Origin: Aequorivita aurantiaca
GTDB taxonomy: Bacteria; Bacteroidota; Bacteroidia; Flavobacteriales; Flavobacteriaceae
Assembly: GCF_030410135.1 (NCBI RefSeq)
Contig: NZ_JAUGQQ010000002.1
Coordinates: forward strand, 434,001 to 498,000
DNA length: 64,000 nucleotides
Reading direction: 5' to 3'
Shown: positions 1-64,000 of the stretch, in pieces
Position numbering within the stretch: position 1 is the stretch's first letter
How the letters are laid out: each line of letters opens with the position of its first letter
The notes under the pieces: generated by a model
Seen by the model: only the letters and a program-made list of their open reading frames with translations
Databases searched by the model: none
What the model was told of the DNA's origin: nothing
Program-made: the position numbers and the translations under genes

Positions 1-2364
1 TTTGGTCTTTTCCAATGATTGGCTCTTAGGGATCTTTACAAGAAGGTTCATAATAAATTTATTCTTTATCCTTCCAATTGGCGGCGGTTCCGGCCCTAAT
101 ATATTTTCCTTGAATTGAATTTCTAAAGCCTGTCCAAACCAGATGGAAGCATTCTGTACTCGCGCCAAATTTTTATCCTTAAAAACAATTTTTATTGTTC
201 TGAAAAACGGCGGATACTTATAATTATATCGTTCCTCCAGTTGCTCTTTATACATCGCATTGTAATCATTCACGCTTACCTGCTTCAGGATTTGGTGGTA
301 TGGATTGTAAGTTTGTATCAAAACCTTACCGCGTTTTTGGGTGCGCCCTGCCCTACCGGAAACTTGCTGAAGCAATTGAAAACTACGTTCGTGCGCCCTG
401 AAATCCGGAAAATTCAAAAGATTGTCCGCATTCATCACACCCACCAAACTTATATTTCTAAAATCCAAACCCTTCGCAAGCATTTGGGTACCAACCAAAA
501 TATTGATTTCTTCATTTTCAAGAGCTTCAATCAATTTTGCATAGGAATGTTTGCCTTTGGTGGTATCTTGATCCATTCGGGCCACTTTATAATCGGGAAA
601 TAGTGTTTTCAACTCCGTTTCAATTTGTTCGGTGCCAAAGCCTTTGGTGTCCAAAGTTTCGCTACCGCAGGCAATGCAACTCTGCATCATTGCCATATGA
701 TAGCCGCAGTAATGGCATCGTAATTGGTTTTTGTGCTGGTGATAAGTCAAGCTAACATCACAGTTGGGGCATTGTGGTGAAATGCCACATGTGGTACATT
801 CCACAACTGGCGAAAAGCCTCTTCTATTTTGAAAGAGGATTACCTGCTCGCCATTTTTTAAAACCTCGCGCATTTCCTCCAAAAGCCTATCGCTGAAATG
901 GCCCGTCATCTGTTTTTTTCGCGTTTTCTCTTTAATATCCACCAATTCAATATCCGGCATCATCACATTTCCGAAACGTTTCATCAACGTAACCAATCCG
1001 AACTTTCCCGATTTGGCGTTGTGGTAACTCTCCAGGGAAGGCGTGGCGCTTCCCATCAAAAGTTTGGCTTTATGCAAGTTAGCGAGTACAATGGCACTGT
1101 CACGGGCGTTGTAACGTGGTGCGGGACTGTACTGTTTGAACGAAGGTTCGTGCTCTTCATCAATTATTATAAAACCTAGGTTTCGAAACGGAAGAAATAA
1201 TGATGACCGAGCTCCAATAACCACTTGTGCCTTAGCTTTATTGTTCAAAACATTTTTCCATACCTCCACTCTTTCATTTACGGAAAATCTGGAATGATAG
1301 ACGGAAATTTTTTCTCCAAAATATTTTTGCAACCTATTTATAAGCTGAGTGGTTAGTGCAATTTCGGGAAGCATATAAAGTACCTGTTTTCCGGACGCTA
1401 TCATCTTTTCAATGAGCCGGACATATATTTCAGTTTTTCCGCTGGACGTAACGCCGTGCAGCAGCACCACGTCATTGGTTTGAAATGATGCTTCTATTTC
1501 ACTAAGCGCTGTGGCCTGTGCTTGGTTTAGGCTTTTAACTTCTATTGAGGTTTCTCCGGAAAATTCAACACGATCGTGCTGAATAAAATATTCCTCCAGA
1601 ATGCCTTTATCTGTCAACGATTTTATTACGGAAGCCGTGACCTTACTTTTCTTTTGAAGCGATGCCGAACTGATTGGCTTGCGGGTCTGGCTATTAAGCA
1701 TAAAAAGATGCATCAGAACATCTCGTTGTTTGGGAGCCCGAGTTAATGTATCCAACAATTCGCGAAGGCTTTCCTCTGAAGTGAATTGTGGCGCAAGTTT
1801 TATATACCGTTTCAGCTTTGGCGTGTATTGCTCATATACGGTTTCCTCAATTTCTATAATATTTTTGTCCAATAATTTTTGGATAACCGATACGATATTT
1901 TTTCGATCCAAGATGGAGCGGGCATCATTGATATGTAGGGAAGATTGATGCTGTAGCGCTTCAAATAAAACAAATTCGTCATCGCTTAAAGTTGCCTCTT
2001 CCATATTGTTCCGGGCGGTAAGTTTGATGATGGTTTCGCTCTCAAGCAAAAAGGCGCTGGGAAGGGCAGCTTTGATCACCTCACCCAAAGAGCACATATA
2101 ATATGCTGCCATCCACTCCCAATGTTTCAGTTGAAGTGGGGTGATGACTGGCTCTTCATCTAAAATATGGTCAATGGATTTTGTTTCATAACCCATTGGC
2201 TGCTGTGCGTGCACCTGAAAAACAATTCCTGTGTACACTTTAGCTTTTCCAAAGGGTACGGCCACACGCATGCCGGGCTTTAAAAATGCGGCCTCATCAT
2301 TATTCACGCTGTAGGTAAAACTCTGTTTCAACGGAATGGGCAGAATGACGTCTAGAAAGTACAC
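1..2364 (-). CDS. priA: Primosomal protein N' (PriA helicase), C-terminus cut by window edge
   Basis: PriA restarts stalled replication forks by binding forked DNA, unwinding it 3'-5' and loading the primosome. My translation of the minus strand shows an N-terminal fork-binding region (YFLDVILPIP near the start), a Walker A motif GVTSSGKTE around residue 303, a DEEH helicase motif around residue 401, and a zinc-binding segment with eight cysteines (CTTC, CPNC, CHYC, CIAC) around residues 525-560, followed by GFGTEQIE. All are hallmarks of PriA. The reading frame is open for 788 codons and runs off the window, so perhaps a few dozen residues are missing. The chosen start is a GTG at 2364; a TTG at 2397 in the same frame is possible, and no ATG lies between the upstream stop and the conserved N-terminus. 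Confidence 0.95.
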   Translation of the reverse strand, partial: MYFLDVILPIPLKQSFTYSVNNDEAAFLKPGMRVAVPFGKAKVYTGIVFQVHAQQPMGYETKSIDHILDEEPVITPLQLKHWEWMAAYYMCSLGEVIKAALPSAFLLESETIIKLTARNNMEEATLSDDEFVLFEALQHQSSLHINDARSILDRKNIVSVIQKLLDKNIIEIEETVYEQYTPKLKRYIKLAPQFTSEESLRELLDTLTRAPKQRDVLMHLFMLNSQTRKPISSASLQKKSKVTASVIKSLTDKGILEEYFIQHDRVEFSGETSIEVKSLNQAQATALSEIEASFQTNDVVLLHGVTSSGKTEIYVRLIEKMIASGKQVLYMLPEIALTTQLINRLQKYFGEKISVYHSRFSVNERVEVWKNVLNNKAKAQVVIGARSSLFLPFRNLGFIIIDEEHEPSFKQYSPAPRYNARDSAIVLANLHKAKLLMGSATPSLESYHNAKSGKFGLVTLMKRFGNVMMPDIELVDIKEKTRKKQMTGHFSDRLLEEMREVLKNGEQVILFQNRRGFSPVVECTTCGISPQCPNCDVSLTYHQHKNQLRCHYCGYHMAMMQSCIACGSETLDTKGFGTEQIETELKTLFPDYKVARMDQDTTKGKHSYAKLIEALENEEINILVGTQMLAKGLDFRNISLVGVMNADNLLNFPDFRAHERSFQLLQQVSGRAGRTQKRGKVLIQTYNPYHQILKQVSVNDYNAMYKEQLEERYNYKYPPFFRTIKIVFKDKNLARVQNASIWFGQALEIQFKENILGPEPPPIGRIKNKFIMNLLVKIPKSQSLEKTK

Positions 2365-2426
2365 AGTATGGGTTAAGGGTTGTGCGTTTGGTTTCAATTT
2401 TTTGTTTGTGCAGCGTTTCTTTCAAT

Positions 2427-2451
2427 AAAAAAAGCCACCCAAATTGGTGGC
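2427..2451 (-). terminator. Rho-independent terminator after the DUF2147 gene
   Basis: A perfect 6-bp stem GCCACC/GGTGGC with a 6-base loop (2434-2451) is followed, on the minus strand, by seven T residues. It lies 25 bases after the DUF2147 stop codon and before priA, so it should separate the two transcripts. Confidence 0.8.
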
Positions 2452-2476
2452 CTAAAGATAATATTTTAAAAGATTT

Positions 2477-2905
2477 CTACTTAACGCGCTGCCATGTTTG
2501 TGTTCTTCCCAATAAAGAAAAGCCAATATATCCCCGGACGTTCAGCTTGTTGGGGCCATCAAGTTCTATATAGCATTTGTACACCTTTCCATTGTTAGGA
2601 TCGGTAATGGTGCCATCGTTATATTCTTCACCATCCTTTTGGAGACCTTTGATAATAACAAGGCCCAAAATGGGTTTGTTTTTGTCGCTGCCGCTGCATT
2701 CAACACAGGTTAAATCACGTTTTTTGGGATCGAGAATTTCTACCACTTTTCCGTAGACTTTCCCATCTTGTTTGTAGATTTCAACAATGGATTTTGCTTC
2801 GCCTGTTTCGTCGTCAATGGTTTTCCATTTTCCCGTAACATCCTGTGCCACGGCGGCCATAACAGTAAGAATTGTAAGGGATAGAGTCAATAACATTTTT
2901 TTCAT
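2477..2905 (-). CDS. Secreted DUF2147 family protein
   Basis: A 142-residue exported protein. Residues 1-20 form a signal peptide ending in VMAAVAQ, and the mature part is a single DUF2147 domain (GKWKTIDDETGEAKSIVEI near its start, GRTQTWQRVK at the end). Bacteroidota members are small periplasmic or outer-membrane-associated beta proteins of unknown function. Two cysteines in LTCVECSG may bind metal or form a disulfide; this is inference. The gene starts 25 bases after yihY ends on the same strand, so it may be the last gene of the nadC-yihY operon, and it is followed by a clear terminator. Confidence 0.85.
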   Translation of the reverse strand: MKKMLLTLSLTILTVMAAVAQDVTGKWKTIDDETGEAKSIVEIYKQDGKVYGKVVEILDPKKRDLTCVECSGSDKNKPILGLVIIKGLQKDGEEYNDGTITDPNNGKVYKCYIELDGPNKLNVRGYIGFSLLGRTQTWQRVK

Positions 2906-2930
2906 AGTTTCAAAAAATTTAGCATTAGGT

Positions 2931-3845
2931 TTACATTTTATCTTTTAATCTTCTTATTGAAATGTTCAGTTCAAAACCGAGCAGAAGTAGGTTCGCGTTT
3001 ATCCAAATATATAACATCAGAATTAAAAGTGCGCCGATGGAGCCATACAACTCGTTATAATTCGAAAAATTATTTATATACACCCCGAAAAAATAAGTAG
3101 TAAGCAAAAACAAGATAGTGGTTGTTACCGCCCCAGTTGAAAAAAAACTGGAAGTTCGTCCTTCTTTGGTGCCGAAATAATAAAGTGTGGCAATTACCAC
3201 ATAAATCATAACTACAAATACGAGAAATTGAAAGAACTGTATCCAGGAAACGTCATTATCAATATATGCTCTGGACTGCAGGTCGTTTATTATGTATTCG
3301 CCATATAAAATGACCCCCACCGAGGTTAACAACAACAGTGCCACGAAAATTGAAACGGCCAGCGCCACAAAATACTGCCGAAAAAAACTTCTGTTTATGG
3401 TGACGTGGAATGAAAACTCAAATGCGCTGAAAATTGCGTTCACGCCATTGGCCGATAAAAATATGGATAGAAAAAACACAAATGATAGCAGTCCGGAACG
3501 TGGATTCACTGCAATGTCTGCAATAATGGGATAAAAAAACTGCGTGGTTTGTGCGGGCAATAACGCTTCAATAAAAATCAGAAATCTTGTTTGGAACCCT
3601 TCCACCGGAATGTAGGGAATCAAGTTCAATAGAAATAATAAAAATGGAAACAATGCCAGAAAAAAACTATAAGCAATGGAACTAGCGCGAGGCGAAAAGG
3701 ATCCCTTTAAAATTCCCGTTCCATAAATATCCAGCAAATGGTAAAGGGAAAATGCGCCCAGCCCAGGAAGTTTGATCTTTTTACTGAGCCGCACCAAATT
3801 ACGAATAACCGGAAAATTGATTTCCTTTTCCTCCTTTTCGTTCAT
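2931..3845 (-). CDS. YihY/BrkB family inner-membrane protein
   Basis: A 304-residue integral membrane protein of the YihY/BrkB (UPF0761) family, whose molecular role is unknown despite old names such as ribonuclease BN. A cytoplasmic N-terminus of about 50 residues precedes six hydrophobic segments. Family features include GILKGSFSPRASSIAYSFFL before the first helix, and YGSIGALLILMLYIWINANLLLLG near the C-terminus (given here as two adjoining stretches: YGSIGALLILML and YIWINANLLLLG). The length is normal for the family. Its start codon overlaps the nadC stop by four bases (ATGA), indicating translational coupling. Confidence 0.9.
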   Translation of the reverse strand: MNEKEEKEINFPVIRNLVRLSKKIKLPGLGAFSLYHLLDIYGTGILKGSFSPRASSIAYSFFLALFPFLLFLLNLIPYIPVEGFQTRFLIFIEALLPAQTTQFFYPIIADIAVNPRSGLLSFVFFLSIFLSANGVNAIFSAFEFSFHVTINRSFFRQYFVALAVSIFVALLLLTSVGVILYGEYIINDLQSRAYIDNDVSWIQFFQFLVFVVMIYVVIATLYYFGTKEGRTSSFFSTGAVTTTILFLLTTYFFGVYINNFSNYNELYGSIGALLILMLYIWINANLLLLGFELNISIRRLKDKM

Positions 3846-4711
3846 TTAACGGCTTTTAGGCTTAAGTCCATATTGTGAACGGAATGCGTCAGTGCGCCAC
3901 TTGAAATATAATCCACACCGCAGGCTGCATATTTGCTTGCGGTTTCTAATGTAATGCCTCCGCTTGATTCCGTGAGACATTTTCCATTTATGAGTTTTAC
4001 GGCTTCCGCAGTGTCCTGATAGTTGAAATTGTCTATCAAAATTCGGTACACGCCTTCCGTCTGTAATATTTCTTCAATTTCCTGCAGGTTTCGGGCTTCA
4101 ACAATTATTTTCAGATCGAGGTGATTATTTTTTAAATAGCGTTTCGTTTTTTCTATAGCCTTAGTTATTCCACCACAGAAATCTATGTGGTTGTCCTTTA
4201 GCATTATCATATCGTAGAGTGCAAAGCGATGGTTTTCGCCGCCTCCAATTTTTACGGCCCATTTTTCCAACGCGCGGATTCCCGGAGTGGTCTTTCGGGT
4301 GTCGAGGATTTTGGTATTTGTGCCCTCAAGCAGTTTTACGTATTCATTGGTCTTGGTGGCGATTGCGCTCATGCGCTGCATCGCGTTCAAAACGAGCCGT
4401 TCCGATTTTAGAATAGATTGGGAAAGGCCTGACACATAAAAACATACATCGCCGTATTTCACCGGGCTTCCATCTTCTATTTTTATTTCTAGTTCCAATC
4501 CCGGATCCACAAATTCAAATACCTGCCTTGCGAAATCTACTCCCGCGATTATGCCTTCGTCCTTTACCAACAATTTTGCGGAACCCAATGCATCCTCCGA
4601 AATGCAGGCCAGGGAACTGTGGTCGCCCTCCCCCACATCTTCACGGATTGCGTTGGCAATGATGATATCTATTTCTTTGTTGAATTGTTTCTCTGAAATC
4701 ATAGCAACCAA
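3842..4711 (-). CDS. nadC: Nicotinate-nucleotide pyrophosphorylase (quinolinate phosphoribosyltransferase)
   Basis: NadC converts quinolinate and PRPP to nicotinate mononucleotide, CO2 and pyrophosphate in de novo NAD synthesis in the cytoplasm. The 289-residue product has the normal length, with the phosphoribosyltransferase core motifs RKTTPGIRALEKWAVKIGG, HRFALYDMIMLKDNH and, near the C-terminus, ESSGGITLETASKYAACGVD. An alternative start is the Met at residue 4 (MISEKQF). nadA and nadB are not in the window. It is the first gene of a probable nadC-yihY-DUF2147 unit and is divergent from rlmH. Confidence 0.96.
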   Translation of the reverse strand: MVAMISEKQFNKEIDIIIANAIREDVGEGDHSSLACISEDALGSAKLLVKDEGIIAGVDFARQVFEFVDPGLELEIKIEDGSPVKYGDVCFYVSGLSQSILKSERLVLNAMQRMSAIATKTNEYVKLLEGTNTKILDTRKTTPGIRALEKWAVKIGGGENHRFALYDMIMLKDNHIDFCGGITKAIEKTKRYLKNNHLDLKIIVEARNLQEIEEILQTEGVYRILIDNFNYQDTAEAVKLINGKCLTESSGGITLETASKYAACGVDYISSGALTHSVHNMDLSLKAVK

Positions 4712-4739
4712 ATTTCAGCTAAAATACTTTAAAAAGTTT

Positions 4740-4774
4740 GAAGCACGAAGACAGAAGACGGAAGTGGAACATTT
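4740..4774 (+). repeat. Degenerate heptanucleotide array upstream of rlmH
   Basis: Five consecutive 7-base units (GAAGCAC, GAAGACA, GAAGACG, GAAGTGG, AACATTT) lie directly against the -7 promoter element of rlmH. The same GAAGACN unit occurs in frame inside mcmA at 9703-9730. Confidence 0.6.
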
Positions 4775-4782
4775 TATCTTTG
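4775..4782 (+). promoter_or_regulatory. Bacteroidota -7 promoter element of rlmH
   Basis: TATCTTTG matches the Bacteroidota -7 consensus TAnnTTTG exactly and sits 25 bases before the rlmH ATG. A clear TTG -33 element is not visible; the heptad array occupies that position. Confidence 0.65.
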
Positions 4783-4807
4783 TATTTTTAATGCTGAAAA
4801 AGTAGAA

Positions 4808-5281
4808 ATGAAAATAACACTGCTCACCATTGGCAAGACCGATAACACCGAACTGCAAAGCTTGATGGACGATTATACGAAGCGGTTGGGGTATTATATT
4901 TCCTTTGAAATGGAAGTTATTCCCGATGTGAAGAATGCAAAAAACCTATCGGAAGCACTTCAAAAACAAGCCGAAGGTGAAGAAATATTAAAGCGAACCA
5001 CAATGGCCGATGTTTTAGTATTGCTAGATGAAAAGGGAAAGACTTTTACTTCAGAAGGATTTTCGCAGTTCCTTCAGAAGAAGATGAATAGCGGGCTAAA
5101 GAACCTCATCTTCGTGATTGGTGGGCCTTATGGGTTTAGTGACGCCGTTTATTCGCGGGCAAATGGGAAGGTTTCGCTTTCATCAATGACCTTTTCGCAT
5201 CAAATGGTTCGGTTGTTTTTTATTGAGCAACTTTATCGGGGGTTTACTATTCTTCGGAATGAACCATACCATCATCGATAG
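4808..5281 (+). CDS. rlmH: 23S rRNA (pseudouridine-1915-N3)-methyltransferase RlmH
   Basis: RlmH uses S-adenosylmethionine to methylate pseudouridine 1915 of 23S rRNA in assembled 70S ribosomes. The 157-residue protein has the usual length and the SPOUT knot motifs FVIGGPYGF and, at the C-terminus, HQMVRLFFIEQLYRGF followed by NEPYHHR. The start codon follows a TATCTTTG promoter element by 25 bases. It is transcribed away from nadC and converges on the DUF6122 gene. Confidence 0.97.
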   Translation: MKITLLTIGKTDNTELQSLMDDYTKRLGYYISFEMEVIPDVKNAKNLSEALQKQAEGEEILKRTTMADVLVLLDEKGKTFTSEGFSQFLQKKMNSGLKNLIFVIGGPYGFSDAVYSRANGKVSLSSMTFSHQMVRLFFIEQLYRGFTILRNEPYHHR

Positions 5282-5326
5282 TTAGATTATTGGATTGTTG
5301 GATTGTGGGATTTTTAGATGGCGAAT

Positions 5327-5632
5327 TTACCATTGACAATCTATGTAATCTGTTAGCATGTGGAATAGTAGGCCTACGGCAATTATTCGCGTTTTTCTGA
5401 AAAATAGCATTACTATGTAAACCGCCATTGCCCAATAGGTGTGCAGCGGGTGGAAGTTTATGCTACAACGGCCGGGATCAAAGATTGGGGTAGCGAGAAG
5501 ATGGTCCACATCTACCAGCATTGTGGCTAGCATAATTAACCACGCCTTTTTCCATTCCCTTCTAAAGAAAATATAGGCTATTAGGCCCGGAACCAGTAGG
5601 TGAAGCGTGTAATGTACCAGCGTTTGGAGCAT
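5327..5632 (-). CDS. DUF6122 family small membrane protein
   Basis: A 101-residue membrane protein with about four hydrophobic helices. Conserved polar residues sit within them: TLHLLVPGLIAYIFFRREWK, then MLVDVDHLLATPIFDP, HPLHTYWAMAVY and LLFHMLTDYIDC. The repeated His/Asp pairs in membrane segments resemble metal-dependent membrane hydrolases, but the catalytic role is inference. The family is widespread in flavobacteria and uncharacterised. The DinB gene precedes it by 11 bases on the same strand, so they are probably co-transcribed. Confidence 0.75.
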   Translation of the reverse strand: MLQTLVHYTLHLLVPGLIAYIFFRREWKKAWLIMLATMLVDVDHLLATPIFDPGRCSINFHPLHTYWAMAVYIVMLFFRKTRIIAVGLLFHMLTDYIDCQW

Positions 5633-5643
5633 TGGGAAATGTT

Positions 5644-6102
5644 TTAAACCATCTTCGCCAGTAGCACAATCTGCCCTAAGTGATAGGCGTCATGCTGGAT
5701 AATGCCATGAATATGCTGATAGTAGGTTAATTTATTGACCGAATATTCCTTAACAAAATCTGCTTCATTAAAAGTATTTAGGAAATAGAGCCATTCCTTT
5801 TGGGTGGTTTCCAAGGCTTCGAGGGTTTGTTGCCAAGCCTCCTTTGAGTCGTCTTCTATCCTTTTTATGTAATTGTTTGAAGGGGTTTGGAGCACCTCGC
5901 CTTGTACTCTTTTTAGTACGTTTTGGCGCCAGGCGATTAGGTGGTTTACTATTTCCCAAATGGTGTTGCCGTCGCTAATGGGGCGTTGATTGGCCTGTGT
6001 GGCGGTGATTCGGCTGAGGGTGTCTTGCAAGGTTACGTCCAGCCAAGGGTGGCCGTGATACAGGTCTGTGAAGAGCGTTTGAATTCTTTCTGTTTCGTTC
6101 AT
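5644..6102 (-). CDS. DinB family putative metal-dependent protein
   Basis: A 152-residue four-helix-bundle protein of the DinB/YfiT superfamily. Histidines expected to bind a divalent metal are visible in IWEIVNHLIAWRQNV (around residue 54) and in the C-terminal HDAYHLGQIVLL. Members include thiol-dependent transferases and many proteins of unknown function, so the substrate cannot be inferred. It precedes the DUF6122 gene with an 11-base gap. Confidence 0.85.
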   Translation of the reverse strand: MNETERIQTLFTDLYHGHPWLDVTLQDTLSRITATQANQRPISDGNTIWEIVNHLIAWRQNVLKRVQGEVLQTPSNNYIKRIEDDSKEAWQQTLEALETTQKEWLYFLNTFNEADFVKEYSVNKLTYYQHIHGIIQHDAYHLGQIVLLAKMV

Positions 6103-6409
6103 TGGGTTGGTTATTTTTTTATAAAGATAGGAAGATTTGAATTAGTTCTGTTTGCATTATAGCCTTCGGAAAAGTTGGATTTATGGTGCGCTTTTTAGAA
6201 AGCAGGATATTTGTAAGAAGTGCTTTTTTAGTTTTTGTTAAATTTTAATGGAAGCACCCGAGGACATCGGGGACATATCGGGGGGAAATACGGGGGAAAT
6301 AGGAAGGATATATGTAGGAAAATGTGAGAACTACGAAATTATTAGAAGTTTATTTGGCTTTGAAAAACTGTATGGGCACACATTGCAAAGATGCGTCTGC
6401 GGGGAATTC
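6103..6409. other. Intergenic stretch without a clear gene
   Basis: This 307-base gap lies between the DinB gene and the zinc-ribbon membrane protein gene. It contains a G-rich stretch with short direct repeats (about 6255-6300; ACATCGGGG, ACATATCGGGG, then AATACGGGGG). A 64-codon plus-strand frame covers it (6248-6442), but its product has no coding character and it runs into the neighbouring gene. I see no RNA gene or convincing terminator. Confidence 0.5.
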
Positions 6410-7222
6410 CTAAATTTTTGTCAATTCATAACCACAACTTGAACAATACTTAGTGCTACCTCCATTTTCAGCGCAACAATTTTTACAAATTGCGTTGGAC
6501 ATTTTTCCCTGGGGTGGTTGTTCAGCTTGAGGAGGCGTTTTCTTTTTTCTGTTTTTTCTGGCCAGATAACGAATCAACAACACAATACCAAGTATAAACC
6601 CTAGCAGAATGGCATAGAAAACAATTTGACCAAGAAGAAGTCCAGTTTTGTAACCCGCGTCATAAATAGCACTGTTATGATTTTCATTTGTTGAAGTTTG
6701 GGCAATTTGATTTGAGGTAATGGTAAATGAATTGAAAAACGTCGCCTTCCTTTCGTTACTTAAAGTCGTCGCATCGGTTAAAGGCCAAAAATCAATGTTA
6801 ATTATGTTTTGATTTAAATAAATTACCCGTTTAAATCTTTGGCTCGGTAATTCTGGGCTAGATTGGGCAAGATATTCCAATTCTACAGCGAGAAATTCTT
6901 GAATAGCAATTTCATTTAATGAGACAAGTTCCGCATTCGCGGATTCTAAAGCTCCCCTGACCACACCTTGGTATATCGTGGGAATATCTTTTTGGGTTAT
7001 TTGGGAAGTTTGTTGGTCCGTTAATTTTCGAATGCTCACCAAATAGAACGCAACTTCATCTCTTGCATTATAGACCGTTTCCTGCCCGGTTTCAATTAGC
7101 TCGCTTGCCACGGGAAAATCTATACTTGCGAAATCGGTTATATCTGTTTTAACCCACTCCTGGGCATAACTTGTATTGGCTATTAAAAATAATAGGATAA
7201 GTAGTTTGTATGTGGAGTTCAT
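6410..7222 (-). CDS. Exported membrane-anchored protein with C-terminal zinc ribbon
   Basis: A 270-residue protein I cannot assign to a named family. It has an N-terminal signal peptide (residues 1-20, LFLIANTSYAQ), an extracytoplasmic domain of about 160 residues, one strong transmembrane helix near residues 185-215 followed by a basic stretch (RYLARKNRKKKT), and a C-terminal zinc ribbon with four cysteines (CKNCCAENGG then KYCSSCGYEL). The order implies a periplasmic sensor-like domain and a cytoplasmic zinc finger. It stands alone on its strand, with 187 bases or more to each neighbour. Confidence 0.75.
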   Translation of the reverse strand: MNSTYKLLILLFLIANTSYAQEWVKTDITDFASIDFPVASELIETGQETVYNARDEVAFYLVSIRKLTDQQTSQITQKDIPTIYQGVVRGALESANAELVSLNEIAIQEFLAVELEYLAQSSPELPSQRFKRVIYLNQNIINIDFWPLTDATTLSNERKATFFNSFTITSNQIAQTSTNENHNSAIYDAGYKTGLLLGQIVFYAILLGFILGIVLLIRYLARKNRKKKTPPQAEQPPQGKMSNAICKNCCAENGGSTKYCSSCGYELTKI

Positions 7223-7287
7223 GAAGTTATGGTTGGATATTAATGTTTTAAATATTTACGGATTAAAGTTTCGATCAATTTATGAGT

Positions 7288-7324
7288 TGGAGGCACGAGC
7301 GGGACGCTCGCGCTAGCGTGGGAT
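7288..7324. repeat. REP-like palindromic element
   Basis: The stretch reads GGAGGCACGAGCGGGACGCT followed by CGCGCTAGCGTGGGATTT. It contains a hairpin GAGCG-GGA-CGCTC (7297-7309) and the palindrome CGCTAGCG (7311-7318). The form is that of a bacterial REP element. It lies in a gap that also holds an apparent gene remnant. Confidence 0.5.
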
Positions 7325-7328
7325 TTGA

Positions 7329-7502
7329 TTTACCGTAAAAAGTCTCAATTTTGATTTTAGTGTTAATTATTCTTATTTCATAATTGACGTCATAAAAAAA
7401 ATTGACCTTCAAGATTATCATTTAAGTGTTGAAAACTTGCAGAATATAATCTTTGATTTAAAAAAATATCCAGCAGATATTTATAATTTCTTAGATCTCT
7501 AA
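7329..7502 (+). pseudogene. Possible remnant of a gene 3' end (no start codon)
   Basis: A 57-codon open frame ends in TAA at 7500-7502 and has protein-like composition (FIIDVIKKIDLQDYHL, then IIFDLKKYPADIYNFLDL). It has no ATG, GTG or TTG start at its 5' end; the frame opens after a stop at 7326-7328 and abuts the REP-like element. I infer the tail of a gene whose body was lost, but a chance frame is possible in such AT-rich DNA. No family is recognised. Confidence 0.3.
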
Positions 7503-7551
7503 ATTTATAATACATTATGTAATATTATTTTACGACATCTTTATTTATACT

Positions 7552-9771
7552 TCACTCCACTCCCCCAATCAAAACCCCCAACATTTCAATAGCGGCATCA
7601 CTAATTCGGGTGCCTGGGCCATAAACCGCCACAGCGCCGGCATCAAAAAGATATTGGTAATCCTGCGCGGGTATTACACCGCCCACGATAACCATTATAT
7701 CTTCGCGACCATACTTTTTTAGGGCATCTATAACTTGTGGTACTAGGGTTTTGTGGCCTGCGGCAAGGGAGGAAACGCCGAGGATGTGTACATCGTTTTC
7801 CACCGCTTGTTTGGCGGCTTCGGCGGGAGTTTGGAAGAGGGGGCCAATGTCCACATCAAAACCTACGTCGGCATAGCCGGTGGCTACTACCTTGGCGCCG
7901 CGGTCGTGCCCGTCCTGCCCCATTTTGGCAATCATAATACGGGGGCGGCGGCCTTCCAGATCGGCAAACTGGTCCGCCATTTGGCGTGCCTTATCAAAAC
8001 TTGGGTCTTTTTTCATCTCTTTACTGTACACGCCGCTAAAGGAGCGTATTTGTGCTTTATATCTGCCGAATTCCTTTTCCATCGCGGAAGAAATTTCGCC
8101 AAGGGTTGCCCTGTGTCGGGCGGCTTCTACGGCTAAAGCTAACAAATTCTTATTCCCCTGAAAAGGGGAATCTGTTGAATTTACGTAGCTATGCGCACAT
8201 TTTGTAATATCTTCTAGCGCTTTCGCTACTTTTTCATTGTCGCGTTCTGCTTTTATTCGGTTTAATCTTTCAATTTGGGAGGTGCGTACTTTTTGGTTGT
8301 CCACATCCAGAATTTGCAGCGGATCTTCCTTCGCGAGGCGGTATTTGTTTACGCCCACAATAATATCCTGTCCGCTATCGATACGCGCCTGCTTGCGCGC
8401 GGAGGCTTCTTCAATGCGCAGTTTCGGAATACCTGCTTCAATGGCTTTGGTCATTCCGCCGAGTTCTTCCACTTCCTCGATTAGCGCCCAGGCCTTATTG
8501 GCGATTTCGTTTGTAAGGTTTTCCACATAATAACTGCCCGCCCAAGGATCTACCGTTCGAGTGATTTGGGTTTCGGTCTGTAGAAATATCTGTGTGTTCC
8601 GTGCAATACGTGCGGAGAAATCTGTTGGCAACGCAATGGCTTCATCCAAAGCATTCGTGTGCAAGGATTGTGTTCCCCCGAAAACTGCCGCAGCGGCTTC
8701 AATGGCGGTTCGCGCCACATTGTTAAACGGGTCCTGCTCGGTAAGGCTCCAACCGCTGGTTTGGCAATGGGTGCGCAACGCCAATGATTTTTCATCTTTT
8801 GGGTTGAATTGTTTTACAATTTTTGCCCACAGCATTCGGGCGGCACGCATTTTGGCGATTTCCATAAAATGGTTCATCCCGATTGCCCAGAAAAATGACA
8901 ATCGAGGCGCGAAAGTGTCAATATCCATTCCCGCTTTTATTCCGGTGCGAATGTATTCCAAACCGTCAGCCAAAGTGTAGGCCAGTTCAATATCGGCCGT
9001 GCCTCCCGCTTCCTGCATATGGTAACCGGAGATAGAAATGCTGTTAAATTTGGGCATATTTTTGGAAGTATATTCAAAAATATCACTCACAATTTTCATC
9101 GATTCCTTGGGCGGATAGATATAAGTATTCCGCACCATAAATTCCTTTAGGATATCATTTTGAATGGTTCCCGATAAATCTTTTAAGGCCACGCCCTGCT
9201 CTTCCGCTGCTACAATATAAAATGCCATAATGGGAAGCACGGCGCCATTCATCGTCATGGAAACGCTCATTTCATTCAACGGAATTTGATCGAAAAGAAT
9301 TTTCATATCCTCCACGCTGTCAATCGCTACACCGGCCTTCCCAACATCGCCCTCTACTCTTTCGTGATCACTGTCATATCCGCGATGGGTCGCTAAATCG
9401 AAAGCTACTGAAAGTCCTTTTTGCCCCGCGGCGAGATTTCTTCTGTAGAAAGCGTTACTGTCCTCTGCCGTGGAAAATCCTGCGTATTGGCGAATGGTCC
9501 ACGGCCGGCGGACGTACATTGTGGAATACGGGCCGCGAAGATGGGGCGCGATTCCTGCTACGAAATTTAAATGATGAAGGTGCTCGATATCCTCCGAAGT
9601 ATATAGCTTTTTAATTTCGATTTCTTCGGCAGTTTGGAAAGTTGACGGTTGATTGCTGATAGCTGATGACTGCCCCTCGACTACGCTCGGTGTAACATTT
9701 TGGTCTTCCGTCTTCGGTCTTCCTTCTTCCAACCTTTTTAAACTAATATGTTGCAAATCTTTTCTACTCAT
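7552..9771 (-). CDS. mcmA: Methylmalonyl-CoA mutase, large (B12-binding) subunit
   Basis: The large subunit carries the TIM barrel and the adenosylcobalamin domain that interconvert methylmalonyl-CoA and succinyl-CoA. The substrate-binding region ([20 protein letters not shown]) and the C-terminal cobalamin motif [10 protein letters not shown] (D-x-H-x-x-G), followed by SSLAAGH and VGGVIP, are intact. I prefer the Met at 9771 (MSRKDLQHI), giving 739 residues and an 8-base overlap with mcmB; a longer frame starts at 9792. Residues of about 25-50 are encoded by a heptad array, a REP core (PSVVEG) and a second heptad array. A further short insertion near DSPFQG is encoded by a TTCCCCTTTTCAGGGGAA palindrome. 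Both sit where extra residues should be tolerated, so the enzyme is probably active. Confidence 0.95.
8154..8171 (-). repeat. Palindrome within mcmA coding sequence
   Basis: TTCCCC-TGAAAA-GGGGAA, a perfect 6-bp inverted repeat, encodes the residues DSPFQGN in a segment just before the conserved [19 protein letters not shown]. It resembles the CCCC/GGGG hairpins found between genes elsewhere in the window. Confidence 0.45.
9631..9730 (-). repeat. Heptad arrays flanking a REP core, in frame inside mcmA
   Basis: Reading the minus strand, four GGAAGAC-type heptads and one more heptad (9730-9696) are followed by a REP-type core CACCGAGCGTAGTCGAGGGG (9692-9673) and then six heptads, CAGTCAT, CAGCTAT, CAGCAAT, CAACCGT, CAACTTT and CCAAACT (9672-9631). 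The whole insert stays in the mcmA frame. Confidence 0.65.
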
Positions 9772-11182
9772 TGCCCAGTCTATCTTGTTCAACTATTTCT
9801 GCCAAGCGCTTTTCAATAATTGGCGCGATTAGGGTTTTTATCGGATTTTGTTTTACGAATGGAAAAAGCTCCAAATCGTCTTTCATCCGGTCGTTTTTGT
9901 TGGGGTGGTAATTGGTGCCCAACAATTTCAACTGTCCGCTGTCAAAAAGCTGCTGCTCCTTTTCGGCGCTTTCCTTTATTTTCTTTTGAATGGTGCCTTC
10001 TTTTAATTGCTGAAGAAAGCCGCCGCCTTTTTCTATTTCCTTGAAAATTTCGAGCGCTTTTTCCGCAAGTTCATTGGTCAAACCTTCGATATAATATGTA
10101 CCATCCGCGGGATTGCTTACCGTGTCAAAATAGCTTTCGTGTTTTAAGATAAGTAATTGGTTGCGGGCGATGCGCTCGCCGAATTCGTTGCTTTTATGGT
10201 ACAATGCATCATATGGAAGATTGCAAACGATATCTGCCCCGCCTAAAATGGCACTCATGCATTCGGTAGTGCTGCGGAGCATGTTTACGTTGTAATCGTA
10301 GAGAGTTTTGTTTCTTTTTGACGGCATTGCCAGAATGTGGCAGGTTTCGTTTGCGCCGTATTCCTTTGCCAATGTTGCGTAGAGTTTTCGGAGGGCGCGG
10401 ATTTTTGCTATTTCGAAGAAGTAGTTTGGGCCGGTGGATAGCGTAAAAGTTAACGATGAGCCCTCTACCGCGCTCGAGGAGAACAAGGATTGCTCCTTTT
10501 GCCGAAGCCTTTCAACAAGCTCAGGATGATAGAGGTGGTTTAAATATTCATTCGCATGAGCCAGAGCATATGCTAATTGCTGGACAATGTTGGCGCCTGC
10601 GTTTTGGTATATTGCGGCATCAACGGAAAGGATATTTTCGGGTTTTTGTTGCAGGATAGCATCGAGAATTTCGTGGTCCTGCTTTAAATTTTGAAACCAG
10701 TTGCCCGTCCGGGCTAGGTTTCCTATTATATCAATATTATAAAAAACAGTAGCTTGTTTTTCGGAAAAGAATTTAATTAGTTTTTTATAAAATCGTTCCG
10801 AAAGAAAGTTTAGTTGGAAATAAATTGTAGCACTTTCAAGGGGAAAATCTGTAAATACTTCTTTTACGTCAAATTCTTCGTCTGCCGAAAAAACTATTGC
10901 CTCCGCCCCTCTTTTTAATGCATCTATGGCAATATGATTGGCTATTTTTTCGTCATCAATAAAAATGGATTGGGCAATTTTCCAGGATTGTGGCTGGCCA
11001 GGAATGGGTTGACAATCTTCCTTAAAATCATCTTGGTGATAAAACGGTTTAACGTTTATGCCCTCGGGACTTTGCCACACCAAGGTTTCGTTGTAGTCGG
11101 CGCCCTTTAGGTCGTACTGTATTTGTTGCCGCCACTGCTTTGCGGAAACTTCATCAAAATCCTCAAATAGAAATTTACTCAT
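9764..11182 (-). CDS. mcmB: Methylmalonyl-CoA mutase, small subunit
   Basis: The non-catalytic partner of the McmA subunit. At 472 residues it has the mutase-like barrel only and no cobalamin domain, as is usual for a shortened small subunit. Visible family motifs are [21 protein letters not shown] and [17 protein letters not shown]. Between the conserved [13 protein letters not shown] and [15 protein letters not shown] lies a segment [20 protein letters not shown] followed by VEGSS, whose DNA resembles a pair of REP elements. It overlaps mcmA by 8 bases and divIC by 4, so the operon is translationally coupled. Confidence 0.93.
10448..10540 (-). repeat. REP-like pair captured in mcmB
   Basis: On the minus strand, CATCCTGAGCTTGTTGAAAGG (positions about 10533-10513) encodes HPELVER, and TCGAGCGCGGTAGAGGG (about 10476-10460) encodes SSAVEG. 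PELVEG- and SAVEG/SVVEG-encoding palindromes are typical extragenic REP sequences. Here two of them lie head to tail about 35 bases apart inside the gene. Confidence 0.55.
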
Positions 11183-11511
11183 CGCTTTTCTTCCTTTTTG
11201 ATGCTGTCCTCGTGTTCAATAATGTATATATCCTCATTTTCCTTTTTGAGATAATACTTTTCGCGTGCAAATTTTTCCATTTGGTTGCTATCCTCCATTT
11301 TTTGAATGAAGCTTTTATCCTGCTCTATTTCCTTTTTATAGAATTCGGCATTGTCTTCCAAGGCATCTATTTCACTTTCGAGTTCCGAATGGATTAGCAC
11401 GGAATTGGTGTCAAAAAAAACCATCCAGGTTAGGAAAAGCAGCAGAATAAGCACGTATTTATTGCTTAAAAACCGTACCCATTTTTTATTTCTGAATTTT
11501 GCAAAACTCAT
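11179..11511 (-). CDS. Septum formation initiator DivIC/FtsB-like protein
   Basis: A 110-residue bitopic protein. A short basic N-terminus (FRNKKWVRFLSNK) is followed by one transmembrane helix (about residues 19-36) and a periplasmic coiled coil (LESEIDALEDNAEFYKKEIE), ending in the family-typical FAREKYYLKKENED. DivIC/FtsB proteins act with FtsL and FtsQ in the divisome. It overlaps udk and mcmB by 4 bases each. Co-transcription with uridine kinase and mutase looks like gene packing, not shared function. Confidence 0.88.
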   Translation of the reverse strand: MSFAKFRNKKWVRFLSNKYVLILLLFLTWMVFFDTNSVLIHSELESEIDALEDNAEFYKKEIEQDKSFIQKMEDSNQMEKFAREKYYLKKENEDIYIIEHEDSIKKEEKR

Positions 11512-12128
11512 AATTCCGAATAGCTTAATTTTTGATGGATAATACTGCGGATCACATCTACCGCTACAGTATTATACCGATTGGTAGGTATAATTATGTC
11601 TGCAAATTCCTTGGTTGGTTCAATAAACTGTTGGTGCATGGGCTTGAGTGTGGTTTGATAGCGGCTCAAAACTTCCTCCAAATCGCGGCCGCGGGTGGCA
11701 ATGTCGCGTTTCAGTCTGCGTATCAATCGCTCATCACTATCGGCGTGCACGAAGATTTTTATGTCGAACATTTCGCGAATATCCGGATGCGCAAGAATAA
11801 GGATTCCTTCAACGATAATCACTTTTTTAGGGTGCGTGGTTACGGTTTCACCAGTTCTGTTGTGCTCCACAAATGAATACACGGGTTGTTCAAAGGAATT
11901 TCCATTCCGAAGTTCTTTTAAATGACTTACCAGCAATGGGAAATCAATGGAATTTGGATGGTCGAAATTTATTTTCACTCGCTCCTCGTACGTTAAATTA
12001 CTGGTGTCGTGATAATACGAATCCTGTGAAATAATGCACACTTCCTCGGGCGGAAGTTCCGCCACAATTTGGTCCACTACCGTTGTTTTTCCGCTGCCAG
12101 TGCCGCCGGCGATGCCAATTATGAGCAT
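11508..12128 (-). CDS. udk: Uridine kinase
   Basis: Phosphorylates uridine and cytidine with ATP or GTP in pyrimidine salvage. The P-loop GIAGGTGSGKTTV starts at residue 4, and family motifs ISQDSYYHD, NFDHPNSIDFPLL and FVHADSDERLIRRLKRD follow. The start is set at 12128 (MLIIGIAGG), giving 206 residues. A longer frame to 12188 begins upstream of the TACATTTG promoter element and within repeat DNA, so its extra 20 residues (rich in CNPFPYICSK) are not credible. First gene of the udk-divIC-mcmB-mcmA operon. Confidence 0.96.
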   Translation of the reverse strand: MLIIGIAGGTGSGKTTVVDQIVAELPPEEVCIISQDSYYHDTSNLTYEERVKINFDHPNSIDFPLLVSHLKELRNGNSFEQPVYSFVEHNRTGETVTTHPKKVIIVEGILILAHPDIREMFDIKIFVHADSDERLIRRLKRDIATRGRDLEEVLSRYQTTLKPMHQQFIEPTKEFADIIIPTNRYNTVAVDVIRSIIHQKLSYSEL

Positions 12129-12144
12129 AGTTATTGGTTTGCTA

Positions 12145-12152
12145 CAAATGTA
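12145..12152 (-). promoter_or_regulatory. -7 promoter element of the udk operon
   Basis: TACATTTG on the minus strand is an exact TAnnTTTG match 16 bases before the udk ATG. A heptad array lies immediately upstream in the -33 region. Confidence 0.65.
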
Positions 12153-12154
12153 GG

Positions 12155-12189
12155 GAAAAGGGTTGCAGGTTTCAAGTTTCAAATTCAAA
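12155..12189 (-). repeat. Degenerate heptad array at the udk promoter
   Basis: On the minus strand the units are TTTGAAT, TTGAAAC, TTGAAAC, CTGCAAC and CCTTTTC, keeping a 7-base period up to the TACATTTG element. Confidence 0.5.
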
Positions 12190-12198
12190 GATTAAAAC

Positions 12199-12225
12199 AT
12201 CCCCCTTGCCCCCTTCGAAAGGGAA
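12199..12225. repeat. CCCCC/GGG hairpin repeat copy
   Basis: ATCCCCCTTGCCCCCTTCGA followed by AAGGGAA is a diverged copy of the GCCCCCTARCCCCCRAAGGGGGAA repeat seen at 12915, 20505 and 21934. Confidence 0.45.
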
Positions 12226-12243
12226 TTATTCAGGTTTAAGTAT

Positions 12244-12285
12244 AATAATCGTAAATCGGCAATCTTAAATCGTAAATCATTTATA
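12244..12285 (+). repeat. Degenerate heptad array at the wbqC promoter
   Basis: Units AATAATC, GTAAATC, GGCAATC, TTAAATC, GTAAATC and ATTTATA keep a 7-base period up to the wbqC -7 element at 12284-12291. Confidence 0.6.
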
Positions 12286-12291
12286 ATTTTG
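12284..12291 (+). promoter_or_regulatory. -7 promoter element of wbqC
   Basis: TAATTTTG fits TAnnTTTG and lies 17 bases before the wbqC ATG. No TTG is present at -33; the heptad array fills that region. Confidence 0.5.
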
Positions 12292-12308
12292 AAGTCTTTA
12301 ATTTTTGA

Positions 12309-12923
12309 ATGAAAGCTATACTATTACATCCTTCCTATTTTCCTTCCATAGAGCAAATGGCCGCGGTGGTGCAGGCAGAAAAAGTTGTTTTCGAAATTCA
12401 GGATAATTACCAAAAACAAACCTACCGCAACCGCACCTTTATTGCCCACAGCAATGGAAAACTGCTTTTAAATATTCCCATAAAACACAATAAGACAGGA
12501 AAGCGGCAAAAAACGAAAGAGGTGATTGTTGAAAATGATTTTCCATGGCAGGAACAACATTGGCGCAGTTTGCAAAGTGCTTATAGAACCTCACCATTTT
12601 TTGAATATTACGAAGACGATTTGGAACCATTGTTTACGGAACCCGTAAAAGGTTTATTGGAACACAATCTGAAAATATTTGATTTGCTGTGCGAACTGAT
12701 TGGGATTGAAGGGGAAATTTCAAAAACTACTTCTTTCGAAGCAAATCCGGAGGTTACCGATTTGCGGTATTTGGTTGATGCGAAACGAAAATCAACTTTT
12801 GAGCCGGAAGCTTATACGCAGGTTCACGAAGCCAACCATGCGTTTTTACCGAATCTTTCAGTGTTGGATTTGCTTTTTAATGAGGGACCGAACACTTTGA
12901 ATTATTTGGAAAAAGCCCCCTAG
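12309..12923 (+). CDS. WbqC family protein
   Basis: A 204-residue protein of the WbqC family, found in polysaccharide and glycan loci and sometimes next to aminotransferases; its chemistry is not established. Family features are LLHPSYFPSIEQMAAVVQ at the N-terminus, QKQTYRNRTFI and IKHNKTGKRQ, then WRSLQSAYRTSPFFEYY. The last residues (EKAP, then TAG) are encoded by a GCCCCCTAG palindromic repeat, so the repeat supplies the stop codon. Flanked by divergent udk and convergent EEP gene; no glycan genes are nearby. Confidence 0.85.
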   Translation: MKAILLHPSYFPSIEQMAAVVQAEKVVFEIQDNYQKQTYRNRTFIAHSNGKLLLNIPIKHNKTGKRQKTKEVIVENDFPWQEQHWRSLQSAYRTSPFFEYYEDDLEPLFTEPVKGLLEHNLKIFDLLCELIGIEGEISKTTSFEANPEVTDLRYLVDAKRKSTFEPEAYTQVHEANHAFLPNLSVLDLLFNEGPNTLNYLEKAP

Positions 12924-12980
12924 CCCCCGAAGGGGGAAAACACGATACCATTTCAGTTCCCCCTTCGGGGGTTAGCGGCC
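12915..12980. repeat. Inverted pair of GCCCCCTA hairpin repeats
   Basis: GCCCCCTAGCCCCCGAAGGG followed by GGAA (12915-12938) and its inverted partner (12957-12980: TTCCCCCTTCGGGGGTTAGC then GGCC) lie between the convergent wbqC and EEP genes. Each half is itself a hairpin (CCCCC-GAA-GGGGG type), and the pair could form a long stem that terminates both genes. Confidence 0.7.
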
Positions 12981-12981
12981 C

Positions 12982-14004
12982 CTACCAGCCCACAGTAGCG
13001 CGGACGGCGTAATGGTCTGAAAAGGTTTTCTTCATTGTGTCAAATGAAAGTACGTCTAGTCCTTCCGATGCAAAAATATAATCTATCCGCATAGGGTATT
13101 TATCAAATTTAAAAGTAGTGCCCAAACCGTTGCCGCGCTCGCGGAAAGCATCTTTCATTCCGTCCTTCAACCTTCTGTAGCTGTATGAAAATGGCGTATT
13201 GTTGAAATCGCCGCAGATAATCACGCGATATTTAATTTTATGTTTGTGTGCCAAAATTGCCTCCACTTGGCGCTGTTGCTTTTCAAAAGCGGTGGAGATC
13301 CGTTTCCTGAGTTTATCGTTATCGCTTTCCTGCAGATAGCTTACCCGCGGCAAAATTCCCAACGACTGCAAATGGACGCTGTAAACGCGCAGGGTATCCT
13401 TTCCCTTTAAAACATCGGCATACAGTGTGTTGTTGTAAGTATCCTCAAAATCGAAACCGCCTTTATTGATTATTGGATATTTTGAAAAAATGGCGTGTCC
13501 CAATTTTGCTTTTTCCGATTTGAAATGAATGTATTGATAAGGATAAGTTGAAAAATCGATATTGTTAGGTTTATAATATTCCTGAACGCAAACTACATCG
13601 GGATTTTCTTCAACCAATATTTCCGCGATTGTTTGGGCCGCATCGGTTTTGGGATTTTCTTCGTAAGCATTGAAAAGACGGACATTATAGGAAAGGACGC
13701 TCAAGGTATTTTTATAGGGTGATGCATCTGCTTCGGAAGACATTTCATAAAAAACGTTGAAATAGAAATAGGAAATAAAAAGTACCGTGAACGAAATAAA
13801 GAACCTGCGGCGCAACTGTACCGCCCAGTAAATGGCGAAAATGATGTTAACGATTATCAGTAACGAAACCACTAAACTCAACAACGAGAGGGTTGGGAAG
13901 GTTTTTGGCGGCAAATAAGGCAGGATGAAAGAAAGCAATAAAAGGAAGGCTGCAACTAAATTGCACCAATAAATAAAATTATTGAATACTCGCCTTTTTC
14001 GCAT
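12982..14004 (-). CDS. Membrane-anchored endonuclease/exonuclease/phosphatase-fold protein
   Basis: A 340-residue protein with three hydrophobic segments (about residues 10-95) and a C-terminal EEP hydrolase domain. Visible motifs are LSVLSYNVRLFNAYE, NPDVVCVQEYY (metal-binding Glu), YSVHLQSL, VIICGDFNNTPFSY (catalytic Asp/Asn) and, near the end, IDYIFASEGL and FSDHYAVRATVGW (catalytic His). Such proteins hydrolyse phosphodiesters in nucleic acids or lipids; the substrate is unknown. It overlaps the preceding rhomboid gene by one base and ends the mutL-rhomboid operon. Confidence 0.9.
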   Translation of the reverse strand: MRKRRVFNNFIYWCNLVAAFLLLLSFILPYLPPKTFPTLSLLSLVVSLLIIVNIIFAIYWAVQLRRRFFISFTVLFISYFYFNVFYEMSSEADASPYKNTLSVLSYNVRLFNAYEENPKTDAAQTIAEILVEENPDVVCVQEYYKPNNIDFSTYPYQYIHFKSEKAKLGHAIFSKYPIINKGGFDFEDTYNNTLYADVLKGKDTLRVYSVHLQSLGILPRVSYLQESDNDKLRKRISTAFEKQQRQVEAILAHKHKIKYRVIICGDFNNTPFSYSYRRLKDGMKDAFRERGNGLGTTFKFDKYPMRIDYIFASEGLDVLSFDTMKKTFSDHYAVRATVGW

Positions 14005-14882
14005 TAGTCGTCTTTGCCGGCCTTAAACAGAAAATCCTTTTCTTCTTTGGTAAGGCTTTCGTAGCCGCTCTTTCCTATTTTGTCCAAAATACCGTCCACT
14101 TTTTTTTGGTGGTCAGATTTTGCTTCCTTGGGTTTAGAACGTTGGGCCGTGGGTTGTGTTGTGCGATGTACTTTTTTGAATGGCTTTTTTTTGCTGGGCT
14201 TAAAAAGATTGGCAACCCAATCCATAAAATTTTCAAACCATTTGCCAATGTCGTTTCCCTTTGCGAGTTGGGTGGCGTAAATAAAACCGAAAACAGCCCC
14301 GCCCACATGCGCCATCAAGCCGCCTGCATTTCCGGAGGAGGGAATTCTAACCAAATCCAAAAGAAAAAGAAACAGGGCAATGTGCCAAAGTTTTATGGTG
14401 AAAGTGAAAATACGGACTTCGGTATTTGGGGTGTACGTCGCGATAAAAACCATCAACGCCGTTACTGCACCGGAAGCACCGATTAAATAGCCCCGACTTT
14501 CAGCGAAAACAGGAAAAAAACTATAGGAAAGTACAAAGAGCAATCCGCCAAAAAGAGCTCCGAGTAAATAAACGGTGAGCAATCGTTTTTCGGTAAAAAG
14601 GTTCAATACAAACTGCCCAAACCAATAAAGCCAAAGCATATTGAACAAAATATGAAAGAAGCCAAAATGTAGAAAACTATACGTAATCAGCGACCACGGA
14701 TGGATTAAAATTGTGTAAAAATCATCTGTCAGCACAAACCATCGCGTTAAATAAACATTGCTAACGCTGAAGAAAAACGAGCCTAAGCTCACCAATAAAA
14801 ACAACACAGCGTTAATGACGATGAGCTTCACCATTACGTTTGCCGTTTTGTATTGATATGTAAGATTATTGGCTGCCATCAA
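14004..14882 (-). CDS. Rhomboid family intramembrane serine protease (distal copy)
   Basis: A 292-residue polytopic protease that cleaves substrates within the membrane. The catalytic serine lies in LIGASGAVTALMVF and the partner histidine in AGGLMAHVGGAVFGF. WYWFGQFVLNLF-like and HILFNMLW sequences mark the usual rhomboid helix pair. The C-terminal 80 residues are cytoplasmic, Lys-rich and end in a helical segment (VDGILDKIGKSGYESLTKEE), as in many flavobacterial rhomboids. It overlaps the neighbouring rhomboid by 4 bases and the EEP gene by 1. Confidence 0.93.
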   Translation of the reverse strand: MMAANNLTYQYKTANVMVKLIVINAVLFLLVSLGSFFFSVSNVYLTRWFVLTDDFYTILIHPWSLITYSFLHFGFFHILFNMLWLYWFGQFVLNLFTEKRLLTVYLLGALFGGLLFVLSYSFFPVFAESRGYLIGASGAVTALMVFIATYTPNTEVRIFTFTIKLWHIALFLFLLDLVRIPSSGNAGGLMAHVGGAVFGFIYATQLAKGNDIGKWFENFMDWVANLFKPSKKKPFKKVHRTTQPTAQRSKPKEAKSDHQKKVDGILDKIGKSGYESLTKEEKDFLFKAGKDD

Positions 14883-15622
14883 TTCCAGCGATGATTGTCA
14901 AAACTGTTCTTTTTCCAGTACCACGCCATAATAAAACCAAAGAGGGCGCCGCCAATGTGGGCGAAATGGGCTATGCCCGTGGCCGTTCCGGTAATTCCAA
15001 AAATTAAATCCAACAAAATAATGCCGGGGATAAAATATTTCGCCTTTATAGGAATTGGCAGAAAAATTAGCATCAATTCAATATTCGGGAACATTATTCC
15101 GAAGGCAACCAAAATACCGTAAACCGCGCCCGAAGCGCCAAGAGCAACCCCATTATAGGATTGGGCCATGTTTTGGATTCGTTCCATTGAAACACTTTCC
15201 AACACTGCCGTACTGCCGCCATTGCCCCCCGAAAGATAGCTCATAACCTCGCTCGGGCTCCAGCCACCCGCAATCAATGAGTCCATCACGCTGTGGATTT
15301 GCCAATAGTTGACCAAAGTATGGATTATAGCTGCACCCAAACCGGCGGAAAAGTAGAAGAACAGAAATTTCTTTTGTCCCCACCGCATTTCCAATGGCGA
15401 GCCAAAGGCCCACAGCGCATACATATTAAACAGAATATGGAATATGGACGAAGGATCGTGCATAAACATATGCGTGACCGGCTGCCAATATTGAAAATTA
15501 GGATTCTCAAAATAATAAAGCGCAAACAATTTTATCGAAAGATCCCCGATAACGAAGGATCCGATATAAAAGATCACATTCAGTATTAATAGAAATTTTA
15601 CAGTGTCGGTTATTCTTCCCAT
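14879..15622 (-). CDS. Rhomboid family intramembrane serine protease (proximal copy)
   Basis: A 247-residue rhomboid with catalytic serine in VALGASGAVYGILVAFG and histidine in GIAHFAHIGGALFGF; HILFNMYALWAFG is the conserved helix 2 motif. It has a Gly/Ser-rich loop insertion (YLSGGNGGSTAVLE) between helices that its neighbour lacks. It starts directly after the mutL stop and overlaps the second rhomboid by 4 bases. The tandem arrangement suggests an old duplication, with the two now strongly diverged. Confidence 0.93.
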   Translation of the reverse strand: MGRITDTVKFLLILNVIFYIGSFVIGDLSIKLFALYYFENPNFQYWQPVTHMFMHDPSSIFHILFNMYALWAFGSPLEMRWGQKKFLFFYFSAGLGAAIIHTLVNYWQIHSVMDSLIAGGWSPSEVMSYLSGGNGGSTAVLESVSMERIQNMAQSYNGVALGASGAVYGILVAFGIMFPNIELMLIFLPIPIKAKYFIPGIILLDLIFGITGTATGIAHFAHIGGALFGFIMAWYWKKNSFDNHRWN

Positions 15623-17467
15623 TTACATAAATTTTTTATCCAAATCATTCACCTCAAGAATTGTGAAAACTGGTTTGTTGGTCGGGCTAACGGATGGCTC
15701 TTTGCAAGCAAAAAGTTGGTTTATTAAATGTTCCCTTTCCTCTTTGCCCAATGAAATTCCCGTTTTTATTGCCATACTTGCCGCCATGGATTTTGCCAGC
15801 ATATCATTTTGGCTGAAACCGCTCTCGGGCACTTCCTCTTTTATGTCGTGCACCAACTGGCTGAGCAAATTTACAACATGACTTTCCAATATCAGTACAG
15901 GAATTCCGCTAATCTCGATGGTTTCGTCTTTTAGTTGTGAAAAAATGAAACCCGTATGTTCCAATTGCTCGCGTATCTTTTCAATAATTTCCACATCAGG
16001 TTTTGAAAAATGAAGTTGCAGCGGAAACAACAATTGCTGGCTTACAGCTTCCTTTACGGTAATGTTTTTCAACAATTCTTCGTAAAGAACCCTTTGGTGT
16101 GCAAGGTTTTGATGGATTACCATCATCCCGTTTTTCAGCGGACTCACAATATATTTATTCTGAATTTGAAAGGAAATTTGCCCGGTTTCGGTTTCGGGAT
16201 TTTCAAAAAGATTTCCAGTTACCTCCTCGCTTTCAAACTCAATATCGCCTAAACTTGAAATTGCTGGAGCATCATCCTTTAAACCAACATAAAGCGATTC
16301 CCACGACTGGGATTGCTCTCTTTTAAATGGAAAATTGATATTTCCCTGTTTCGCTTTTTCACGAAAAGGATTGAAATCGCGGTCCACTTCAATGGATGGT
16401 GCGGTGGGCTGTTTTTTACTGTAATCGTACGGCGTATCAAAACCTTTGTCCCTTTCAAAATCAAGTATGGGCGCAATATTGAACTGTCCCAAACTATGCT
16501 TCACGGTTGCTCGAAGCATTGCATAAATGGAATGCTCATCGTCGAACTTTATCTCTGTTTTTGTGGGATGGATATTGATGTCAATGGAATGCGGATCCAC
16601 TTCCAAAAAGAGAAAATAGCCCGGATGAATATCGTTTTTAACCAAGCCCTCAAAAGCTGAAGCAACGGCGTGGTGCAAATATGCACTTTTTATAAAGCGG
16701 TCATTCACAAAGAAGAACTGTTCTCCCCTGCTCTTTTTGCCGAATTCCGGTTTTAAAACAAAACCGTTGATTTTTAAAATTTCGGTCTCCTCGCTTACGG
16801 GCACCAACTTTTCATTGGTTTTGCTTCCGAAGATGTTTACAATACGTTGCCGGGAATTTGAAGACGGAAGATTAAAAACATCGCTGCCATTGTGAAGCAT
16901 TTGAAACGCAACATTGGGATGCGCCAAAGCCACACGGTGGAATTCGTCAATAATATGGCGGGTTTCCACGGGATTGCTTTTTAGGAAATTTCGCCGCGCG
17001 GGAATATTATAAAAAAGGTTTTTTACTGAAATAGTTGTCCCTTTTGGAACAACAGCGGGCTCTTGGGAAATTACCTTGCTGCCTTCAATGGTAAGGTGCG
17101 TACCAATTTCAGAATCTTCGTTTTTGGTTTTTAGCTCAACGTGTGCAATGGCAGCAATCGATGCCAAAGCTTCTCCACGGAAACCTTTCGTGTGCAGATT
17201 AAAAAGATCTTCAGCCGATTTAATTTTGGAGGTTGCGTGGCGTTCAAAACTGATCCGCGCATCGGTGACGCTCATTCCTATTCCATTGTCTGTAACCTGG
17301 ACGAGGGTTTTTCCGGCGTCTTTTATAACAAGTGTAACGGAAGTTGCCTTGGCATCGATGGCGTTTTCAAGTAATTCCTTCACTACCGAAGCCGGTCGCT
17401 GCACGACTTCACCAGCCGCAATTTGGTTCGCAACGTGATCCGGTAATAACTGAATAATGTCTGCCAT
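15623..17467 (-). CDS. mutL: DNA mismatch repair protein MutL
   Basis: Links MutS mismatch recognition to strand removal. The 614-residue protein has the GHKL ATPase motifs ELLENAIDAKA, VTDNGIGM and TKGFRGEALASIAAIA, then the transducer motif DINIHPTKTEIKF, and a C-terminal dimerisation domain. In the C-terminal domain the place of the endonuclease motif DQHAxxE reads HQNLAHQRVLYEE, so the catalytic Asp and first Glu are absent (see findings). Gene order small membrane protein-mutL-rhomboid-rhomboid-EEP on one strand suggests a single operon. Confidence 0.96.
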   Translation of the reverse strand: MADIIQLLPDHVANQIAAGEVVQRPASVVKELLENAIDAKATSVTLVIKDAGKTLVQVTDNGIGMSVTDARISFERHATSKIKSAEDLFNLHTKGFRGEALASIAAIAHVELKTKNEDSEIGTHLTIEGSKVISQEPAVVPKGTTISVKNLFYNIPARRNFLKSNPVETRHIIDEFHRVALAHPNVAFQMLHNGSDVFNLPSSNSRQRIVNIFGSKTNEKLVPVSEETEILKINGFVLKPEFGKKSRGEQFFFVNDRFIKSAYLHHAVASAFEGLVKNDIHPGYFLFLEVDPHSIDINIHPTKTEIKFDDEHSIYAMLRATVKHSLGQFNIAPILDFERDKGFDTPYDYSKKQPTAPSIEVDRDFNPFREKAKQGNINFPFKREQSQSWESLYVGLKDDAPAISSLGDIEFESEEVTGNLFENPETETGQISFQIQNKYIVSPLKNGMMVIHQNLAHQRVLYEELLKNITVKEAVSQQLLFPLQLHFSKPDVEIIEKIREQLEHTGFIFSQLKDETIEISGIPVLILESHVVNLLSQLVHDIKEEVPESGFSQNDMLAKSMAASMAIKTGISLGKEEREHLINQLFACKEPSVSPTNKPVFTILEVNDLDKKFM

Positions 17468-17472
17468 TAAAA

Positions 17473-17754
17473 TTATGCGTAGAAAATAGATAAATCGAAT
17501 CCGATGATAAAAAGAAAAACGAGAACCAACAAAGCAATAATCACAAGCAACCGCAGATTTGCATTTTTATCAGATTTCTTTAAATCTGCCATAGCGGTTT
17601 TAAACTTTCCCTTTAACCCTTTGTTTTCGCCAACCGTGGTTCGGAATTGATCGAATTTATGCCCCATCGCAAAAGGGCTTCCGTCTCCATCAAATTCATA
17701 ATGGCGGGGTTTGTAACTGTATTTTTTGTTTTTTCTTTTGCTAATTAATCCCAT
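17473..17754 (-). CDS. Small basic membrane protein next to ribH
   Basis: A 93-residue protein with a basic N-terminus (SKRKNKKYSYKPRHYEF), a segment GSPFAMGHKFDQFRTTV and one C-terminal transmembrane helix (about residues 67-90), so it is probably anchored by its tail. Related flavobacterial proteins are often named riboflavin synthase subunit beta; nothing in the sequence supports this, and the name probably spread from the neighbouring ribH. It precedes mutL by 5 bases and follows a TAACTTTG promoter element. Confidence 0.75.
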   Translation of the reverse strand: MGLISKRKNKKYSYKPRHYEFDGDGSPFAMGHKFDQFRTTVGENKGLKGKFKTAMADLKKSDKNANLRLLVIIALLVLVFLFIIGFDLSIFYA

Positions 17755-17767
17755 AACTGTCGTGCCT

Positions 17768-17775
17768 CAAAGTTA
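17768..17775 (-). promoter_or_regulatory. -7 promoter element for the mutL operon
   Basis: TAACTTTG on the minus strand matches TAnnTTTG and lies 13 bases before the ATG of the small membrane protein gene that leads the mutL operon. Confidence 0.5.
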
Positions 17776-17883
17776 CTGAAAATAGTATGTTTTCTAAAAG
17801 TAATTCCGAAGAGGTTTTGAACAATTATGATGCCGTGTTTCTGAAGTATTAGTATTCAGTTGCCGATGGCAGTGGTGATCTCG

Positions 17884-18002
17884 AGTGGTCAGTGGTCAGT
17901 GGTCAGTGGTCAGTGGTCAGTGGTCAGTGGTCAGTGATCAGTGGTCAGTGGTCAGTGATTTAAATAAATCTACAATTGTAAATTGTAAATCGTAAATCTA
18001 AA
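17884..18002. repeat. Seventeen-unit heptanucleotide array
   Basis: 119 bases divide exactly into 17 heptads. Seven AGTGGTC, then AGTGATC, two AGTGGTC and AGTGATT (17884-17960) are followed, in the same register, by TAAATAA, ATCTACA, ATTGTAA, ATTGTAA, ATCGTAA and ATCTAAA (17961-18002). The unit sequence changes but the period does not. The array extends into the last codons and stop of ribH. Confidence 0.8.
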
Positions 18003-18495
18003 ATCGTGAGTCTTTCCTCAGCTGCGCCATTTTAATCGCGGCAATTGCGGCTTCCGTTCCTTTGTTGCCGTGCTTTCCACCACTACGGTCGATGGCTTGT
18101 TGCATATTATTGTCGGTAAGTACGCAGAAAATTATGGGAATATTACCTGTTACATTTAAATCCTTTATGCCCTGCGCGACGGCTTCGCAAACGTAGTCGA
18201 AGTGTTTTGTTTCGCCTTGAATTACGCTACCTATTGCAATTACGGCATCAAGCATATCGTAACTTTCGACCATCCTTTTGCAGCCGTAAATAAGTTCAAA
18301 ACTGCCGGGAACGTTCCAACGGACGATATTTTCATTGATGGCGCCACAATCTTTCAATGCATCAAAAGCGCCTTGGAACATACCTTCAGTAATTTCGTGA
18401 TTCCACTCTGAAACAACAATCCCAAACCGAAAGTCCTTCGCGTTTGGGATTGTGTTTTTATCGTAAGCCGATAAATTTGTATTTGCTGTAGCCAT
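17998..18495 (-). CDS. ribH: 6,7-dimethyl-8-ribityllumazine synthase
   Basis: Condenses the ribityl-aminopyrimidine and dihydroxybutanone phosphate intermediates in riboflavin synthesis, usually as an icosahedral 60-mer. The 165-residue protein carries FGIVVSEWNHEITEGM, WNVPGSFELIYGCKRM, VIAIGSVIQGETKHFDYV (catalytic His region), IPIIFCVLTDNNMQQA and GNKGTEAAIAAIKM. Its ATG directly follows the TPR gene. The final codons and stop fall within the heptad array. Confidence 0.97.
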   Translation of the reverse strand: MATANTNLSAYDKNTIPNAKDFRFGIVVSEWNHEITEGMFQGAFDALKDCGAINENIVRWNVPGSFELIYGCKRMVESYDMLDAVIAIGSVIQGETKHFDYVCEAVAQGIKDLNVTGNIPIIFCVLTDNNMQQAIDRSGGKHGNKGTEAAIAAIKMAQLRKDSRF

Positions 18496-19263
18496 TTATT
18501 GGTTCATTGCTTCCGCCCGGCCGGTATAAATTTCGGCTTTCGTGGCTTCTTGTGATTTGGGATAATCGTCAGCTATTTTTTTGAAATGCGACAATGCCTT
18601 GTCGTTTTGGTTCAATGACATTGCGGCAATACCGGCCTTCAAAAGAAAACGTGGCGTTGTGAAATCGTTAGTTCGCATCTTTGCAGCTTCCTCATAATAT
18701 TTCAACGCATCCTCATTTTGGCCCAATTGTGCAAAAGCATCGCCAATAGCGCCTTTCGTTAACGGTGCCAACACATCGTCATCGCTGCTGAATTTATCCA
18801 ACTGTTCAATAGCTTGCTGATATTTGCCCGTGTTCAAATAGGCCATTCCCGCATAGTAATGCGCAAGATTGGCAGCATTGGTACCGCCGTAATTTTCGAT
18901 AATATCGATAAACCCATATTTACCTTCACCGCCTTGCAGGGAAAGATTGTAAAGCGAATCCTTTGCAGGGGCTGTTAACGCCTGTTCCCAATAATTCTGG
19001 GCCTGGAACATTTCGTTCATTGCCTCCGCTTCTTTTGGAGCTTTTACATATTGGTCGTAAGCAAAATATCCCAAAACAAGCACAGCCACAACCCCAATAA
19101 AGCCTAAGATTGCCTTTTGGTTTTTCTCTACCCAAGCCTCGGTGCGCGATGCGCCCTGATCCAGCGTGTTGAATACTTCTGCCGTTGTACTGTTTTCTTC
19201 AAGCTGCGTTTCCTTTTCAGCTTTTGTTTTTGGTTTGCCTCCGCGTTTGTTGTACGTTGCCAT
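18496..19263 (-). CDS. TPR protein with N-terminal membrane anchor (YfgM-like)
   Basis: A 255-residue protein with a charged cytoplasmic N-terminus, one transmembrane helix (about residues 50-70, AILGFIGVVAVLVLGYFAYD) and four to five TPR-like helix pairs, for example AHYYAGMAYLNTGKYQQAIE and GDAFAQLGQNEDALKYYEEA. The layout resembles YfgM-type periplasmic chaperone partners of the Sec translocon, but the function here is inference. It shares an operon with ribH, which begins at the next base. Confidence 0.85.
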   Translation of the reverse strand: MATYNKRGGKPKTKAEKETQLEENSTTAEVFNTLDQGASRTEAWVEKNQKAILGFIGVVAVLVLGYFAYDQYVKAPKEAEAMNEMFQAQNYWEQALTAPAKDSLYNLSLQGGEGKYGFIDIIENYGGTNAANLAHYYAGMAYLNTGKYQQAIEQLDKFSSDDDVLAPLTKGAIGDAFAQLGQNEDALKYYEEAAKMRTNDFTTPRFLLKAGIAAMSLNQNDKALSHFKKIADDYPKSQEATKAEIYTGRAEAMNQ

Positions 19264-19285
19264 ATTGTTACTTCTAATTATTAAG

Positions 19286-19305
19286 ATTCCCGCCTTCGCG
19301 GGAAT
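19286..19305. repeat. Perfect hairpin in the leader of the TPR-ribH operon
   Basis: ATTCCCGC-CTTC-GCGGGAAT is a perfect 8-bp stem with a 4-base loop, between the promoter element (19310-19317) and the TPR gene start (19263). A related imperfect hairpin is in the pepD leader at 26292-26309. It could be a mobile palindromic repeat or a leader control element. Confidence 0.6.
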
Positions 19306-19309
19306 GGCG

Positions 19310-19317
19310 CAAAAATA
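19310..19317 (-). promoter_or_regulatory. -7 promoter element of the TPR-ribH operon
   Basis: TATTTTTG on the minus strand matches TAnnTTTG, giving a leader of about 40 bases that contains the perfect hairpin at 19286-19305. Confidence 0.5.
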
Positions 19318-19427
19318 AAATTTTTAATGGAATTTAAAAGGATTAATATTTCTTATTTTTTAATAATTTGCAAAGCAGTTATTCTTCCTTTTCGGAAAAA
19401 ATACCGAAGCACAACTTATTCATTTTT

Positions 19428-20513
19428 ATGATATTACAAAAACTGTCGTTACTCAACTATAAAAATTTTGAAGCCGAAACCTTTGAGTTCGACCCAAAAA
19501 TAAATTGTTTTGTGGGAAACAACGGTGTGGGGAAGACAAATATACTTGATGCTATTTATCACCTTTCCTTTGGGAAAAGTTATTTCAATCCCATCACTAC
19601 ACAGAATATTAAACACGACGAGGAATTTTTTGTGGTGGAAGGTTTTTACGAAAGAAAGGAGACGCCCGAAAAAATTGTGGTGAGTGCGAAAAAAGGACAG
19701 AAAAAAATCATAAAACGAAATGGTAAGACTTACGAAAAATTCAGTGAACACATTGGGTTTTTACCACTCGTAATCATTTCGCCCGCAGATCGGGATTTGA
19801 TTATTGAAGGCAGCGAAACCCGCAGAAAATTTATTGACGGCGTGATTTCGCAGGGCGACCCCAATTATTTGAACACGCTCATTAAATACAATAAAGTGCT
19901 GGCGCAGCGCAATAGTTTGCTGAAATATTTTGCGGCGAACAACACTTTTAGCCAGGATACGATTGATATTTACAACGAACAACTTCACAATTTTGGCACT
20001 TCAATCTTTGGGAAGCGAACTGCATTTTTGGAAGAATTTCTGCCTATTTTTTTGAATCGATACAAATCCATCAGCAGTGGAAATGAAAGCATCAATTTAG
20101 TTTACGAAAGCCAATTGCAGGAAAATGATTTGCTGACGCTGCTTCAACAGAATTTTACGAAAGATAAAATTACGCAATACACCAATTTCGGGATCCATAA
20201 AGACGATTTGGTTTTTGGGATTGATGGACATCCCATCAAAAAATTTGGATCGCAGGGACAGCAGAAATCATATCTCATTGCGTTAAAATTGGCGCAGTTT
20301 GATTTCATTAAAAACCATTCTAAAACAAACCCGATTTTGCTATTGGATGATATTTTTGATAAATTGGACGAAACGCGAGTGGAGCATTTAATTTCGTTGG
20401 TTGACAATGAAAATTTTGGGCAACTATTTATAAGCGATACGCACGCAGAGCGTACTGAGGAAGTGATTAAAAAAGTGCATCAGACCTATAAAATGTTTCC
20501 GTTGGCCCCCTAA
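19428..20513 (+). CDS. recF: DNA replication and repair protein RecF
   Basis: SMC-like ATPase that loads RecA at gapped DNA with RecO and RecR. The 361-residue product starts at 19428 ([14 protein letters not shown]), the conserved RecF N-terminus; an in-frame ATG at 19368 would add 20 unrelated residues. Motifs are Walker [21 protein letters not shown], signature [17 protein letters not shown] and Walker [14 protein letters not shown]. The C-terminus ends in FPLAP, where GCCCCCTAA of a palindromic repeat supplies the stop. It starts a plus-strand run with a lipoprotein gene and a DciA-like gene. Confidence 0.96.
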
Positions 20514-20527
20514 CCCCCAAAGGGGAA
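20505..20527 (+). repeat. GCCCCCTA hairpin repeat at the recF stop
   Basis: GCCCCCTAACCCCCAAAGGG followed by GAA is the same repeat as at 12915. It provides the last two codons (AP) and the stop of recF. Confidence 0.65.
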
Positions 20528-20552
20528 AAGCCGCTAAAATAAATCTAAAATT

Positions 20553-20972
20553 ATGAGGTTTACATTTGTATTATCAATCATTATCCTATTTTTCACAAGT
20601 TGCGAAAAACCTAACCCCGAGGCACAAAAACAAAACCTCAACGGCTATTGGGAAATAAAAAGTGTGAAAATGCCAAATGGCGAAAAAAAGCAATTCAATA
20701 TAAATACGATCGTGGATTTTATTGAAACAAAAGGCGACAGCGGTACGCGAACCAAAGTCACTCCGAAATTTGACGGTACTTTTATAACAAATGGCATTTC
20801 AGATTATTTCACATTGAAAATTGAGAATGATAGTTTACGCATCTATTACAAAACCCAATTTGACGAATGGAAAGAAACCGTGATTGAAGCAAAGGACAGT
20901 ACCTTAACCGTGATTAATCGGGACAACAAAATTTACACCTATTCAAAATTCAAAAAATTAGAGTTTAAATAG
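20553..20972 (+). CDS. Lipocalin-like lipoprotein
   Basis: A 139-residue lipoprotein: signal peptide with lipobox FFTSC (Cys at residue 17), then a small beta-rich domain beginning LNGYWEIKSVKMPNGEKK. This WxIxS pattern is typical of Bacteroidota lipocalin-like proteins of unknown ligand. It lies 39 bases after recF and 16 before the DUF721 gene, in the same direction. Confidence 0.75.
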   Translation: MRFTFVLSIIILFFTSCEKPNPEAQKQNLNGYWEIKSVKMPNGEKKQFNINTIVDFIETKGDSGTRTKVTPKFDGTFITNGISDYFTLKIENDSLRIYYKTQFDEWKETVIEAKDSTLTVINRDNKIYTYSKFKKLEFK

Positions 20973-20988
20973 TAAAGATCAAACAACA

Positions 20989-21285
20989 ATGGCAAAAAGA
21001 AACGCAGAAAACATATCAATTGGCGATGCTTTAAAGGAATTTATTGGTGCGAATAGATTAGAAAAAGGTCTGGACATAGTGAATGCAAAGGAAGCGTGGA
21101 ATACAGTTATGGGCGTTGCCATTTCAAAATACACTACCGATATAAAATTGGACCGCGATACTTTATATGTACAGCTTTCATCTTCTGTCTTGCGCGAGGA
21201 ATTGAGTTATGGAAAGGAAAAAATAATAAAATTGTTGAACGAGGAATTAGGGAAGGAATTGATCAATAAATTGATTCTTCGCTAA
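20989..21285 (+). CDS. DUF721 (DciA-like) protein
   Basis: A 98-residue DUF721 protein (GDALKEFIGANRLEKGLDIV, AWNTVMGVAISKYT, LYVQLSSSVLREEL). The family includes DciA, the widespread bacterial loader of the DnaB helicase, and the linkage to recF fits a replication role. Function in this organism is inferred from the family. It is followed by a strong bidirectional terminator shared with ndk. Confidence 0.85.
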   Translation: MAKRNAENISIGDALKEFIGANRLEKGLDIVNAKEAWNTVMGVAISKYTTDIKLDRDTLYVQLSSSVLREELSYGKEKIIKLLNEELGKELINKLILR

Positions 21286-21302
21286 TAACTACACTATATA
21301 AA

Positions 21303-21331
21303 AAAACGCCTTCCAAATGGGAAGGCGTTTT
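21303..21331. terminator. Bidirectional terminator between the DUF721 gene and ndk
   Basis: A perfect 12-bp stem AAAACGCCTTCC/GGAAGGCGTTTT with loop AAATG, flanked by A and T runs, between convergent genes. Confidence 0.9.
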
Positions 21332-21355
21332 CAGTAAAAAATATTTTGTGAATGC

Positions 21356-21775
21356 TTAAAACATATCGCGTCCCGCAAAATGAAAAGCACCTTCAATGGC
21401 TGCGTTCTCATCGCTATCACTTCCGTGCACGGCGTTTTCGCCAATGGAAGCTGCATATAATTTGCGAATGGTACCCTCGGCAGCGTCTGCTGGATTGGTA
21501 GCACCAATCAAAGTACGGAAGTCTTCCACAGCATTTTCCTTTTCAAGAATTGCCGCAACTATTGGGCCGCGGGTCATATATTCCACCAATTCGCCGTAAA
21601 ATGGGCGCTCACTGTGCACTGCATAAAATGCCTGCGCATCCTGCGTGGTCATGTGGGTAAGTTTCATCGCTACGATTCTAAAACCGGAAGCGTTTATTTT
21701 TTCAAGAATGGCGCCTATGTGTCCTTTTTCAACCGCATCTGGCTTTAACATTGTGAATGTTCTGTCTGTTCTCAT
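21356..21775 (-). CDS. ndk: Nucleoside-diphosphate kinase
   Basis: Transfers the terminal phosphate between nucleoside triphosphates and diphosphates. The 139-residue protein has [20 protein letters not shown] at the N-terminus and the catalytic histidine in [20 protein letters not shown]. Normal length. A full consensus promoter lies just upstream on the minus strand. Confidence 0.97.
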
Positions 21776-21795
21776 TGTGTTTTTTAAAATTTCGG

Positions 21796-21825
21796 CAAAA
21801 ATACTATTTAAATATTCAATTGCAA
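21796..21825 (-). promoter_or_regulatory. Full Bacteroidota promoter of ndk
   Basis: On the minus strand TTG (21825-21823), a 19-base spacer and TATTTTTG (21803-21796) match the TTG-N19-TAnnTTTG consensus, 21 bases before the ndk ATG. This is the most complete promoter match in the window. Confidence 0.75.
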
Positions 21826-21840
21826 GGAATCTTTTATATT

Positions 21841-21866
21841 CACCGCTTAGCCTGCGCTCAGGGTGA
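21841..21866. repeat. REP-like imperfect palindrome
   Basis: CACCGCTTAGCCTGCGCTCA followed by GGGTGA begins with CACC and ends with GGGTG, with GCGCTC in the centre. It resembles REP elements of the CACCCTGAGC type. It lies between divergent ndk and the DHH gene. Confidence 0.4.
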
Positions 21867-21933
21867 AATAAAAGTTGAATGTTTATTATTTTAAGAAAAT
21901 TCTAGCTTCCAGCTCCCGGATTCAATATCAAAA

Positions 21934-21956
21934 TTCCCCTTTTGGGGGTACGGGGC
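21934..21956 (-). repeat. GCCCC hairpin repeat upstream of the DHH gene
   Basis: TTCCCCTTTTGGGGGTACGG followed by GGC is an inverted copy of the repeat at 12915 and 20505. It ends 20 bases before the DHH ATG, just upstream of a TATCTTCG promoter-like element. Confidence 0.6.
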
Positions 21957-21976
21957 TTTTCGTATCTTCGCCGCTT

Positions 21977-22999
21977 ATGAATTTAGAGACTACCGAGATT
22001 GTTAAAAAGCTGCTAGCTTCCCCGCAGAAAATAGTGATCGTAGGCCACAAAAATCCTGATGGCGACGCAATTGGTTCGTGTTTGGGACTTTCTTTTTTTC
22101 TGAAAGACATGGGCCATACCATAACTGTGATTATGCCGAATGAATTTCCCGATTTTTTGAAATGGCTTCCCGGAGTTGAAGGCATCGTGATCCATGAAAG
22201 AGAAAGAGAAAAGAGCACGGGCCTAATTCAGGATGCGGATTTGGTTTTTACTTTAGATTTCAATTGTTTGGACAGAGTTGGGGAAATGCAAGGAATCCTA
22301 GAAAACTGTACTGCAAAATTCGTTATGATTGACCATCATCAACAACCTGCCACGTACGCCTTGGCCACTTATAGTGACGTGAAAATGAGCTCTACTTCTG
22401 AAATGGTTTTTCATTTTATTGAGGCATTAGGACAAGGTGAAAATCTTTCGAAGGAAATTGCCATTAATCTTTACACCGGTATAATGACGGATACTGGATC
22501 ATTCCGTTTTTCCTCAACCAGCCCTACCACACATAGGGTTGCGGCAAGATTGATTGAAGCGGGAGCAGAAAGTGCCATCATTAACCAAAATGTTTATGAC
22601 ACAAACAGTCCAGAGCGAATGAAACTGCTTGGTGTGGCCTTAAATAATTTGGTAATCCTGGCAGAATTCTGCACGGCCTATATTACCCTTACCCAAAAGG
22701 AACTGGACGAGCACAATTTTAAAAAAGGAGATACCGAAGGCTTTGTGAATTATGCCCTGTCGGTAAAAGGAATAATTTTTGCCGCAATTTTTATAGAAAA
22801 TAAGCAAGAAAATATTGTGAAAATTTCGTTGAGGAGCAAGGGATATTTTTCGGTGAACGATTTTGCCCGAAACCATTACAGTGGCGGTGGCCACATTAAC
22901 GCAGCAGGCGGAAAAAGTTCTCAAGATCTTTCCAAAACCGTAAACGAATTTATTAGTATCTTGCCCCGTTATAAAAATGAACTCACTGATGCTTCGTAA
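21977..22999 (+). CDS. DHH family phosphoesterase (NrnA-like nanoRNase/pAp phosphatase)
   Basis: A 340-residue two-domain phosphoesterase. The DHH domain has GHKNPDGDAIGS and DHHQQP (metal ligands), and the C-terminal DHHA1 domain has SGGGHINAAGG. NrnA-type enzymes degrade very short RNAs and dephosphorylate 3'-phosphoadenosine 5'-phosphate. The start is put at 21977 (MNLETTEIV); a frame from 21875 runs through heptad and hairpin repeats and adds 34 unconvincing residues. It overlaps gldI by 23 bases. Confidence 0.92.
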   Translation: MNLETTEIVKKLLASPQKIVIVGHKNPDGDAIGSCLGLSFFLKDMGHTITVIMPNEFPDFLKWLPGVEGIVIHEREREKSTGLIQDADLVFTLDFNCLDRVGEMQGILENCTAKFVMIDHHQQPATYALATYSDVKMSSTSEMVFHFIEALGQGENLSKEIAINLYTGIMTDTGSFRFSSTSPTTHRVAARLIEAGAESAIINQNVYDTNSPERMKLLGVALNNLVILAEFCTAYITLTQKELDEHNFKKGDTEGFVNYALSVKGIIFAAIFIENKQENIVKISLRSKGYFSVNDFARNHYSGGGHINAAGGKSSQDLSKTVNEFISILPRYKNELTDAS

Positions 23000-23537
23000 G
23001 CTGATTTATTTTTTACTTTTTTCATTCATTATTACTTCCTGTAAAGGCCCGGAGGCCCGGTCGCCCGTGCAGACCCGGTCAGGCACTTTTATTAAGGAAT
23101 CTGCAGTTCGCAACAAGAAAATATATGATGAGGAAAAAAAGGTCATTAGTAAAATTATAGCACAAGATTCCTCCCACAACTATATTTCTTCCGAAAATGG
23201 ATTTTGGTATTTCTATAACAAACGCGACACGGCAAACTCCGAAATGCCAGACTTGGGTGATGTAGTAAAATTTACCTATGATATAAAGGACCTAAACGGC
23301 AGTTTAATTCTTTCCGAAAAAGAAAATGGACTTCAACATTATAAAGTTGACCAAAGCAACCAAGATTTAATATCGGGCGTGCGCGAGGGCATAAAACTTA
23401 TGAAGGAAGGCGAAACAGTAACCTTTCTTTTTCCATCCTATAAAGCGTTTGGCTATTATGGGATTGAAGACAAACTTGGCTCCAACATACCGGTGCAGAG
23501 CACTGTAACGCTGCATTCAATTGAACAATCAAACTAA
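22977..23537 (+). CDS. gldI: Gliding-motility-associated FKBP-type peptidyl-prolyl isomerase lipoprotein (GldI)
   Basis: A 186-residue lipoprotein with lipobox ITSC (Cys about residue 22) and a C-terminal FKBP domain (LGDVVKFTYDIKDLNG, GVREGIKLMKEGETVTFLFP, KAFGYYG). In Flavobacterium johnsoniae GldI is one of the proteins needed for gliding, and is thought to help fold envelope proteins of the gliding/type IX secretion machinery. The start may be the Met at residue 1 or residue 5 (MLRKLIYFLL). It is coupled to the DHH gene and followed 17 bases later by another isomerase. Confidence 0.88.
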   Translation: MNSLMLRKLIYFLLFSFIITSCKGPEARSPVQTRSGTFIKESAVRNKKIYDEEKKVISKIIAQDSSHNYISSENGFWYFYNKRDTANSEMPDLGDVVKFTYDIKDLNGSLILSEKENGLQHYKVDQSNQDLISGVREGIKLMKEGETVTFLFPSYKAFGYYGIEDKLGSNIPVQSTVTLHSIEQSN

Positions 23538-23554
23538 AAATTAAATTTACACCC

Positions 23555-24661
23555 ATGAAGAAACTAACTTTTTTATTTTTATCCCTAACCCTTGCATTTG
23601 CGTCCTGTCAGGAAAAATATCCCGATTTGAAGGATGGCGTTTATGCCGAATTCATTACCAATAAAGGAACCTTCGTTGCAAAACTTAAAAACGAAAGCGC
23701 CCCGCTTACCGTTTCAAATTTTGTAGCACTCGCTGAAGGTACTAACGGAATGGTTGATTCCCTTTATAAAGGAAAACGTTTTTATGATGGCTTAAGCTTT
23801 CACCGCGTGATCAAAGATTTTATGATCCAAGGTGGCGATCCAAAAGGTGATGGCACCGGAAGTCCCGGCTATGCATTCCCCGATGAGATTACAGACACTA
23901 TCCGTTTCAACAAAAAAGGTCTGTTGGCAATGGCAAATTCAGGCCCCGGCACAAATGGCAGTCAATTCTTCATTACTTTAAAAGAAACGCCTTGGTTGGA
24001 TGGAAGGCATACAGTTTTTGGAGAAATAGTAATTGGCCAAGAGGTTGTTGACTCCATCGGAAACGTGGAAACCGAGAAACCTGGCGACAAGCCAAAAGAA
24101 CCCGTTACAATCCAAAGTGTAAATATCATAAATAAAGGAAAAGTAAAAGTTCCTTATTTCACTGAGGAAATGGCGAAACTTGAAAAGGAAAAGAAAGAAA
24201 AAGAAGAGCGCATAAATAAAGTAGCCTCCCAACAATTGGAAGAGCTAAATGCCATTCGTACTAAGGCAGATTCATTACCCTCAGGCGTGAAAATATTCTT
24301 TACAGAAAAAGGAACCGGCGCGCAACCAAAACAGGGCGATAAAATTTTAATGAACTACGCAGGATATTTAACCGATGGACATATGTTTGACTCAAATATC
24401 TTATCAAATGCTGAAAGATTCGAAATGGTTGACGAAATGCGAAAAGCCGCCGGACAATATACGCCGGTACCTACAGACTATAGCACCGAGGCGCAGCTAA
24501 TACCCGGTTTCCGCGAAGGTTTATTGAAGATGAAGGTTGGCGACAAGGCTACTATCTTTATTCCAGCACATTTAGCATATGGAAAAAGAGGAATTCCAGG
24601 GGTAATCCCTCCAGATTCTGAACTGATTTTTAATTTGGAAATTGTTGATATCGTAAAATAA
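23555..24661 (+). CDS. Cyclophilin-FKBP fusion lipoprotein (dual-family immunophilin)
   Basis: A 368-residue lipoprotein (lipobox FASC, Cys about residue 19) with two prolyl-isomerase domains. A cyclophilin spans about residues 28-195 (FHRVIKDFMIQGGDPKGDGT, MANSGPGTNGSQFFITL, LDGRHTVFGEI), followed by a Lys/Glu-rich helix (LEKEKKEKEERINK) and an FKBP domain from about 255 (ILMNYAGYLTDGHMFDSN, LIPGFREGLLKMKVGDKATI, LAYGKRGIPGVIPPDSELIF). Both active sites look intact. It probably folds exported proteins at the envelope together with GldI, the preceding gene. Confidence 0.92.
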   Translation: MKKLTFLFLSLTLAFASCQEKYPDLKDGVYAEFITNKGTFVAKLKNESAPLTVSNFVALAEGTNGMVDSLYKGKRFYDGLSFHRVIKDFMIQGGDPKGDGTGSPGYAFPDEITDTIRFNKKGLLAMANSGPGTNGSQFFITLKETPWLDGRHTVFGEIVIGQEVVDSIGNVETEKPGDKPKEPVTIQSVNIINKGKVKVPYFTEEMAKLEKEKKEKEERINKVASQQLEELNAIRTKADSLPSGVKIFFTEKGTGAQPKQGDKILMNYAGYLTDGHMFDSNILSNAERFEMVDEMRKAAGQYTPVPTDYSTEAQLIPGFREGLLKMKVGDKATIFIPAHLAYGKRGIPGVIPPDSELIFNLEIVDIVK

Positions 24662-24680
24662 TAAATTATTGAAATACAAA

Positions 24681-24720
24681 AAGAGGAGCCAGATTTTAAA
24701 TTGGCTCCTCTTTTTTTTTG
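24681..24720 (+). terminator. Terminator after the cyclophilin-FKBP gene
   Basis: An 11-bp perfect stem AAGAGGAGCCA/TGGCTCCTCTT (24681-24712) with a 10-base loop, followed by a long T run, 19 bases after the stop codon. Confidence 0.92.
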
Positions 24721-24782
24721 GAATCACGAAACGCCACTACTGCGAAACACGACAGGTTTTTAAAGAAATAAACTTCCCGTTC

Positions 24783-24831
24783 TTCAAGAATCAGGCTTGG
24801 TTCAGATGGTGAATCGAAGGTGATTCTTGAA
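24783..24831. repeat. Inverted repeat near the pepD stop
   Basis: Perfect 11-bp arms TTCAAGAATCA and TGATTCTTGAA are separated by 27 bases, immediately after the pepD stop codon (minus strand). No T run follows on the minus strand, so it is not a standard terminator. Confidence 0.5.
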
Positions 24832-24832
24832 T

Positions 24833-26284
24833 CTATTTTTTCGGAATGTTCTTCAAAATTTCAAGTACAAAATCCCAGTATTTTTGGGCGGAAGAGATAC
24901 TTGCGCGTTCATCCGGAGAGTGAGCTCCTTTAATAGTAGGTCCGAACGAAATCATATCCATTTCCGGGTAATTCTGCCCTAAAATTCCACACTCAAGTCC
25001 AGCGTGACACGCGGCTACGTTTGCTTTTTCACCGTTCATTTTTTGGTACAGACCATCTAATACCTTCAAAATGGGGCTGTCCATATTTGGTGCCCAACCC
25101 GGATAATCGCCCGCAAGTTTCACTTCATATCCGGCAAGCTCAAAAACCGATGTAAGTGCATTGGCCAAAACATCTTTTGATGATTCCACAGAGCTACGGG
25201 TTAAGCATTCAATTTTTATTTTTCCATCTGCAACCGAAACCTTGGCAATATTGTTCGAAGTTTCCACCAAATCATCAATATCCGGACTCATACGGTAAAC
25301 GCCATTGTGTGCAGCATTCATGGCGTTCAAAAAATTTATTTGCGCTTCCTTGCCCATTACTTTCAAAAATTTTTCACTGCTTTTTTCCGCAGTGATGGAC
25401 AGGTTGGATTCCAACGTTTTGTATTCTGAAATGATAGCTTTTTTCATACTTTCAAATTCAGAAAGAAATTTTTCTTCGGAAGAAACCACCACATCCGCCA
25501 CACTTTCGCGAGGAATGGCATTGCGAAGACTTCCACCCTCCAGCTGTGCCAGTTGCATAAAATCTTTTGTGGCGAAAAGCAAACGGTTCATCAATTTGTT
25601 GGCATTGCCAAGACCTTTAATGATATCCATTCCGCTGTGGCCGCCGTTCAAACCTTTCAGTTTAATGACATAACCAGTTGAACTTGCGGGAGCCTCTATT
25701 TCGTTATACGTTCCGGATGCGGTAACATCTACTCCGCCAGCGCAGCCTACGCCTATTTCGTCATCTTCTTCGGTATCGAGATTTAACAGGATGTCGCCTT
25801 TCAGCAAACCGCCCTTCAAACCTTTGGCGCCCGTCATTCCCGTTTCCTCATCAATGGTGAAAAGCGCTTCAATAGCCGGATGTTCAATTTCATTGCTTTC
25901 AAGAATTGCCATAATTGTTGCAACACCCAAACCATTGTCTGCTCCAAGGGTCGTGCCCTTTGCGCGCACCCAATCACCCTCTACATACATTTCGATGCCT
26001 TGGGTATCAAAGTTAAAATTGGTGTCATTGTTTTTTTGGTGAACCATATCCAGATGGCTTTGCAATACAACCATTTTTCGATCTTCAAAACCATTCGTGG
26101 CTGGCTTTCGAATTATCACGTTGCCCACTTCGTCTTCAAGGGTTTCGAGACCAAGATTTTTTCCGAAATCCTTCATAAAGTTAATTACACGCTCTTCTTT
26201 TTTTGAAGGTCGGGGCACGGCATTTAAATCTGCGAATTTATTCCAAAGTACTTTGGGCTCTAGGTTTCTTATTTCTTCATTCAT
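24833..26284 (-). CDS. pepD: Aminoacyl-histidine dipeptidase (PepD-like)
   Basis: A 483-residue M20-family zinc dipeptidase. Metal-site motifs are VVLQSHLDMVHQ, TTLGADNGLGVA and IDEETGMTGAKG, with CHAGLECGILG and SFGPTIKGAHSPDE near the C-terminus. It cleaves Xaa-His and related dipeptides in the cytoplasm. Length is typical. It stands alone; the leader has an imperfect hairpin (26292-26309). Confidence 0.93.
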   Translation of the reverse strand: MNEEIRNLEPKVLWNKFADLNAVPRPSKKEERVINFMKDFGKNLGLETLEDEVGNVIIRKPATNGFEDRKMVVLQSHLDMVHQKNNDTNFNFDTQGIEMYVEGDWVRAKGTTLGADNGLGVATIMAILESNEIEHPAIEALFTIDEETGMTGAKGLKGGLLKGDILLNLDTEEDDEIGVGCAGGVDVTASGTYNEIEAPASSTGYVIKLKGLNGGHSGMDIIKGLGNANKLMNRLLFATKDFMQLAQLEGGSLRNAIPRESVADVVVSSEEKFLSEFESMKKAIISEYKTLESNLSITAEKSSEKFLKVMGKEAQINFLNAMNAAHNGVYRMSPDIDDLVETSNNIAKVSVADGKIKIECLTRSSVESSKDVLANALTSVFELAGYEVKLAGDYPGWAPNMDSPILKVLDGLYQKMNGEKANVAACHAGLECGILGQNYPEMDMISFGPTIKGAHSPDERASISSAQKYWDFVLEILKNIPKK

Positions 26285-26291
26285 AATTTCT

Positions 26292-26309
26292 TTCCCGCAA
26301 TTGCAGGAA
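26292..26309. repeat. Imperfect hairpin in the pepD leader
   Basis: TTCCCGC-AATT-GCAGGAA has a 7-bp stem with one mismatch, 8 bases before the pepD ATG. It resembles the hairpin in the TPR-ribH leader at 19286. Confidence 0.4.
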
Positions 26310-26474
26310 TATATTTAGGGTTACACAAATTTTTGTCTAAATTTCTCTGCTACGAATTCACCACTAATCTGTTTTTAATATTTCTTCCGCATACTTTGAA
26401 AACGTAAAATCATTGGTGTATTCGCGGCCACATTTTCACAAAATTACCTTTTTTCATTCGCTATAAAAATTATG

Positions 26475-26501
26475 TTGCAAAAGATTTCCTTCGTAAGTTT
26501 G
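26475..26501 (+). promoter_or_regulatory. Promoter-like element before the DUF3810 gene
   Basis: TTG (26475-26477) and TAAGTTTG (26494-26501) fit the Bacteroidota promoter, with a 16-base spacer that is slightly short. The -7 element ends only 4 bases before the annotated ATG, so either the transcript is leaderless or this is not the true start. Confidence 0.4.
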
Positions 26502-26505
26502 GATT

Positions 26506-27576
26506 ATGCTAAAACGAACCTCGGCCTTCCTCGCATTGTTTCTAATTGTGCAGATAATAGCACTTCAAGTTTTAAAATTTTTTCCGGCGTTTGTAGAGAA
26601 ATATTACAGTCTCGGCATCTATCCGTGGATTTCAAAAATATTCCGTTATGTGTTTGGATGGGTTCCATTTTCCGTGGGCGATCTTTTTTATTTGCTTATA
26701 ACTATTGTAGCCATTCGATGGCTCTATAAAAATGTGCCCAGGTTGTGGCAAAATGATCAAGTAGGCTTTGTTGTTGAAATTTTTGCAGCGGTTTCAGTTG
26801 TTTATTTTATGTTTCATGTGCTTTGGGGCTTTAACTATTACCGACTGCCATTGCACCAATCCCTTCAGTTGGAGAGTGATTATACTACCGAGCAACTATT
26901 GGAAACCACAAATAGGTTTATAGAAAAAAGTAATGCCCTACACCGTGAATTGGGTTTTGCAGATAGTATAAAAGTGGAACTGCCATATAGCCAAAAAGAA
27001 ATGTTCCAAAAAACCTTAAACGGATATGAAAATTTGGAAAGAGAATTTCCACAGTTGGCATATTCACCACGGAGCATCAAAAAAAGTGGATGGAGTCTTG
27101 GGTTGACTTATATGGGATATAGCGGTTATCTGAATCCATTTTCAGGAGAGGCACAGGTAAATGATTTAATGAAAACGTACAAATTTCCAGTTGTGGCATG
27201 TCATGAAGAGGCGCATCAAATTGGATATGCGGCCGAAAATGAGGCTAATTTTATAGCCACGCTATCCACGCTGCACAATGACGACCTGTATATGCAATAT
27301 GCGGGATATATTTTCACGCTTCGGTATTTGATTAATGAAGTGGCTCGTCGCGATGAGGGGACATATGAGGCGCTATTAACGCAGATAAATCCTGGAATTT
27401 TGGAAAGTTATAAGGAAATGCGCGATTTCTGGGATGAGTATCAAAATCCTTTTGAGAATTTTTCAAAAGTGTTTTGGGATAATTTCCTAAAAGCAAACAA
27501 CCAAAGCCGGGGAATCATGAGTTATGATTATATGGTGGCCCTAGTTGTAAACTATTTTGAAGACAGACCGCTTTGA
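26506..27576 (+). CDS. DUF3810 membrane protein with HExxH motif
   Basis: A 356-residue protein with three N-terminal hydrophobic segments (to about residue 110) and a soluble domain containing VVACHEEAHQIGYAAENEAN. This HExxH followed by a Glu in ENEAN is the zinc site of gluzincin-like peptidases. DUF3810 proteins are common in Bacteroidota and uncharacterised; protease activity is inferred from the motif only. It is a single-gene unit between pepD and the convergent DUF6503 gene. Confidence 0.85.
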   Translation: MLKRTSAFLALFLIVQIIALQVLKFFPAFVEKYYSLGIYPWISKIFRYVFGWVPFSVGDLFYLLITIVAIRWLYKNVPRLWQNDQVGFVVEIFAAVSVVYFMFHVLWGFNYYRLPLHQSLQLESDYTTEQLLETTNRFIEKSNALHRELGFADSIKVELPYSQKEMFQKTLNGYENLEREFPQLAYSPRSIKKSGWSLGLTYMGYSGYLNPFSGEAQVNDLMKTYKFPVVACHEEAHQIGYAAENEANFIATLSTLHNDDLYMQYAGYIFTLRYLINEVARRDEGTYEALLTQINPGILESYKEMRDFWDEYQNPFENFSKVFWDNFLKANNQSRGIMSYDYMVALVVNYFEDRPL

Positions 27577-27661
27577 AATAGTGAATCTGTGAATTTGTGA
27601 GTCTATAGAAGTTTGAATACTAATTATTTAATATTTTATATTCAATACTCCTTACTTAGTA

Positions 27662-28510
27662 CTATTGCACATATTCCGCTTCCGCGGGTTTTTTGAAAAC
27701 TGAACCATCCAACATTGTTTCAGTCGTAGTTACTTTTTCAAACTTAATATCCATCTCCTTTCCCTTCGGTTTGCCTTTTTCAACATTGTACCAAACTAAT
27801 TTCTCCGGAAGCAAAAGGCCATTTACCTCTTGCCACTTATCATATTTTATATAATGCCAGTCCTCATTTTTCTTTTGGTCACTAAATGTAACGGTGTATG
27901 ACAACCAAGCCATTTTGTTGGTGTTCGGATCGAAATAAAGCTTGTATTCATCATCCGGCGAAGTACCCACCCCTTGATTGTATGAAACTTTATAGCCATT
28001 ATACATTTTCCCATCCAATTCCGTGGGTCCCAAGGCTTCATAATTTGTTCCGGGGTCGGAAATGATAAAAGGCATCGCATAAAAATAAAATATGAGATTA
28101 TGGTAAAACTTTGGATCACCCTGATAACCCAATTCGTGTTTCAAAAGCCACACGCCTTTGCCGTCATAACCTATCGACCAATCCTTGGATTCAATTTTTG
28201 TTTTTCTATCAGGCAATGAGATGGTGTGTGTTTCCCTACCATTTCTTCCTTTCATTTCAAAACAGAGGTTATTCATTGCTTTCCAATGTGCCAAGCCACC
28301 ATGGGTAGCGAAAACTGATTGCAGTGGCGCGGGAAATTCCTTCGTTTTCTCTTCATCTTTTGTAATATTAATGTTGGAGATTTCTGAAGAATCTGCTTCC
28401 TCAACCTTAACGCTGGGCGCGACGTTCAGGTTTTCTGGATTTTCTTTTTTATCGTTTTTACAGGCGGAAAGGGCAATTAGAAAACTGATTGCCATAATTA
28501 GTTTTTTCAT
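27662..28510 (-). CDS. DUF6503 family lipoprotein
   Basis: A 282-residue lipoprotein (lipobox ALSAC, Cys about residue 17) with a low-complexity acidic linker and a C-terminal domain typical of DUF6503 (LQSVFATHGGLAHWKAMNNL, GYDGKGVWLLKH, YKVSYNQGVG, MAWLSYTVTF). The fold is beta-rich and related in appearance to LolA-type lipoprotein carriers, but no function is established. It lies downstream of the FG-GAP gene behind a terminator. Confidence 0.75.
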   Translation of the reverse strand: MKKLIMAISFLIALSACKNDKKENPENLNVAPSVKVEEADSSEISNINITKDEEKTKEFPAPLQSVFATHGGLAHWKAMNNLCFEMKGRNGRETHTISLPDRKTKIESKDWSIGYDGKGVWLLKHELGYQGDPKFYHNLIFYFYAMPFIISDPGTNYEALGPTELDGKMYNGYKVSYNQGVGTSPDDEYKLYFDPNTNKMAWLSYTVTFSDQKKNEDWHYIKYDKWQEVNGLLLPEKLVWYNVEKGKPKGKEMDIKFEKVTTTETMLDGSVFKKPAEAEYVQ

Positions 28511-28536
28511 GGTGGTTGTTTTAGTTATTTAAAATT

Positions 28537-28567
28537 AAAAAAGCTCCCCGGTTGCGGGAAGCTTTTT
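28537..28567 (-). terminator. Terminator after the FG-GAP gene
   Basis: On the minus strand AAAAAGCTTCCCGC-AACC-GGGGAGCTTTTT forms a stem of about 12 bp with one mismatch, ending in a T run. It closes the transcript of the two secreted-protein genes before the DUF6503 gene. Confidence 0.8.
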
Positions 28568-28583
28568 AGAAAGGTTTATGATT

Positions 28584-28653
28584 TAGGCTGTAGGCTATAG
28601 GCTGTAGGCTGTAGGCATTAAGCTTTTGCTTTTTGCTCTTAGGCTGCAGGTTA
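28584..28653. repeat. Ten-unit heptad array after the FG-GAP gene
   Basis: Forward units: TAGGCTG, TAGGCTA, TAGGCTG, TAGGCTG, TAGGCAT, TAAGCTT, TTGCTTT, TTGCTCT, TAGGCTG, CAGGTTA. The last unit contains the stop codon of the FG-GAP gene (minus strand). A terminator follows at 28537. Confidence 0.7.
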
Positions 28654-31560
28654 ATTTTTTATGAGCTTTTTTACTACTGAATTTCCTTCCGAAGAAATTT
28701 TTATGAGATATATACCTTGTTCAAACGAAGAAATTTCCATTGTTATCCTTCCGTTTTGAGGAAGCATTTTTTCGGTACGTAATAATTTCCCTTGAATGTC
28801 ATACAGAGAAATTGTTACTTCCGAATTCAATTTCGTCGCTTGAATGGTAAAGCTTTCCGAGGTTGGGTTTGGGAAAATGTGCAAATCTTCAAAAGTTAAG
28901 AAATTTACCGCAAGGGAAACCTCATCATCCAAAAAGTCTGGAATTCCGTTGGCGTTTGTATCATCATCTATGGGCGATCCGTTGTTGTTGTAATCTTCAT
29001 CGATTGTCAATGTGCCGTCGCCATCATCATCATTATCTAAATAGTTTTCAATGTTGTCACCATCAGTATCGATATAAATATAACCAGGTGCAACCCCAGC
29101 GCCTATTCCCGTGATTTCGTCAATTGTTTCAACTGTGTCGCCGTCGTCATCGGTGTCTAAATAATTCGGAATGCCATCGCCGTCGGTGTCGTCGTCATCG
29201 GGGTTTCCGTTATTATTTAAATCTTCGTCTACATTAAAAACTCCATCCTCATCATAATCCTGAGTTAATGGGTTTATATCAAAATTATTTTGCAATAAGA
29301 ACATTCCTTGAAAATTTACGACTACAAGTTCTTTAATCATGTCATTATTTAAATCTTCAAATACTGGAATAGGTTCAATTCCCGTAGCGCAAGTTTCGTT
29401 AATTAGGAATATTGTTTCCAGAGGAGAAAAATTTCCAGATTCGTCTTGAATCATATATTTTACAAATTCAAGATTTCCATAATTTTCAGAGGTAACTAAA
29501 AGATCCATTAATGAATCCTGATTTAAATCTTCAAAAAATATATTTTCGCCATATATAGAAGTGAAAGAAGTAATAATTTCGGGATTGGAAAAATCAACCC
29601 CTCCCAAATAATATTGAATATAAATATCTGCCTCATTTGTGGTACCATTATAGTTCGTATAGATAATATCCTTCTTCCCGTCCAGATTATAGTCAGTGAA
29701 TTTTTGGCATATTGGTGATTGGTTGACATTTTCAAGAATTAAATACGGGCTATATTGATAGGGACCTGTACTTAAGTTTAAGTAAAGATTACCGGACTGT
29801 ATTGATAGGAAATCAACAAAATTGTCATTGTTTATATCCTCATATTCATAATTAGAAAATACCATGTAGGATTGAAATTCATTTTCTACAAAAACTCCAT
29901 TTCCGTCATTGATCCATATAACATCATTACTTGTAGTGGCTATATCAATATCGCCATCGTTATCATAATCAAAGGTGAGGACATCTTCAACGTATTCACT
30001 AATTTCAGAAGTAACTTCGGAACCGTTCGCATATCTCATTGTAACCAGTAAATGATTGTTGGCATTATGTACAATATCTAAAATACCATCATTATTTAGG
30101 TCAGCAATTTTATGTTGGTAAGAGATAAATGTTTTTGAAAATAATGATGTTGAAACAAAATTACCGCTGCCATCATTTTCGTTATAAAACATCCTTCCGC
30201 CCGAATTTGCAATAATATCTTTGTCTCCATCTCCATCAACATCCCTAAAGTTTTGTTTGGAAAAATTATTAGGGTTTACACCATAAAACCCCGATGGATT
30301 TATAATATTACCAATAGAATAATTACTGCTGCCCTCATTTTTAAGCCATAATTTAGCAGAGGCCACGTGAAATATATCAGCAAAACCGTCATTGTCAAAA
30401 TCCTGAAAAATATTATTACCGGAAAACGGAATCGATTGGGTGTAACCTTCAATTAAAGGAACTTGTGTAAAATTTAAATTTCCGTTATTAATAAGCTTTC
30501 TAGTTGATTCCGGAAAAAAGTTATCAGTTGCGCTACAGAGAATATCGTCGTCTCCATCTCCATCCAAATCTGAAATAAAATATTGATTGTTTAGATCCGG
30601 AATTGCATTGGTGAAAATCAAATCGGTCCTTGAACCAAAAAGATTGTAAAAATCAGAACTTCCATTATTAAGGTATACAAAGGGTCTTCTCAAATTATTC
30701 GGACTATTATTTACCAATACATCCATAAAGCCATCTCCATCCACATCCATGATTTGCATATAACCGCGTGAAACAATGGGATGTTTATACATCGGACTTC
30801 CTCCCTCCAAAGATCCATTAACATTTTTTAAAAGGCGTAAAATCCATTCTCCACCACTTTGCTGATCAGAGTTCATCACTACATCTGTATAACCATCATT
30901 ATTGAAATCTGCTATTTCGAGATTCACAGATTCCATACCGGTGAATTGCGAAGGATTTACAACAGAAAAATTGCCATTTCCAATATTATTGATTCGGTAA
31001 ATTCTATTATAAACAGAAATTAAAATATCAAGATCAGAATCCTGATCAATATCAAAGACAACCATGTCATTATATGATCTTGATTCAAAATAATAATCAT
31101 AACTAAAAATTTCTACGGGACTTTCAAAAGTTCCGTTTCCGTTGCTTCTAAAAAAATTAATCACATAATAATCTGCATCAAAATTTGGGGGGACATTTTC
31201 TTTATGATAGGAATTGACCGTAATAAAATCTTGGTCCCCGTCATTATCAAAATCATGTATTTGAAGCGCTTTTAACTGGGCAGTATCGTAAAATCCAGAT
31301 TGAAACTGATATATACTTTGTTTCTTTCCAAAAATACCTTCCCCCAGATTTGAGGCCCAATAGATTTCATATGTAGTGTAATCACAAAATGGAGATTGAC
31401 CTACAACTTGGTCTATAGTTCCGTTCCCATCTATATCTCCATGTTCGTAAAATTCCACAGCATTATAATCATTGATAGTCTCTCTTTGGCTATAATCGAA
31501 TTGGGCAGTACTATTTAGACTGTAGCAAAACACTACTATGACGATAAAAATTCGAACCAT
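28651..31560 (-). CDS. Secreted FG-GAP/VCBS repeat protein with type IX sorting tail
   Basis: A 969-residue exported protein. After a signal peptide (residues 1-19) it has many FG-GAP-like repeats of the form DxDxDGxxD ([41 protein letters not shown]), which fold as a beta-propeller and bind calcium. A calcium-rich acidic stretch follows ([18 protein letters not shown]), then a type IX secretion sorting domain ([14 protein letters not shown] to KKLIKN). It is probably surface-exposed and adhesive or carbohydrate-binding. It starts 4 bases after the preceding gene. The C-terminal 550 bases are nearly identical to those of that gene. Confidence 0.9.
28656..29197 (-). repeat. Near-identical 3' segment shared by two adjacent genes (copy 1)
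   Basis: The calcium-repeat and sorting-tail coding segment here matches 31570-32113 with only scattered differences, far closer than the rest of the two genes. This points to recent duplication or gene conversion. Confidence 0.8.
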
Positions 31561-31564
31561 ATTG

Positions 31565-33493
31565 TTATTCTTTAATTAGTTTTTTGATTACTGAATTTCC
31601 TTCAGAAGAAATTTTTACGAGATATACACCCTTTTCCAAAAAAGATATTTCCATCGTTATCCTTCCGTTTTGGGGAAGCATTTTTTCGGTACGTAATAAT
31701 TTCCCTTGAATGTCATACAGTGAAATAGTTGCTTCCGAAATCAATTTCGTTGCTTGAATGGTAAAGCTTCCAGAGGTTGGGTTAGGGAAAATGTGCAAAT
31801 CTTCAAAAATTAAGAAATTTACCGCAAGGGAAACCTCGTCATCCAAAAAGTCTGGAATTCCGTTGGCGTTTGTGTCATCATCTATGGACGTTCCGTTGTT
31901 GTTATAATCTTCATCGATTGTCAATGTGCCGTCGCCATCATCATCATTATCCAAATAGTTTTCAATGTTGTCACCATCAGTATCGATATAAATATAACCA
32001 GGTGCAATCCCAGCGCCTATTCCCGTGATTTCGTCAATTGTTTCAACTGTGTCGCCGTCGTCATCGGTGTCTAAATAATTTGGAATGCCATCGCCGTCGG
32101 TGTCATCGTCGTTTAGGTTGCCATTCCCGTTTATGTCTTCGTCTTCGTTTGCAATGCCATCGCCATCTGCATCGGGGGCAAGTTCATCTGTAGCAATTTC
32201 AAAGGAAGTGACTACAGAGCAGCCAGTATTCCAAGTTTCAATTCGAACGTAAATAGTTTGAGGGTTCGAAGTGTTTATAAATGTTGCCGTATTTATAAGT
32301 CTATTAGCATCGATTTCCGCATCATTTTCAGTCATATAAAAGTTCACTTCATAATCTGATGGATTCAAACCTGCCAACATAACGGGAATATTCACCGTAA
32401 GATCAAAAACTGCAAGGCCATCGCCATCACCTTCGTTTATAAAAAGGTTATTGGGTTGGGTTATTGGAGGGATTTCGTTTACTATTAATTCGAGTTCAAC
32501 TATTGTGTAACATTCTGTTGAGGAATTTTCAACCCGCACATAAACAGTTTGTGAATATGGAACAATATTTTCATAAGGACTAGAAAGTGGGAATGTTCCA
32601 TTTTGTGCATCAATTTCAGTTTCATAATAGGTAATACTAATATTTTGCTGACCATTGCCAATTTCGGTATCCTTTAATGTTAGATCGAAAGCGGCGGACC
32701 CATCATTGTCGTCATCACAAACTATAAGTGGAGTTGGATTGGCGTTTGGGCTTGGATTTGGCAAAACACTTAATGTAAGGGCGACAATATCATAACACCC
32801 TTCAGCACTATTTGGGTTTGGCGGTATAGTTCCATTGGTATTGCTTACCAGTAAAATATAAATAGTCTGCGGATTAGTTGAATTAAGAAAGTTAGATGGA
32901 TTAGAGATTGCCTGCGAAAAATCAGGGTTCGTAGCTGCCAAATCTCCAGCAAAGATTGCATCTTCGAAAGTCTCATAATAATAAAGATCAAAACCCAAAG
33001 GATCTAAACTTCCAAGAACTTCTGCAGCTACAGTTGTAAGGTCAAAAAATGCAAAGCCATCATTGTTGTCATCACAAATCTGCAATGGTTCTGGCACATT
33101 CCCAAAGGGAGAAAAGCGTACCTCTAATGCAAAAGGGTATATGTTTATTTCATTACTGGTGCCGCTTTCTACTCTTGCCCATACTCCACCTGTGCCATAT
33201 TGTGGATCGATAGGATTAATAATTGGAGAATCATAATATGCCATATCGTTAATATATAAATTAGGTAATGACAATGTCGCGTTCTCTGCATTTACAAGGG
33301 TTCCGTGGTACGTTACTGTTAAGATTGGATCGCATTGTGTAATAACTTCGTTTTGTAACGTAAGATCAAAGGGAAAAAAACCGTCGTTATTATCATCACA
33401 CGCCACTAAATTAGCAACAGGTGGGTTAACAATAATCTGTGCATTTGCGTTAATAGAAAACACAATGACTAATATGAAAACTAATTTTTTCAT
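31565..33493 (-). CDS. Secreted protein with calcium-binding repeats and type IX sorting tail
   Basis: A 642-residue exported protein. I start it at MKKLVFILV (33493) with a standard signal peptide ending SINANAQ; the frame could begin 11 codons earlier. The body has repeated units around [47 protein letters not shown] and [13 protein letters not shown], roughly 110 residues apart, each like a surface-protein domain. They are followed by thrombospondin-3-like acidic repeats and a type IX tail ([14 protein letters not shown]). Binding role is inferred. First gene of the pair with the FG-GAP gene. Confidence 0.88.
31570..32113 (-). repeat. Near-identical 3' segment shared by two adjacent genes (copy 2)
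   Basis: The partner of 28656-29197, with the same DxDGD repeats and sorting tail. Confidence 0.8.
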
Positions 33494-33616
33494 CAATAAA
33501 AATTTTCCCGCAAGATATAAAAACAATATAGACCGTTAAGAAAATTTTAACTTTCCGCTCTCAAATTTGACTGCCATAAGTTTTTTCAGTATTCTTGTTT
33601 TCAAAAATTTGTATAA

Positions 33617-34297
33617 ATGAAGTTTAAATTTTCCTCCGTTCTTTTAATTTCTCTTGCATTACTATTATTTCAAAGTTGCGAAAAACTGGAAATAACAAAC
33701 AACGAAAGGCTCTTAGTTAAGGGAAAAATTGTAGACCAAAACGGAAATGCCTTAGCCAATATTCCCATTAAAACCGAAGCCGTTAACCGCATTTTGGCCA
33801 AAACTACAACGGATACGAATGGAAATTTTGCATTCACCTCCCTTAACGCAAACACCGACCCATTGCACGTTTTGGTGAATATTGCGGCCAACTTCGAACT
33901 CGAAAACGAAAACCCCGATTACGCTAGCAAAGTATTTTCTTCCGAAGGTGGCAATGAACAATTATTGCTGGATTTGGGAACAATAACTCTTAGTAATTTA
34001 GGGTCATTTTCAATGTTATTAAAAAACCTTCACGGTGATAATAATACTGTGGAATATACACTTTCATACACTTCAAAAGTTTGTCGCCTTCCCTTAGAAT
34101 TCAATAATAACGATGCTTGCGAATTTGACCAATCTACAGAGGGATTTTTGGATGCTACTTCACAAAACCGAACGTTGGGTGAGGAAAGTGTCATTGGCAC
34201 AGTTGCCATTTTTGAGTACAGACTCAATAACGAGCCCACACAAACTATTGAAATTCCAGTAACAAACCCACCAGTCAATTATGTTTTTGAATATTAG
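33617..34297 (+). CDS. Lipoprotein with carboxypeptidase-regulatory-like domain
   Basis: A 226-residue lipoprotein (lipobox FQSC, Cys about residue 21). Residues 34-80 form a transthyretin-like domain (VKGKIVDQNGNALANIPIKT and TTTDTNGNFAFTSLNAN), seen in many Bacteroidota surface lipoproteins. The remaining part is beta-rich and unassigned. It overlaps the outer-membrane gene by 17 bases, so the pair is co-translated and may form one envelope complex. Confidence 0.8.
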   Translation: MKFKFSSVLLISLALLLFQSCEKLEITNNERLLVKGKIVDQNGNALANIPIKTEAVNRILAKTTTDTNGNFAFTSLNANTDPLHVLVNIAANFELENENPDYASKVFSSEGGNEQLLLDLGTITLSNLGSFSMLLKNLHGDNNTVEYTLSYTSKVCRLPLEFNNNDACEFDQSTEGFLDATSQNRTLGEESVIGTVAIFEYRLNNEPTQTIEIPVTNPPVNYVFEY

Positions 34298-34931
34298 ATT
34301 ACTTTTTATTTCCCTGCTCATATCTGCAGCTTCATTCGCGCAACAACCGGAAACAGAAACTCAAACCGAAACAACTCAATTTCCACCCAATGCTGGTACT
34401 AAAGTGGGTAGCATTACGGTTGGCGCTTATTTGCCTATAGCTTTCGGAGATAACTTTGTGAACGAAGGAATGGATCTAAAAATGGGGGCACAAGTACAAT
34501 TAAAACTGAATGTTTTAGGCGACTTTTATATAGGCCCAGCTTTGAGTTTCTTTTTTGCCGATGTTACCAATCGTGACTTGGTTGGCAGTTATGATGAAAT
34601 GTCCAATTTGGTCCTCGGGGGCATGGTAGGTTATGAAAAAGAAGTGGAACGTTTTGATCTTTCAATCGGTTTGGGTGTGGGTTATTCAGGTTATTTCAAC
34701 GAAGGCCTTGGCGATAGTTTTGAAGACAATGCCACAGCGCTTTGGCTTCGGCCCGAGGTTAGTTACAAATTGGCAAATTATGTTTCACTTTATGTCGCTC
34801 CAGAATTTCGCCACGATTTTATGAATATTGATGTGCCTTCAGAATTAAAGGACACTTTTGGAGGGGTGAACTACTTCAATTTTGGTTTTGGTCTTCGCAT
34901 CAATTTCGGTACCGGATATAAATTTCAGTAG
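34281..34931 (+). CDS. Outer-membrane beta-barrel protein
   Basis: A 216-residue exported protein: signal peptide ending AASFAQ, a Gln/Glu/Thr-rich linker (QPETETQTETTQF) and about eight amphipathic beta strands ending in YFNFGFGLRINFGTGYKFQ. The alternating pattern and C-terminal aromatic residue fit a small porin-like barrel. Substrate unknown. It overlaps the preceding lipoprotein gene by 17 bases. Confidence 0.8.
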   Translation: MFLNIRLLFISLLISAASFAQQPETETQTETTQFPPNAGTKVGSITVGAYLPIAFGDNFVNEGMDLKMGAQVQLKLNVLGDFYIGPALSFFFADVTNRDLVGSYDEMSNLVLGGMVGYEKEVERFDLSIGLGVGYSGYFNEGLGDSFEDNATALWLRPEVSYKLANYVSLYVAPEFRHDFMNIDVPSELKDTFGGVNYFNFGFGLRINFGTGYKFQ

Positions 34932-34934
34932 TGT

Positions 34935-34942
34935 ATCTTTGC
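34935..34942 (+). promoter_or_regulatory. -7-like element before the TrmH-family gene
   Basis: TATCTTTG lies just after the stop of the barrel gene and 4 bases before the methyltransferase ATG. Position uncertain by one base. The short distance makes it a weaker case than the similar elements at rlmH and pheT. Confidence 0.35.
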
Positions 34943-34945
34943 GCA

Positions 34946-35755
34946 ATGCAGAAAACCATCACCAGCCTTCAAAATCCGCTGATTAAGCAGCTTGTTTTAC
35001 TTCAGGAAAAATCGCGCGAACGCCGAAAGACAAACCTTTTTGTAATTGAAGGTCTGCGTGAAATTTCATTGGCATTGAAAGGAAGTTATCTTTTGAAAAC
35101 CGTGCTTGTCTGTTCCGATATTATTTCCAAAGAAGATATTTTTGCGCTGAAAGAATCCGCAAACAATGATGCAGAATTCATTGAAATCACTTCAGAAATT
35201 TATGAAAAACTTGCTTACAGAAGTTCAACGGAAGGCGTATTAGCAATTGCACATTCCAAGACTTTGGAACTTACCCACCTACAACTGGCATCCAAAAACC
35301 CTTTAATCCTCATCGCTGAAGCTCCCGAAAAACCCGGAAATATAGGCGCCCTGCTCCGCACCGCTGATGCTGCGAAGGTAGATGCCGTGATAATCGCCAC
35401 CCCAAAGACAGATATGTTTAACCCAAACATCATTCGCAGTAGCGTGGGATGTTTGTTTACAAACCAGATTGCAACGGGAAGTACTTCGGAAATCATTGCG
35501 TTTCTAAAGGAAAATAACATCAACATTTACTGCGCTGAATTGCGAGCTTCAGTTCAATACGATACAATGAATTTCAAAAAACCAACCGCTATAGTTGTGG
35601 GAACGGAAGCCACGGGTCTTTCGGAGGAATGGCTTAAAAACAGCACTCAAAATATTATCATCCCAATGCAGGGCGAAATAGATAGTATGAATGTTTCCGT
35701 GGCCGCGGGAATCCTTATATTTGAGGCGAAGCGACAACGGGGCTTTAGGCTTTAG
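34946..35755 (+). CDS. TrmH/SpoU family RNA 2'-O-methyltransferase
   Basis: A 269-residue SPOUT methyltransferase. The N-terminal substrate-binding domain (LQNPLIKQLVLLQEKSRERR, FVIEGLREI) is followed by the SpoU motifs IAEAPEKPGNIGALLRTADA, VGTEATGLSEEW and IPMQGEIDSMNVSVAAGIL. It methylates a ribose in rRNA or tRNA with SAM; the target is not evident. I start at ATG 34946 (MQKTITSLQNP); a GTG start five codons earlier is possible. The last codons and stop (GFRL, TAG) are made by the first units of a heptad array. Confidence 0.9.
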   Translation: MQKTITSLQNPLIKQLVLLQEKSRERRKTNLFVIEGLREISLALKGSYLLKTVLVCSDIISKEDIFALKESANNDAEFIEITSEIYEKLAYRSSTEGVLAIAHSKTLELTHLQLASKNPLILIAEAPEKPGNIGALLRTADAAKVDAVIIATPKTDMFNPNIIRSSVGCLFTNQIATGSTSEIIAFLKENNINIYCAELRASVQYDTMNFKKPTAIVVGTEATGLSEEWLKNSTQNIIIPMQGEIDSMNVSVAAGILIFEAKRQRGFRL

Positions 35756-35810
35756 GCTTTAGGCTTTAGGCAAAAATATTACTTACAACATTAAACCTCA
35801 AACTCTTGAA
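35741..35810. repeat. Ten-unit heptad array between the methyltransferase and M48 genes
   Basis: Four GGCTTTA units, then GGCAAAA, ATATTAC, TTACAAC, ATTAAAC, CTCAAAC and TCTTGAA keep one 7-base register. The array forms the 3' end of the upstream gene and contains the TTG start of the M48 gene. Confidence 0.7.
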
Positions 35811-37038
35811 TCCACAAATTCTCTTTTACGTTATAATAGGAGTTTTAGTTTTAAGCTTCCTAATTGATCAAATCCTTGATTTTCTCAACGCAAAACACTT
35901 CAACGATCCGCTTCCGGCAGAATTACAGGATGTTTTTGATGCAGAAGAATACAAAAAATCGCAGCGCTACAAAAAAGAGCGCTACAAATTCGGCATCCTA
36001 ACATCTACCATTTCCCTTATCGCCACTCTCCTATTCTTCTTTTTGGATGGCTTTGCTTATGTAGATTCTTTGGCTCGTGCCGTTTCAAACAATGAAATAA
36101 TCATCGCCTTAATTTTCTTCGGAATTATTATGATGGCAAGTGATATTCTTTCCACACCTTTTAGCTATTACAGCACTTTCGTAATCGAGGAAAAATACGG
36201 TTTCAATAAAACTACGCGTAAAACTTTTTTCCTCGATAAACTAAAAGGTTGGCTAATGGGCGCAATTATCGGCGGCATCCTTTTGGGCGCTATAATTTGG
36301 TTTTATCAAAGCACCGGCAATAATTTTTGGCTGTATGCGTGGGGAATTATTACCGTTTTCACTGTTTTAATGAATCTGTTCTATGCACGTTTTATCGTTC
36401 CACTATTCAACAAACAGACCCCACTGGAAGAAGGTGCGCTCCGTTCAGAAATTGAAAATTACGCCTCAAAAGTGGGGTTTACGCTCGATAAAATTTTTGT
36501 AATTGACGGCAGCAAACGAAGCACAAAAGCAAATGCCTATTTCTCTGGTTTCGGAAGTGAAAAACGGGTAACCCTTTTTGATACTTTGATAAAAGATTTA
36601 AATGAAGAGGAAATCGTGGCCGTCCTCGCCCACGAGGTTGGGCATTATAAACGCAACCATATTATTATAAACCTGTTTGTTGCAATCATAACCACTGGGT
36701 TTACGCTTTGGTTGTTGTCATTGTTTATAGGGAATCCATTGCTATCGGAAGCATTGAATGTTTCAAAACCCTCATTTCATATTGGGTTGATAGCTTTTGG
36801 CGTGCTTTACAGTCCAATTTCAGGAATCACAAGTTTACTGATGAATTATTTAAGCAGAAAATTTGAATACCAGGCAGACGATTATGCAAAGAATACTTTC
36901 GCCGCACCGCCACTTATTTCGGGGTTGAAAAAACTTTCAAAAAACAGTTTGAGCAACCTTACGCCGCACCCACTTTATGTTTTTGCGCATTATTCGCATC
37001 CCACGCTTTTACAGCGTTTTCGCAATCTGAAAAAATGA
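35806..37038 (+). CDS. M48 family metallopeptidase (Ste24-like)
   Basis: A 410-residue integral membrane zinc protease, similar to CAAX prenyl protease 1. About seven hydrophobic segments surround the zinc site VLAHEVGHYKRNHI, with the third ligand in FEYQADDYAKN. In bacteria such enzymes act in membrane protein quality control. The start is TTG at 35806 (then NPQILFYVIIG); no ATG fits upstream of the first helix. It follows a heptad array. Confidence 0.92.
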   Translation: MNPQILFYVIIGVLVLSFLIDQILDFLNAKHFNDPLPAELQDVFDAEEYKKSQRYKKERYKFGILTSTISLIATLLFFFLDGFAYVDSLARAVSNNEIIIALIFFGIIMMASDILSTPFSYYSTFVIEEKYGFNKTTRKTFFLDKLKGWLMGAIIGGILLGAIIWFYQSTGNNFWLYAWGIITVFTVLMNLFYARFIVPLFNKQTPLEEGALRSEIENYASKVGFTLDKIFVIDGSKRSTKANAYFSGFGSEKRVTLFDTLIKDLNEEEIVAVLAHEVGHYKRNHIIINLFVAIITTGFTLWLLSLFIGNPLLSEALNVSKPSFHIGLIAFGVLYSPISGITSLLMNYLSRKFEYQADDYAKNTFAAPPLISGLKKLSKNSLSNLTPHPLYVFAHYSHPTLLQRFRNLKK

Positions 37039-37098
37039 TTTTTATCATTTGAATATATTATTGTAAAAAGCTACTTTGTGACCTCCTAAAAATTTCAA

Positions 37099-39534
37099 AT
37101 GAAAACAAGACTACTATTACTTTCAACCATACTTTTTTCTTTTTCAATCAATGCTCAAATAGATTTTGGGCCGCACATTATTGTTGACGATACGGGCGGG
37201 ACAAACAACCCACAATCCGTTATTGCCGCAGATCTTGACAATGATGGAGATTTGGATATGATATCTTCATCCCTGGGCGATTCTAAAATAGCTTGGTATA
37301 AAAATACTAATGGCAGTTTTGGAACACAGCAAATAATAACGGAAAATGCCAATCGAGCCTATCAAGTAATAGCCTTGGATATAGACAACGATGGCGATGA
37401 AGATTTAGTGAACGCCACGTATTATGGTATTTTTTGGTACGAAAATACAGATGGTCAAGGAAATTTTGCAACCGCCCAACCCGTTAGTCCAGCAGTTGTT
37501 AAAGCTAGGGACATAGACGCAAAAGATATGGACGGCGATGGGGATTTGGATATAATTTCAAGTTCAGGTTCCACCAATTCCATATCCTGGTTTGAAAATA
37601 TGGATGGGCAAGGAACGTTTGCCGAAGAACATTTTATCACAACTGATACAGCATTATACCAAAAAATAGACGTAGCAGATCTTGATGGCGATGGTGATAT
37701 GGATATTTTGGCCTCAGATTATACAAACGACGATGTGGGATGGTTCAAGAATATTAATGGCCAAGGAGATTTTGGGCCCAAGCAGGTTATTACTTCAGAT
37801 GTTCAGCGCCCTCAAGGTATTTCCGCCGCAGATCTCGATGGCGATGGCGATTTGGACGTAATTTCTACTTCCCAATTGTTCGACCACAAATTGGTTTGGT
37901 TCGAAAATTTAAACGGGCAGGGCAATTTTGGACCACAGCGTTTCGTGAATCCTGATGTGTATGGTCAATTTTTGGTTACAACGGCAGATTTGGATAATGA
38001 TGGAGATTTGGACGTGATTTCTGGTGGAAGTGCCCAGGGAATAATTTATTGGTATAAAAATGTTGACGGACTTGGTAATTTTGGACCAAAGCAACAAATA
38101 ACTGATCAAATAGAATATTTAAGTGACCTAAACTTGGCAGATTTGGACAACGACGGCGACATGGATTTAATGTCGGCCTCTGCTACAGACGATAAAATTG
38201 CATATTACCTAAATACAGACGGGCAAGGCAATTTCGGATCCCAACAAATAGTTGTGGAAATTAACGGCACCAATAGACCCTATACAGTAATGTCAATAGA
38301 TTTAGATGGTGACGGCGATAAGGACGTGCTATCCGCATCAAATGGGGATGACAAAATTGCTTGGCTCGAAAATCTTGACGGCTTAGGAAACTTTTCAGAA
38401 CCCAAAACCATCTCATTACTATTAGACTATCCAAGCTCTATTGATGCGGCAGACATTGATGGCGATGGTGATATGGATGTGGTTTCAGAATCTTTCTATG
38501 ATAAGACAGTTGCCTGGTTTGAAAATATAGACGGGCAAGGCACCTCTTTTACGCCACATATTTTTAGCCCACTTAACTCAATCCCTTACGTAACCTATTC
38601 GATGGATGTTGATAATGATGGCGATATGGATATAGTTTCTGGCGGTAATTTCGGCTTAATATGGTATGAAAACACGAATGGCCAAGGAGTATTTGGTTCA
38701 AGCCGAGTTATCAATAGCGCACCCCAATGTATTGAATCTGTTAGAGCCGCAGATCTGGATAACGATGGACTTTTAGATCTGGTTTCTGCAGACTGGTGTA
38801 ATGATGTTCTTTTTTGGCATAAAAACAACGGCGGAGGTAACTTTGGACCACAACAAATAATTTCGACAGAAATAAGTAGTACCTATTCTGTAATCCTTGC
38901 AGATTTGGATAATGACGGCGATCAGGATGTTTTGGCTTCTTCATTCGGAGATTCTTCCGCAGTTTGGTTCGAAAATATGGATGGTCAAGGTACTTTTAGT
39001 TCTATAAGAGGTATAAACAATAATGCAGAAGGAGCCTACGAGGTATATGCTAAAGATTTAGACGCGGATGGCGATACGGATGTATTAACTGCTTCCTTCC
39101 AAGCCAATACGGTCTATTGGCATGAAAATTTAGGTAATGGTAATTTTGGAGCCGAACAAGCAATCTCTTCTGAAGCTAAAAGCACTACCTGTGTATTTGC
39201 CGATGACTATAACAACGATGGAAAAATGGATGTGCTAGCAACGTCATATTTGTTGGACGAAATAATCTGGTTCGAAAACAAAGGCCCATTAAGCATCGAA
39301 GAAAACACAACAAACCTCTTCAGCATCTACCCAAACCCAACAACCGGATTGGTAAATATACAATCCGTATTGCCTATTTCTGAAATTACCGTTTACAATA
39401 ATCTTGGGCAACTGCTTTTCACTTTGGAAGAAAAAAACCAAATAGATATTTCAACTCTTCATAGAGGAATCTATTTTGTGAAAATCAAAAGCGAAACAGG
39501 ACAGATCGAAACCAAGAAAGTTGTAAAAAAATAA
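37099..39534 (+). CDS. Secreted FG-GAP/VCBS repeat protein with type IX sorting tail
   Basis: An 811-residue exported protein: signal peptide ending FSINAQ, then about fourteen repeats of 48-50 residues. Each has a calcium loop DLDxDGDxD followed by a strand with WYKNxxGxGNFG, for example DLDNDGDLDMISSS and DIDGDGDMDVVSES. The repeats should fold as one or two seven-bladed propellers. The C-terminus is a type IX tail (SIYPNPTTGLVNIQ to KKVVKK). It is followed 9 bases later by a shorter paralogue. Confidence 0.92.
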   Translation: MKTRLLLLSTILFSFSINAQIDFGPHIIVDDTGGTNNPQSVIAADLDNDGDLDMISSSLGDSKIAWYKNTNGSFGTQQIITENANRAYQVIALDIDNDGDEDLVNATYYGIFWYENTDGQGNFATAQPVSPAVVKARDIDAKDMDGDGDLDIISSSGSTNSISWFENMDGQGTFAEEHFITTDTALYQKIDVADLDGDGDMDILASDYTNDDVGWFKNINGQGDFGPKQVITSDVQRPQGISAADLDGDGDLDVISTSQLFDHKLVWFENLNGQGNFGPQRFVNPDVYGQFLVTTADLDNDGDLDVISGGSAQGIIYWYKNVDGLGNFGPKQQITDQIEYLSDLNLADLDNDGDMDLMSASATDDKIAYYLNTDGQGNFGSQQIVVEINGTNRPYTVMSIDLDGDGDKDVLSASNGDDKIAWLENLDGLGNFSEPKTISLLLDYPSSIDAADIDGDGDMDVVSESFYDKTVAWFENIDGQGTSFTPHIFSPLNSIPYVTYSMDVDNDGDMDIVSGGNFGLIWYENTNGQGVFGSSRVINSAPQCIESVRAADLDNDGLLDLVSADWCNDVLFWHKNNGGGNFGPQQIISTEISSTYSVILADLDNDGDQDVLASSFGDSSAVWFENMDGQGTFSSIRGINNNAEGAYEVYAKDLDADGDTDVLTASFQANTVYWHENLGNGNFGAEQAISSEAKSTTCVFADDYNNDGKMDVLATSYLLDEIIWFENKGPLSIEENTTNLFSIYPNPTTGLVNIQSVLPISEITVYNNLGQLLFTLEEKNQIDISTLHRGIYFVKIKSETGQIETKKVVKK

Positions 39535-39543
39535 ATTTTTTGT

Positions 39544-40917
39544 ATGAAAAAAATATTATTTCTCCTCAGTCTTATTTCATTTAACACCTACGCCCAAATA
39601 GATTTTGAAGCGCATATAATTGTAGATTCAAATCCCGTGGTAGATGGTCCATTTGCATTAGCTTCTGGAGATATTGATGGAGATGGTGACAAAGATCTTT
39701 TCGCTACCTCTACAAAAGGTGATAAAGTAGTATGGTTTAAAAATGTGGACGGCCAAGGAAATTTTTCTGAACCAATTGTTATCACCTCTACAATGGATTA
39801 CCCTATGGATCTCGCTATTGCAGATATAGATAACGATGGTGACTTAGACCTAGTTGCCATATCAAATGGCGATCATAAAATTGCTTGGTTTGAAAATACA
39901 GATGGTTTAGGAAACTTTGGTCCACTAACATTAGTAGCCACATTTACATATGTGCAGACAATAGAAGCAAAGGATATAGATGCCGATGGTGATTTAGACT
40001 TAATTGCTGGGGGAAATGATAAAATCAGTTGGTTTGAGAACTTAAATGGATTAGGCACATTTGGTCCAGAGAAAATAATTAATACCGACATTCTATCCAC
40101 TGAGAGCGTAGAAGTTGACGATATTGATGGAGATGGAGATATGGATGTAATTATGGCGGACTGGCCTAGAGACATTGTGGCTTGGTATGAAAACCTAGAT
40201 GGACTGGGTAATTTTGGTCCAGAGCAAATAATATCCCTAGCAGCAGATAATCCTAATACGGTTGTTTTAACAGATATTGATAATGATGGCGATTTAGATG
40301 TTGTATCAACAAATGAAGGTGGGCAAATAGCCTGGTTTAAAAACACAGATGGATTGGGCAATTTTAGTACACCAATCATAATTGCTGAAAATATAGAGCT
40401 CGCATACAAAATGCACGCTGCTGATCTTGATGGCGATCGCGACAAAGATATTCTAGCATCTTTGTATTTTGATGGTGACCTTATATGGTTGGAAAATGAC
40501 GGAAGCGGAAATTTTAGTGAACCGCAATTTTTTTATTCAGATGAATTTTCTCCGATAGCCATAATTGCTGATGATTTTAATGGAGACAACAAAATGGATA
40601 TAGCGACTGGTATTTATTTAAATATCGTTTTTGAAGATGATCAAATAATCTGGTTCGAAAACAAAGGCCCATTAAGCATCGAAGAAAACACAACAAACTA
40701 TTTCAGCATCTATCCAAACCCAACAAATGGAGTGCTAAACATAAAATCCGCTACACCGCTTTCCGAAATAACCGTTTATAACAATCATGGCCAATTGCTC
40801 TTTGCTTCAGAAAAGAACAATCAGGTAGATATTTCAACTTTAAGCCAAGGAATCTATTTCGTAAAAATTAAAGATGAAAACGGACAAACCGAAACTAAAA
40901 AAGTAATAAAAAATTAA
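39544..40917 (+). CDS. Shorter paralogue: secreted FG-GAP protein with type IX tail
   Basis: A 457-residue paralogue of the preceding gene: signal peptide ending FNTYAQ, about seven repeats (DIDGDGDKDLFATS, DIDNDGDLDLVAIS, DLDGDRDKDILASL) and a type IX tail (SIYPNPTNGVLNIKSATP). The segment before the tail is almost identical in DNA to that of the longer gene (see findings). Seven repeats would make one propeller, against two in the larger protein; this is inference. Confidence 0.9.
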   Translation: MKKILFLLSLISFNTYAQIDFEAHIIVDSNPVVDGPFALASGDIDGDGDKDLFATSTKGDKVVWFKNVDGQGNFSEPIVITSTMDYPMDLAIADIDNDGDLDLVAISNGDHKIAWFENTDGLGNFGPLTLVATFTYVQTIEAKDIDADGDLDLIAGGNDKISWFENLNGLGTFGPEKIINTDILSTESVEVDDIDGDGDMDVIMADWPRDIVAWYENLDGLGNFGPEQIISLAADNPNTVVLTDIDNDGDLDVVSTNEGGQIAWFKNTDGLGNFSTPIIIAENIELAYKMHAADLDGDRDKDILASLYFDGDLIWLENDGSGNFSEPQFFYSDEFSPIAIIADDFNGDNKMDIATGIYLNIVFEDDQIIWFENKGPLSIEENTTNYFSIYPNPTNGVLNIKSATPLSEITVYNNHGQLLFASEKNNQVDISTLSQGIYFVKIKDENGQTETKKVIKN

Positions 40918-40952
40918 ATTGAAGTACCTTTCAATGTAAATCAAACATTACA

Positions 40953-42134
40953 TTGAAAACCATAACCCGCACCGTTTGGATACTTTCGCTCATCAGCCTG
41001 TTTACAGATATGGCCAGCGAAATGCTCTACCCAATAATGCCTATTTATTTAAAAAGTATTGGCTTTTCAATTTTACTGATCGGCGTCTTGGAAGGGGTGG
41101 TGGAAGCCGTAGCCGGATTGAGCAAAGGATATTTCGGGCAACTTTCCGATAGTAAAGCCAAACGAGCTCCTTTTGTACAGTTGGGTTATTCCCTCAGCGC
41201 CCTTTCAAAACCGATGATGGCTTTTTTTGTTTTTCCACTTTGGATATTTTTTGTGAGAACCACGGATAGACTCGGAAAAGGAATCCGAACCGGAGCCAGA
41301 GATGCGATGCTTTCCGCTGAAACTACAAAGGAAAATAAGGGGAAAGTTTTCGGCTTCCACCGTTCGTTGGATACTTTTGGCGCGGTTCTCGGTCCTGCCC
41401 TGGCGCTACTTTATCTATATTTTTATCCCGAAGATTATATTAATCTCTTTTACATTGCCTTCATTCCGGGGGTTTTGGCAATTGTAGCTTCCTTTCTTTT
41501 AAAGGACAAGAAAAACGAAAGTTCTTCCGAAATTGAAAATATAAATTTCTTCTCCTTCATAAAATATTGGAAACAAAGTTCTTCGGAATACCGAAAAGTC
41601 ATCATTGGCCTGCTCCTCTTCGCCCTCTTCAACAGCAGTGACGTATTTTTATTACTGAAAGCGAAAGAAGCCGGACTTGACGATACTTGGGTAATCGGCA
41701 TTTATATTTTCTACAATTTAATTTATGCCCTCACCGCATACCCACTGGGAATTTTCGCAGATAAAATTGGTCTCAAAAAAATGTTTGTCTTTGGTTTGAT
41801 TATTTTCTGTTTGGTTTACTTCGGAATGGGTTTAACAACAAATCTTTATTTAATGTTCGTGCTTTTTTTCGGCTATGGGATTTATGCCGCAGCAACCGAA
41901 GGAATTTCCAAAGCTTGGATTACCAACATTTCCAAAGCGAAAAATACTGCAACCGCCGTGGGCACGTATGCCGCCTTCCAAAGTATTGCAGCGATGATTG
42001 CGAGCATAATGGCAGGACTTTTATGGCTTTACTTCGGGGCGAATGTTGCGTTTTTGGTTACTGCTCTTGCAACCATTGGGGTAATTGTATATTTTCTAGC
42101 CTTAAATTTTTCCTCCGAAGATTCGAAATTTTGA
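40953..42134 (+). CDS. MFS family transporter
   Basis: A 393-residue transporter with 12 predicted membrane segments. The motif-A-like loop GYFGQLSDSKAKRAP lies between helices 2 and 3, and DRLGKGIRTGARDAM lies after helix 4. The latter is typical of a Bacteroidota MFS subgroup of unknown substrate. The start is TTG at 40953 (then KTITRTVWILSL); the first ATG in frame would cut into helix 1. Single gene between the FG-GAP pair and pheT. Confidence 0.85.
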   Translation: MKTITRTVWILSLISLFTDMASEMLYPIMPIYLKSIGFSILLIGVLEGVVEAVAGLSKGYFGQLSDSKAKRAPFVQLGYSLSALSKPMMAFFVFPLWIFFVRTTDRLGKGIRTGARDAMLSAETTKENKGKVFGFHRSLDTFGAVLGPALALLYLYFYPEDYINLFYIAFIPGVLAIVASFLLKDKKNESSSEIENINFFSFIKYWKQSSSEYRKVIIGLLLFALFNSSDVFLLLKAKEAGLDDTWVIGIYIFYNLIYALTAYPLGIFADKIGLKKMFVFGLIIFCLVYFGMGLTTNLYLMFVLFFGYGIYAAATEGISKAWITNISKAKNTATAVGTYAAFQSIAAMIASIMAGLLWLYFGANVAFLVTALATIGVIVYFLALNFSSEDSKF

Positions 42135-42196
42135 ACTTTTAGCTTTTAACTTGTCACTAAAACTTTCAACTTTCAACTTCAAACTTTCAACTAAAT
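42134..42196. repeat. Nine-unit heptad array at the pheT promoter
   Basis: Units AACTTTT, AGCTTTT, AACTTGT, CACTAAA, ACTTTCA, ACTTTCA, ACTTCAA, ACTTTCA and ACTAAAT run from the MFS stop to 2 bases before the TATCTTTG element. Confidence 0.7.
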
Positions 42197-42198
42197 AG

Positions 42199-42206
42199 TA
42201 TCTTTG
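42199..42206 (+). promoter_or_regulatory. -7 promoter element of pheT
   Basis: TATCTTTG matches the -7 consensus and lies 23 bases before the pheT ATG. It follows the heptad array, as at rlmH and wbqC. Confidence 0.65.
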
Positions 42207-42229
42207 CCCCCTGTTAAGAATTTACACTT

Positions 42230-44656
42230 ATGAAAATTTCATACAACTGGCTAAAACAATTCATCAACTTGCCCTGGGACGCCGAAAAAACCGGCGAATT
42301 ATTGACCGACCTCGGTCTTGAAATAGAGGGAATAGAAGATTTTTCTTCCGTAAAAGGCGGATTGGAAGGGGTAGTAATTGGCCATGTTTTGGAATGTGTA
42401 CAACATAGCAATGCCGATAGATTAAAGGTTACTAAGATTGATATTGGAACCGGGGAAACTCTTCAAATAGTGTGTGGAGCGCCCAATGTGGCTATTGGCC
42501 AAAAAGTCGCGGTTGCAACCGTAGGCACTACACTTTATGATGCCGAAGGAAAACCTTGGCAGATAAATAAAGGTAAGATTCGCGGGGAAGTTAGTGAAGG
42601 AATGATCTGCGCCGAGGATGAACTCGGTCTCGGAAAATCCCACGAGGGAATAATGGTTTTGGATGCGAAATTAAAACCTGGAACCCCATTAGCCAAAGTA
42701 CTAGAAATTGAAAACGACAAAGTTTTTGAAATTGGTCTAACCCCAAACCGTGCCGATGCCATGAGCCATTGGGGTGTAGCGCGAGACCTAAAGGCGGGCC
42801 TGCTTCACAAAGGAATTTCCACAAAACTCAATACCCCATCAACCAGCAGTTTTAGAATAGATAACCGCACCCTAAAAATTGATATAAAAGTTAAAGATAG
42901 TGCGCTGGCACCACGCTATTGTGGCATAACAATAAGCAACGTAAAGGTAGAGCCATCCCCTGCCTGGCTTCAAAATAGACTCAAGTCCATTGGTCTTTCG
43001 CCAATCAATAATATTGTAGATGTTACCAATTATGTATTGCATGAACTTGGTCAACCCTTGCACGCTTTCGACGCAGCAAGGATTGCAGGGAATACCGTTA
43101 ACGTGAAAACCCTACCAGCGGGAACAAAGTTCACGACCTTGGATGGTATAGAACGGGAGCTGCACCCTGAGGATTTGATGATCTGCGATGACGAAAAACC
43201 AATGTGTATTGCAGGTGTATTCGGAGGAATAAATAGTGGCGTTACGGCAGCTACAACAAGTATCTTTTTAGAAAGCGCATATTTTAATCCCGTAAGTGTT
43301 CGCAAAACAGCAAAGCGCCACAGTTTAAGTACGGACGCCTCCTTTCGTTTTGAGAGAGGAATAGACCCAAACATCACGGATTATGCGCTCCGCTACGCCG
43401 CAATTTTAATTCTTAAAGTTGCCGGAGGTCAAATAACGAGCGATTTGATTGACATATATCCAAAAAAGATTGAAGGTCACCAAGTGTTGTTGAATTTCGA
43501 AAAAGCAAATAATTTGATTGGGGAAGAGATTTCAAAGGAAACGATTAAAGACATACTCACTTCGTTAGAAATAAAAATAACCAATATTACCGAAACCGGC
43601 TTAGGAATGACCATTCCCGCCTATCGAAACGATGTTACCCGCGACGTAGATGTGATTGAGGAGATTTTGCGGGTGTATGGCTACAACAATATAAAATTCA
43701 CCCAAAAACTCAATGCCTCCATTTCCCCAGTTTTGCCCGGGGAGGATTACCAAGTTCAGAATAAAATTGCGATGCAATTAACTGGTTTGGGTTTCAGCGA
43801 AATGTTGAACAACTCGTTAACCACGCCTACCTACAGTGATTTAAGCCAAACCATAAATTCTGCCCACAACGTATCTATGCTCAATCCGCTTAGCCAAGAC
43901 CTCTCCGTATTGCGACAGTCTATGCTTTTTTCAGGTTTGGAAGCGATAGAATACAACAGCAATAGGAAGAACGCGGATTTAAAGTTGTTCGAATTCGGCA
44001 AAACCTACCACAAATTTCCGGGTGGAAGTTCAGAATTCAAACATCTATCTATATTTATTACAGGTTTAAAGGCAGAAGGCAATTGGACCAATCCAGAAAG
44101 CAAAAGCAATTTTTTCTTCGGAAAAGGAATTGTAATAGCTCTTTTGCAACGTTTGGGTCTAAATGGTTATACGGAAGAAATATCGGAAAACGATATATTC
44201 TCTGAAGGAATTACCCTGAAAAGGAACAAAACCATATTGGCAGAATTTGGAATCGTCTCCAAAAAAATCACAAAGGAATTAGATATTGACGCCGAAGTAT
44301 TTTATGCAGATTTCCATTGGGATACCGTGCTGAAACAACTTTCAACCAAAAACTTTAAATTGGTTCCAATTGCAAAATTTCAGGCAGCACAACGCGATTT
44401 TGCTCTGTTGCTGGATGATTCCGTATGTTTCGCAGATTTACAAGAGGCCGCATACAATGCCGAAAGAAAATTCATAAAAGCCATAACTCTTTTTGATGTT
44501 TATAAAGGTCAAAACCTTCCCGAGGGTAAAAAAAGCTACGCCTTGAGCTTCACAATTCAAGATGAAGAAAAAACGTTGACAGACAAACAGATTGATAAAA
44601 TTATGGGCAAACTTCAACAAAAATTCGAAACCGAATTTGGAGCAACGCTTCGGTAA
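42230..44656 (+). CDS. pheT: Phenylalanine--tRNA ligase beta subunit
   Basis: The beta subunit of the alpha2-beta2 enzyme that charges tRNA-Phe. The 808-residue protein has the usual order: N-terminal helix-turn (MKISYNWLKQFINLPWDAEK), an EMAP-like tRNA-binding domain (ADRLKVTKIDIGTGE, QIVCGAPNVAIGQKVAVA), B3/B4 editing domain, B5 domain (LNFEKANNLIGEEIS), catalytic-like core, and C-terminal anticodon-binding FDX-ACB domain (FDVYKGQNLPEGKKSYALSF). pheS is not adjacent. Confidence 0.97.
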   Translation: MKISYNWLKQFINLPWDAEKTGELLTDLGLEIEGIEDFSSVKGGLEGVVIGHVLECVQHSNADRLKVTKIDIGTGETLQIVCGAPNVAIGQKVAVATVGTTLYDAEGKPWQINKGKIRGEVSEGMICAEDELGLGKSHEGIMVLDAKLKPGTPLAKVLEIENDKVFEIGLTPNRADAMSHWGVARDLKAGLLHKGISTKLNTPSTSSFRIDNRTLKIDIKVKDSALAPRYCGITISNVKVEPSPAWLQNRLKSIGLSPINNIVDVTNYVLHELGQPLHAFDAARIAGNTVNVKTLPAGTKFTTLDGIERELHPEDLMICDDEKPMCIAGVFGGINSGVTAATTSIFLESAYFNPVSVRKTAKRHSLSTDASFRFERGIDPNITDYALRYAAILILKVAGGQITSDLIDIYPKKIEGHQVLLNFEKANNLIGEEISKETIKDILTSLEIKITNITETGLGMTIPAYRNDVTRDVDVIEEILRVYGYNNIKFTQKLNASISPVLPGEDYQVQNKIAMQLTGLGFSEMLNNSLTTPTYSDLSQTINSAHNVSMLNPLSQDLSVLRQSMLFSGLEAIEYNSNRKNADLKLFEFGKTYHKFPGGSSEFKHLSIFITGLKAEGNWTNPESKSNFFFGKGIVIALLQRLGLNGYTEEISENDIFSEGITLKRNKTILAEFGIVSKKITKELDIDAEVFYADFHWDTVLKQLSTKNFKLVPIAKFQAAQRDFALLLDDSVCFADLQEAAYNAERKFIKAITLFDVYKGQNLPEGKKSYALSFTIQDEEKTLTDKQIDKIMGKLQQKFETEFGATLR

Positions 44657-44659
44657 AAA

Positions 44660-44689
44660 AAAACAGCGACCAATTAAAGTCGCTGTTTT
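44660..44689. terminator. Bidirectional terminator between pheT and the fasciclin gene
   Basis: Perfect 11-bp stem AAAACAGCGAC/GTCGCTGTTTT with an 8-base loop between convergent genes, just after the pheT stop. Confidence 0.9.
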
Positions 44690-44720
44690 CAATTTATAGA
44701 ATTGGGAATTAAAAAAATAA

Positions 44721-45299
44721 TTATTTGGGCAAAACTACGCTATCAATAACGTGAATAACTCCGTTTGATTGGTTTACGTCGGCAATCGTTACTGTAGCCA
44801 TACCTCCTTTTTCATCCATCAACACCACTTTTTTTCCTTTCATCATTGCCGTCAATGCGCCACCGCTCACTGTTTGGTAAGTTGCTTTACCGTTACCCTT
44901 TATAATATCCTTCATAATTGAGGCTGCGCTATGTTTTCCTGCAACCACGTGATAGGTTAAAATAGTTTGAAGCGTTTTTTTGTTCTCCGGTTTTAGCAAT
45001 GTTTCCACAGTTCCCTTTGGAAGCTTTTCGAATGCTTCGTTTGTCGGTGCAAAAACGGTAAAAGGCCCCACGCCCTGAAGCGTTTCCACCAAATCTGCCG
45101 CCTTTACTGCTGCAACCAAGGTTGTGTGATCCTTTGAATTAACTGCGTTTTCAACAATGTTTTTGCTCGGGTACATTTCTGCACCGCCAACCATTACGGT
45201 TTTTTCATCGCTCATCATGGTACCTTGGGCGAAAATGGAAGATGTTCCGGCTAAAATAGCCACTGAAAATAATGCTGCTGTAAAAATTTTTGATTTCAT
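44721..45299 (-). CDS. Secreted fasciclin-domain protein
   Basis: A 192-residue exported protein: signal peptide ending SSIFAQ and one fasciclin (FAS1) domain. The two conserved boxes are present (GPFTVFAPTNEAFEKLP and, near the end, VIHVIDSVVLPK), and the central YH motif occurs in LTYHVVAGKHSA. FAS1 proteins act in cell-surface adhesion. A diverged second copy lies directly upstream. Confidence 0.92.
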   Translation of the reverse strand: MKSKIFTAALFSVAILAGTSSIFAQGTMMSDEKTVMVGGAEMYPSKNIVENAVNSKDHTTLVAAVKAADLVETLQGVGPFTVFAPTNEAFEKLPKGTVETLLKPENKKTLQTILTYHVVAGKHSAASIMKDIIKGNGKATYQTVSGGALTAMMKGKKVVLMDEKGGMATVTIADVNQSNGVIHVIDSVVLPK

Positions 45300-45340
45300 A
45301 ATAATGTGTTTTTAGTTTTATGTTTATGTGCATATAAACG

Positions 45341-45378
45341 AAAGTCCGGAAACTGCGGTTTTGCGATTTCCGGACTTT
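45341..45378 (-). terminator. Hairpin between the two fasciclin genes
   Basis: Perfect 12-bp arms AAAGTCCGGAAA/TTTCCGGACTTT with a 14-base loop, 24 bases after the upstream fasciclin gene's stop. The trailing T run is short, so termination efficiency is uncertain. Confidence 0.6.
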
Positions 45379-45401
45379 AGGGTTTATTTAACTTATAAAA
45401 C

Positions 45402-45980
45402 TTATTCTTCCGAATTCGGAAAGATCACACTATCGATTATATGAAAGAAACCATTTTTATGGTAGAAATCTGAAGCAATGATGTTTGCAGTCCTGTTTTC
45501 CGAATCCACTAGTTGAAGCGTTCCGTTTACTTCCCGAATTCGCAGACTATTGCCTTCAATGGTTTTCAAATAAGTATTGCTGCCCTGTTTTGCAATCTCA
45601 TTTTTTAAGGTGTTACTATCAATTCTTCCCGGTACCGCGAGCATTGTGATTATCGAATTCATTATTTTGGGATTGCCTAAAATGGAATCCCGGCTTTTTT
45701 TGGGCAGGTTTAAAAACCCTTCATCCGCAATTGCAAAAATTGTAACAGCCTCCATCCCTTCCAGCTTTTGGCGAGAAGGGGCATTTTTCAGAACACTCGC
45801 CAGCACGGTGAAATCCGGCGCCTCTTCAATATTTTGATAAAATGATTTGTTTGAAGTGAAAGTACTTTCCCCCAATTTTCTGGAAACTTCCGCATTGTTT
45901 TTTGAGAGATATTTTTGGGCAGATGCATTTATTGAGAAACAGGCCAACAAAAGCAGGGTAATCAAATTCTTGAAATACAT
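45402..45980 (-). CDS. Diverged secreted fasciclin-domain protein
   Basis: A 192-residue paralogue of its downstream neighbour. It has a signal peptide (SINASAQ), a degenerate FAS1 box 1 (EAVTIFAIADEGFLNLP, in place of the usual FTVFAPT pattern) and box 2 (FFHIIDSVIFPNSEE). The YH motif is replaced by MLAVPGRI. Loss of the YH pair, thought to matter for adhesion, suggests changed binding. The gene is separated from its partner by a hairpin. Confidence 0.85.
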   Translation of the reverse strand: MYFKNLITLLLLACFSINASAQKYLSKNNAEVSRKLGESTFTSNKSFYQNIEEAPDFTVLASVLKNAPSRQKLEGMEAVTIFAIADEGFLNLPKKSRDSILGNPKIMNSIITMLAVPGRIDSNTLKNEIAKQGSNTYLKTIEGNSLRIREVNGTLQLVDSENRTANIIASDFYHKNGFFHIIDSVIFPNSEE

Positions 45981-46136
45981 ATTTTATTTTTAGGATTGTA
46001 AATATAACAAATACCGTTATAAAATGAGTTTGCCCATTACAGCTATCGCATTCTTTTTTATTGCTGCGAACCGTGTTAAATAATTGGAATGTTGGATTGT
46101 TGTCTGTAAATTTAGAATTCAAAAAAAGTACACGCT

Positions 46137-46853
46137 ATGTTTTCACCCACTAATCTGGAAAATAGCCTGCTCAAATATCGCCAAAGACGCATAGGGGAAG
46201 CGTCCATAATGCAGGAAGTGCGGCACATATTTTCCGAAAATGAAAAGCAACGGAAAGAAATACTTTCCACGTTGGAATCGCCTTCCCCAGAAATTGAAAA
46301 CCATTTTAATTTTGATTTGTTGCAAAGCTCCCATATTTTTCACATTAGTGATATCGAGAGGCTTTGCATAGATTATCGCCTCCGTTTTCTCGATTCGCAT
46401 TATTTTAAGGGAACCTTTCCCGAGGAGGCCATAACCGCAATTCGAAATTTGGAAAACAACCACAAATTAACCCTAAGAAATTTTAAGATAATTGCCCCGG
46501 CCAAATTACTGAAACTTGAAAACGCCGATGATCCCTTGCTTTTTGCTCCAATGGGCAATGGTTATTTCTATTTAATACATAAATGGGGAAATGACCTCCA
46601 CCCTTTCCGCAAGTTACTTATGTGGCCCTACAAAAGTTTTGATAATTTAGTTTTTACGGTTTTTATTATAAGCATTCTTTTAACTGCCCTTGCACCGATG
46701 TATTGGTTTTCTGACAATCCGGGTATTGCGGAATATTTGTTTTTAGGAATTTTCATATTTAAGGCCATAGCGGGATTGGTACTTTTTTATGGCTTTGCGA
46801 AGGGTAAGAATTTTAATGGAGCCATTTGGAATAGTAAGTTTTATAATGCCTAA
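46137..46853 (+). CDS. Uncharacterised protein with two C-terminal membrane segments
   Basis: A 238-residue protein I cannot assign. Residues 1-160 appear soluble and cytoplasmic (LLKYRQRRIGEASIMQEVRH, FHISDIERLCIDYRLRFLDS, FAPMGNGYFYLIHKWGNDLH). Two hydrophobic helices follow at about residues 175-220, and the tail ends NGAIWNSKFYNA. Good coding composition, and a terminator follows. It is divergent from the fasciclin genes and upstream of the DUF2007 pair. Confidence 0.75.
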   Translation: MFSPTNLENSLLKYRQRRIGEASIMQEVRHIFSENEKQRKEILSTLESPSPEIENHFNFDLLQSSHIFHISDIERLCIDYRLRFLDSHYFKGTFPEEAITAIRNLENNHKLTLRNFKIIAPAKLLKLENADDPLLFAPMGNGYFYLIHKWGNDLHPFRKLLMWPYKSFDNLVFTVFIISILLTALAPMYWFSDNPGIAEYLFLGIFIFKAIAGLVLFYGFAKGKNFNGAIWNSKFYNA

Positions 46854-46883
46854 TAGCATTTTTAAATAAACATCCACTTTCAG

Positions 46884-46914
46884 AAAACCATCCTCATTTC
46901 GGGGATGGTTTTTT
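46884..46914 (+). terminator. Terminator after the uncharacterised membrane protein gene
   Basis: A 10-bp stem AAAACCATCC/GGATGGTTTT with a 9-base loop and a following T run, 31 bases after the stop codon. Confidence 0.88.
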
Positions 46915-47018
46915 ATTTATACAATAACTCATTTTTATGAAATCTTTCACAACCGCCTTAAGGTTGAAGTCGGAAATAAGTTAGTATTTTAGTGATTCAA
47001 TCATTTAAAACTAAAACC

Positions 47019-47261
47019 ATGTCAGATAACACAGAAGAAACAGTTCGAATATATACCGGCTCCGATATGATTGCCACTGGATTAGTAGTTAGATTGGAGG
47101 AAGCGGGCATTACCCCAATACTTCGCGACGACGAGCAGAGTGGTGTTATGTTTGGCGCTGGTAGTAAATTTGACGATCAGGTGCGTGTATTTGTTCGCGA
47201 AGACGAATTGGCAATTGCGCAGCCCATAGTTGATGCGTATCTAATTGAAATAGGAGAATAA
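47019..47261 (+). CDS. DUF2007 family protein (first of a pair)
   Basis: An 80-residue DUF2007 protein, a small ferredoxin-like fold also called putative signal-transducing protein. Characteristic residues are VRIYTGSDMIATGLVVRLEE, AGITPILRDDEQSG and QVRVFVREDELAIAQPIVDA. I start at 47019 (MSDNTEETV), the standard N-terminus; an in-frame TTG at 46992 is less likely. A TATTTTAG promoter-like element is at about 46985. Function unknown. Confidence 0.85.
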   Translation: MSDNTEETVRIYTGSDMIATGLVVRLEEAGITPILRDDEQSGVMFGAGSKFDDQVRVFVREDELAIAQPIVDAYLIEIGE

Positions 47262-47265
47262 TAAA

Positions 47266-47499
47266 ATGTCTGAAACTTCACGGATATACACGGGCCCAAC
47301 ATTAATTGCAAAAGGTTTGGTTGCGCGTTTGAATGAAATAGGCATAAGCCCAATTGAAAGGAACGATCACGACAGCAGTCTGCGCGCCGGGTTTGCGATG
47401 AGTATTGCAAATCAAACCATGATTTTCATCAGAAATGATGAATTGCAAAAAGCACAACCAATTATTGATGAATTTTTAGAAGAAATAGGCGACCAATAA
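47266..47499 (+). CDS. DUF2007 family protein (second of a pair)
   Basis: A 77-residue tandem paralogue of the preceding gene, 4 bases downstream (SRIYTGPTLIAKGLVARLNE, NQTMIFIRNDELQKAQPIID). The pair are diverged copies. The conserved pattern IYTGxxxIAxGLVxRLxExGIxP is kept in both, so both are probably functional. Its 3' end lies in a terminator stem shared with the ABC-F gene. Confidence 0.85.
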   Translation: MSETSRIYTGPTLIAKGLVARLNEIGISPIERNDHDSSLRAGFAMSIANQTMIFIRNDELQKAQPIIDEFLEEIGDQ

Positions 47500-47515
47500 A
47501 TTTGATCGCCTTTTT

Positions 47516-47518
<3 letters not shown>
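47487..47518. terminator. Terminator overlapping the ends of the DUF2007 and ABC-F genes
   Basis: AGGCGA/TCGCCT stem with a 13-base loop and a following run of seven T residues (plus strand). It overlaps the last codons of the second DUF2007 gene and abuts the stop of the convergent ABC-F gene. Confidence 0.75.
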
Positions 47519-49147
<1,629 letters not shown>

Positions 49148-49159
49148 TTAAATTTTGCG

Positions 49160-49167
49160 CAAAAGTA
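49160..49167 (-). promoter_or_regulatory. -7 promoter element of the ABC-F gene
   Basis: TACTTTTG on the minus strand matches TAnnTTTG, 18 bases before the ATG. Confidence 0.55.
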
Positions 49168-49251
49168 GCTATTTATGTGAGACCCCGAAAACATTAACGT
49201 TTGAAAAATCCTTTTAACCATCATTTAACAAAATAGGGCTCAGGCCTCGGC

Positions 49252-49259
49252 TACATTTG
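49252..49259 (+). promoter_or_regulatory. -7 promoter element of the thioredoxin-fold lipoprotein gene
   Basis: TACATTTG matches TAnnTTTG, 26 bases before the TTG start codon. Confidence 0.55.
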
Positions 49260-49285
49260 TCTGTTAATTTAAATGGTAGGTCGAT

Positions 49286-50674
49286 TTGATTAAAAATATA
49301 CTTCTTCTATTTTTTATTTCCGCGCTATTTTCTTGTAAGGACAAGACTGTGGAGGATATGAAAACAACCTACATTGCTGGCCAAATAATAAATCCGAGGG
49401 TTGATTATATTGTTTTTTCCAAGGGAAATCAAACTTTGGACACGGTAAAATTGGATAGGAATAACTTTTTCCACTACCAAACTGACAAAATTAAAGCTGG
49501 CCTCTATTTCCTAAAGCACGGCGAATCCCAAATTTTCTTTATTGAACCGGGCGATAGTTTATTGATTCACCTAAACACGATTGATTTTGACGAATCCCTT
49601 GCCTACTCCGGTCGAGGCGGGGAACAAAATAATTTGTTGATCGATCTATATCTGCGCAACGAGAATGAGAATTTGAATTTGCAAAAATGGTACACCCTAT
49701 CCTCCTCTGAATTTGAGCATAAAATTGATTCGTTAAAAAAACGGAAAATCAATTTATACGAAGAATATATTAACACAAATGAAGTTGCCGAAGGCTTCAA
49801 AAAAGTGGCGCGTTCCAGCATAGATTATGATTATTATTCTAAGAAAGAAATGTATGCCGCAGCAAACCGAAGGAATATTGAAAATTTTGACGATAGTTAT
49901 TTTGACTATCGGAAGCAGATTGATTTTGATCAAAATGAACTGAAGTATTATTACCCATACTATCGTTTTATGAACCGGTTTTTTGAAAATTTGGTATGTT
50001 CCAAGCTAGTCAACCAAAAGCCCATAGATCGAAATTCATTTGAATACAACTACCAAAAAATCAAGATGATTGATAGTGTGGTTACCTCAGATTCTCTTAA
50101 AAACAGTTTGCTGCGCCAGAATGCAATGGTGTATTTATTGAATGCAAAAAATGCCGAAGAGGAAACGAAGTACTTCGAAATTTATTCGAAAATAAATACC
50201 GACAAAAAAAATCTGGAAGAAATTCGTAAGCTATATGAGGCATCCATAAAATTGACCGCCGGCAATCAAATTCCGAGTTTGGCATTGGTAAATACCGATA
50301 ATGTGGTGAAGGAATTACAGGAAATTATCAACGCGCCCACTGTTATTTATTTTTGGACGGGTCATTCGGCGGCACTTTATAAAAATATCCACAGCCGTGC
50401 GGCAGAGTTAAAATCTAAATATCCCGAATATGATTTCATTGCCATTAATACCGATACCCACTTTAAAAATTGGCGTGAAACCGTTAGAAAATTGAATTAT
50501 AACAAAGAAACCGAATATCAGCTAGAAAATTTGGCCGATGCTGAAAAGAAATTGGTTCTGAATGCGATGAGCAAAGTTATTATTGTTGATAAAAACGGAA
50601 TCATATTAGAAGGAAAGACTAACATGTTCAATTCAAATTTTGAAGAATTACTGCTAGGTTTTTTGAATAGATAG
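49286..50674 (+). CDS. Lipoprotein with C-terminal thioredoxin-like domain lacking CxxC
   Basis: A 462-residue lipoprotein (lipobox LFSC, Cys about residue 17). The N-terminal part matches the DUF4369-like beta domain seen ahead of TlpA-type thioredoxins (INPRVDYIVFSKGNQTLDTV, IFFIEPGDSLLIHL). The C-terminal 130 residues have thioredoxin-fold order (APTVIYFWTGHSAALYKNIH, YDFIAINTDTHFKNWRETV, KVIIVDKNGIILEGK), but where CxxC is expected the sequence is TGHS. It should not be redox-active and may act as a structural or binding domain. Start is TTG at 49286. Confidence 0.8.
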   Translation: MIKNILLLFFISALFSCKDKTVEDMKTTYIAGQIINPRVDYIVFSKGNQTLDTVKLDRNNFFHYQTDKIKAGLYFLKHGESQIFFIEPGDSLLIHLNTIDFDESLAYSGRGGEQNNLLIDLYLRNENENLNLQKWYTLSSSEFEHKIDSLKKRKINLYEEYINTNEVAEGFKKVARSSIDYDYYSKKEMYAAANRRNIENFDDSYFDYRKQIDFDQNELKYYYPYYRFMNRFFENLVCSKLVNQKPIDRNSFEYNYQKIKMIDSVVTSDSLKNSLLRQNAMVYLLNAKNAEEETKYFEIYSKINTDKKNLEEIRKLYEASIKLTAGNQIPSLALVNTDNVVKELQEIINAPTVIYFWTGHSAALYKNIHSRAAELKSKYPEYDFIAINTDTHFKNWRETVRKLNYNKETEYQLENLADAEKKLVLNAMSKVIIVDKNGIILEGKTNMFNSNFEELLLGFLNR

Positions 50675-50757
50675 TTTCTGGAAATTTGGCATTCCGAAAT
50701 TTCCTAAATGGAGAATTAACGGAATTCCCTCTGATGCTTTACTTTTTTTCCGGCTAT

Positions 50758-51411
50758 TTAATTTCCCTTTTTATAATCATCCAAAAATTGTTTTAAGCCA
50801 ATATCCGTCAAGGGATGTTTTAACAAACCTTCAATTGAAGACAGTGGGCCAGTCATAACATCAGCGCCTATTTTGGCACAATTTATAACATGCATCGTGT
50901 GGCGAACCGATGCGGCGAGAATTTTGGTTTCGAAACCATAGTTATCATAAATCAATCGAATATCTGAAATTAGCTCCAATCCATCGGTAGAGATATCATC
51001 CAGTCTTCCAATGAAGGGCGAAACATATGTGGCACCTGCCTTTGCCGCCAGTAAGGCCTGTCCGGCGGAAAATACCAAAGTGCAATTGGTTCGGATGCCG
51101 TGATCCGTAAAATATTTTATTGCTTTAACGCCTTCTTTCGTCATAGGCACCTTTACAACAATTTGTGGATGAAGTTCAGCCAACTCCTCACCTTCTTTTA
51201 TCATACCTTCAAAGTCCGTTGCAATTACTTCTGCGGAAACATCGCCATCTACAATATTGCAGATATCCACGTAATGCTTCAAAATGTTGTTCTTGCCTTT
51301 TATTCCTTCCTTCGCCATTAACGAAGGATTGGTAGTTACGCCGTCAAGTACGCCCAAATCTTGGGCTTCGCGAATTTGTTCAAGGTTTGCAGTATCTATA
51401 AAGAATTTCAT
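50758..51411 (-). CDS. fsa: Fructose-6-phosphate aldolase/transaldolase (FSA-TalC type)
   Basis: A 217-residue member of the small transaldolase family, which cleaves or forms sugar phosphates with a lysine Schiff base. Motifs are [45 protein letters not shown] (the catalytic Lys), [19 protein letters not shown] and [12 protein letters not shown] start at 51411; a longer frame from 51444 begins inside the TATTTTTG promoter element and is not supported. Confidence 0.94.
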
Positions 51412-51441
51412 AGTAAAGATTTTTTTATTTCCTATTCCCTG

Positions 51442-51449
51442 CAAAAATA
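51442..51449 (-). promoter_or_regulatory. -7 promoter element of fsa
   Basis: TATTTTTG on the minus strand matches TAnnTTTG, 30 bases before the ATG at 51411. It overlaps the upstream in-frame ATG at 51444, which therefore cannot be the start. Confidence 0.6.
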
Positions 51450-51515
51450 GGGAAGAAACTTACTACGAAATAAGGTTGTTGAAAAAGATTGATAAGTAAA
51501 AAAAGATAGGCTCTT

Positions 51516-52799
51516 TTATAAAAGTATCGGCAAACTGCTACCGGAACACCCTTCAAGTTCTATTGCGTTCACACCTAAAGCAAAGGCTGTTTCAATTGTT
51601 CTTCCTGCGCCTATTCCTTTATAAAACCCTACGCTGAAAGCAATAGCAGCATCATCCGGCATTGCTTTTGTCATTCCAACAACATATGGAACATGGTTTT
51701 TGATGGCTATTGCCTGATTACTGGAATAGCACGCGTTTAAAACCACGCAAGCAATATTGCCAGCCAGAATTTTGAAGATATTGGCCAAAGCACTGGTAGC
51801 TACATTTTTCGGTTTGCCATCTTCCCCCTCCAGCACAATTCCATCAATAAGGCCGTGGCCGGAAAAATGAACAAAATCCGGATTGTGGTCCAATAAAACC
51901 TGTTGTAATTCCGCAGGCGACAATGCCCATTTTTGAACAAGTTCGAAAGTATTTCGTAATTGGGCCAATTGCAATTGTTTGTCAATTTGGCTTATTTCCT
52001 TATCCAGCCTTAAGCGGTTGGAATCCATCGGGTTTGCGGAAAGAAATAGAATTTTAGTTTTCTTGGTTTCCAAATAATTACTGATTTCATAATTGTTGCG
52101 GTTTATCCATGAATAGGCACCTTCCACAGAAACCCCGTTTGGGAATAGTTTGATGTATTCTCGAAAAGCGTTACTCGAATCTTCAAATTTCCCCAGTTTA
52201 TTAAGAGTAAAACCACGCTGGAAATAAGCCGAAGACAGAAAAAAACATTTTTGGTTTTTGTATTTGGCGATATAATTTTCTGTTCCCATTAAAATTCTTT
52301 TGTATAAGTCAAGATCTGCACGCGAAGGTTTTTCGTTGTTTGAAATACTTCCGTATAATTCATCCACAGCTAACCAATCATCTTTTTCTTCCCTTGGCAC
52401 CAATATTACTTCTTGGTTAATTTCAATGGGAAAAAGCTGCATAAATTCAGCATTGCGACCCAATCGATTAAGTTTCACAGGAAGATATTTATCAAAATAT
52501 TTTTGAAAAGCAAAACTTCTAAATTTTGTGATACAGTAATTCGGAAAAACCTCCACAACATATAGCAGATTATCGTCATCCTCGGTTTTTTCACCAAAAA
52601 TATTCCCGTTAACATCCATCAATGGAGTTTTATATACAGTGCTAAGAAAATCGCCCGCTACCAAATTCATTTCCGTACCGGCATCTATATATATTTCAGA
52701 ATTGTAACAGGCGTTTTCAACCCAATCGCGAAAAATGTAGTTATGTTCATAGAAATTTCGATTTTCGAACGGAGAGATATCAAGTTTAAGTACTTTCAT
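51516..52799 (-). CDS. CHAT-domain caspase-like protease
   Basis: A 427-residue protein with a C-terminal CHAT protease domain (about residues 245-427). The catalytic dyad is visible: His315 in FVHFSGHGLIDG and Cys357 in VVLNACYSSNQAI. The conserved VPYVVGMTKAMPDDAAIAF and FYKGIGAG follow. The N-terminal half is not recognised except for one TPR-like helix pair (YFQRGFTLNKLGKFEDSSNA, about 193-212). CHAT proteases act in bacterial immunity and cell-death systems and cleave specific partner proteins. The uncharacterised gene at 52811 precedes it by 11 bases, so they form a two-gene cassette. The substrate and trigger are unknown. Confidence 0.85.
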   Translation of the reverse strand: MKVLKLDISPFENRNFYEHNYIFRDWVENACYNSEIYIDAGTEMNLVAGDFLSTVYKTPLMDVNGNIFGEKTEDDDNLLYVVEVFPNYCITKFRSFAFQKYFDKYLPVKLNRLGRNAEFMQLFPIEINQEVILVPREEKDDWLAVDELYGSISNNEKPSRADLDLYKRILMGTENYIAKYKNQKCFFLSSAYFQRGFTLNKLGKFEDSSNAFREYIKLFPNGVSVEGAYSWINRNNYEISNYLETKKTKILFLSANPMDSNRLRLDKEISQIDKQLQLAQLRNTFELVQKWALSPAELQQVLLDHNPDFVHFSGHGLIDGIVLEGEDGKPKNVATSALANIFKILAGNIACVVLNACYSSNQAIAIKNHVPYVVGMTKAMPDDAAIAFSVGFYKGIGAGRTIETAFALGVNAIELEGCSGSSLPILL

Positions 52800-52810
52800 A
52801 AACGCGCCAT

Positions 52811-53572
52811 TTATTCAATATCCAAATTTAGATTTTCGATAACCTCAATGTTTTGCTGGCTTTTCAGCACCTGCTCCTCTCGCGCCTTGTCCCGCACAAT
52901 TAGCGTAAGACCTAAGGAGACTTTATCGTTTTTCATATCTTTTGGATGTTTGCCGAGGGCATCCAAATCTCCACTTATATCCGTAAAGCTTTGCTGCCAG
53001 GATATCATGGCTTTATCTTCCACCTTTCCCATGTATTTTCCGGCAATGTCCGCAAGCTTAGTGATACCGTCTACAACCTGCATTGCTGGATTTGTAATGG
53101 AAAGGGCATCTTTTATTTTGGACATCCAAGAATTATATTCTCCGTCTTTCCTAACTTCAGCAAGAATATTGCCCACATCCCTTAAATTTTCCTTGCTTTT
53201 AATCACTGAAATCCAAACATGAATTTGTCCGGGCGTTTTTTGGGATTTCTTGGTTTTTTTGAAATAGAAAAGAGTTCTGTCCACGGGCAATTCCTCTCCA
53301 TCATCAACTTTTGGAAAACCCTTTAAGTCAATGGTTTGATGTCCTTCGTCAACATCACTTACCACAATTATTAATAAATAAAACTGGGCGAGTCCGGGAA
53401 AAGGAAAAATTTTGGGAGTGCCATTGTTGATTATCAATACTCGAGATAATCTGATTTCTACGCCCGAAAGTTCGTCGGAGCTTTTAATATCTCCACCCGA
53501 TCGGGTAAGCGAATCACTTTTCAAGGAAAAAACATTGACTTGGGTGTCGTCTGGATTGAATTTGATACTCAT
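52811..53572 (-). CDS. Uncharacterised protein co-encoded with a CHAT protease
   Basis: A 253-residue protein I cannot assign. Residues 35-125 look like a beta-sandwich with alternating hydrophobic strands (GVEIRLSRVLIINNG, AQFYLLIIVVSDVDE, TLFYFKKTKKSQ, QIHVWISVIKSK). Residues 127-185 are helical (LRDVGNILAEVRKDGEYNSW, VVDGITKLADIAGKYMGKVE), and a short beta stretch (KVSLGLTLIVRDKAREE) is followed by an acidic tail. No signal peptide, membrane helix or N-terminal Cys is seen. It precedes the CHAT gene by 11 bases and could be its substrate, adaptor or sensor; this is inference. Confidence 0.75.
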   Translation of the reverse strand: MSIKFNPDDTQVNVFSLKSDSLTRSGGDIKSSDELSGVEIRLSRVLIINNGTPKIFPFPGLAQFYLLIIVVSDVDEGHQTIDLKGFPKVDDGEELPVDRTLFYFKKTKKSQKTPGQIHVWISVIKSKENLRDVGNILAEVRKDGEYNSWMSKIKDALSITNPAMQVVDGITKLADIAGKYMGKVEDKAMISWQQSFTDISGDLDALGKHPKDMKNDKVSLGLTLIVRDKAREEQVLKSQQNIEVIENLNLDIE

Positions 53573-53670
53573 ACAAATTTAATTTGGTATGTATAAATAT
53601 ATAGAATTTATACAACTAAGTATCAATAGTTTCCCCCGAAGGTGACAGTTTTTTGTATAATTAGCAGCTG

Positions 53671-54477
53671 CTATTTCAACCCATAATGATTCAAAAGCAT
53701 ACGTTCATATACTTTATCCGGCAATACGCGTTTTAGCACAATGGAGAACTTTTGCAACGGCGATCCAACTTTATAATGTATTCTGGGATTCTCGGTTTCA
53801 ATAATTCGGTGCACTGCTTTAGCCATTTCTAAAGGATTGCCACCTTTTTCCACATGTTCGTTCATCATTTTTAGGGTGTTGCCATAATCCTTTTTATAGG
53901 GTGAGTTATTTAAAATTGGAGCATGGTAACGACCTGCTGCTATATTTGTGGCAAAATCGCCAGGGGCAATATTGGTCATTTTTATTCCAAATTGCATGGT
54001 TTCCATTCGCAGGGCCTCAATGGTTATTTCAAGGGCGGCCTTGCTGGCCGAATAAATACCGCGATATGGAAGGCCCATATATCCGGCAATGGAGGTAATG
54101 TTTAAAATATGTCCAAATCCCTGCTCGCGCATTTGTGGCAAAACGGCTTTTATAACATTAATGGGTCCGTAAAAATTGGTTTGAAAGGCATTCATGATTT
54201 CGCTTTCGGGAGTTTCTTCAATAGGTCCAGTAATACCAACCCCTGCGTTGTTGATAACTACATCAATCTTTTTTGCTTTACCGATAACTTCAGCAACAAC
54301 GGCTTGAATGGATTCAGTTTGGTTCACGTCCATTTTTAAAAGCGGAAAAAAGGAGCCGGTTATTTTTTCAGGATTTCGGCTGGTTCCAAAAACTTGATAA
54401 CCTTTTTTGGAAAGATATTCGCCCATGGCTTTTCCAATTCCGGAGGAACCGCCCGTAATGAGTACAGTTTTTGGCAT
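53671..54477 (-). CDS. Short-chain dehydrogenase/reductase
   Basis: A 268-residue SDR with the NAD(P)-binding motif TGGSSGIGKAM, the NNAGVG motif, and the catalytic Ser and Tyr-Lys in NITSIAGYMGLPYRGIYSAS followed by K. Substrate not evident. FGTSRNPEKI after the second strand suggests NADPH preference. It is a single gene following the CHAT cassette on the same strand, separated by about 100 bases. Confidence 0.9.
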   Translation of the reverse strand: MPKTVLITGGSSGIGKAMGEYLSKKGYQVFGTSRNPEKITGSFFPLLKMDVNQTESIQAVVAEVIGKAKKIDVVINNAGVGITGPIEETPESEIMNAFQTNFYGPINVIKAVLPQMREQGFGHILNITSIAGYMGLPYRGIYSASKAALEITIEALRMETMQFGIKMTNIAPGDFATNIAAGRYHAPILNNSPYKKDYGNTLKMMNEHVEKGGNPLEMAKAVHRIIETENPRIHYKVGSPLQKFSIVLKRVLPDKVYERMLLNHYGLK

Positions 54478-54652
54478 AGAGGATTGTTGAATGGCAAAGG
54501 TGCGTTACTGTGGCGTGTTTTCCAAATAGTTTTTCGAAAAAGACGTGAGATGCAAGATCTAAAAAAGAAGACAATTAAAGATTTTTGTGGTTTCAGGAGC
54601 GTGACTGTGGTAACTCTTGATACAAAAAAAGGAAAGTTTATTCCACAAAAAA

Positions 54653-54748
54653 TGGCAAGCTACCTACATCACACCGCTACGACCGTATACCCTTGCTGCG
54701 TTCCCGCCCTGGGGGATTCAACAGGAGCTGGTTGTGTAGGACTTGCCG
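54653..54748 (-). ncRNA. ffs: Signal recognition particle RNA (small bacterial type)
   Basis: On the minus strand the 5' end GGCAAGTCCTACACAACC pairs with the 3' end GTAGGTAGCTTGCC (GGCAAG/CTTGCC and CCTACA/TGTAGG). The conserved apical domain reads GGGCGGGAACGCAGCAAGGG, the SRP RNA signature bound by Ffh. A T-rich tail follows (ATTTTTTG), consistent with termination. It is the RNA core of the co-translational targeting particle. A 136-codon plus-strand frame overlaps it and is spurious. Confidence 0.88.
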
Positions 54749-54834
54749 TTGCAAATATAGGGCTTTTTGAAGTTTTTGCAAGGGTTTTCACAATTCAATT
54801 TTAATAAATATCTTGCGAAAAAATAATTTGAGGT

Positions 54835-55881
54835 ATGAAATTTTATAATCTTTTAGCACCTACCCTTTTACTGCTTTTGATGGGCAGTTGCGGAAATAAA
54901 TCTGAAGAAAAAAAAGACGCTTTTTCGCTTGAAATAAAGAACACAAATAAAACTTACACAACCGAGGATGTGCTTAACATCGTTCTAAATAATAAAAAGA
55001 ATATTGAAACAGATTCCATTGTTTATTTTTTAAATGAAGAAAGAATTGACGTGTCAAACAATACCGTTTCCCTTGCCGGGAAAAAACTGGGTGAAAAAAT
55101 TTTAAAAGCCACAATTTACAGTGAAGGCGAAACATATGAAGCCACACAGAAAATTACTATTTTATCCTCCATAAAACCAAAATTGTACACATATAAAATT
55201 CTGGAAACCTATCCGCACGATATAAAAGCTTATACACAAGGGCTGGAATTCGAAAATGATACTTTATATGAAAGCACGGGCCAATATAAAGAATCCACCC
55301 TTCGAAAAACCGACTACAAAACGGGCGAAGTACTAAAAATGCTGAAACTTGCAGATCAGTATTTTGGAGAAGGACTCACTATTTTAAACAACAAAATCTA
55401 TCAACTTACTTGGCGTGAGAACACTGGATTTATATACAATCTGAACACCATGGAGCAGACCGGAACCTTCGTTTACGGAAAAAGTAAGGAAGGGTGGGGT
55501 TTGTGCCACGACGCCGAAAACAATATTTATAAAAGTGACGGCACAGATAGAATTTGGACTTTGAGCTCCAACACCCTTGCCGAAAAGGATTACATTGAAA
55601 TTTTCACAAATACCAGCAAAATTAACAGTGTGAATGAGCTGGAATGGGTGGAAGGAAAAATATATGCCAACGTATATCAACAAGGCTCCATTGCCATTAT
55701 TGATCCCTCAAATGGTGCGGTTGAAGGTGTGATAGACTTAACGGACCTTAAAGATAAGGTTACCCAACACCCGGGACTGGACGTTCTGAATGGGATTGCC
55801 TATAATGGCGAACCGAACATTCTTTATATTACCGGAAAAAATTGGGACAAACTTTTTAAAATTGAGATAGTTTTAAAATAA
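54835..55881 (+). CDS. Glutaminyl-peptide cyclotransferase (beta-propeller type), lipoprotein
   Basis: A 348-residue lipoprotein (lipobox MGSC, Cys about residue 19) with a beta-propeller glutaminyl cyclase domain. The typical sequence YPHDIKAYTQGLEFENDTLY is followed by ESTGQYKESTLRK, GEGLTILNNKIYQLTWRE, KEGWGLCHDAENNIYKSDGT and, near the end, LDVLNGIAYNGEPNILYITG. These enzymes convert N-terminal Gln to pyroglutamate, and in Bacteroidota they modify exported proteins exposed after signal cleavage. Confidence 0.92.
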   Translation: MKFYNLLAPTLLLLLMGSCGNKSEEKKDAFSLEIKNTNKTYTTEDVLNIVLNNKKNIETDSIVYFLNEERIDVSNNTVSLAGKKLGEKILKATIYSEGETYEATQKITILSSIKPKLYTYKILETYPHDIKAYTQGLEFENDTLYESTGQYKESTLRKTDYKTGEVLKMLKLADQYFGEGLTILNNKIYQLTWRENTGFIYNLNTMEQTGTFVYGKSKEGWGLCHDAENNIYKSDGTDRIWTLSSNTLAEKDYIEIFTNTSKINSVNELEWVEGKIYANVYQQGSIAIIDPSNGAVEGVIDLTDLKDKVTQHPGLDVLNGIAYNGEPNILYITGKNWDKLFKIEIVLK

Positions 55882-55988
55882 TTCCTTTTCAAATCTTCAA
55901 TCTACCTTTCAAAACTTCGACACTTTATTTCCCAGTTCACAATAATAACCTTCACAAAAAGTTATATTTTTACCAAAATTATACTTGA

Positions 55989-57503
55989 ATGAGGTATTTA
56001 TACGGATTGGGCATTGTGTGTTGCCTTGTAATGTGGAGTTCGTGCCGCAATGACTTTGAAACGGTGCCCAGCACTGGAAGTTTAGAATTTTCAAAGGACA
56101 CTGTTTATTTAGACACCGTTTTTTCAAACATCGGCTCCAGCACCTATAATTTGAAAGTTTACAACAGAAGTGATGAGGATATAAACATTCCCATGGTTCG
56201 CTTGGCAGAGGGTGAAGCTTCCAACTATCGGCTGAACGTGGATGGGATGCCGGGCAAAATTTTCGAAAACGTCCAGATTCTTGCCAAGGACAGTATTTTC
56301 ATTTTTATTGAAACCACCTTTAACGTTAATAATCTTCCCGAAAATCCAAAGGAATTTCTTTATACTGACCAATTATTGTTTGACACCGGTGGCAACCAAC
56401 AAAAAGTAGAATTGGTAACGCTGATAAAAGATGCTGTATTCCTTTTCCCGGAAAAATATGCTGATGGAACCTATGAAACCCTCACATTGGGAACAGGTGT
56501 TGACACAGTGGAGGTTAGAGGCTTCTTTCTGGAAGATTCAGAACTGACTTTTACAAACGAAAAACCTTATGTTATTTATGGTTATGCGGCTGTTCCCGGC
56601 AATAAAACACTTTCCGTGGAGGCGGGTGCCCGCGTGCATTTTCATAATGGTGCTGGAATTATTGTGGCCCAGGGCGGGTCAATTCAATCTATTGGCGCCC
56701 CTAGTTCGGACCCAGAGGCCCTGGAAAACGAAATTATTTTTGAAGGCGATAGATTGGAACCCGGTTTCGCCAAAGTGCCTGGCCAATGGCTTACTATTTG
56801 GCTAACGGAAGGAAGTGTCAACAATGAATTTAAGCATACAACAATAAAAAACAGCACAGTCGGTCTTTTGGTTGATAATAGCCCTGTGATTCTTTCAAAC
56901 GTTCAGATTTACAACAATGCAAACATTGGTTTGTTGGCGCGAAATAGCTTAATTATCGGAGAAAATATGGTTATCAATAATAGTGGTCAATCGTCATTAG
57001 CCATACAATTGGGTGGTAATTATGAATTTAGGCACTGTACTTTTGCCAATTATTGGACCGGAAGTTTTCGCTCTTTCCCTTCTGTTTCAGTTGACAATAC
57101 CTTTAAAACTGAAACTGATCTTTTTATTGCAGATTTAATTAAGGCTGATTTTATAAACTGTATTATTTACGGCAATGAACGCCGAGAGCTTTCGCTTTAC
57201 CAAGATACTCGTAGTGCCTTCAACTTCAAGTTTGAAAACTCTTTAATCCATTTTGAAGACCCAACGGGTGAATTTAGCAACAATCCATTGTATGATTTTT
57301 CAAATCCGGCATTATATCCTGCAACCAAGTTTAATTTGGATCCGGTTTTTAAAGCCACTGAAATGAATAATTTTAATATTGAAACGGGAGCCTCTGGTGC
57401 CGACGGCATAGGAAAACCGGGCGTACTTCCCTTAAAAGATTTGAACGGCGTGGATAGAAGCAATCCTAGAGATGCCGGGGTATACGAGAGTATAGAATTT
57501 TAA
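55989..57503 (+). CDS. Beta-helix lipoprotein of unknown function
   Basis: A 504-residue lipoprotein (lipobox WSSC, Cys about residue 19). Residues 40-140 form an Ig-like domain (GSSTYNLKVYNRSDEDINIP), and residues 195-450 look like a right-handed beta-helix, with AGARVHFHNGAGIIVAQGGS, VNNEFKHTTIKNSTVGLLVD and NSPVILSNVQIYNNANIGLL. It ends in LKDLNGVDRSNPRDAGVYES, a segment common in Bacteroidota beta-helix lipoproteins. Probably a cell-surface protein binding or cleaving polysaccharide; no catalytic residues are identified. Confidence 0.85.
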   Translation: MRYLYGLGIVCCLVMWSSCRNDFETVPSTGSLEFSKDTVYLDTVFSNIGSSTYNLKVYNRSDEDINIPMVRLAEGEASNYRLNVDGMPGKIFENVQILAKDSIFIFIETTFNVNNLPENPKEFLYTDQLLFDTGGNQQKVELVTLIKDAVFLFPEKYADGTYETLTLGTGVDTVEVRGFFLEDSELTFTNEKPYVIYGYAAVPGNKTLSVEAGARVHFHNGAGIIVAQGGSIQSIGAPSSDPEALENEIIFEGDRLEPGFAKVPGQWLTIWLTEGSVNNEFKHTTIKNSTVGLLVDNSPVILSNVQIYNNANIGLLARNSLIIGENMVINNSGQSSLAIQLGGNYEFRHCTFANYWTGSFRSFPSVSVDNTFKTETDLFIADLIKADFINCIIYGNERRELSLYQDTRSAFNFKFENSLIHFEDPTGEFSNNPLYDFSNPALYPATKFNLDPVFKATEMNNFNIETGASGADGIGKPGVLPLKDLNGVDRSNPRDAGVYESIEF

Positions 57504-57525
57504 GTTTCCAAAAACATTCATAGAC

Positions 57526-57554
57526 AACCCGTCCCATATGACGGGTTTTTTATT
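57526..57554. terminator. Bidirectional terminator after the beta-helix gene
   Basis: Perfect 8-bp stem AACCCGTC/GACGGGTT with a 6-base loop followed by a T run, between convergent genes. Confidence 0.88.
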
Positions 57555-57571
57555 TTGAATTTTTAAAAGAA

Positions 57572-58099
57572 TCACTTTGTTTTTAACCATTTCAGTTTAA
57601 AGTTGGCGTTTTTTCGTTCCACAGGTTGCATAATCAAAGTATCGCCATTGATATAAAATCTTCTATCGGCAGTTAGTCCAAATTCTGATGGGTTTGAGTG
57701 GGAAATTTTGAAATGCGAAACTATACTATCTGCTTCCGAAACTTTGTATGTACCTATATAGTAATAAGATTTCGTAATATGTTTCAAGGCATCTAAAGGA
57801 ATGGAATCGTTGAAATTCAGGAACTGAATTCCCGCTGTTTCAAACCCTTTTTCATAAAGGTGAAGTGCGACGTGACCAGTTTCTTCATAAAGCAAATAGC
57901 CATCCATTCCGCCTTTATAGTCACGCCACGTATTTGTAGTAGTGTCGCGAACTTTCATACTCTCAAGCTTCCAAAAACCATTCAGTTTTGGCAATTCGGA
58001 CCTTTTGTTTTGACAAGCAAACAATATGGAGAAGATTCCCACTGATGCCATAACAACCAATGTTTTCTGAATTCTCAAATTTCCAAAATTAGTAATCAA
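57572..58099 (-). CDS. Lipocalin-like lipoprotein
   Basis: A 175-residue lipoprotein of the lipocalin-like type: lipobox LFAC, then LNGFWKLESMKVRDTTT and a beta-rich domain containing GYLLYEETGHVALHLY and RRFYINGDTLIMQP. The start could be the Met at residue 1 or the one at residue 17 (MASVGIFSILF, 58051). It overlaps the deaminase gene by 11 bases and is the last gene of the glyA run. Confidence 0.8.
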   Translation of the reverse strand: MITNFGNLRIQKTLVVMASVGIFSILFACQNKRSELPKLNGFWKLESMKVRDTTTNTWRDYKGGMDGYLLYEETGHVALHLYEKGFETAGIQFLNFNDSIPLDALKHITKSYYYIGTYKVSEADSIVSHFKISHSNPSEFGLTADRRFYINGDTLIMQPVERKNANFKLKWLKTK

Positions 58100-58568
58100 C
58101 TCTTCCCTCCTTTGCTTCCCATTTATGGAAAACGCCTTTACCTTCCTCCCTATTCAGATTTATAAATTTAATATTTCGGTTTTCAATATTTTTTTCAATT
58201 TCATCATAAATAAAATGGTCATCAAAACCAATTTCCGCTGCATCTTCCTTTGTGCAGGCATAGTACACCGCCTTCGGGCGCGCCCAGTAAATTGCGCCCA
58301 AACACATTGGGCAAGGCTCGCAGGAAGTGTAAATTATACAATCAGCAAGTTGAAAAGTGTTCAGTTTTTCGCAAGCCTTTCGGATGGCGACAACCTCAGC
58401 GTGCGCCGTTGGGTCATTACTTGAAGTTACTTCATTAAAACCTTCCGCCACTATTTCGCCATTTTTTACAATTACTGCTCCAAAAGGCCCACCGGCGTTT
58501 GCGTCCATTCCTTTTGCTGAAAGTTCAATGGCTCGACTTATAAAATGTTTGTCCTGTTCGGTAATCAT
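58089..58568 (-). CDS. Nucleoside/guanine deaminase (CMP/dCMP-deaminase superfamily)
   Basis: A 159-residue zinc-dependent deaminase with the signatures DPTAHAEVVAIRKACEKL (zinc His and catalytic Glu) and TSCEPCPMCLGAIYWARP (two zinc Cys). The length and AIYWARPKAVYYACTKEDAA suit guanine deaminase or related purine deaminases. tRNA adenosine deaminase is the alternative, but the C-terminus resembles guanine deaminases more. It lies 5 bases downstream of the hydrolase. Confidence 0.87.
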   Translation of the reverse strand: MITEQDKHFISRAIELSAKGMDANAGGPFGAVIVKNGEIVAEGFNEVTSSNDPTAHAEVVAIRKACEKLNTFQLADCIIYTSCEPCPMCLGAIYWARPKAVYYACTKEDAAEIGFDDHFIYDEIEKNIENRNIKFINLNREEGKGVFHKWEAKEGRVDY

Positions 58569-58573
58569 TTATT

Positions 58574-59272
58574 TTAGTTTTTTTCGATTAAAAAATTGTT
58601 GATAATGGAAGCTATTTTGTCAACCGGAGCACTTTCAATGGGATGCTTCAAGTTTTCAATTTTATGAAATTTTCCGTTGGGCAAAGCGTTCGCAACAGTT
58701 ATCGATTCGATTTCGGTAGACATTACATCCAGTTCTCCGAGACAGATTAAGACCCGATTTTTTATTTCGGCTAAATCATCCAATTTTAAGGTTGTATCCC
58801 TTCCCAAATGTTGCATCATTTCGGCAGTATTTGCGACTAACCTTTTCCAATTTTGTTCGCCGTGAAGTTGTTTTAATCTGGCCGCGAAGGACGGAACTTT
58901 TTCTTCTATTTTTGCTGGATTAAGCATCTGCATTTCTTTTTCCGCAAAAGCAGGTGTCCATTCAAATTTTGTTCCCAAGGTTATAATTTTATCGACCAGA
59001 TTTGGTTGCTTCCGCGCGAAATTTAAAGCCACATAACCACCCATACTATAACCGAAAATATCAATTTTTGAAATCCCGTTTTCGGTTAAAAAATCTGAAA
59101 TGTTTTGGGTAAATAGTTCAATGGAGAAAATATTTTCACTTTCCAATTTTCCATGGCCTTCAAAATCCATTGTAAATACTTTTCTATGGGAAGAAAGAAT
59201 TTCTTGCAATGGCAGAAACTGTTCCCTGCTTCCCAAAGCCCCGTGCAACAATAAAATTGGATTTTTCATCAC
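58574..59272 (-). CDS. Alpha/beta-fold hydrolase
   Basis: A 232-residue hydrolase: oxyanion motif LLHGALGSREQF, nucleophile Ser in FGYSMGGYVALNF, acidic residue in LICLGELDVMS and catalytic His in IENLKHPIESAPVD. The substrate is unknown; the small size and cap match MenH-like and peroxidase-like hydrolases. It lies 18 bases after the GNAT gene on the same strand. Confidence 0.88.
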   Translation of the reverse strand: MMKNPILLLHGALGSREQFLPLQEILSSHRKVFTMDFEGHGKLESENIFSIELFTQNISDFLTENGISKIDIFGYSMGGYVALNFARKQPNLVDKIITLGTKFEWTPAFAEKEMQMLNPAKIEEKVPSFAARLKQLHGEQNWKRLVANTAEMMQHLGRDTTLKLDDLAEIKNRVLICLGELDVMSTEIESITVANALPNGKFHKIENLKHPIESAPVDKIASIINNFLIEKN

Positions 59273-59290
59273 AAAAAAATTTAACAGGAA

Positions 59291-59785
59291 TTAGTTTGAA
59301 AAAAGTAGTAACTCTTCGCCATCTTCATATTGATATTTTCCCACTTCAGCAAGCCCGAGTTTTTTCAGCAATTTTATTGATGGAATATTCTCCGGCAGGG
59401 TAATGCCCACAATCTTTTCGATTTTTAGCGTTTCGGCAGCATAATTCATCACAGCCTGCGCCGATTCAAACGCATATCCTTTGTTGGCGGCTTCCGGTAA
59501 AAAAGCAAATCCAACATCGGGATGATCAAGATTGGCCCGTTTATAAAGTCCGGAGGAACCAAGAGGTTCGCCGGTTTTTTTCAATGAAACCAGAAAAGGT
59601 CCGAAACCATATTTTTCATAACTGCTCAAATAATTTTTCTGCATATATGCTTCCGCATCCCCGATGGTATTAATATTTCTATCACCAATATTTTTGAGCC
59701 AGCCATCGCTGTTCATCAATTTATAAATAAAGGGAGCATCGCTAAGCGTGTACTCCCTTAATATAAGTCGTTCGGTTTCAATCAT
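59291..59785 (-). CDS. GNAT family N-acetyltransferase
   Basis: A 164-residue GNAT with the RimJ-like start (IETERLILREYTLSDAPFIY) and the acetyl-CoA fold segment PDVGFAFLPEAANKGYAFES. These acetylate amino groups; the target is not evident. It begins one base after the glyA stop, so it is almost certainly co-transcribed. Confidence 0.88.
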   Translation of the reverse strand: MIETERLILREYTLSDAPFIYKLMNSDGWLKNIGDRNINTIGDAEAYMQKNYLSSYEKYGFGPFLVSLKKTGEPLGSSGLYKRANLDHPDVGFAFLPEAANKGYAFESAQAVMNYAAETLKIEKIVGITLPENIPSIKLLKKLGLAEVGKYQYEDGEELLLFSN

Positions 59786-59786
59786 C

Positions 59787-61061
59787 TCAATTTTTGAATA
59801 AAGGCAGGCCGGACATCATTTGGTTCACGGTTTCGGCAACGCTTTCAAGTTTTGTTTCATCTTGAAAATTTGTTATAACCTCATCAATCAAATCAACAAT
59901 TTTTTCCATATCATTTTCCACCAAACCTCGCGTGGTTACTGCTGCCGTGCCAATTCGGATACCGCTGGTAACGAAAGGCGACTTATCATCAAACGGAACC
60001 ATATTTTTATTCACAGTAATATCTGCTTTGCCCAAAGCTTCCTCTGCTTCCTTTCCGGAAATATTTTTGTTGCGAAGGTCAATCAGCATCATATGGTTAT
60101 CGGTACCGCCGGAAATTATATCGTAACCTTTTTCCACAAATTTCTGCGCCATTACTGCAGCGTTTTTTTTCACCTGCACCATATAATGAAGAAATTCGTC
60201 CGTCAGCGCCTCCCCGAAGGAAATTGCTTTTGCGGCGATGATATGCTCCAACGGTCCGCCTTGATTTCCGGGAAAAATGGCGCTGTCCAATAGGCTGCTC
60301 ATTTTCTTTAAGTTTCCATTTTTCAGTTTATGGCCAAAGGGATTATCAAAATCCTTACCCATCAAAATCATTCCGCCACGCGGCCCGCGAAGGGTTTTAT
60401 GGGTAGTTGTGGTAACAACATGGCAATGCGGAAGCGGATCGCCAATAATTCCCTTTGCTATCAATCCGGCTGGGTGTGCAATATCTGCGAAGAGAAGCGC
60501 GCCAATTTTATCGGCTATTGCGCGGAAACGTTTGTAATCTATTTCCCTAGAATATGCGGAAGCGCCAGCAATGATCATTTTGGGCTTTTCCTTTAATGCA
60601 ATCTTTTCTACTTCATCGTAATCAATTCTTCCGGTTTCCCTATCCACGCCGTAAAAAACCGGATTATAGAGTCGCCCAGAAAAATTCACCGGCGACCCGT
60701 GGGTTAAATGCCCACCGTGGGAAAGATCGAATCCCAAATATTTGTCACCGGGATTTAAACAGGCAGCAAACACAGCCGTATTTGCCTGCGAACCACTGTG
60801 GGGTTGCACGTTTGCATATTCCGCCCCAAAAAGCGCTTTTGCGCGGTCAATGGCAATTTGTTCCACTTCGTCCACCACTTCGCAGCCGCCGTAATAGCGC
60901 TTGCCTGGATAACCTTCCGCATATTTATTGGTTAAAACAGAACCTGCTGCTTCCATAACCTGTTCGCTTACAAAATTCTCTGACGCAATTAGCTCCAGTC
61001 CGTTTAGTTGGCGTTGTTTTTCGGCTTCTATTAATTCAAAAATTTGTTCGTCGCGTTGCAT
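59787..61061 (-). CDS. glyA: Serine hydroxymethyltransferase
   Basis: PLP enzyme that interconverts serine and glycine while supplying methylene-tetrahydrofolate. The 424-residue protein has [40 protein letters not shown] lysine in [17 protein letters not shown] and [17 protein letters not shown]. It begins a five-gene minus-strand run (glyA, GNAT, hydrolase, deaminase, lipoprotein) with gaps of 1 to 18 bases or overlaps. Confidence 0.98.
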
Positions 61062-61331
61062 ATAATGTTTTTGTTTTTAATGTTTAAAATCTATAAGAGT
61101 TATAGCTTCCAAACCTTAAATCGAAAGGCATAAACTCTTACGAAAGTTAATTAAATCCAAAAATAGTAATTCCATTCGGGAACTATCATGAAATATATAT
61201 ATTTGGCAGAGAATTTTACTAACACAGTAGGTGTTACCGACACAATGTAAGCTAGAATTAATTCTTTGATTTCTAATATTTTGAATTTTTTTTACTTAGT
61301 TTTATTTACAACTACAAAATAATTTTTTGAC

Positions 61332-62612
61332 ATGCCAATAACTGCCAACGATCCCAAACGAAAAACATGGCTCGAAACTCCGCCAGATACTGATTTTCCT
61401 ATACAGAACATTCCTTTTGGCGTGTTTTTGACACGAGATGATATTATAACAATTGGAACCCGAATTGGCGATTACGCCATCGACCTTGGCGCCCTGCATC
61501 AGTTAGGCTATTTCTCAGGAATTGAGTTGACCGATGATATTTTTCTTCAAGACACTTTAAACGATTTTATAAGCGATGGCAGAAAAACTTGGCGACTGGT
61601 TAGAAACAGGATCGCAGATATTTTTGACAATGAAAATCCAAAACTTCGCGACAATAATGAACACCGAAAACATATTCTATTTACGCTGGATGAAGTAGAA
61701 ATGCAGCTTCCGGTGCAGGTGGGCGATTATACCGATTTTTACTCAAGCAAAGAGCACGCAACAAATGTGGGCACCATGTTTCGCGGGAAGGATAATGCTT
61801 TAATGCCAAACTGGCTTCACATTCCCGTAGGCTATCATGGGCGCAGTTCCTCAATAATTCCCAGCGGCATAAATGCTCGCCGCCCTTGGGGGCAGACCCT
61901 TCCGGAGGGGGCCACGGAACCGATTTTTGGTCCATCAAAATTAGTTGATTTTGAACTTGAGATGGCTTTCATTACCACTGATGCAAATGTTTTGGGAGAG
62001 CCAATTCCCGTTAATGAAGCCGAAGAATATATTTTCGGCCTGGTGCTGTTCAATGATTGGAGTGCACGCGATATTCAAAAGTGGGAATATGTGCCGCTCG
62101 GTCCCTTTCTGGCTAAAAACTTTGCCTCATCAATTTCACCTTGGATCGTAACTTTGGATGCGCTTCAACCTTTTAAAGTGGAAGGTCCCAAACCCATAAT
62201 GGAACAATTGCCCTACCTTCAGTATAAAGGAAAGAAAAGTTATGACATCAATTTAGAAGTTTACATTTGTCCGGAAAATGGCGAGGAAAATAAAATTTCC
62301 AATTCAAACTTTAAATATATGTACTGGAATATGGCCCAGCAATTGGCGCATCATACCATTAATGGTTGCAACGTAAATAGTGGCGATATGATGGGCAGTG
62401 GCACAATTTCCGGCCCATCGCAAGATTCCTATGGTTCCATGTTGGAACTAACATGGCGTGGCGAAAAACCAATAAAGCTTTCGGACGGAACCGAGCGAAA
62501 ATTCATTAATGACAATGACACAGTTATTTTAAAAGGATTCTGCAAAAATGAAAATGTGCGAATAGGTTTTGGCGAATGTAGAACCAAACTGCTTCCCGCG
62601 ATAAATATGTGA
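61332..62612 (+). CDS. fahA: Fumarylacetoacetase
   Basis: Hydrolyses fumarylacetoacetate to fumarate and acetoacetate, the last step of tyrosine breakdown. The 426-residue protein has normal length and the motifs DYTDFYSSKEHATNVGTMFR, VGYHGRSSSIIPSG, DFELEMAFITT, FNDWSARDIQKWEYVPLGPF and GDMMGSGTISGPSQDSYGSM. The other tyrosine genes are not in the window. Its start is 54 bases downstream of an AT-rich region with no clear TAnnTTTG element. Confidence 0.96.
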   Translation: MPITANDPKRKTWLETPPDTDFPIQNIPFGVFLTRDDIITIGTRIGDYAIDLGALHQLGYFSGIELTDDIFLQDTLNDFISDGRKTWRLVRNRIADIFDNENPKLRDNNEHRKHILFTLDEVEMQLPVQVGDYTDFYSSKEHATNVGTMFRGKDNALMPNWLHIPVGYHGRSSSIIPSGINARRPWGQTLPEGATEPIFGPSKLVDFELEMAFITTDANVLGEPIPVNEAEEYIFGLVLFNDWSARDIQKWEYVPLGPFLAKNFASSISPWIVTLDALQPFKVEGPKPIMEQLPYLQYKGKKSYDINLEVYICPENGEENKISNSNFKYMYWNMAQQLAHHTINGCNVNSGDMMGSGTISGPSQDSYGSMLELTWRGEKPIKLSDGTERKFINDNDTVILKGFCKNENVRIGFGECRTKLLPAINM

Positions 62613-62692
62613 AAATTTTAATCTTCAAATATTAATTCCTGCTCGGTTTCAAAAACCTTGCAGGATTTTTTTTTAAGTGCCAATCTTATCAA

Positions 62693-62700
62693 TATTTTTG
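62693..62700 (+). promoter_or_regulatory. -7-like element before the TPR lipoprotein gene
   Basis: TATTTTTG matches TAnnTTTG and lies 83 bases before the preferred ATG. No TTG is seen at the expected distance. Confidence 0.35.
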
Positions 62701-62783
62701 GAGTTTAATTTTACAATTGGGTGAAGAAAACACATTGGCACTACAATTGTATTTTAGGTTCCAATAACCAAATCAATTTCGGT

Positions 62784-63965
62784 ATGAAAAATATTTATCT
62801 GTACCTCATAGCAATTCTTTTTAGCCTATCCTGCAATAGCGTAAAACGCACCCAAAAGTTTGTCCTGCAAGGCAATTATGACGAAGCAATTGAACTTGCC
62901 GCCAAAAAATTGCAGAAGGATAAAGGCGCAAAGGAATATGATGCCCATATCAAACTATTGGAAGAAGCTTATTTAAAAGCCAAGGACGAAGACATTCGCA
63001 GAATTGGTTTTCTTGAAAAAGAAAATAATATGGCCGGGGCCAAAGAAATTTATTATACTTATTTGGATTTGCAGGCGCGCCAAGATTTAATCCGCCCTTT
63101 ACTTCCTCTTTACAGCAATGAAATGGGCAGAAACGCCAATTTTGTTTTTTCTGACTATTCCCAAGATTTAATTGGCGCGAAGGATGCTTATGTGAAGTCA
63201 CTTTATCAAGAGGCCTCTATTTATATGCAGCGCAATACAAAACAGGATTATAGAAGCGCTTTTAATATTTTATGTGAACTAGATGAAGTGCAGCCAAATT
63301 ACCGTGATGTTAACCAAATGAGGGATGACGCCCGTTTTTACGGTACCAATTTCGTTTTTGTAAATATAAACAATCATACCGGACAGTTTATTCCCTTTCG
63401 CCTGGAGCAGGATTTGCTAAACTTCAACACCTATGGATTGGACGAATTTTGGACGGAATATCACGCAAAACATGAGGCTGGAATCCAATATGATTTGGGA
63501 ATCGATCTAAATTTTCAGCGCATACAGATTTCTCCCGAACGCATTTCAGATTCACAGTATTCCAGAAAGCAGCGGCTTAAGGACGGCTATGATTATAGGA
63601 GAGACCGTAATGGAAACATTGTGCGCGATACTTTGGGAAATCCAATTAAAGTTGAAAAATTTATAGATGTTTCAGCGATCATTACTGTTACTACCCAACA
63701 AAAAAGTGCCCATATCGCGGGCACAGTTGTGTATAAAGACGTAAACACCCATAGGCAATTGAACAGTTTTCCAATTTCTTCGGAATTTATTTTTGAAAAT
63801 GTCTTTGCTCGATATAGAGGCGATGAACGCGCCCTAAATGGTGAAGATTTGAGGTTGCTGAACAATTATTTTATTCCCTTTCCTAACAATGAACAAATTA
63901 TATTCGATGCGGGGAACTTATTGAAGGAAAGATTTAAGGAAATTCTGCGAAACAATTCCCTTTAA
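62784..63965 (+). CDS. TPR-containing lipoprotein of unknown function
   Basis: A 393-residue lipoprotein. I start at MKNIYLYLIAILFSLSCNS (62784, lipobox SLSC, Cys about residue 17); a GTG 21 codons earlier would bury the signal. TPR-like helices follow (FVLQGNYDEAIELAAKKLQK, AYVKSLYQEASIYMQRNTKQ), then a beta-rich C-terminal half (QFIPFRLEQDLLNFNTYGLD, EKFIDVSAIITVTTQQKSAH). It resembles Bacteroidota lipoproteins with no named function. The last gene in the window. Confidence 0.8.
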   Translation: MKNIYLYLIAILFSLSCNSVKRTQKFVLQGNYDEAIELAAKKLQKDKGAKEYDAHIKLLEEAYLKAKDEDIRRIGFLEKENNMAGAKEIYYTYLDLQARQDLIRPLLPLYSNEMGRNANFVFSDYSQDLIGAKDAYVKSLYQEASIYMQRNTKQDYRSAFNILCELDEVQPNYRDVNQMRDDARFYGTNFVFVNINNHTGQFIPFRLEQDLLNFNTYGLDEFWTEYHAKHEAGIQYDLGIDLNFQRIQISPERISDSQYSRKQRLKDGYDYRRDRNGNIVRDTLGNPIKVEKFIDVSAIITVTTQQKSAHIAGTVVYKDVNTHRQLNSFPISSEFIFENVFARYRGDERALNGEDLRLLNNYFIPFPNNEQIIFDAGNLLKERFKEILRNNSL

Positions 63966-64000
63966 AATTTTAGAGGAATTTTTTTAAATGTGAAGCCTCA

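Follow-up and report, generated by a model that had tools for sequence, protein, structure and literature searches.

The window, as we call the whole 64-kb stretch of Aequorivita DNA analysed here, carries the following heptad tracks and one dispersed element, given with the best lag-7 score (matches in 21) where one applies:

4740..4774, no strand assigned: weak heptad track GAAGACN, flanked by a QRPTase-domain gene (nadC-like) and a SPOUT_MTase-domain gene (rlmH-like); 15/21
9631..9730, minus strand: heptad track AAGACNG with a degenerate copy, read by eye, of a dispersed CCTTCGACTGCGCTCAGGGTGACA-like sequence, in frame in the N-terminal linker of methylmalonyl-CoA mutase (mcmA); 18/21
12155..12189, no strand assigned: weak heptad track whose minus strand consists of TTGAAAC words; 16/21
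12244..12285, no strand assigned: weak heptad track reading ATTTACG ATTTAAG ATTGCCG ATTTACG on the minus strand; 16/21
17844..17873, plus strand: degenerate copy of the dispersed CAGT-anchor element (AGTNTTCAGTNTTCAGTNGCAGTNNGCAGT), from seed and template matches
17884..17957, plus strand: main heptad array, CAGTGGT (= AGTGGTC) x10.6, from Tandem Repeats Finder; 21/21
17965..18007, no strand assigned: second, degenerate heptad track TAAATCG/TAAATTG, extending to the ribH stop
28575..28653, no strand assigned: heptad array TAGGCTG, degenerate at its right end; 19/21
35741..35776, plus strand: heptad array GGCTTTA x4.4 at the stop of an RlmB/TrmH-like methyltransferase gene (match below the NCBIfam cut-off); 21/21
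42130..42196, plus strand: heptad array ACTTTCA immediately 3' of the stop of a transporter-like gene and upstream of pheT; 17/21

The main array has ribH on one side and, on the other, conserved DNA that by eye precedes a small ORF next to mutL; the Pfam domains DMRL_synthase and MutL support these two genes. Tandem Repeats Finder resolved the locus into AGTGGTC x10.6 at 97% match followed by TAAATCG x6.1 at 76%, and lag-7 matching merged both tracks into a single run at 17879-18006. The original prediction had spoken of an exact register held through such changes of unit, a notion that is meaningful where the units are related and without meaning otherwise. In the mutase gene, the MM_CoA_mutase domain begins at ORF residue 53 and the likely start, read by eye, lies near 9771; on this reading the array sits, in frame as predicted, in an N-terminal linker flanked by conserved ends.

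We scored the window by lag-7 matching in 21-bp windows against 60 random sequences matched in trinucleotide composition. At a cut-off of at least 17/21, five period-7 arrays (17884, 35741, 28584, 9631, and 42134) stand against 0.08 on average in the random sequences (at most 1), while periods 5, 6, 9, and 10 give none and periods 8 and 11 one each; these five arrays are far above chance. The excess is a property of the strict cut-off and weakens at looser ones, where period 6 outnumbers period 7 (30 versus 13 at 14/21, 14 versus 11 at 15/21). Of the nine arrays originally named, three more are weak: the scores at 12155 and 12244 have an expectation of 0.22 per 64 kb, and that at 4740, with 1.18 expected, is by itself near chance, although a heptad track at the orthologous site in G016 adds to the score alone (G, C, and L numbers are our handles for genomes, contigs, and loci). 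The ninth, at 21900, is not supported, its best lag-7 score being 13/21. The possibility, raised with the prediction itself, that such arrays arise within random expectation in AT-rich spacer DNA would suit the near-chance score at 4740 and the lower one at 21900, and under a looser measure lag 7 is the top lag in control families as well (12 windows in 29 kb, versus 22 in 36 kb in the present genome). For the five strong arrays it is refuted by the 0.08 expected, and 400 kb of four other families contained no period-7 array at the strict cut-off; we assign chance a negligible probability. Six arrays at 17/21 occur in 400 kb earlier on the same contig (C22:1-400000), so that the window is an enriched patch.

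Across 1.664 Mb sampled from six Aequorivita genomes, we found 111 period-7 arrays, against 20 each for periods 6 and 8 and none for period 5. At the strict cut-off each of the six genomes has 7 as its leading period, and the predicted excess is thus borne out genus-wide, with many different units. With the arrays masked, lag 7 loses its lead in the present genome (z 5.1, versus 5.4 for lag 6 and 6.8 for lag 3). Cyanobacterial STRR are heptanucleotide repeats, whose period the arrays share: in 250 kb of a Trichormus plasmid, the top period is 7 (7 arrays, one CAGT-anchored by eye). Matches to ATT every 8 outnumber those to ATT every 7 in G131, G159, and G090; the idea of spacing as a lineage "ruler" was nevertheless set aside as no more than a lead, since full period spectra of the fetched stretches were mixed and those of G061, G193, and G159, picked near hits, are biased.

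Heptamer arrays in Aequorivita are a kind of repeat already known. The original prediction knew of no described flavobacterial equivalent, but MacGregor 2015 (PMC4679880) names Aequorivita sublithincola and Gramella forsetii, reports TAACTGA and other heptamer arrays in the former, records TAACTGA direct repeats in Beggiatoaceae, cyanobacteria, and five Bacteroidetes, and places most of those in the Maribeggiatoa genome just before start codons. The other strand of TAACTGA reads CAGTTAT, a CAGT anchor plus three bases, as does the CAGTGGT of the window. Unlike in Maribeggiatoa, the arrays here lie nearer stops, and the CAGT elements discussed below mostly just after stop codons. We rejected a placement among TAACTGA-type translational repeats: a run of three TAACTGA copies is lacking in the present genome (G000) and occurs in 3 of 199 family genomes, and the arrays are not located within a few nucleotides upstream of starts. 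As PMC4679880 and PMC4692102 cite their work, Mrazek et al. 2007 found heptanucleotides to outnumber the other repeats of 5-11 nt in most genomes; slippage of the polymerase at about 7 nt was put forward. The arrays fit this class of heptanucleotide long simple sequence repeats by their period-7 excess, mostly non-coding location, and whole-unit length change; they add a further rich genus and differ from the class, as those citing papers present it, in that units drift within one array and vary by species at one site. For the GGGNATC / GGGGA(C/T)T heptads that Xanthomonas and Nostoc carry, Rehm et al. 2015 (PMC4692102), who also cite a Calothrix heptanucleotide STRR case, describe extensive differences in length and sequence among closely related species, as seen here, with one G-rich unit type per organism, whereas our units are many and a few contain GGG (GGGATTT in G016).

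By crude ORF calls, 95 of 106 classified arrays lie outside coding DNA (5 of the 111, at stretch edges, were dropped), at 0.87 arrays per kb of tandem spacer, 0.92 of convergent, and 0.31 of divergent spacer. Array direction relative to gene direction (27 versus 39) revealed no clear strand bias. By analogy with a proposal for the TAACTGA repeats of Beggiatoaceae, a nucleic-acid-binding protein, of cold-shock or similar type, could place one of its subunits on each heptad of an mRNA leader; a loosely specific binder would suit a fixed period with a free unit, and PMC4679880 reports that CspB binds heptamers. Such regulation is quite improbable for arrays that are scarce in divergent spacers (11 in 35 kb, versus 67 in 77 kb of tandem spacer), that lie nearer flanking stops than starts (medians of 44 bp, n 101, and 94 bp, n 89), and whose orthologous sites lack arrays or carry different ones.

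Indeed, the site of the main array has different heptads in other species, and that of the GGCTTTA array has a CAGT-anchor track instead in five of nine relatives read (L085, L086, L088, L145, and L149, but not L083, L084, L087, or L141). The spacer orthologous to 42130..42196 contains CACCCAG heptads in L085 (218 bp) and L086 (225 bp), and that of the TAGGCTG array contains TAGTCGG heptads in L088 and little or none in L084, L132, and L145. At the mutase site, heptads are similar in L133, different in L148, and not clear in L140 and L144. Among the weak tracks, that at 12155 has variant heptads, by eye, in L133, L144, and L148, and that at 4740 has similar ones in G016 and L144 but not in L140 or L148; ATTTACG and ATTGCCG of the track at 12244 recur together elsewhere in the genome (G000:C1:17495).

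Within arrays, neighbouring units are more alike than permuted ones: over 37 variable arrays the Hamming sum is 150, against a mean of 252 and a minimum of 217 in 500 permutations, although individually only 8 of the 37 fall below 0.05. Such gradual change is what slippage plus mutation predicts and, together with a spacer of this genome that holds both 7-bp and 8-bp arrays, it leaves the earlier statement that this is not ordinary slippage unsupported. The octad arrays of G061 and G159 were examined for neighbour similarity, and none was found. Arrays whose lengths differ by exactly 7, as foreseen, were seen in three cases, between paralogues or species: duplicated segments in G016 have five versus four CCATTAG units, L085 and L086 differ by two 7-bp indels inside arrays, and G022 and G011 are one CAGTGTT unit apart in nearly the same flank. 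When the L085-L086 alignment is taken in full, indels show no preference for 7 bp; of the seven indels in or near arrays, the five others (23, 8, 31, 2, and 33 bp) all fall in one badly aligned spacer, and the three between L083 and L084 measure 3, 18, and 1 bp.

We propose, with a probability of about 0.7, that the arrays are heptanucleotide tandem repeats formed and turned over by whole-unit slipped-strand duplication, the CAGTGGT array probably deriving from its adjoining element. Duplication would act in DNA that is free to vary, namely gene spacers and one protein linker, in steps usually of 7 nt and sometimes of 6 or 8, and the copying of a mutated unit onto its neighbour would let the sequence drift along the array while the spacing is kept. 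At the enzyme level, the cause would be slippage during DNA synthesis, with 7-nt loops presumably escaping mismatch repair.

The adjoining element is one of a dispersed set of about 31 bp whose CAGT anchors are spaced 7-7-6-7. Its core has 197 matches in 24 of 28 genomes, the reversed pattern has none, and a same-strand frame ends just upstream of 26 of 31 copies, versus 30% of random positions. The window copy shows 3 mismatches to a 24-bp seed derived from relatives at the same site and 6 to a 30-bp template, with no equally good match in 20 random windows; relatives carry better copies at the orthologous site. Copies chosen as complete at one orthologous site keep their anchors, while linkers and flank are saturated. 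What sets the element apart is its 7-6-7 spacing and not its anchor count, CAGT ranking only 16th (12 arrays) in a coarse count of tetramer-anchored tracks; the predicted constraint on spacing is visible in this separate element, beside some arrays, and not in the arrays themselves. A general grammar of fixed anchor and free linker for all heptads was rejected, contiguous variable phases not being special to period 7 (observed versus random, 141 versus 95; for period 6, 167 versus 129; for 8, 32 versus 21; for 9, 22 versus 13). The element shows neither the palindrome nor the terminal inverted repeats of a REP or MITE: five copies fold no better than shuffles (z -1.19 to 0.77), and the flanks of 20 copies have nothing in common beyond about 31 bp. 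Hairpins between arrays and inverted partners were likewise discarded as too weak (534 inverted 6-mer matches versus 433 and 436 in controls).

At four places, the window site, L034, L133, and L266, the element adjoins CAGT heptads, an adjacency which suggests that it seeds arrays; the array at 17884 would probably have grown beside and from the degenerate copy. Alternatively, arrays may have spread by copying between loci, as minimal mobile elements, instead of being made anew. AGTGGTC-like matches at many non-orthologous places in the genus, heptad-bearing segments of 100-300 bp duplicated in G002 and G016, and the abundance of core matches speak for copying, as does unit sharing between genomes at about twice the chance level (22 pairs versus 11.1), an excess not expected from plain slippage. 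This sharing is modest, however (1.3% of null draws reach 22), and the absence of common flanks around the element also argues against copying, which we consider unlikely; slipped-strand duplication remains our preferred reading.

Our literature searches found no description of the CAGT element. Tentatively, and at somewhat less than even odds, it may represent a so far undescribed type of short post-stop element of the Flavobacteriaceae, without stable fold, with fixed anchors and free linkers, and in sense orientation after stops. The anchors might persist through purifying selection, with gene ends bound by a putative RNA- or DNA-binding protein, or through recurrent re-insertion at stop codons. 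Some heptad arrays would have been seeded by the element through slippage, and its relatives (CAGTTAT = TAACTGA) may connect the heptads found in Bacteroidota with those in cyanobacteria and Beggiatoaceae.

The old question of why bacterial repeats favour a 7-nt step is now testable, and Aequorivita provides the material: its orthologous sites carry numerous arrays, those of 7 bp occur next to those of 8 bp, and 8-bp arrays abound in sister genera. Should constraint act on the post-stop CAGT element, some members of a large bacterial family would have in it a signal at the 3' ends of genes, and part of the heptad arrays would gain an origin other than random slippage.

Periodicity was scored as the identities between each base and the base p positions further, counted per 21-bp window. 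At 17 or more matches of 21, the window holds five period-7 arrays, where 60 random sequences of matched trinucleotide make-up average 0.08, and no other period between 5 and 11 yields more than one array. At looser cut-offs, period 6 outnumbers period 7, by 14 arrays to 11 at 15/21 and by 30 to 13 at 14/21. Among the nine arrays of the original prediction, lag-7 scores set against random sequence support five strongly and three weakly, and leave the one at 21900 unsupported.

The window is assigned to Aequorivita, the genus that holds the nearest named relatives of one of its proteins, and the period-7 excess extends to other genomes of that genus. At the same cut-off, 1.664 Mb from six Aequorivita genomes contains 111 arrays of period 7, while periods 6 and 8 have 20 each, period 9 has 7 and period 5 is absent, in a sample composed partly of round-coordinate stretches and partly of mutL neighborhoods, with one 100-kb block of G002 chosen because matches were already seen there. 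Array density is uneven, with 49 period-7 arrays in 380 kb of G016 and 11 in 464 kb of the window's genome, the window holding 5 of these. In a set of 48 loci, 9 Aequorivita loci carry 9 period-7 arrays and the 39 others carry 3, and none was found at 17/21 in 400 kb from four genomes of other families. When the criterion is relaxed to 21 or more lag matches in a 35-bp spacer window, lag 7 also leads in the four other-family controls (12 windows in 29 kb); lag-7 windows number 22 in 36 kb of the window's genome, 57 in 62 kb of G002 and 73 in 42 kb of G016. After arrays are masked, lag 7 still leads in the spacers of G001, G002, G015 and G016, and in those of the window's genome its z of 5.1 stands behind lag 6 (5.4) and lag 3 (6.8). 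Further afield, a pattern of five ATT triplets at 7-bp intervals is present in 142 of 199 Flavobacteriaceae genomes with a very uneven spread, and 250 kb of plasmid sequence from the cyanobacterium Trichormus also has 7 as its top period (7 arrays).

The original prediction knew of no described flavobacterial equivalent, but MacGregor 2015 (PMC4679880) reports both TAACTGA repeats and "other heptamer direct repeats" from Aequorivita sublithincola and Gramella forsetii, and credits the heptanucleotide excess and a polymerase idea to Mrazek 2007. TAACTGA also occurs in a Thiomargarita paper (PMC4853749), G-rich heptads vary among close species in Xanthomonas and Nostoc (Rehm 2015, PMC4692102), and the related literature includes a 2025 survey (PMC12699852). 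The arrays thus add a new and rich example to an already known kind of repeat.

Coding sequence makes up about 86% of assigned bases in the array-bearing loci, yet 95 of the 106 arrays classified by crude ORF calls (the 111 minus 5 at stretch edges) are non-coding. Arrays are scarce in divergent spacers: 35 kb of these holds 11, whereas tandem spacers carry 67 in 77 kb and convergent ones 17 in 18 kb. At the mutL-ribH site, home of the CAGTGGT array at 17884, we compared 19 relatives and obtained the spacer from 18: the heptads differ by species (GAGTCGT in G004, GTGTTCA and AACTTTG in G001, GTCGGGT in G015), and some of these spacers, such as L007 and L009, show no clear heptads. Further orthologous sites behave likewise, with heptads differing or absent between species. 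The same holds for a track inside mcmA, where relatives have similar heptads (L133), different ones (L148) or none clear (L140, L144):

9631-9730: heptad track, coding, in a linker close to the beginning of methylmalonyl-CoA mutase

This linker also contains one degenerate copy of a dispersed CCTTCGACTGCGCTCAGGGTGACA-like sequence. Allowing up to 5 mismatches, the 1.664 Mb holds 18 copies, while permuted letters give 0; the sequence was noted in L006, L020 and L022 and at two places picked out by eye in the window:

~9679-9703: CCTTCGACTGCGCTCAGGGTGACA-like sequence
~21843-21868: CCTTCGACTGCGCTCAGGGTGACA-like sequence

Separately, the stretch 28651-40917, around arrays 28584 and 35741, encodes four proteins that carry sorting tails of type IX secretion.

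Neighboring units resemble each other. Across the 46 arrays that reach 42 bp or more (37 of them variable), the summed unit-to-neighbor difference is 150 against 252 for within-array shuffles, and 500 permutations never gave less than 217; taken array by array, 8 of the 37 variable arrays fall below 0.05. Some lengths differ by whole units: a duplicated segment pair in G016 has 5 versus 4 CCATTAG units, G011 and G022 differ by one CAGTGTT beside an almost identical flank, and between L085 and L086 two arrays differ by a single unit (TTAATTG in one, GCACCCA in the other), with a third array the same length in both. As counter-evidence, five further L085/L086 indels near arrays, all from a single poorly aligned spacer, measure 23, 8, 31, 2 and 33 bp, three between L083 and L084 measure 3, 18 and 1 bp, and 7 bp is not favored among indel lengths over the whole L085/L086 alignment. 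The step length is not absolute: 7-bp and 8-bp units coexist in one spacer of the window's genome, where ATTCACCC octads come some 80 bp after ATTAACC heptads:

L246 (G000:C3:48300-49500): heptad-then-octad spacer, ~340 bp with ends set by eye, beginning beside a stop codon and mostly repeat-filled

Together, neighbor likeness, whole-unit length differences and a non-absolute step indicate that the arrays were most likely made by slippage; slippage plus mutation would yield heptad arrays whose units drift. A constraint acting on spacing, as the original prediction proposed, is unnecessary here.

Heptad-bearing segments of 100 to 300 bp are also duplicated, in tandem or dispersed, and array length differs in several copies:

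L168:1305-2312 (G016): duplicated heptad-bearing segment
L050:2480-2804 (G002): duplicated heptad-bearing segment
L138:12137-12273 (G002): duplicated heptad-bearing segment

Some sister genera in the Flavobacteriaceae (G061, G159, G131, G133, G193, G090; L216-L245) are rich in 8-bp arrays of few octad types, and in G061 ATT every 8 bp gives 228+212 matches versus 59+29 for every 7. Unlike Aequorivita heptads, whose neighbor units are alike, octad neighbors are no closer than shuffled in the few arrays read (114 versus 109 in 16 arrays of G061; 55 versus 51 in 4 arrays of G159).

At the mutL-ribH site, several species carry the words CAGTATT CAGTTG CAGTTGG CAGT, with one irregular 6-bp step. 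The CAGT anchor is common to this element and to TAACTGA repeats, which read CAGTTAT on the opposite strand. The 24-bp mutL-ribH version gives 8 matches at up to 5 mismatches in 1.664 Mb, some from that site itself, versus 0.1 for permuted letters. With at most 1 mismatch, CAGTNTTCAGTNGCAGTNNGCAGT gives 107 forward and 90 reverse matches, overlapping ones within long arrays included, in 24 of 28 Aequorivita genomes, and its reversed control gives 0 in all 28. In a search over 343 spacings that held only the anchors constant, with 1 mismatch allowed, CAGT gave 31 matches at 7-7-7 and 9 at 7-6-7. Of the comparison anchors, which also included ATGC, the tetramers GACT, CATG, TGAC, CTGA and the tested complements gave zero at 7-6-7. 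Among 20 copies read with flanks (10 of 25 matches in each of G001 and G012), conservation is limited to ~31 bp, and an AGT six bases upstream, outside the search pattern, is kept in 20/20. RNA folding of five copies was no better than shuffles (z -1.19 to 0.77).

The element tends to follow stop codons. Scanning all loci at up to 2 mismatches yielded 32 distinct copies, 31 with sufficient flank; in 26 of them the end of a same-strand frame (25 codons or longer) lies no more than 26 bp upstream (distances -3 to 14), and in 8 of the 31 an opposite-strand frame terminates on the far side. Random positions, mostly coding, have such an upstream end in 1212 of 4000 cases, giving a binomial tail of 1e-9, with the proviso that the copies are partly orthologues and not fully independent. 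Literature searches, with subscription journals mostly outside their coverage, returned no description of such a post-stop element. At one orthologous gene end (gene matched in 28/28 genomes, element site read in 23), the element is full, give or take a base, in 7, shorter by one heptad in G011, and partial or absent in the remainder. Comparing six distinct full copies pair by pair shows a difference at anchor and fixed linker bases in 20 of 375 comparisons, against 58 of 90 for free linker bases and 310 of 465 for the following 31 bases, a contrast biased toward conserved anchors because the seven full copies were picked for completeness. Even with that bias, neutral decay hardly accounts for saturated linkers beside anchors at 5% difference, and selection, or renewed insertion from a constant pool, is needed. 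The predicted spacing constraint, unneeded for the arrays, is visible in this short element.

A 30-bp template (at most 3 mismatches) matches 33 of the 149 Flavobacteriaceae genomes searched, which represent 32 of 148 genera, with no match for the control, and in a phylum sample it occurs in 8 of 148, namely 7 of 15 Flavobacteriaceae and 1 of 133 others. The window copy is degenerate and does not come after a same-strand stop, and neither do the mutL-ribH copies in relatives. Since the element touches CAGT heptads at four sites (the window site, L034, where they are short, L133 and L266), we read it as a seed of CAGT-type heptad arrays.
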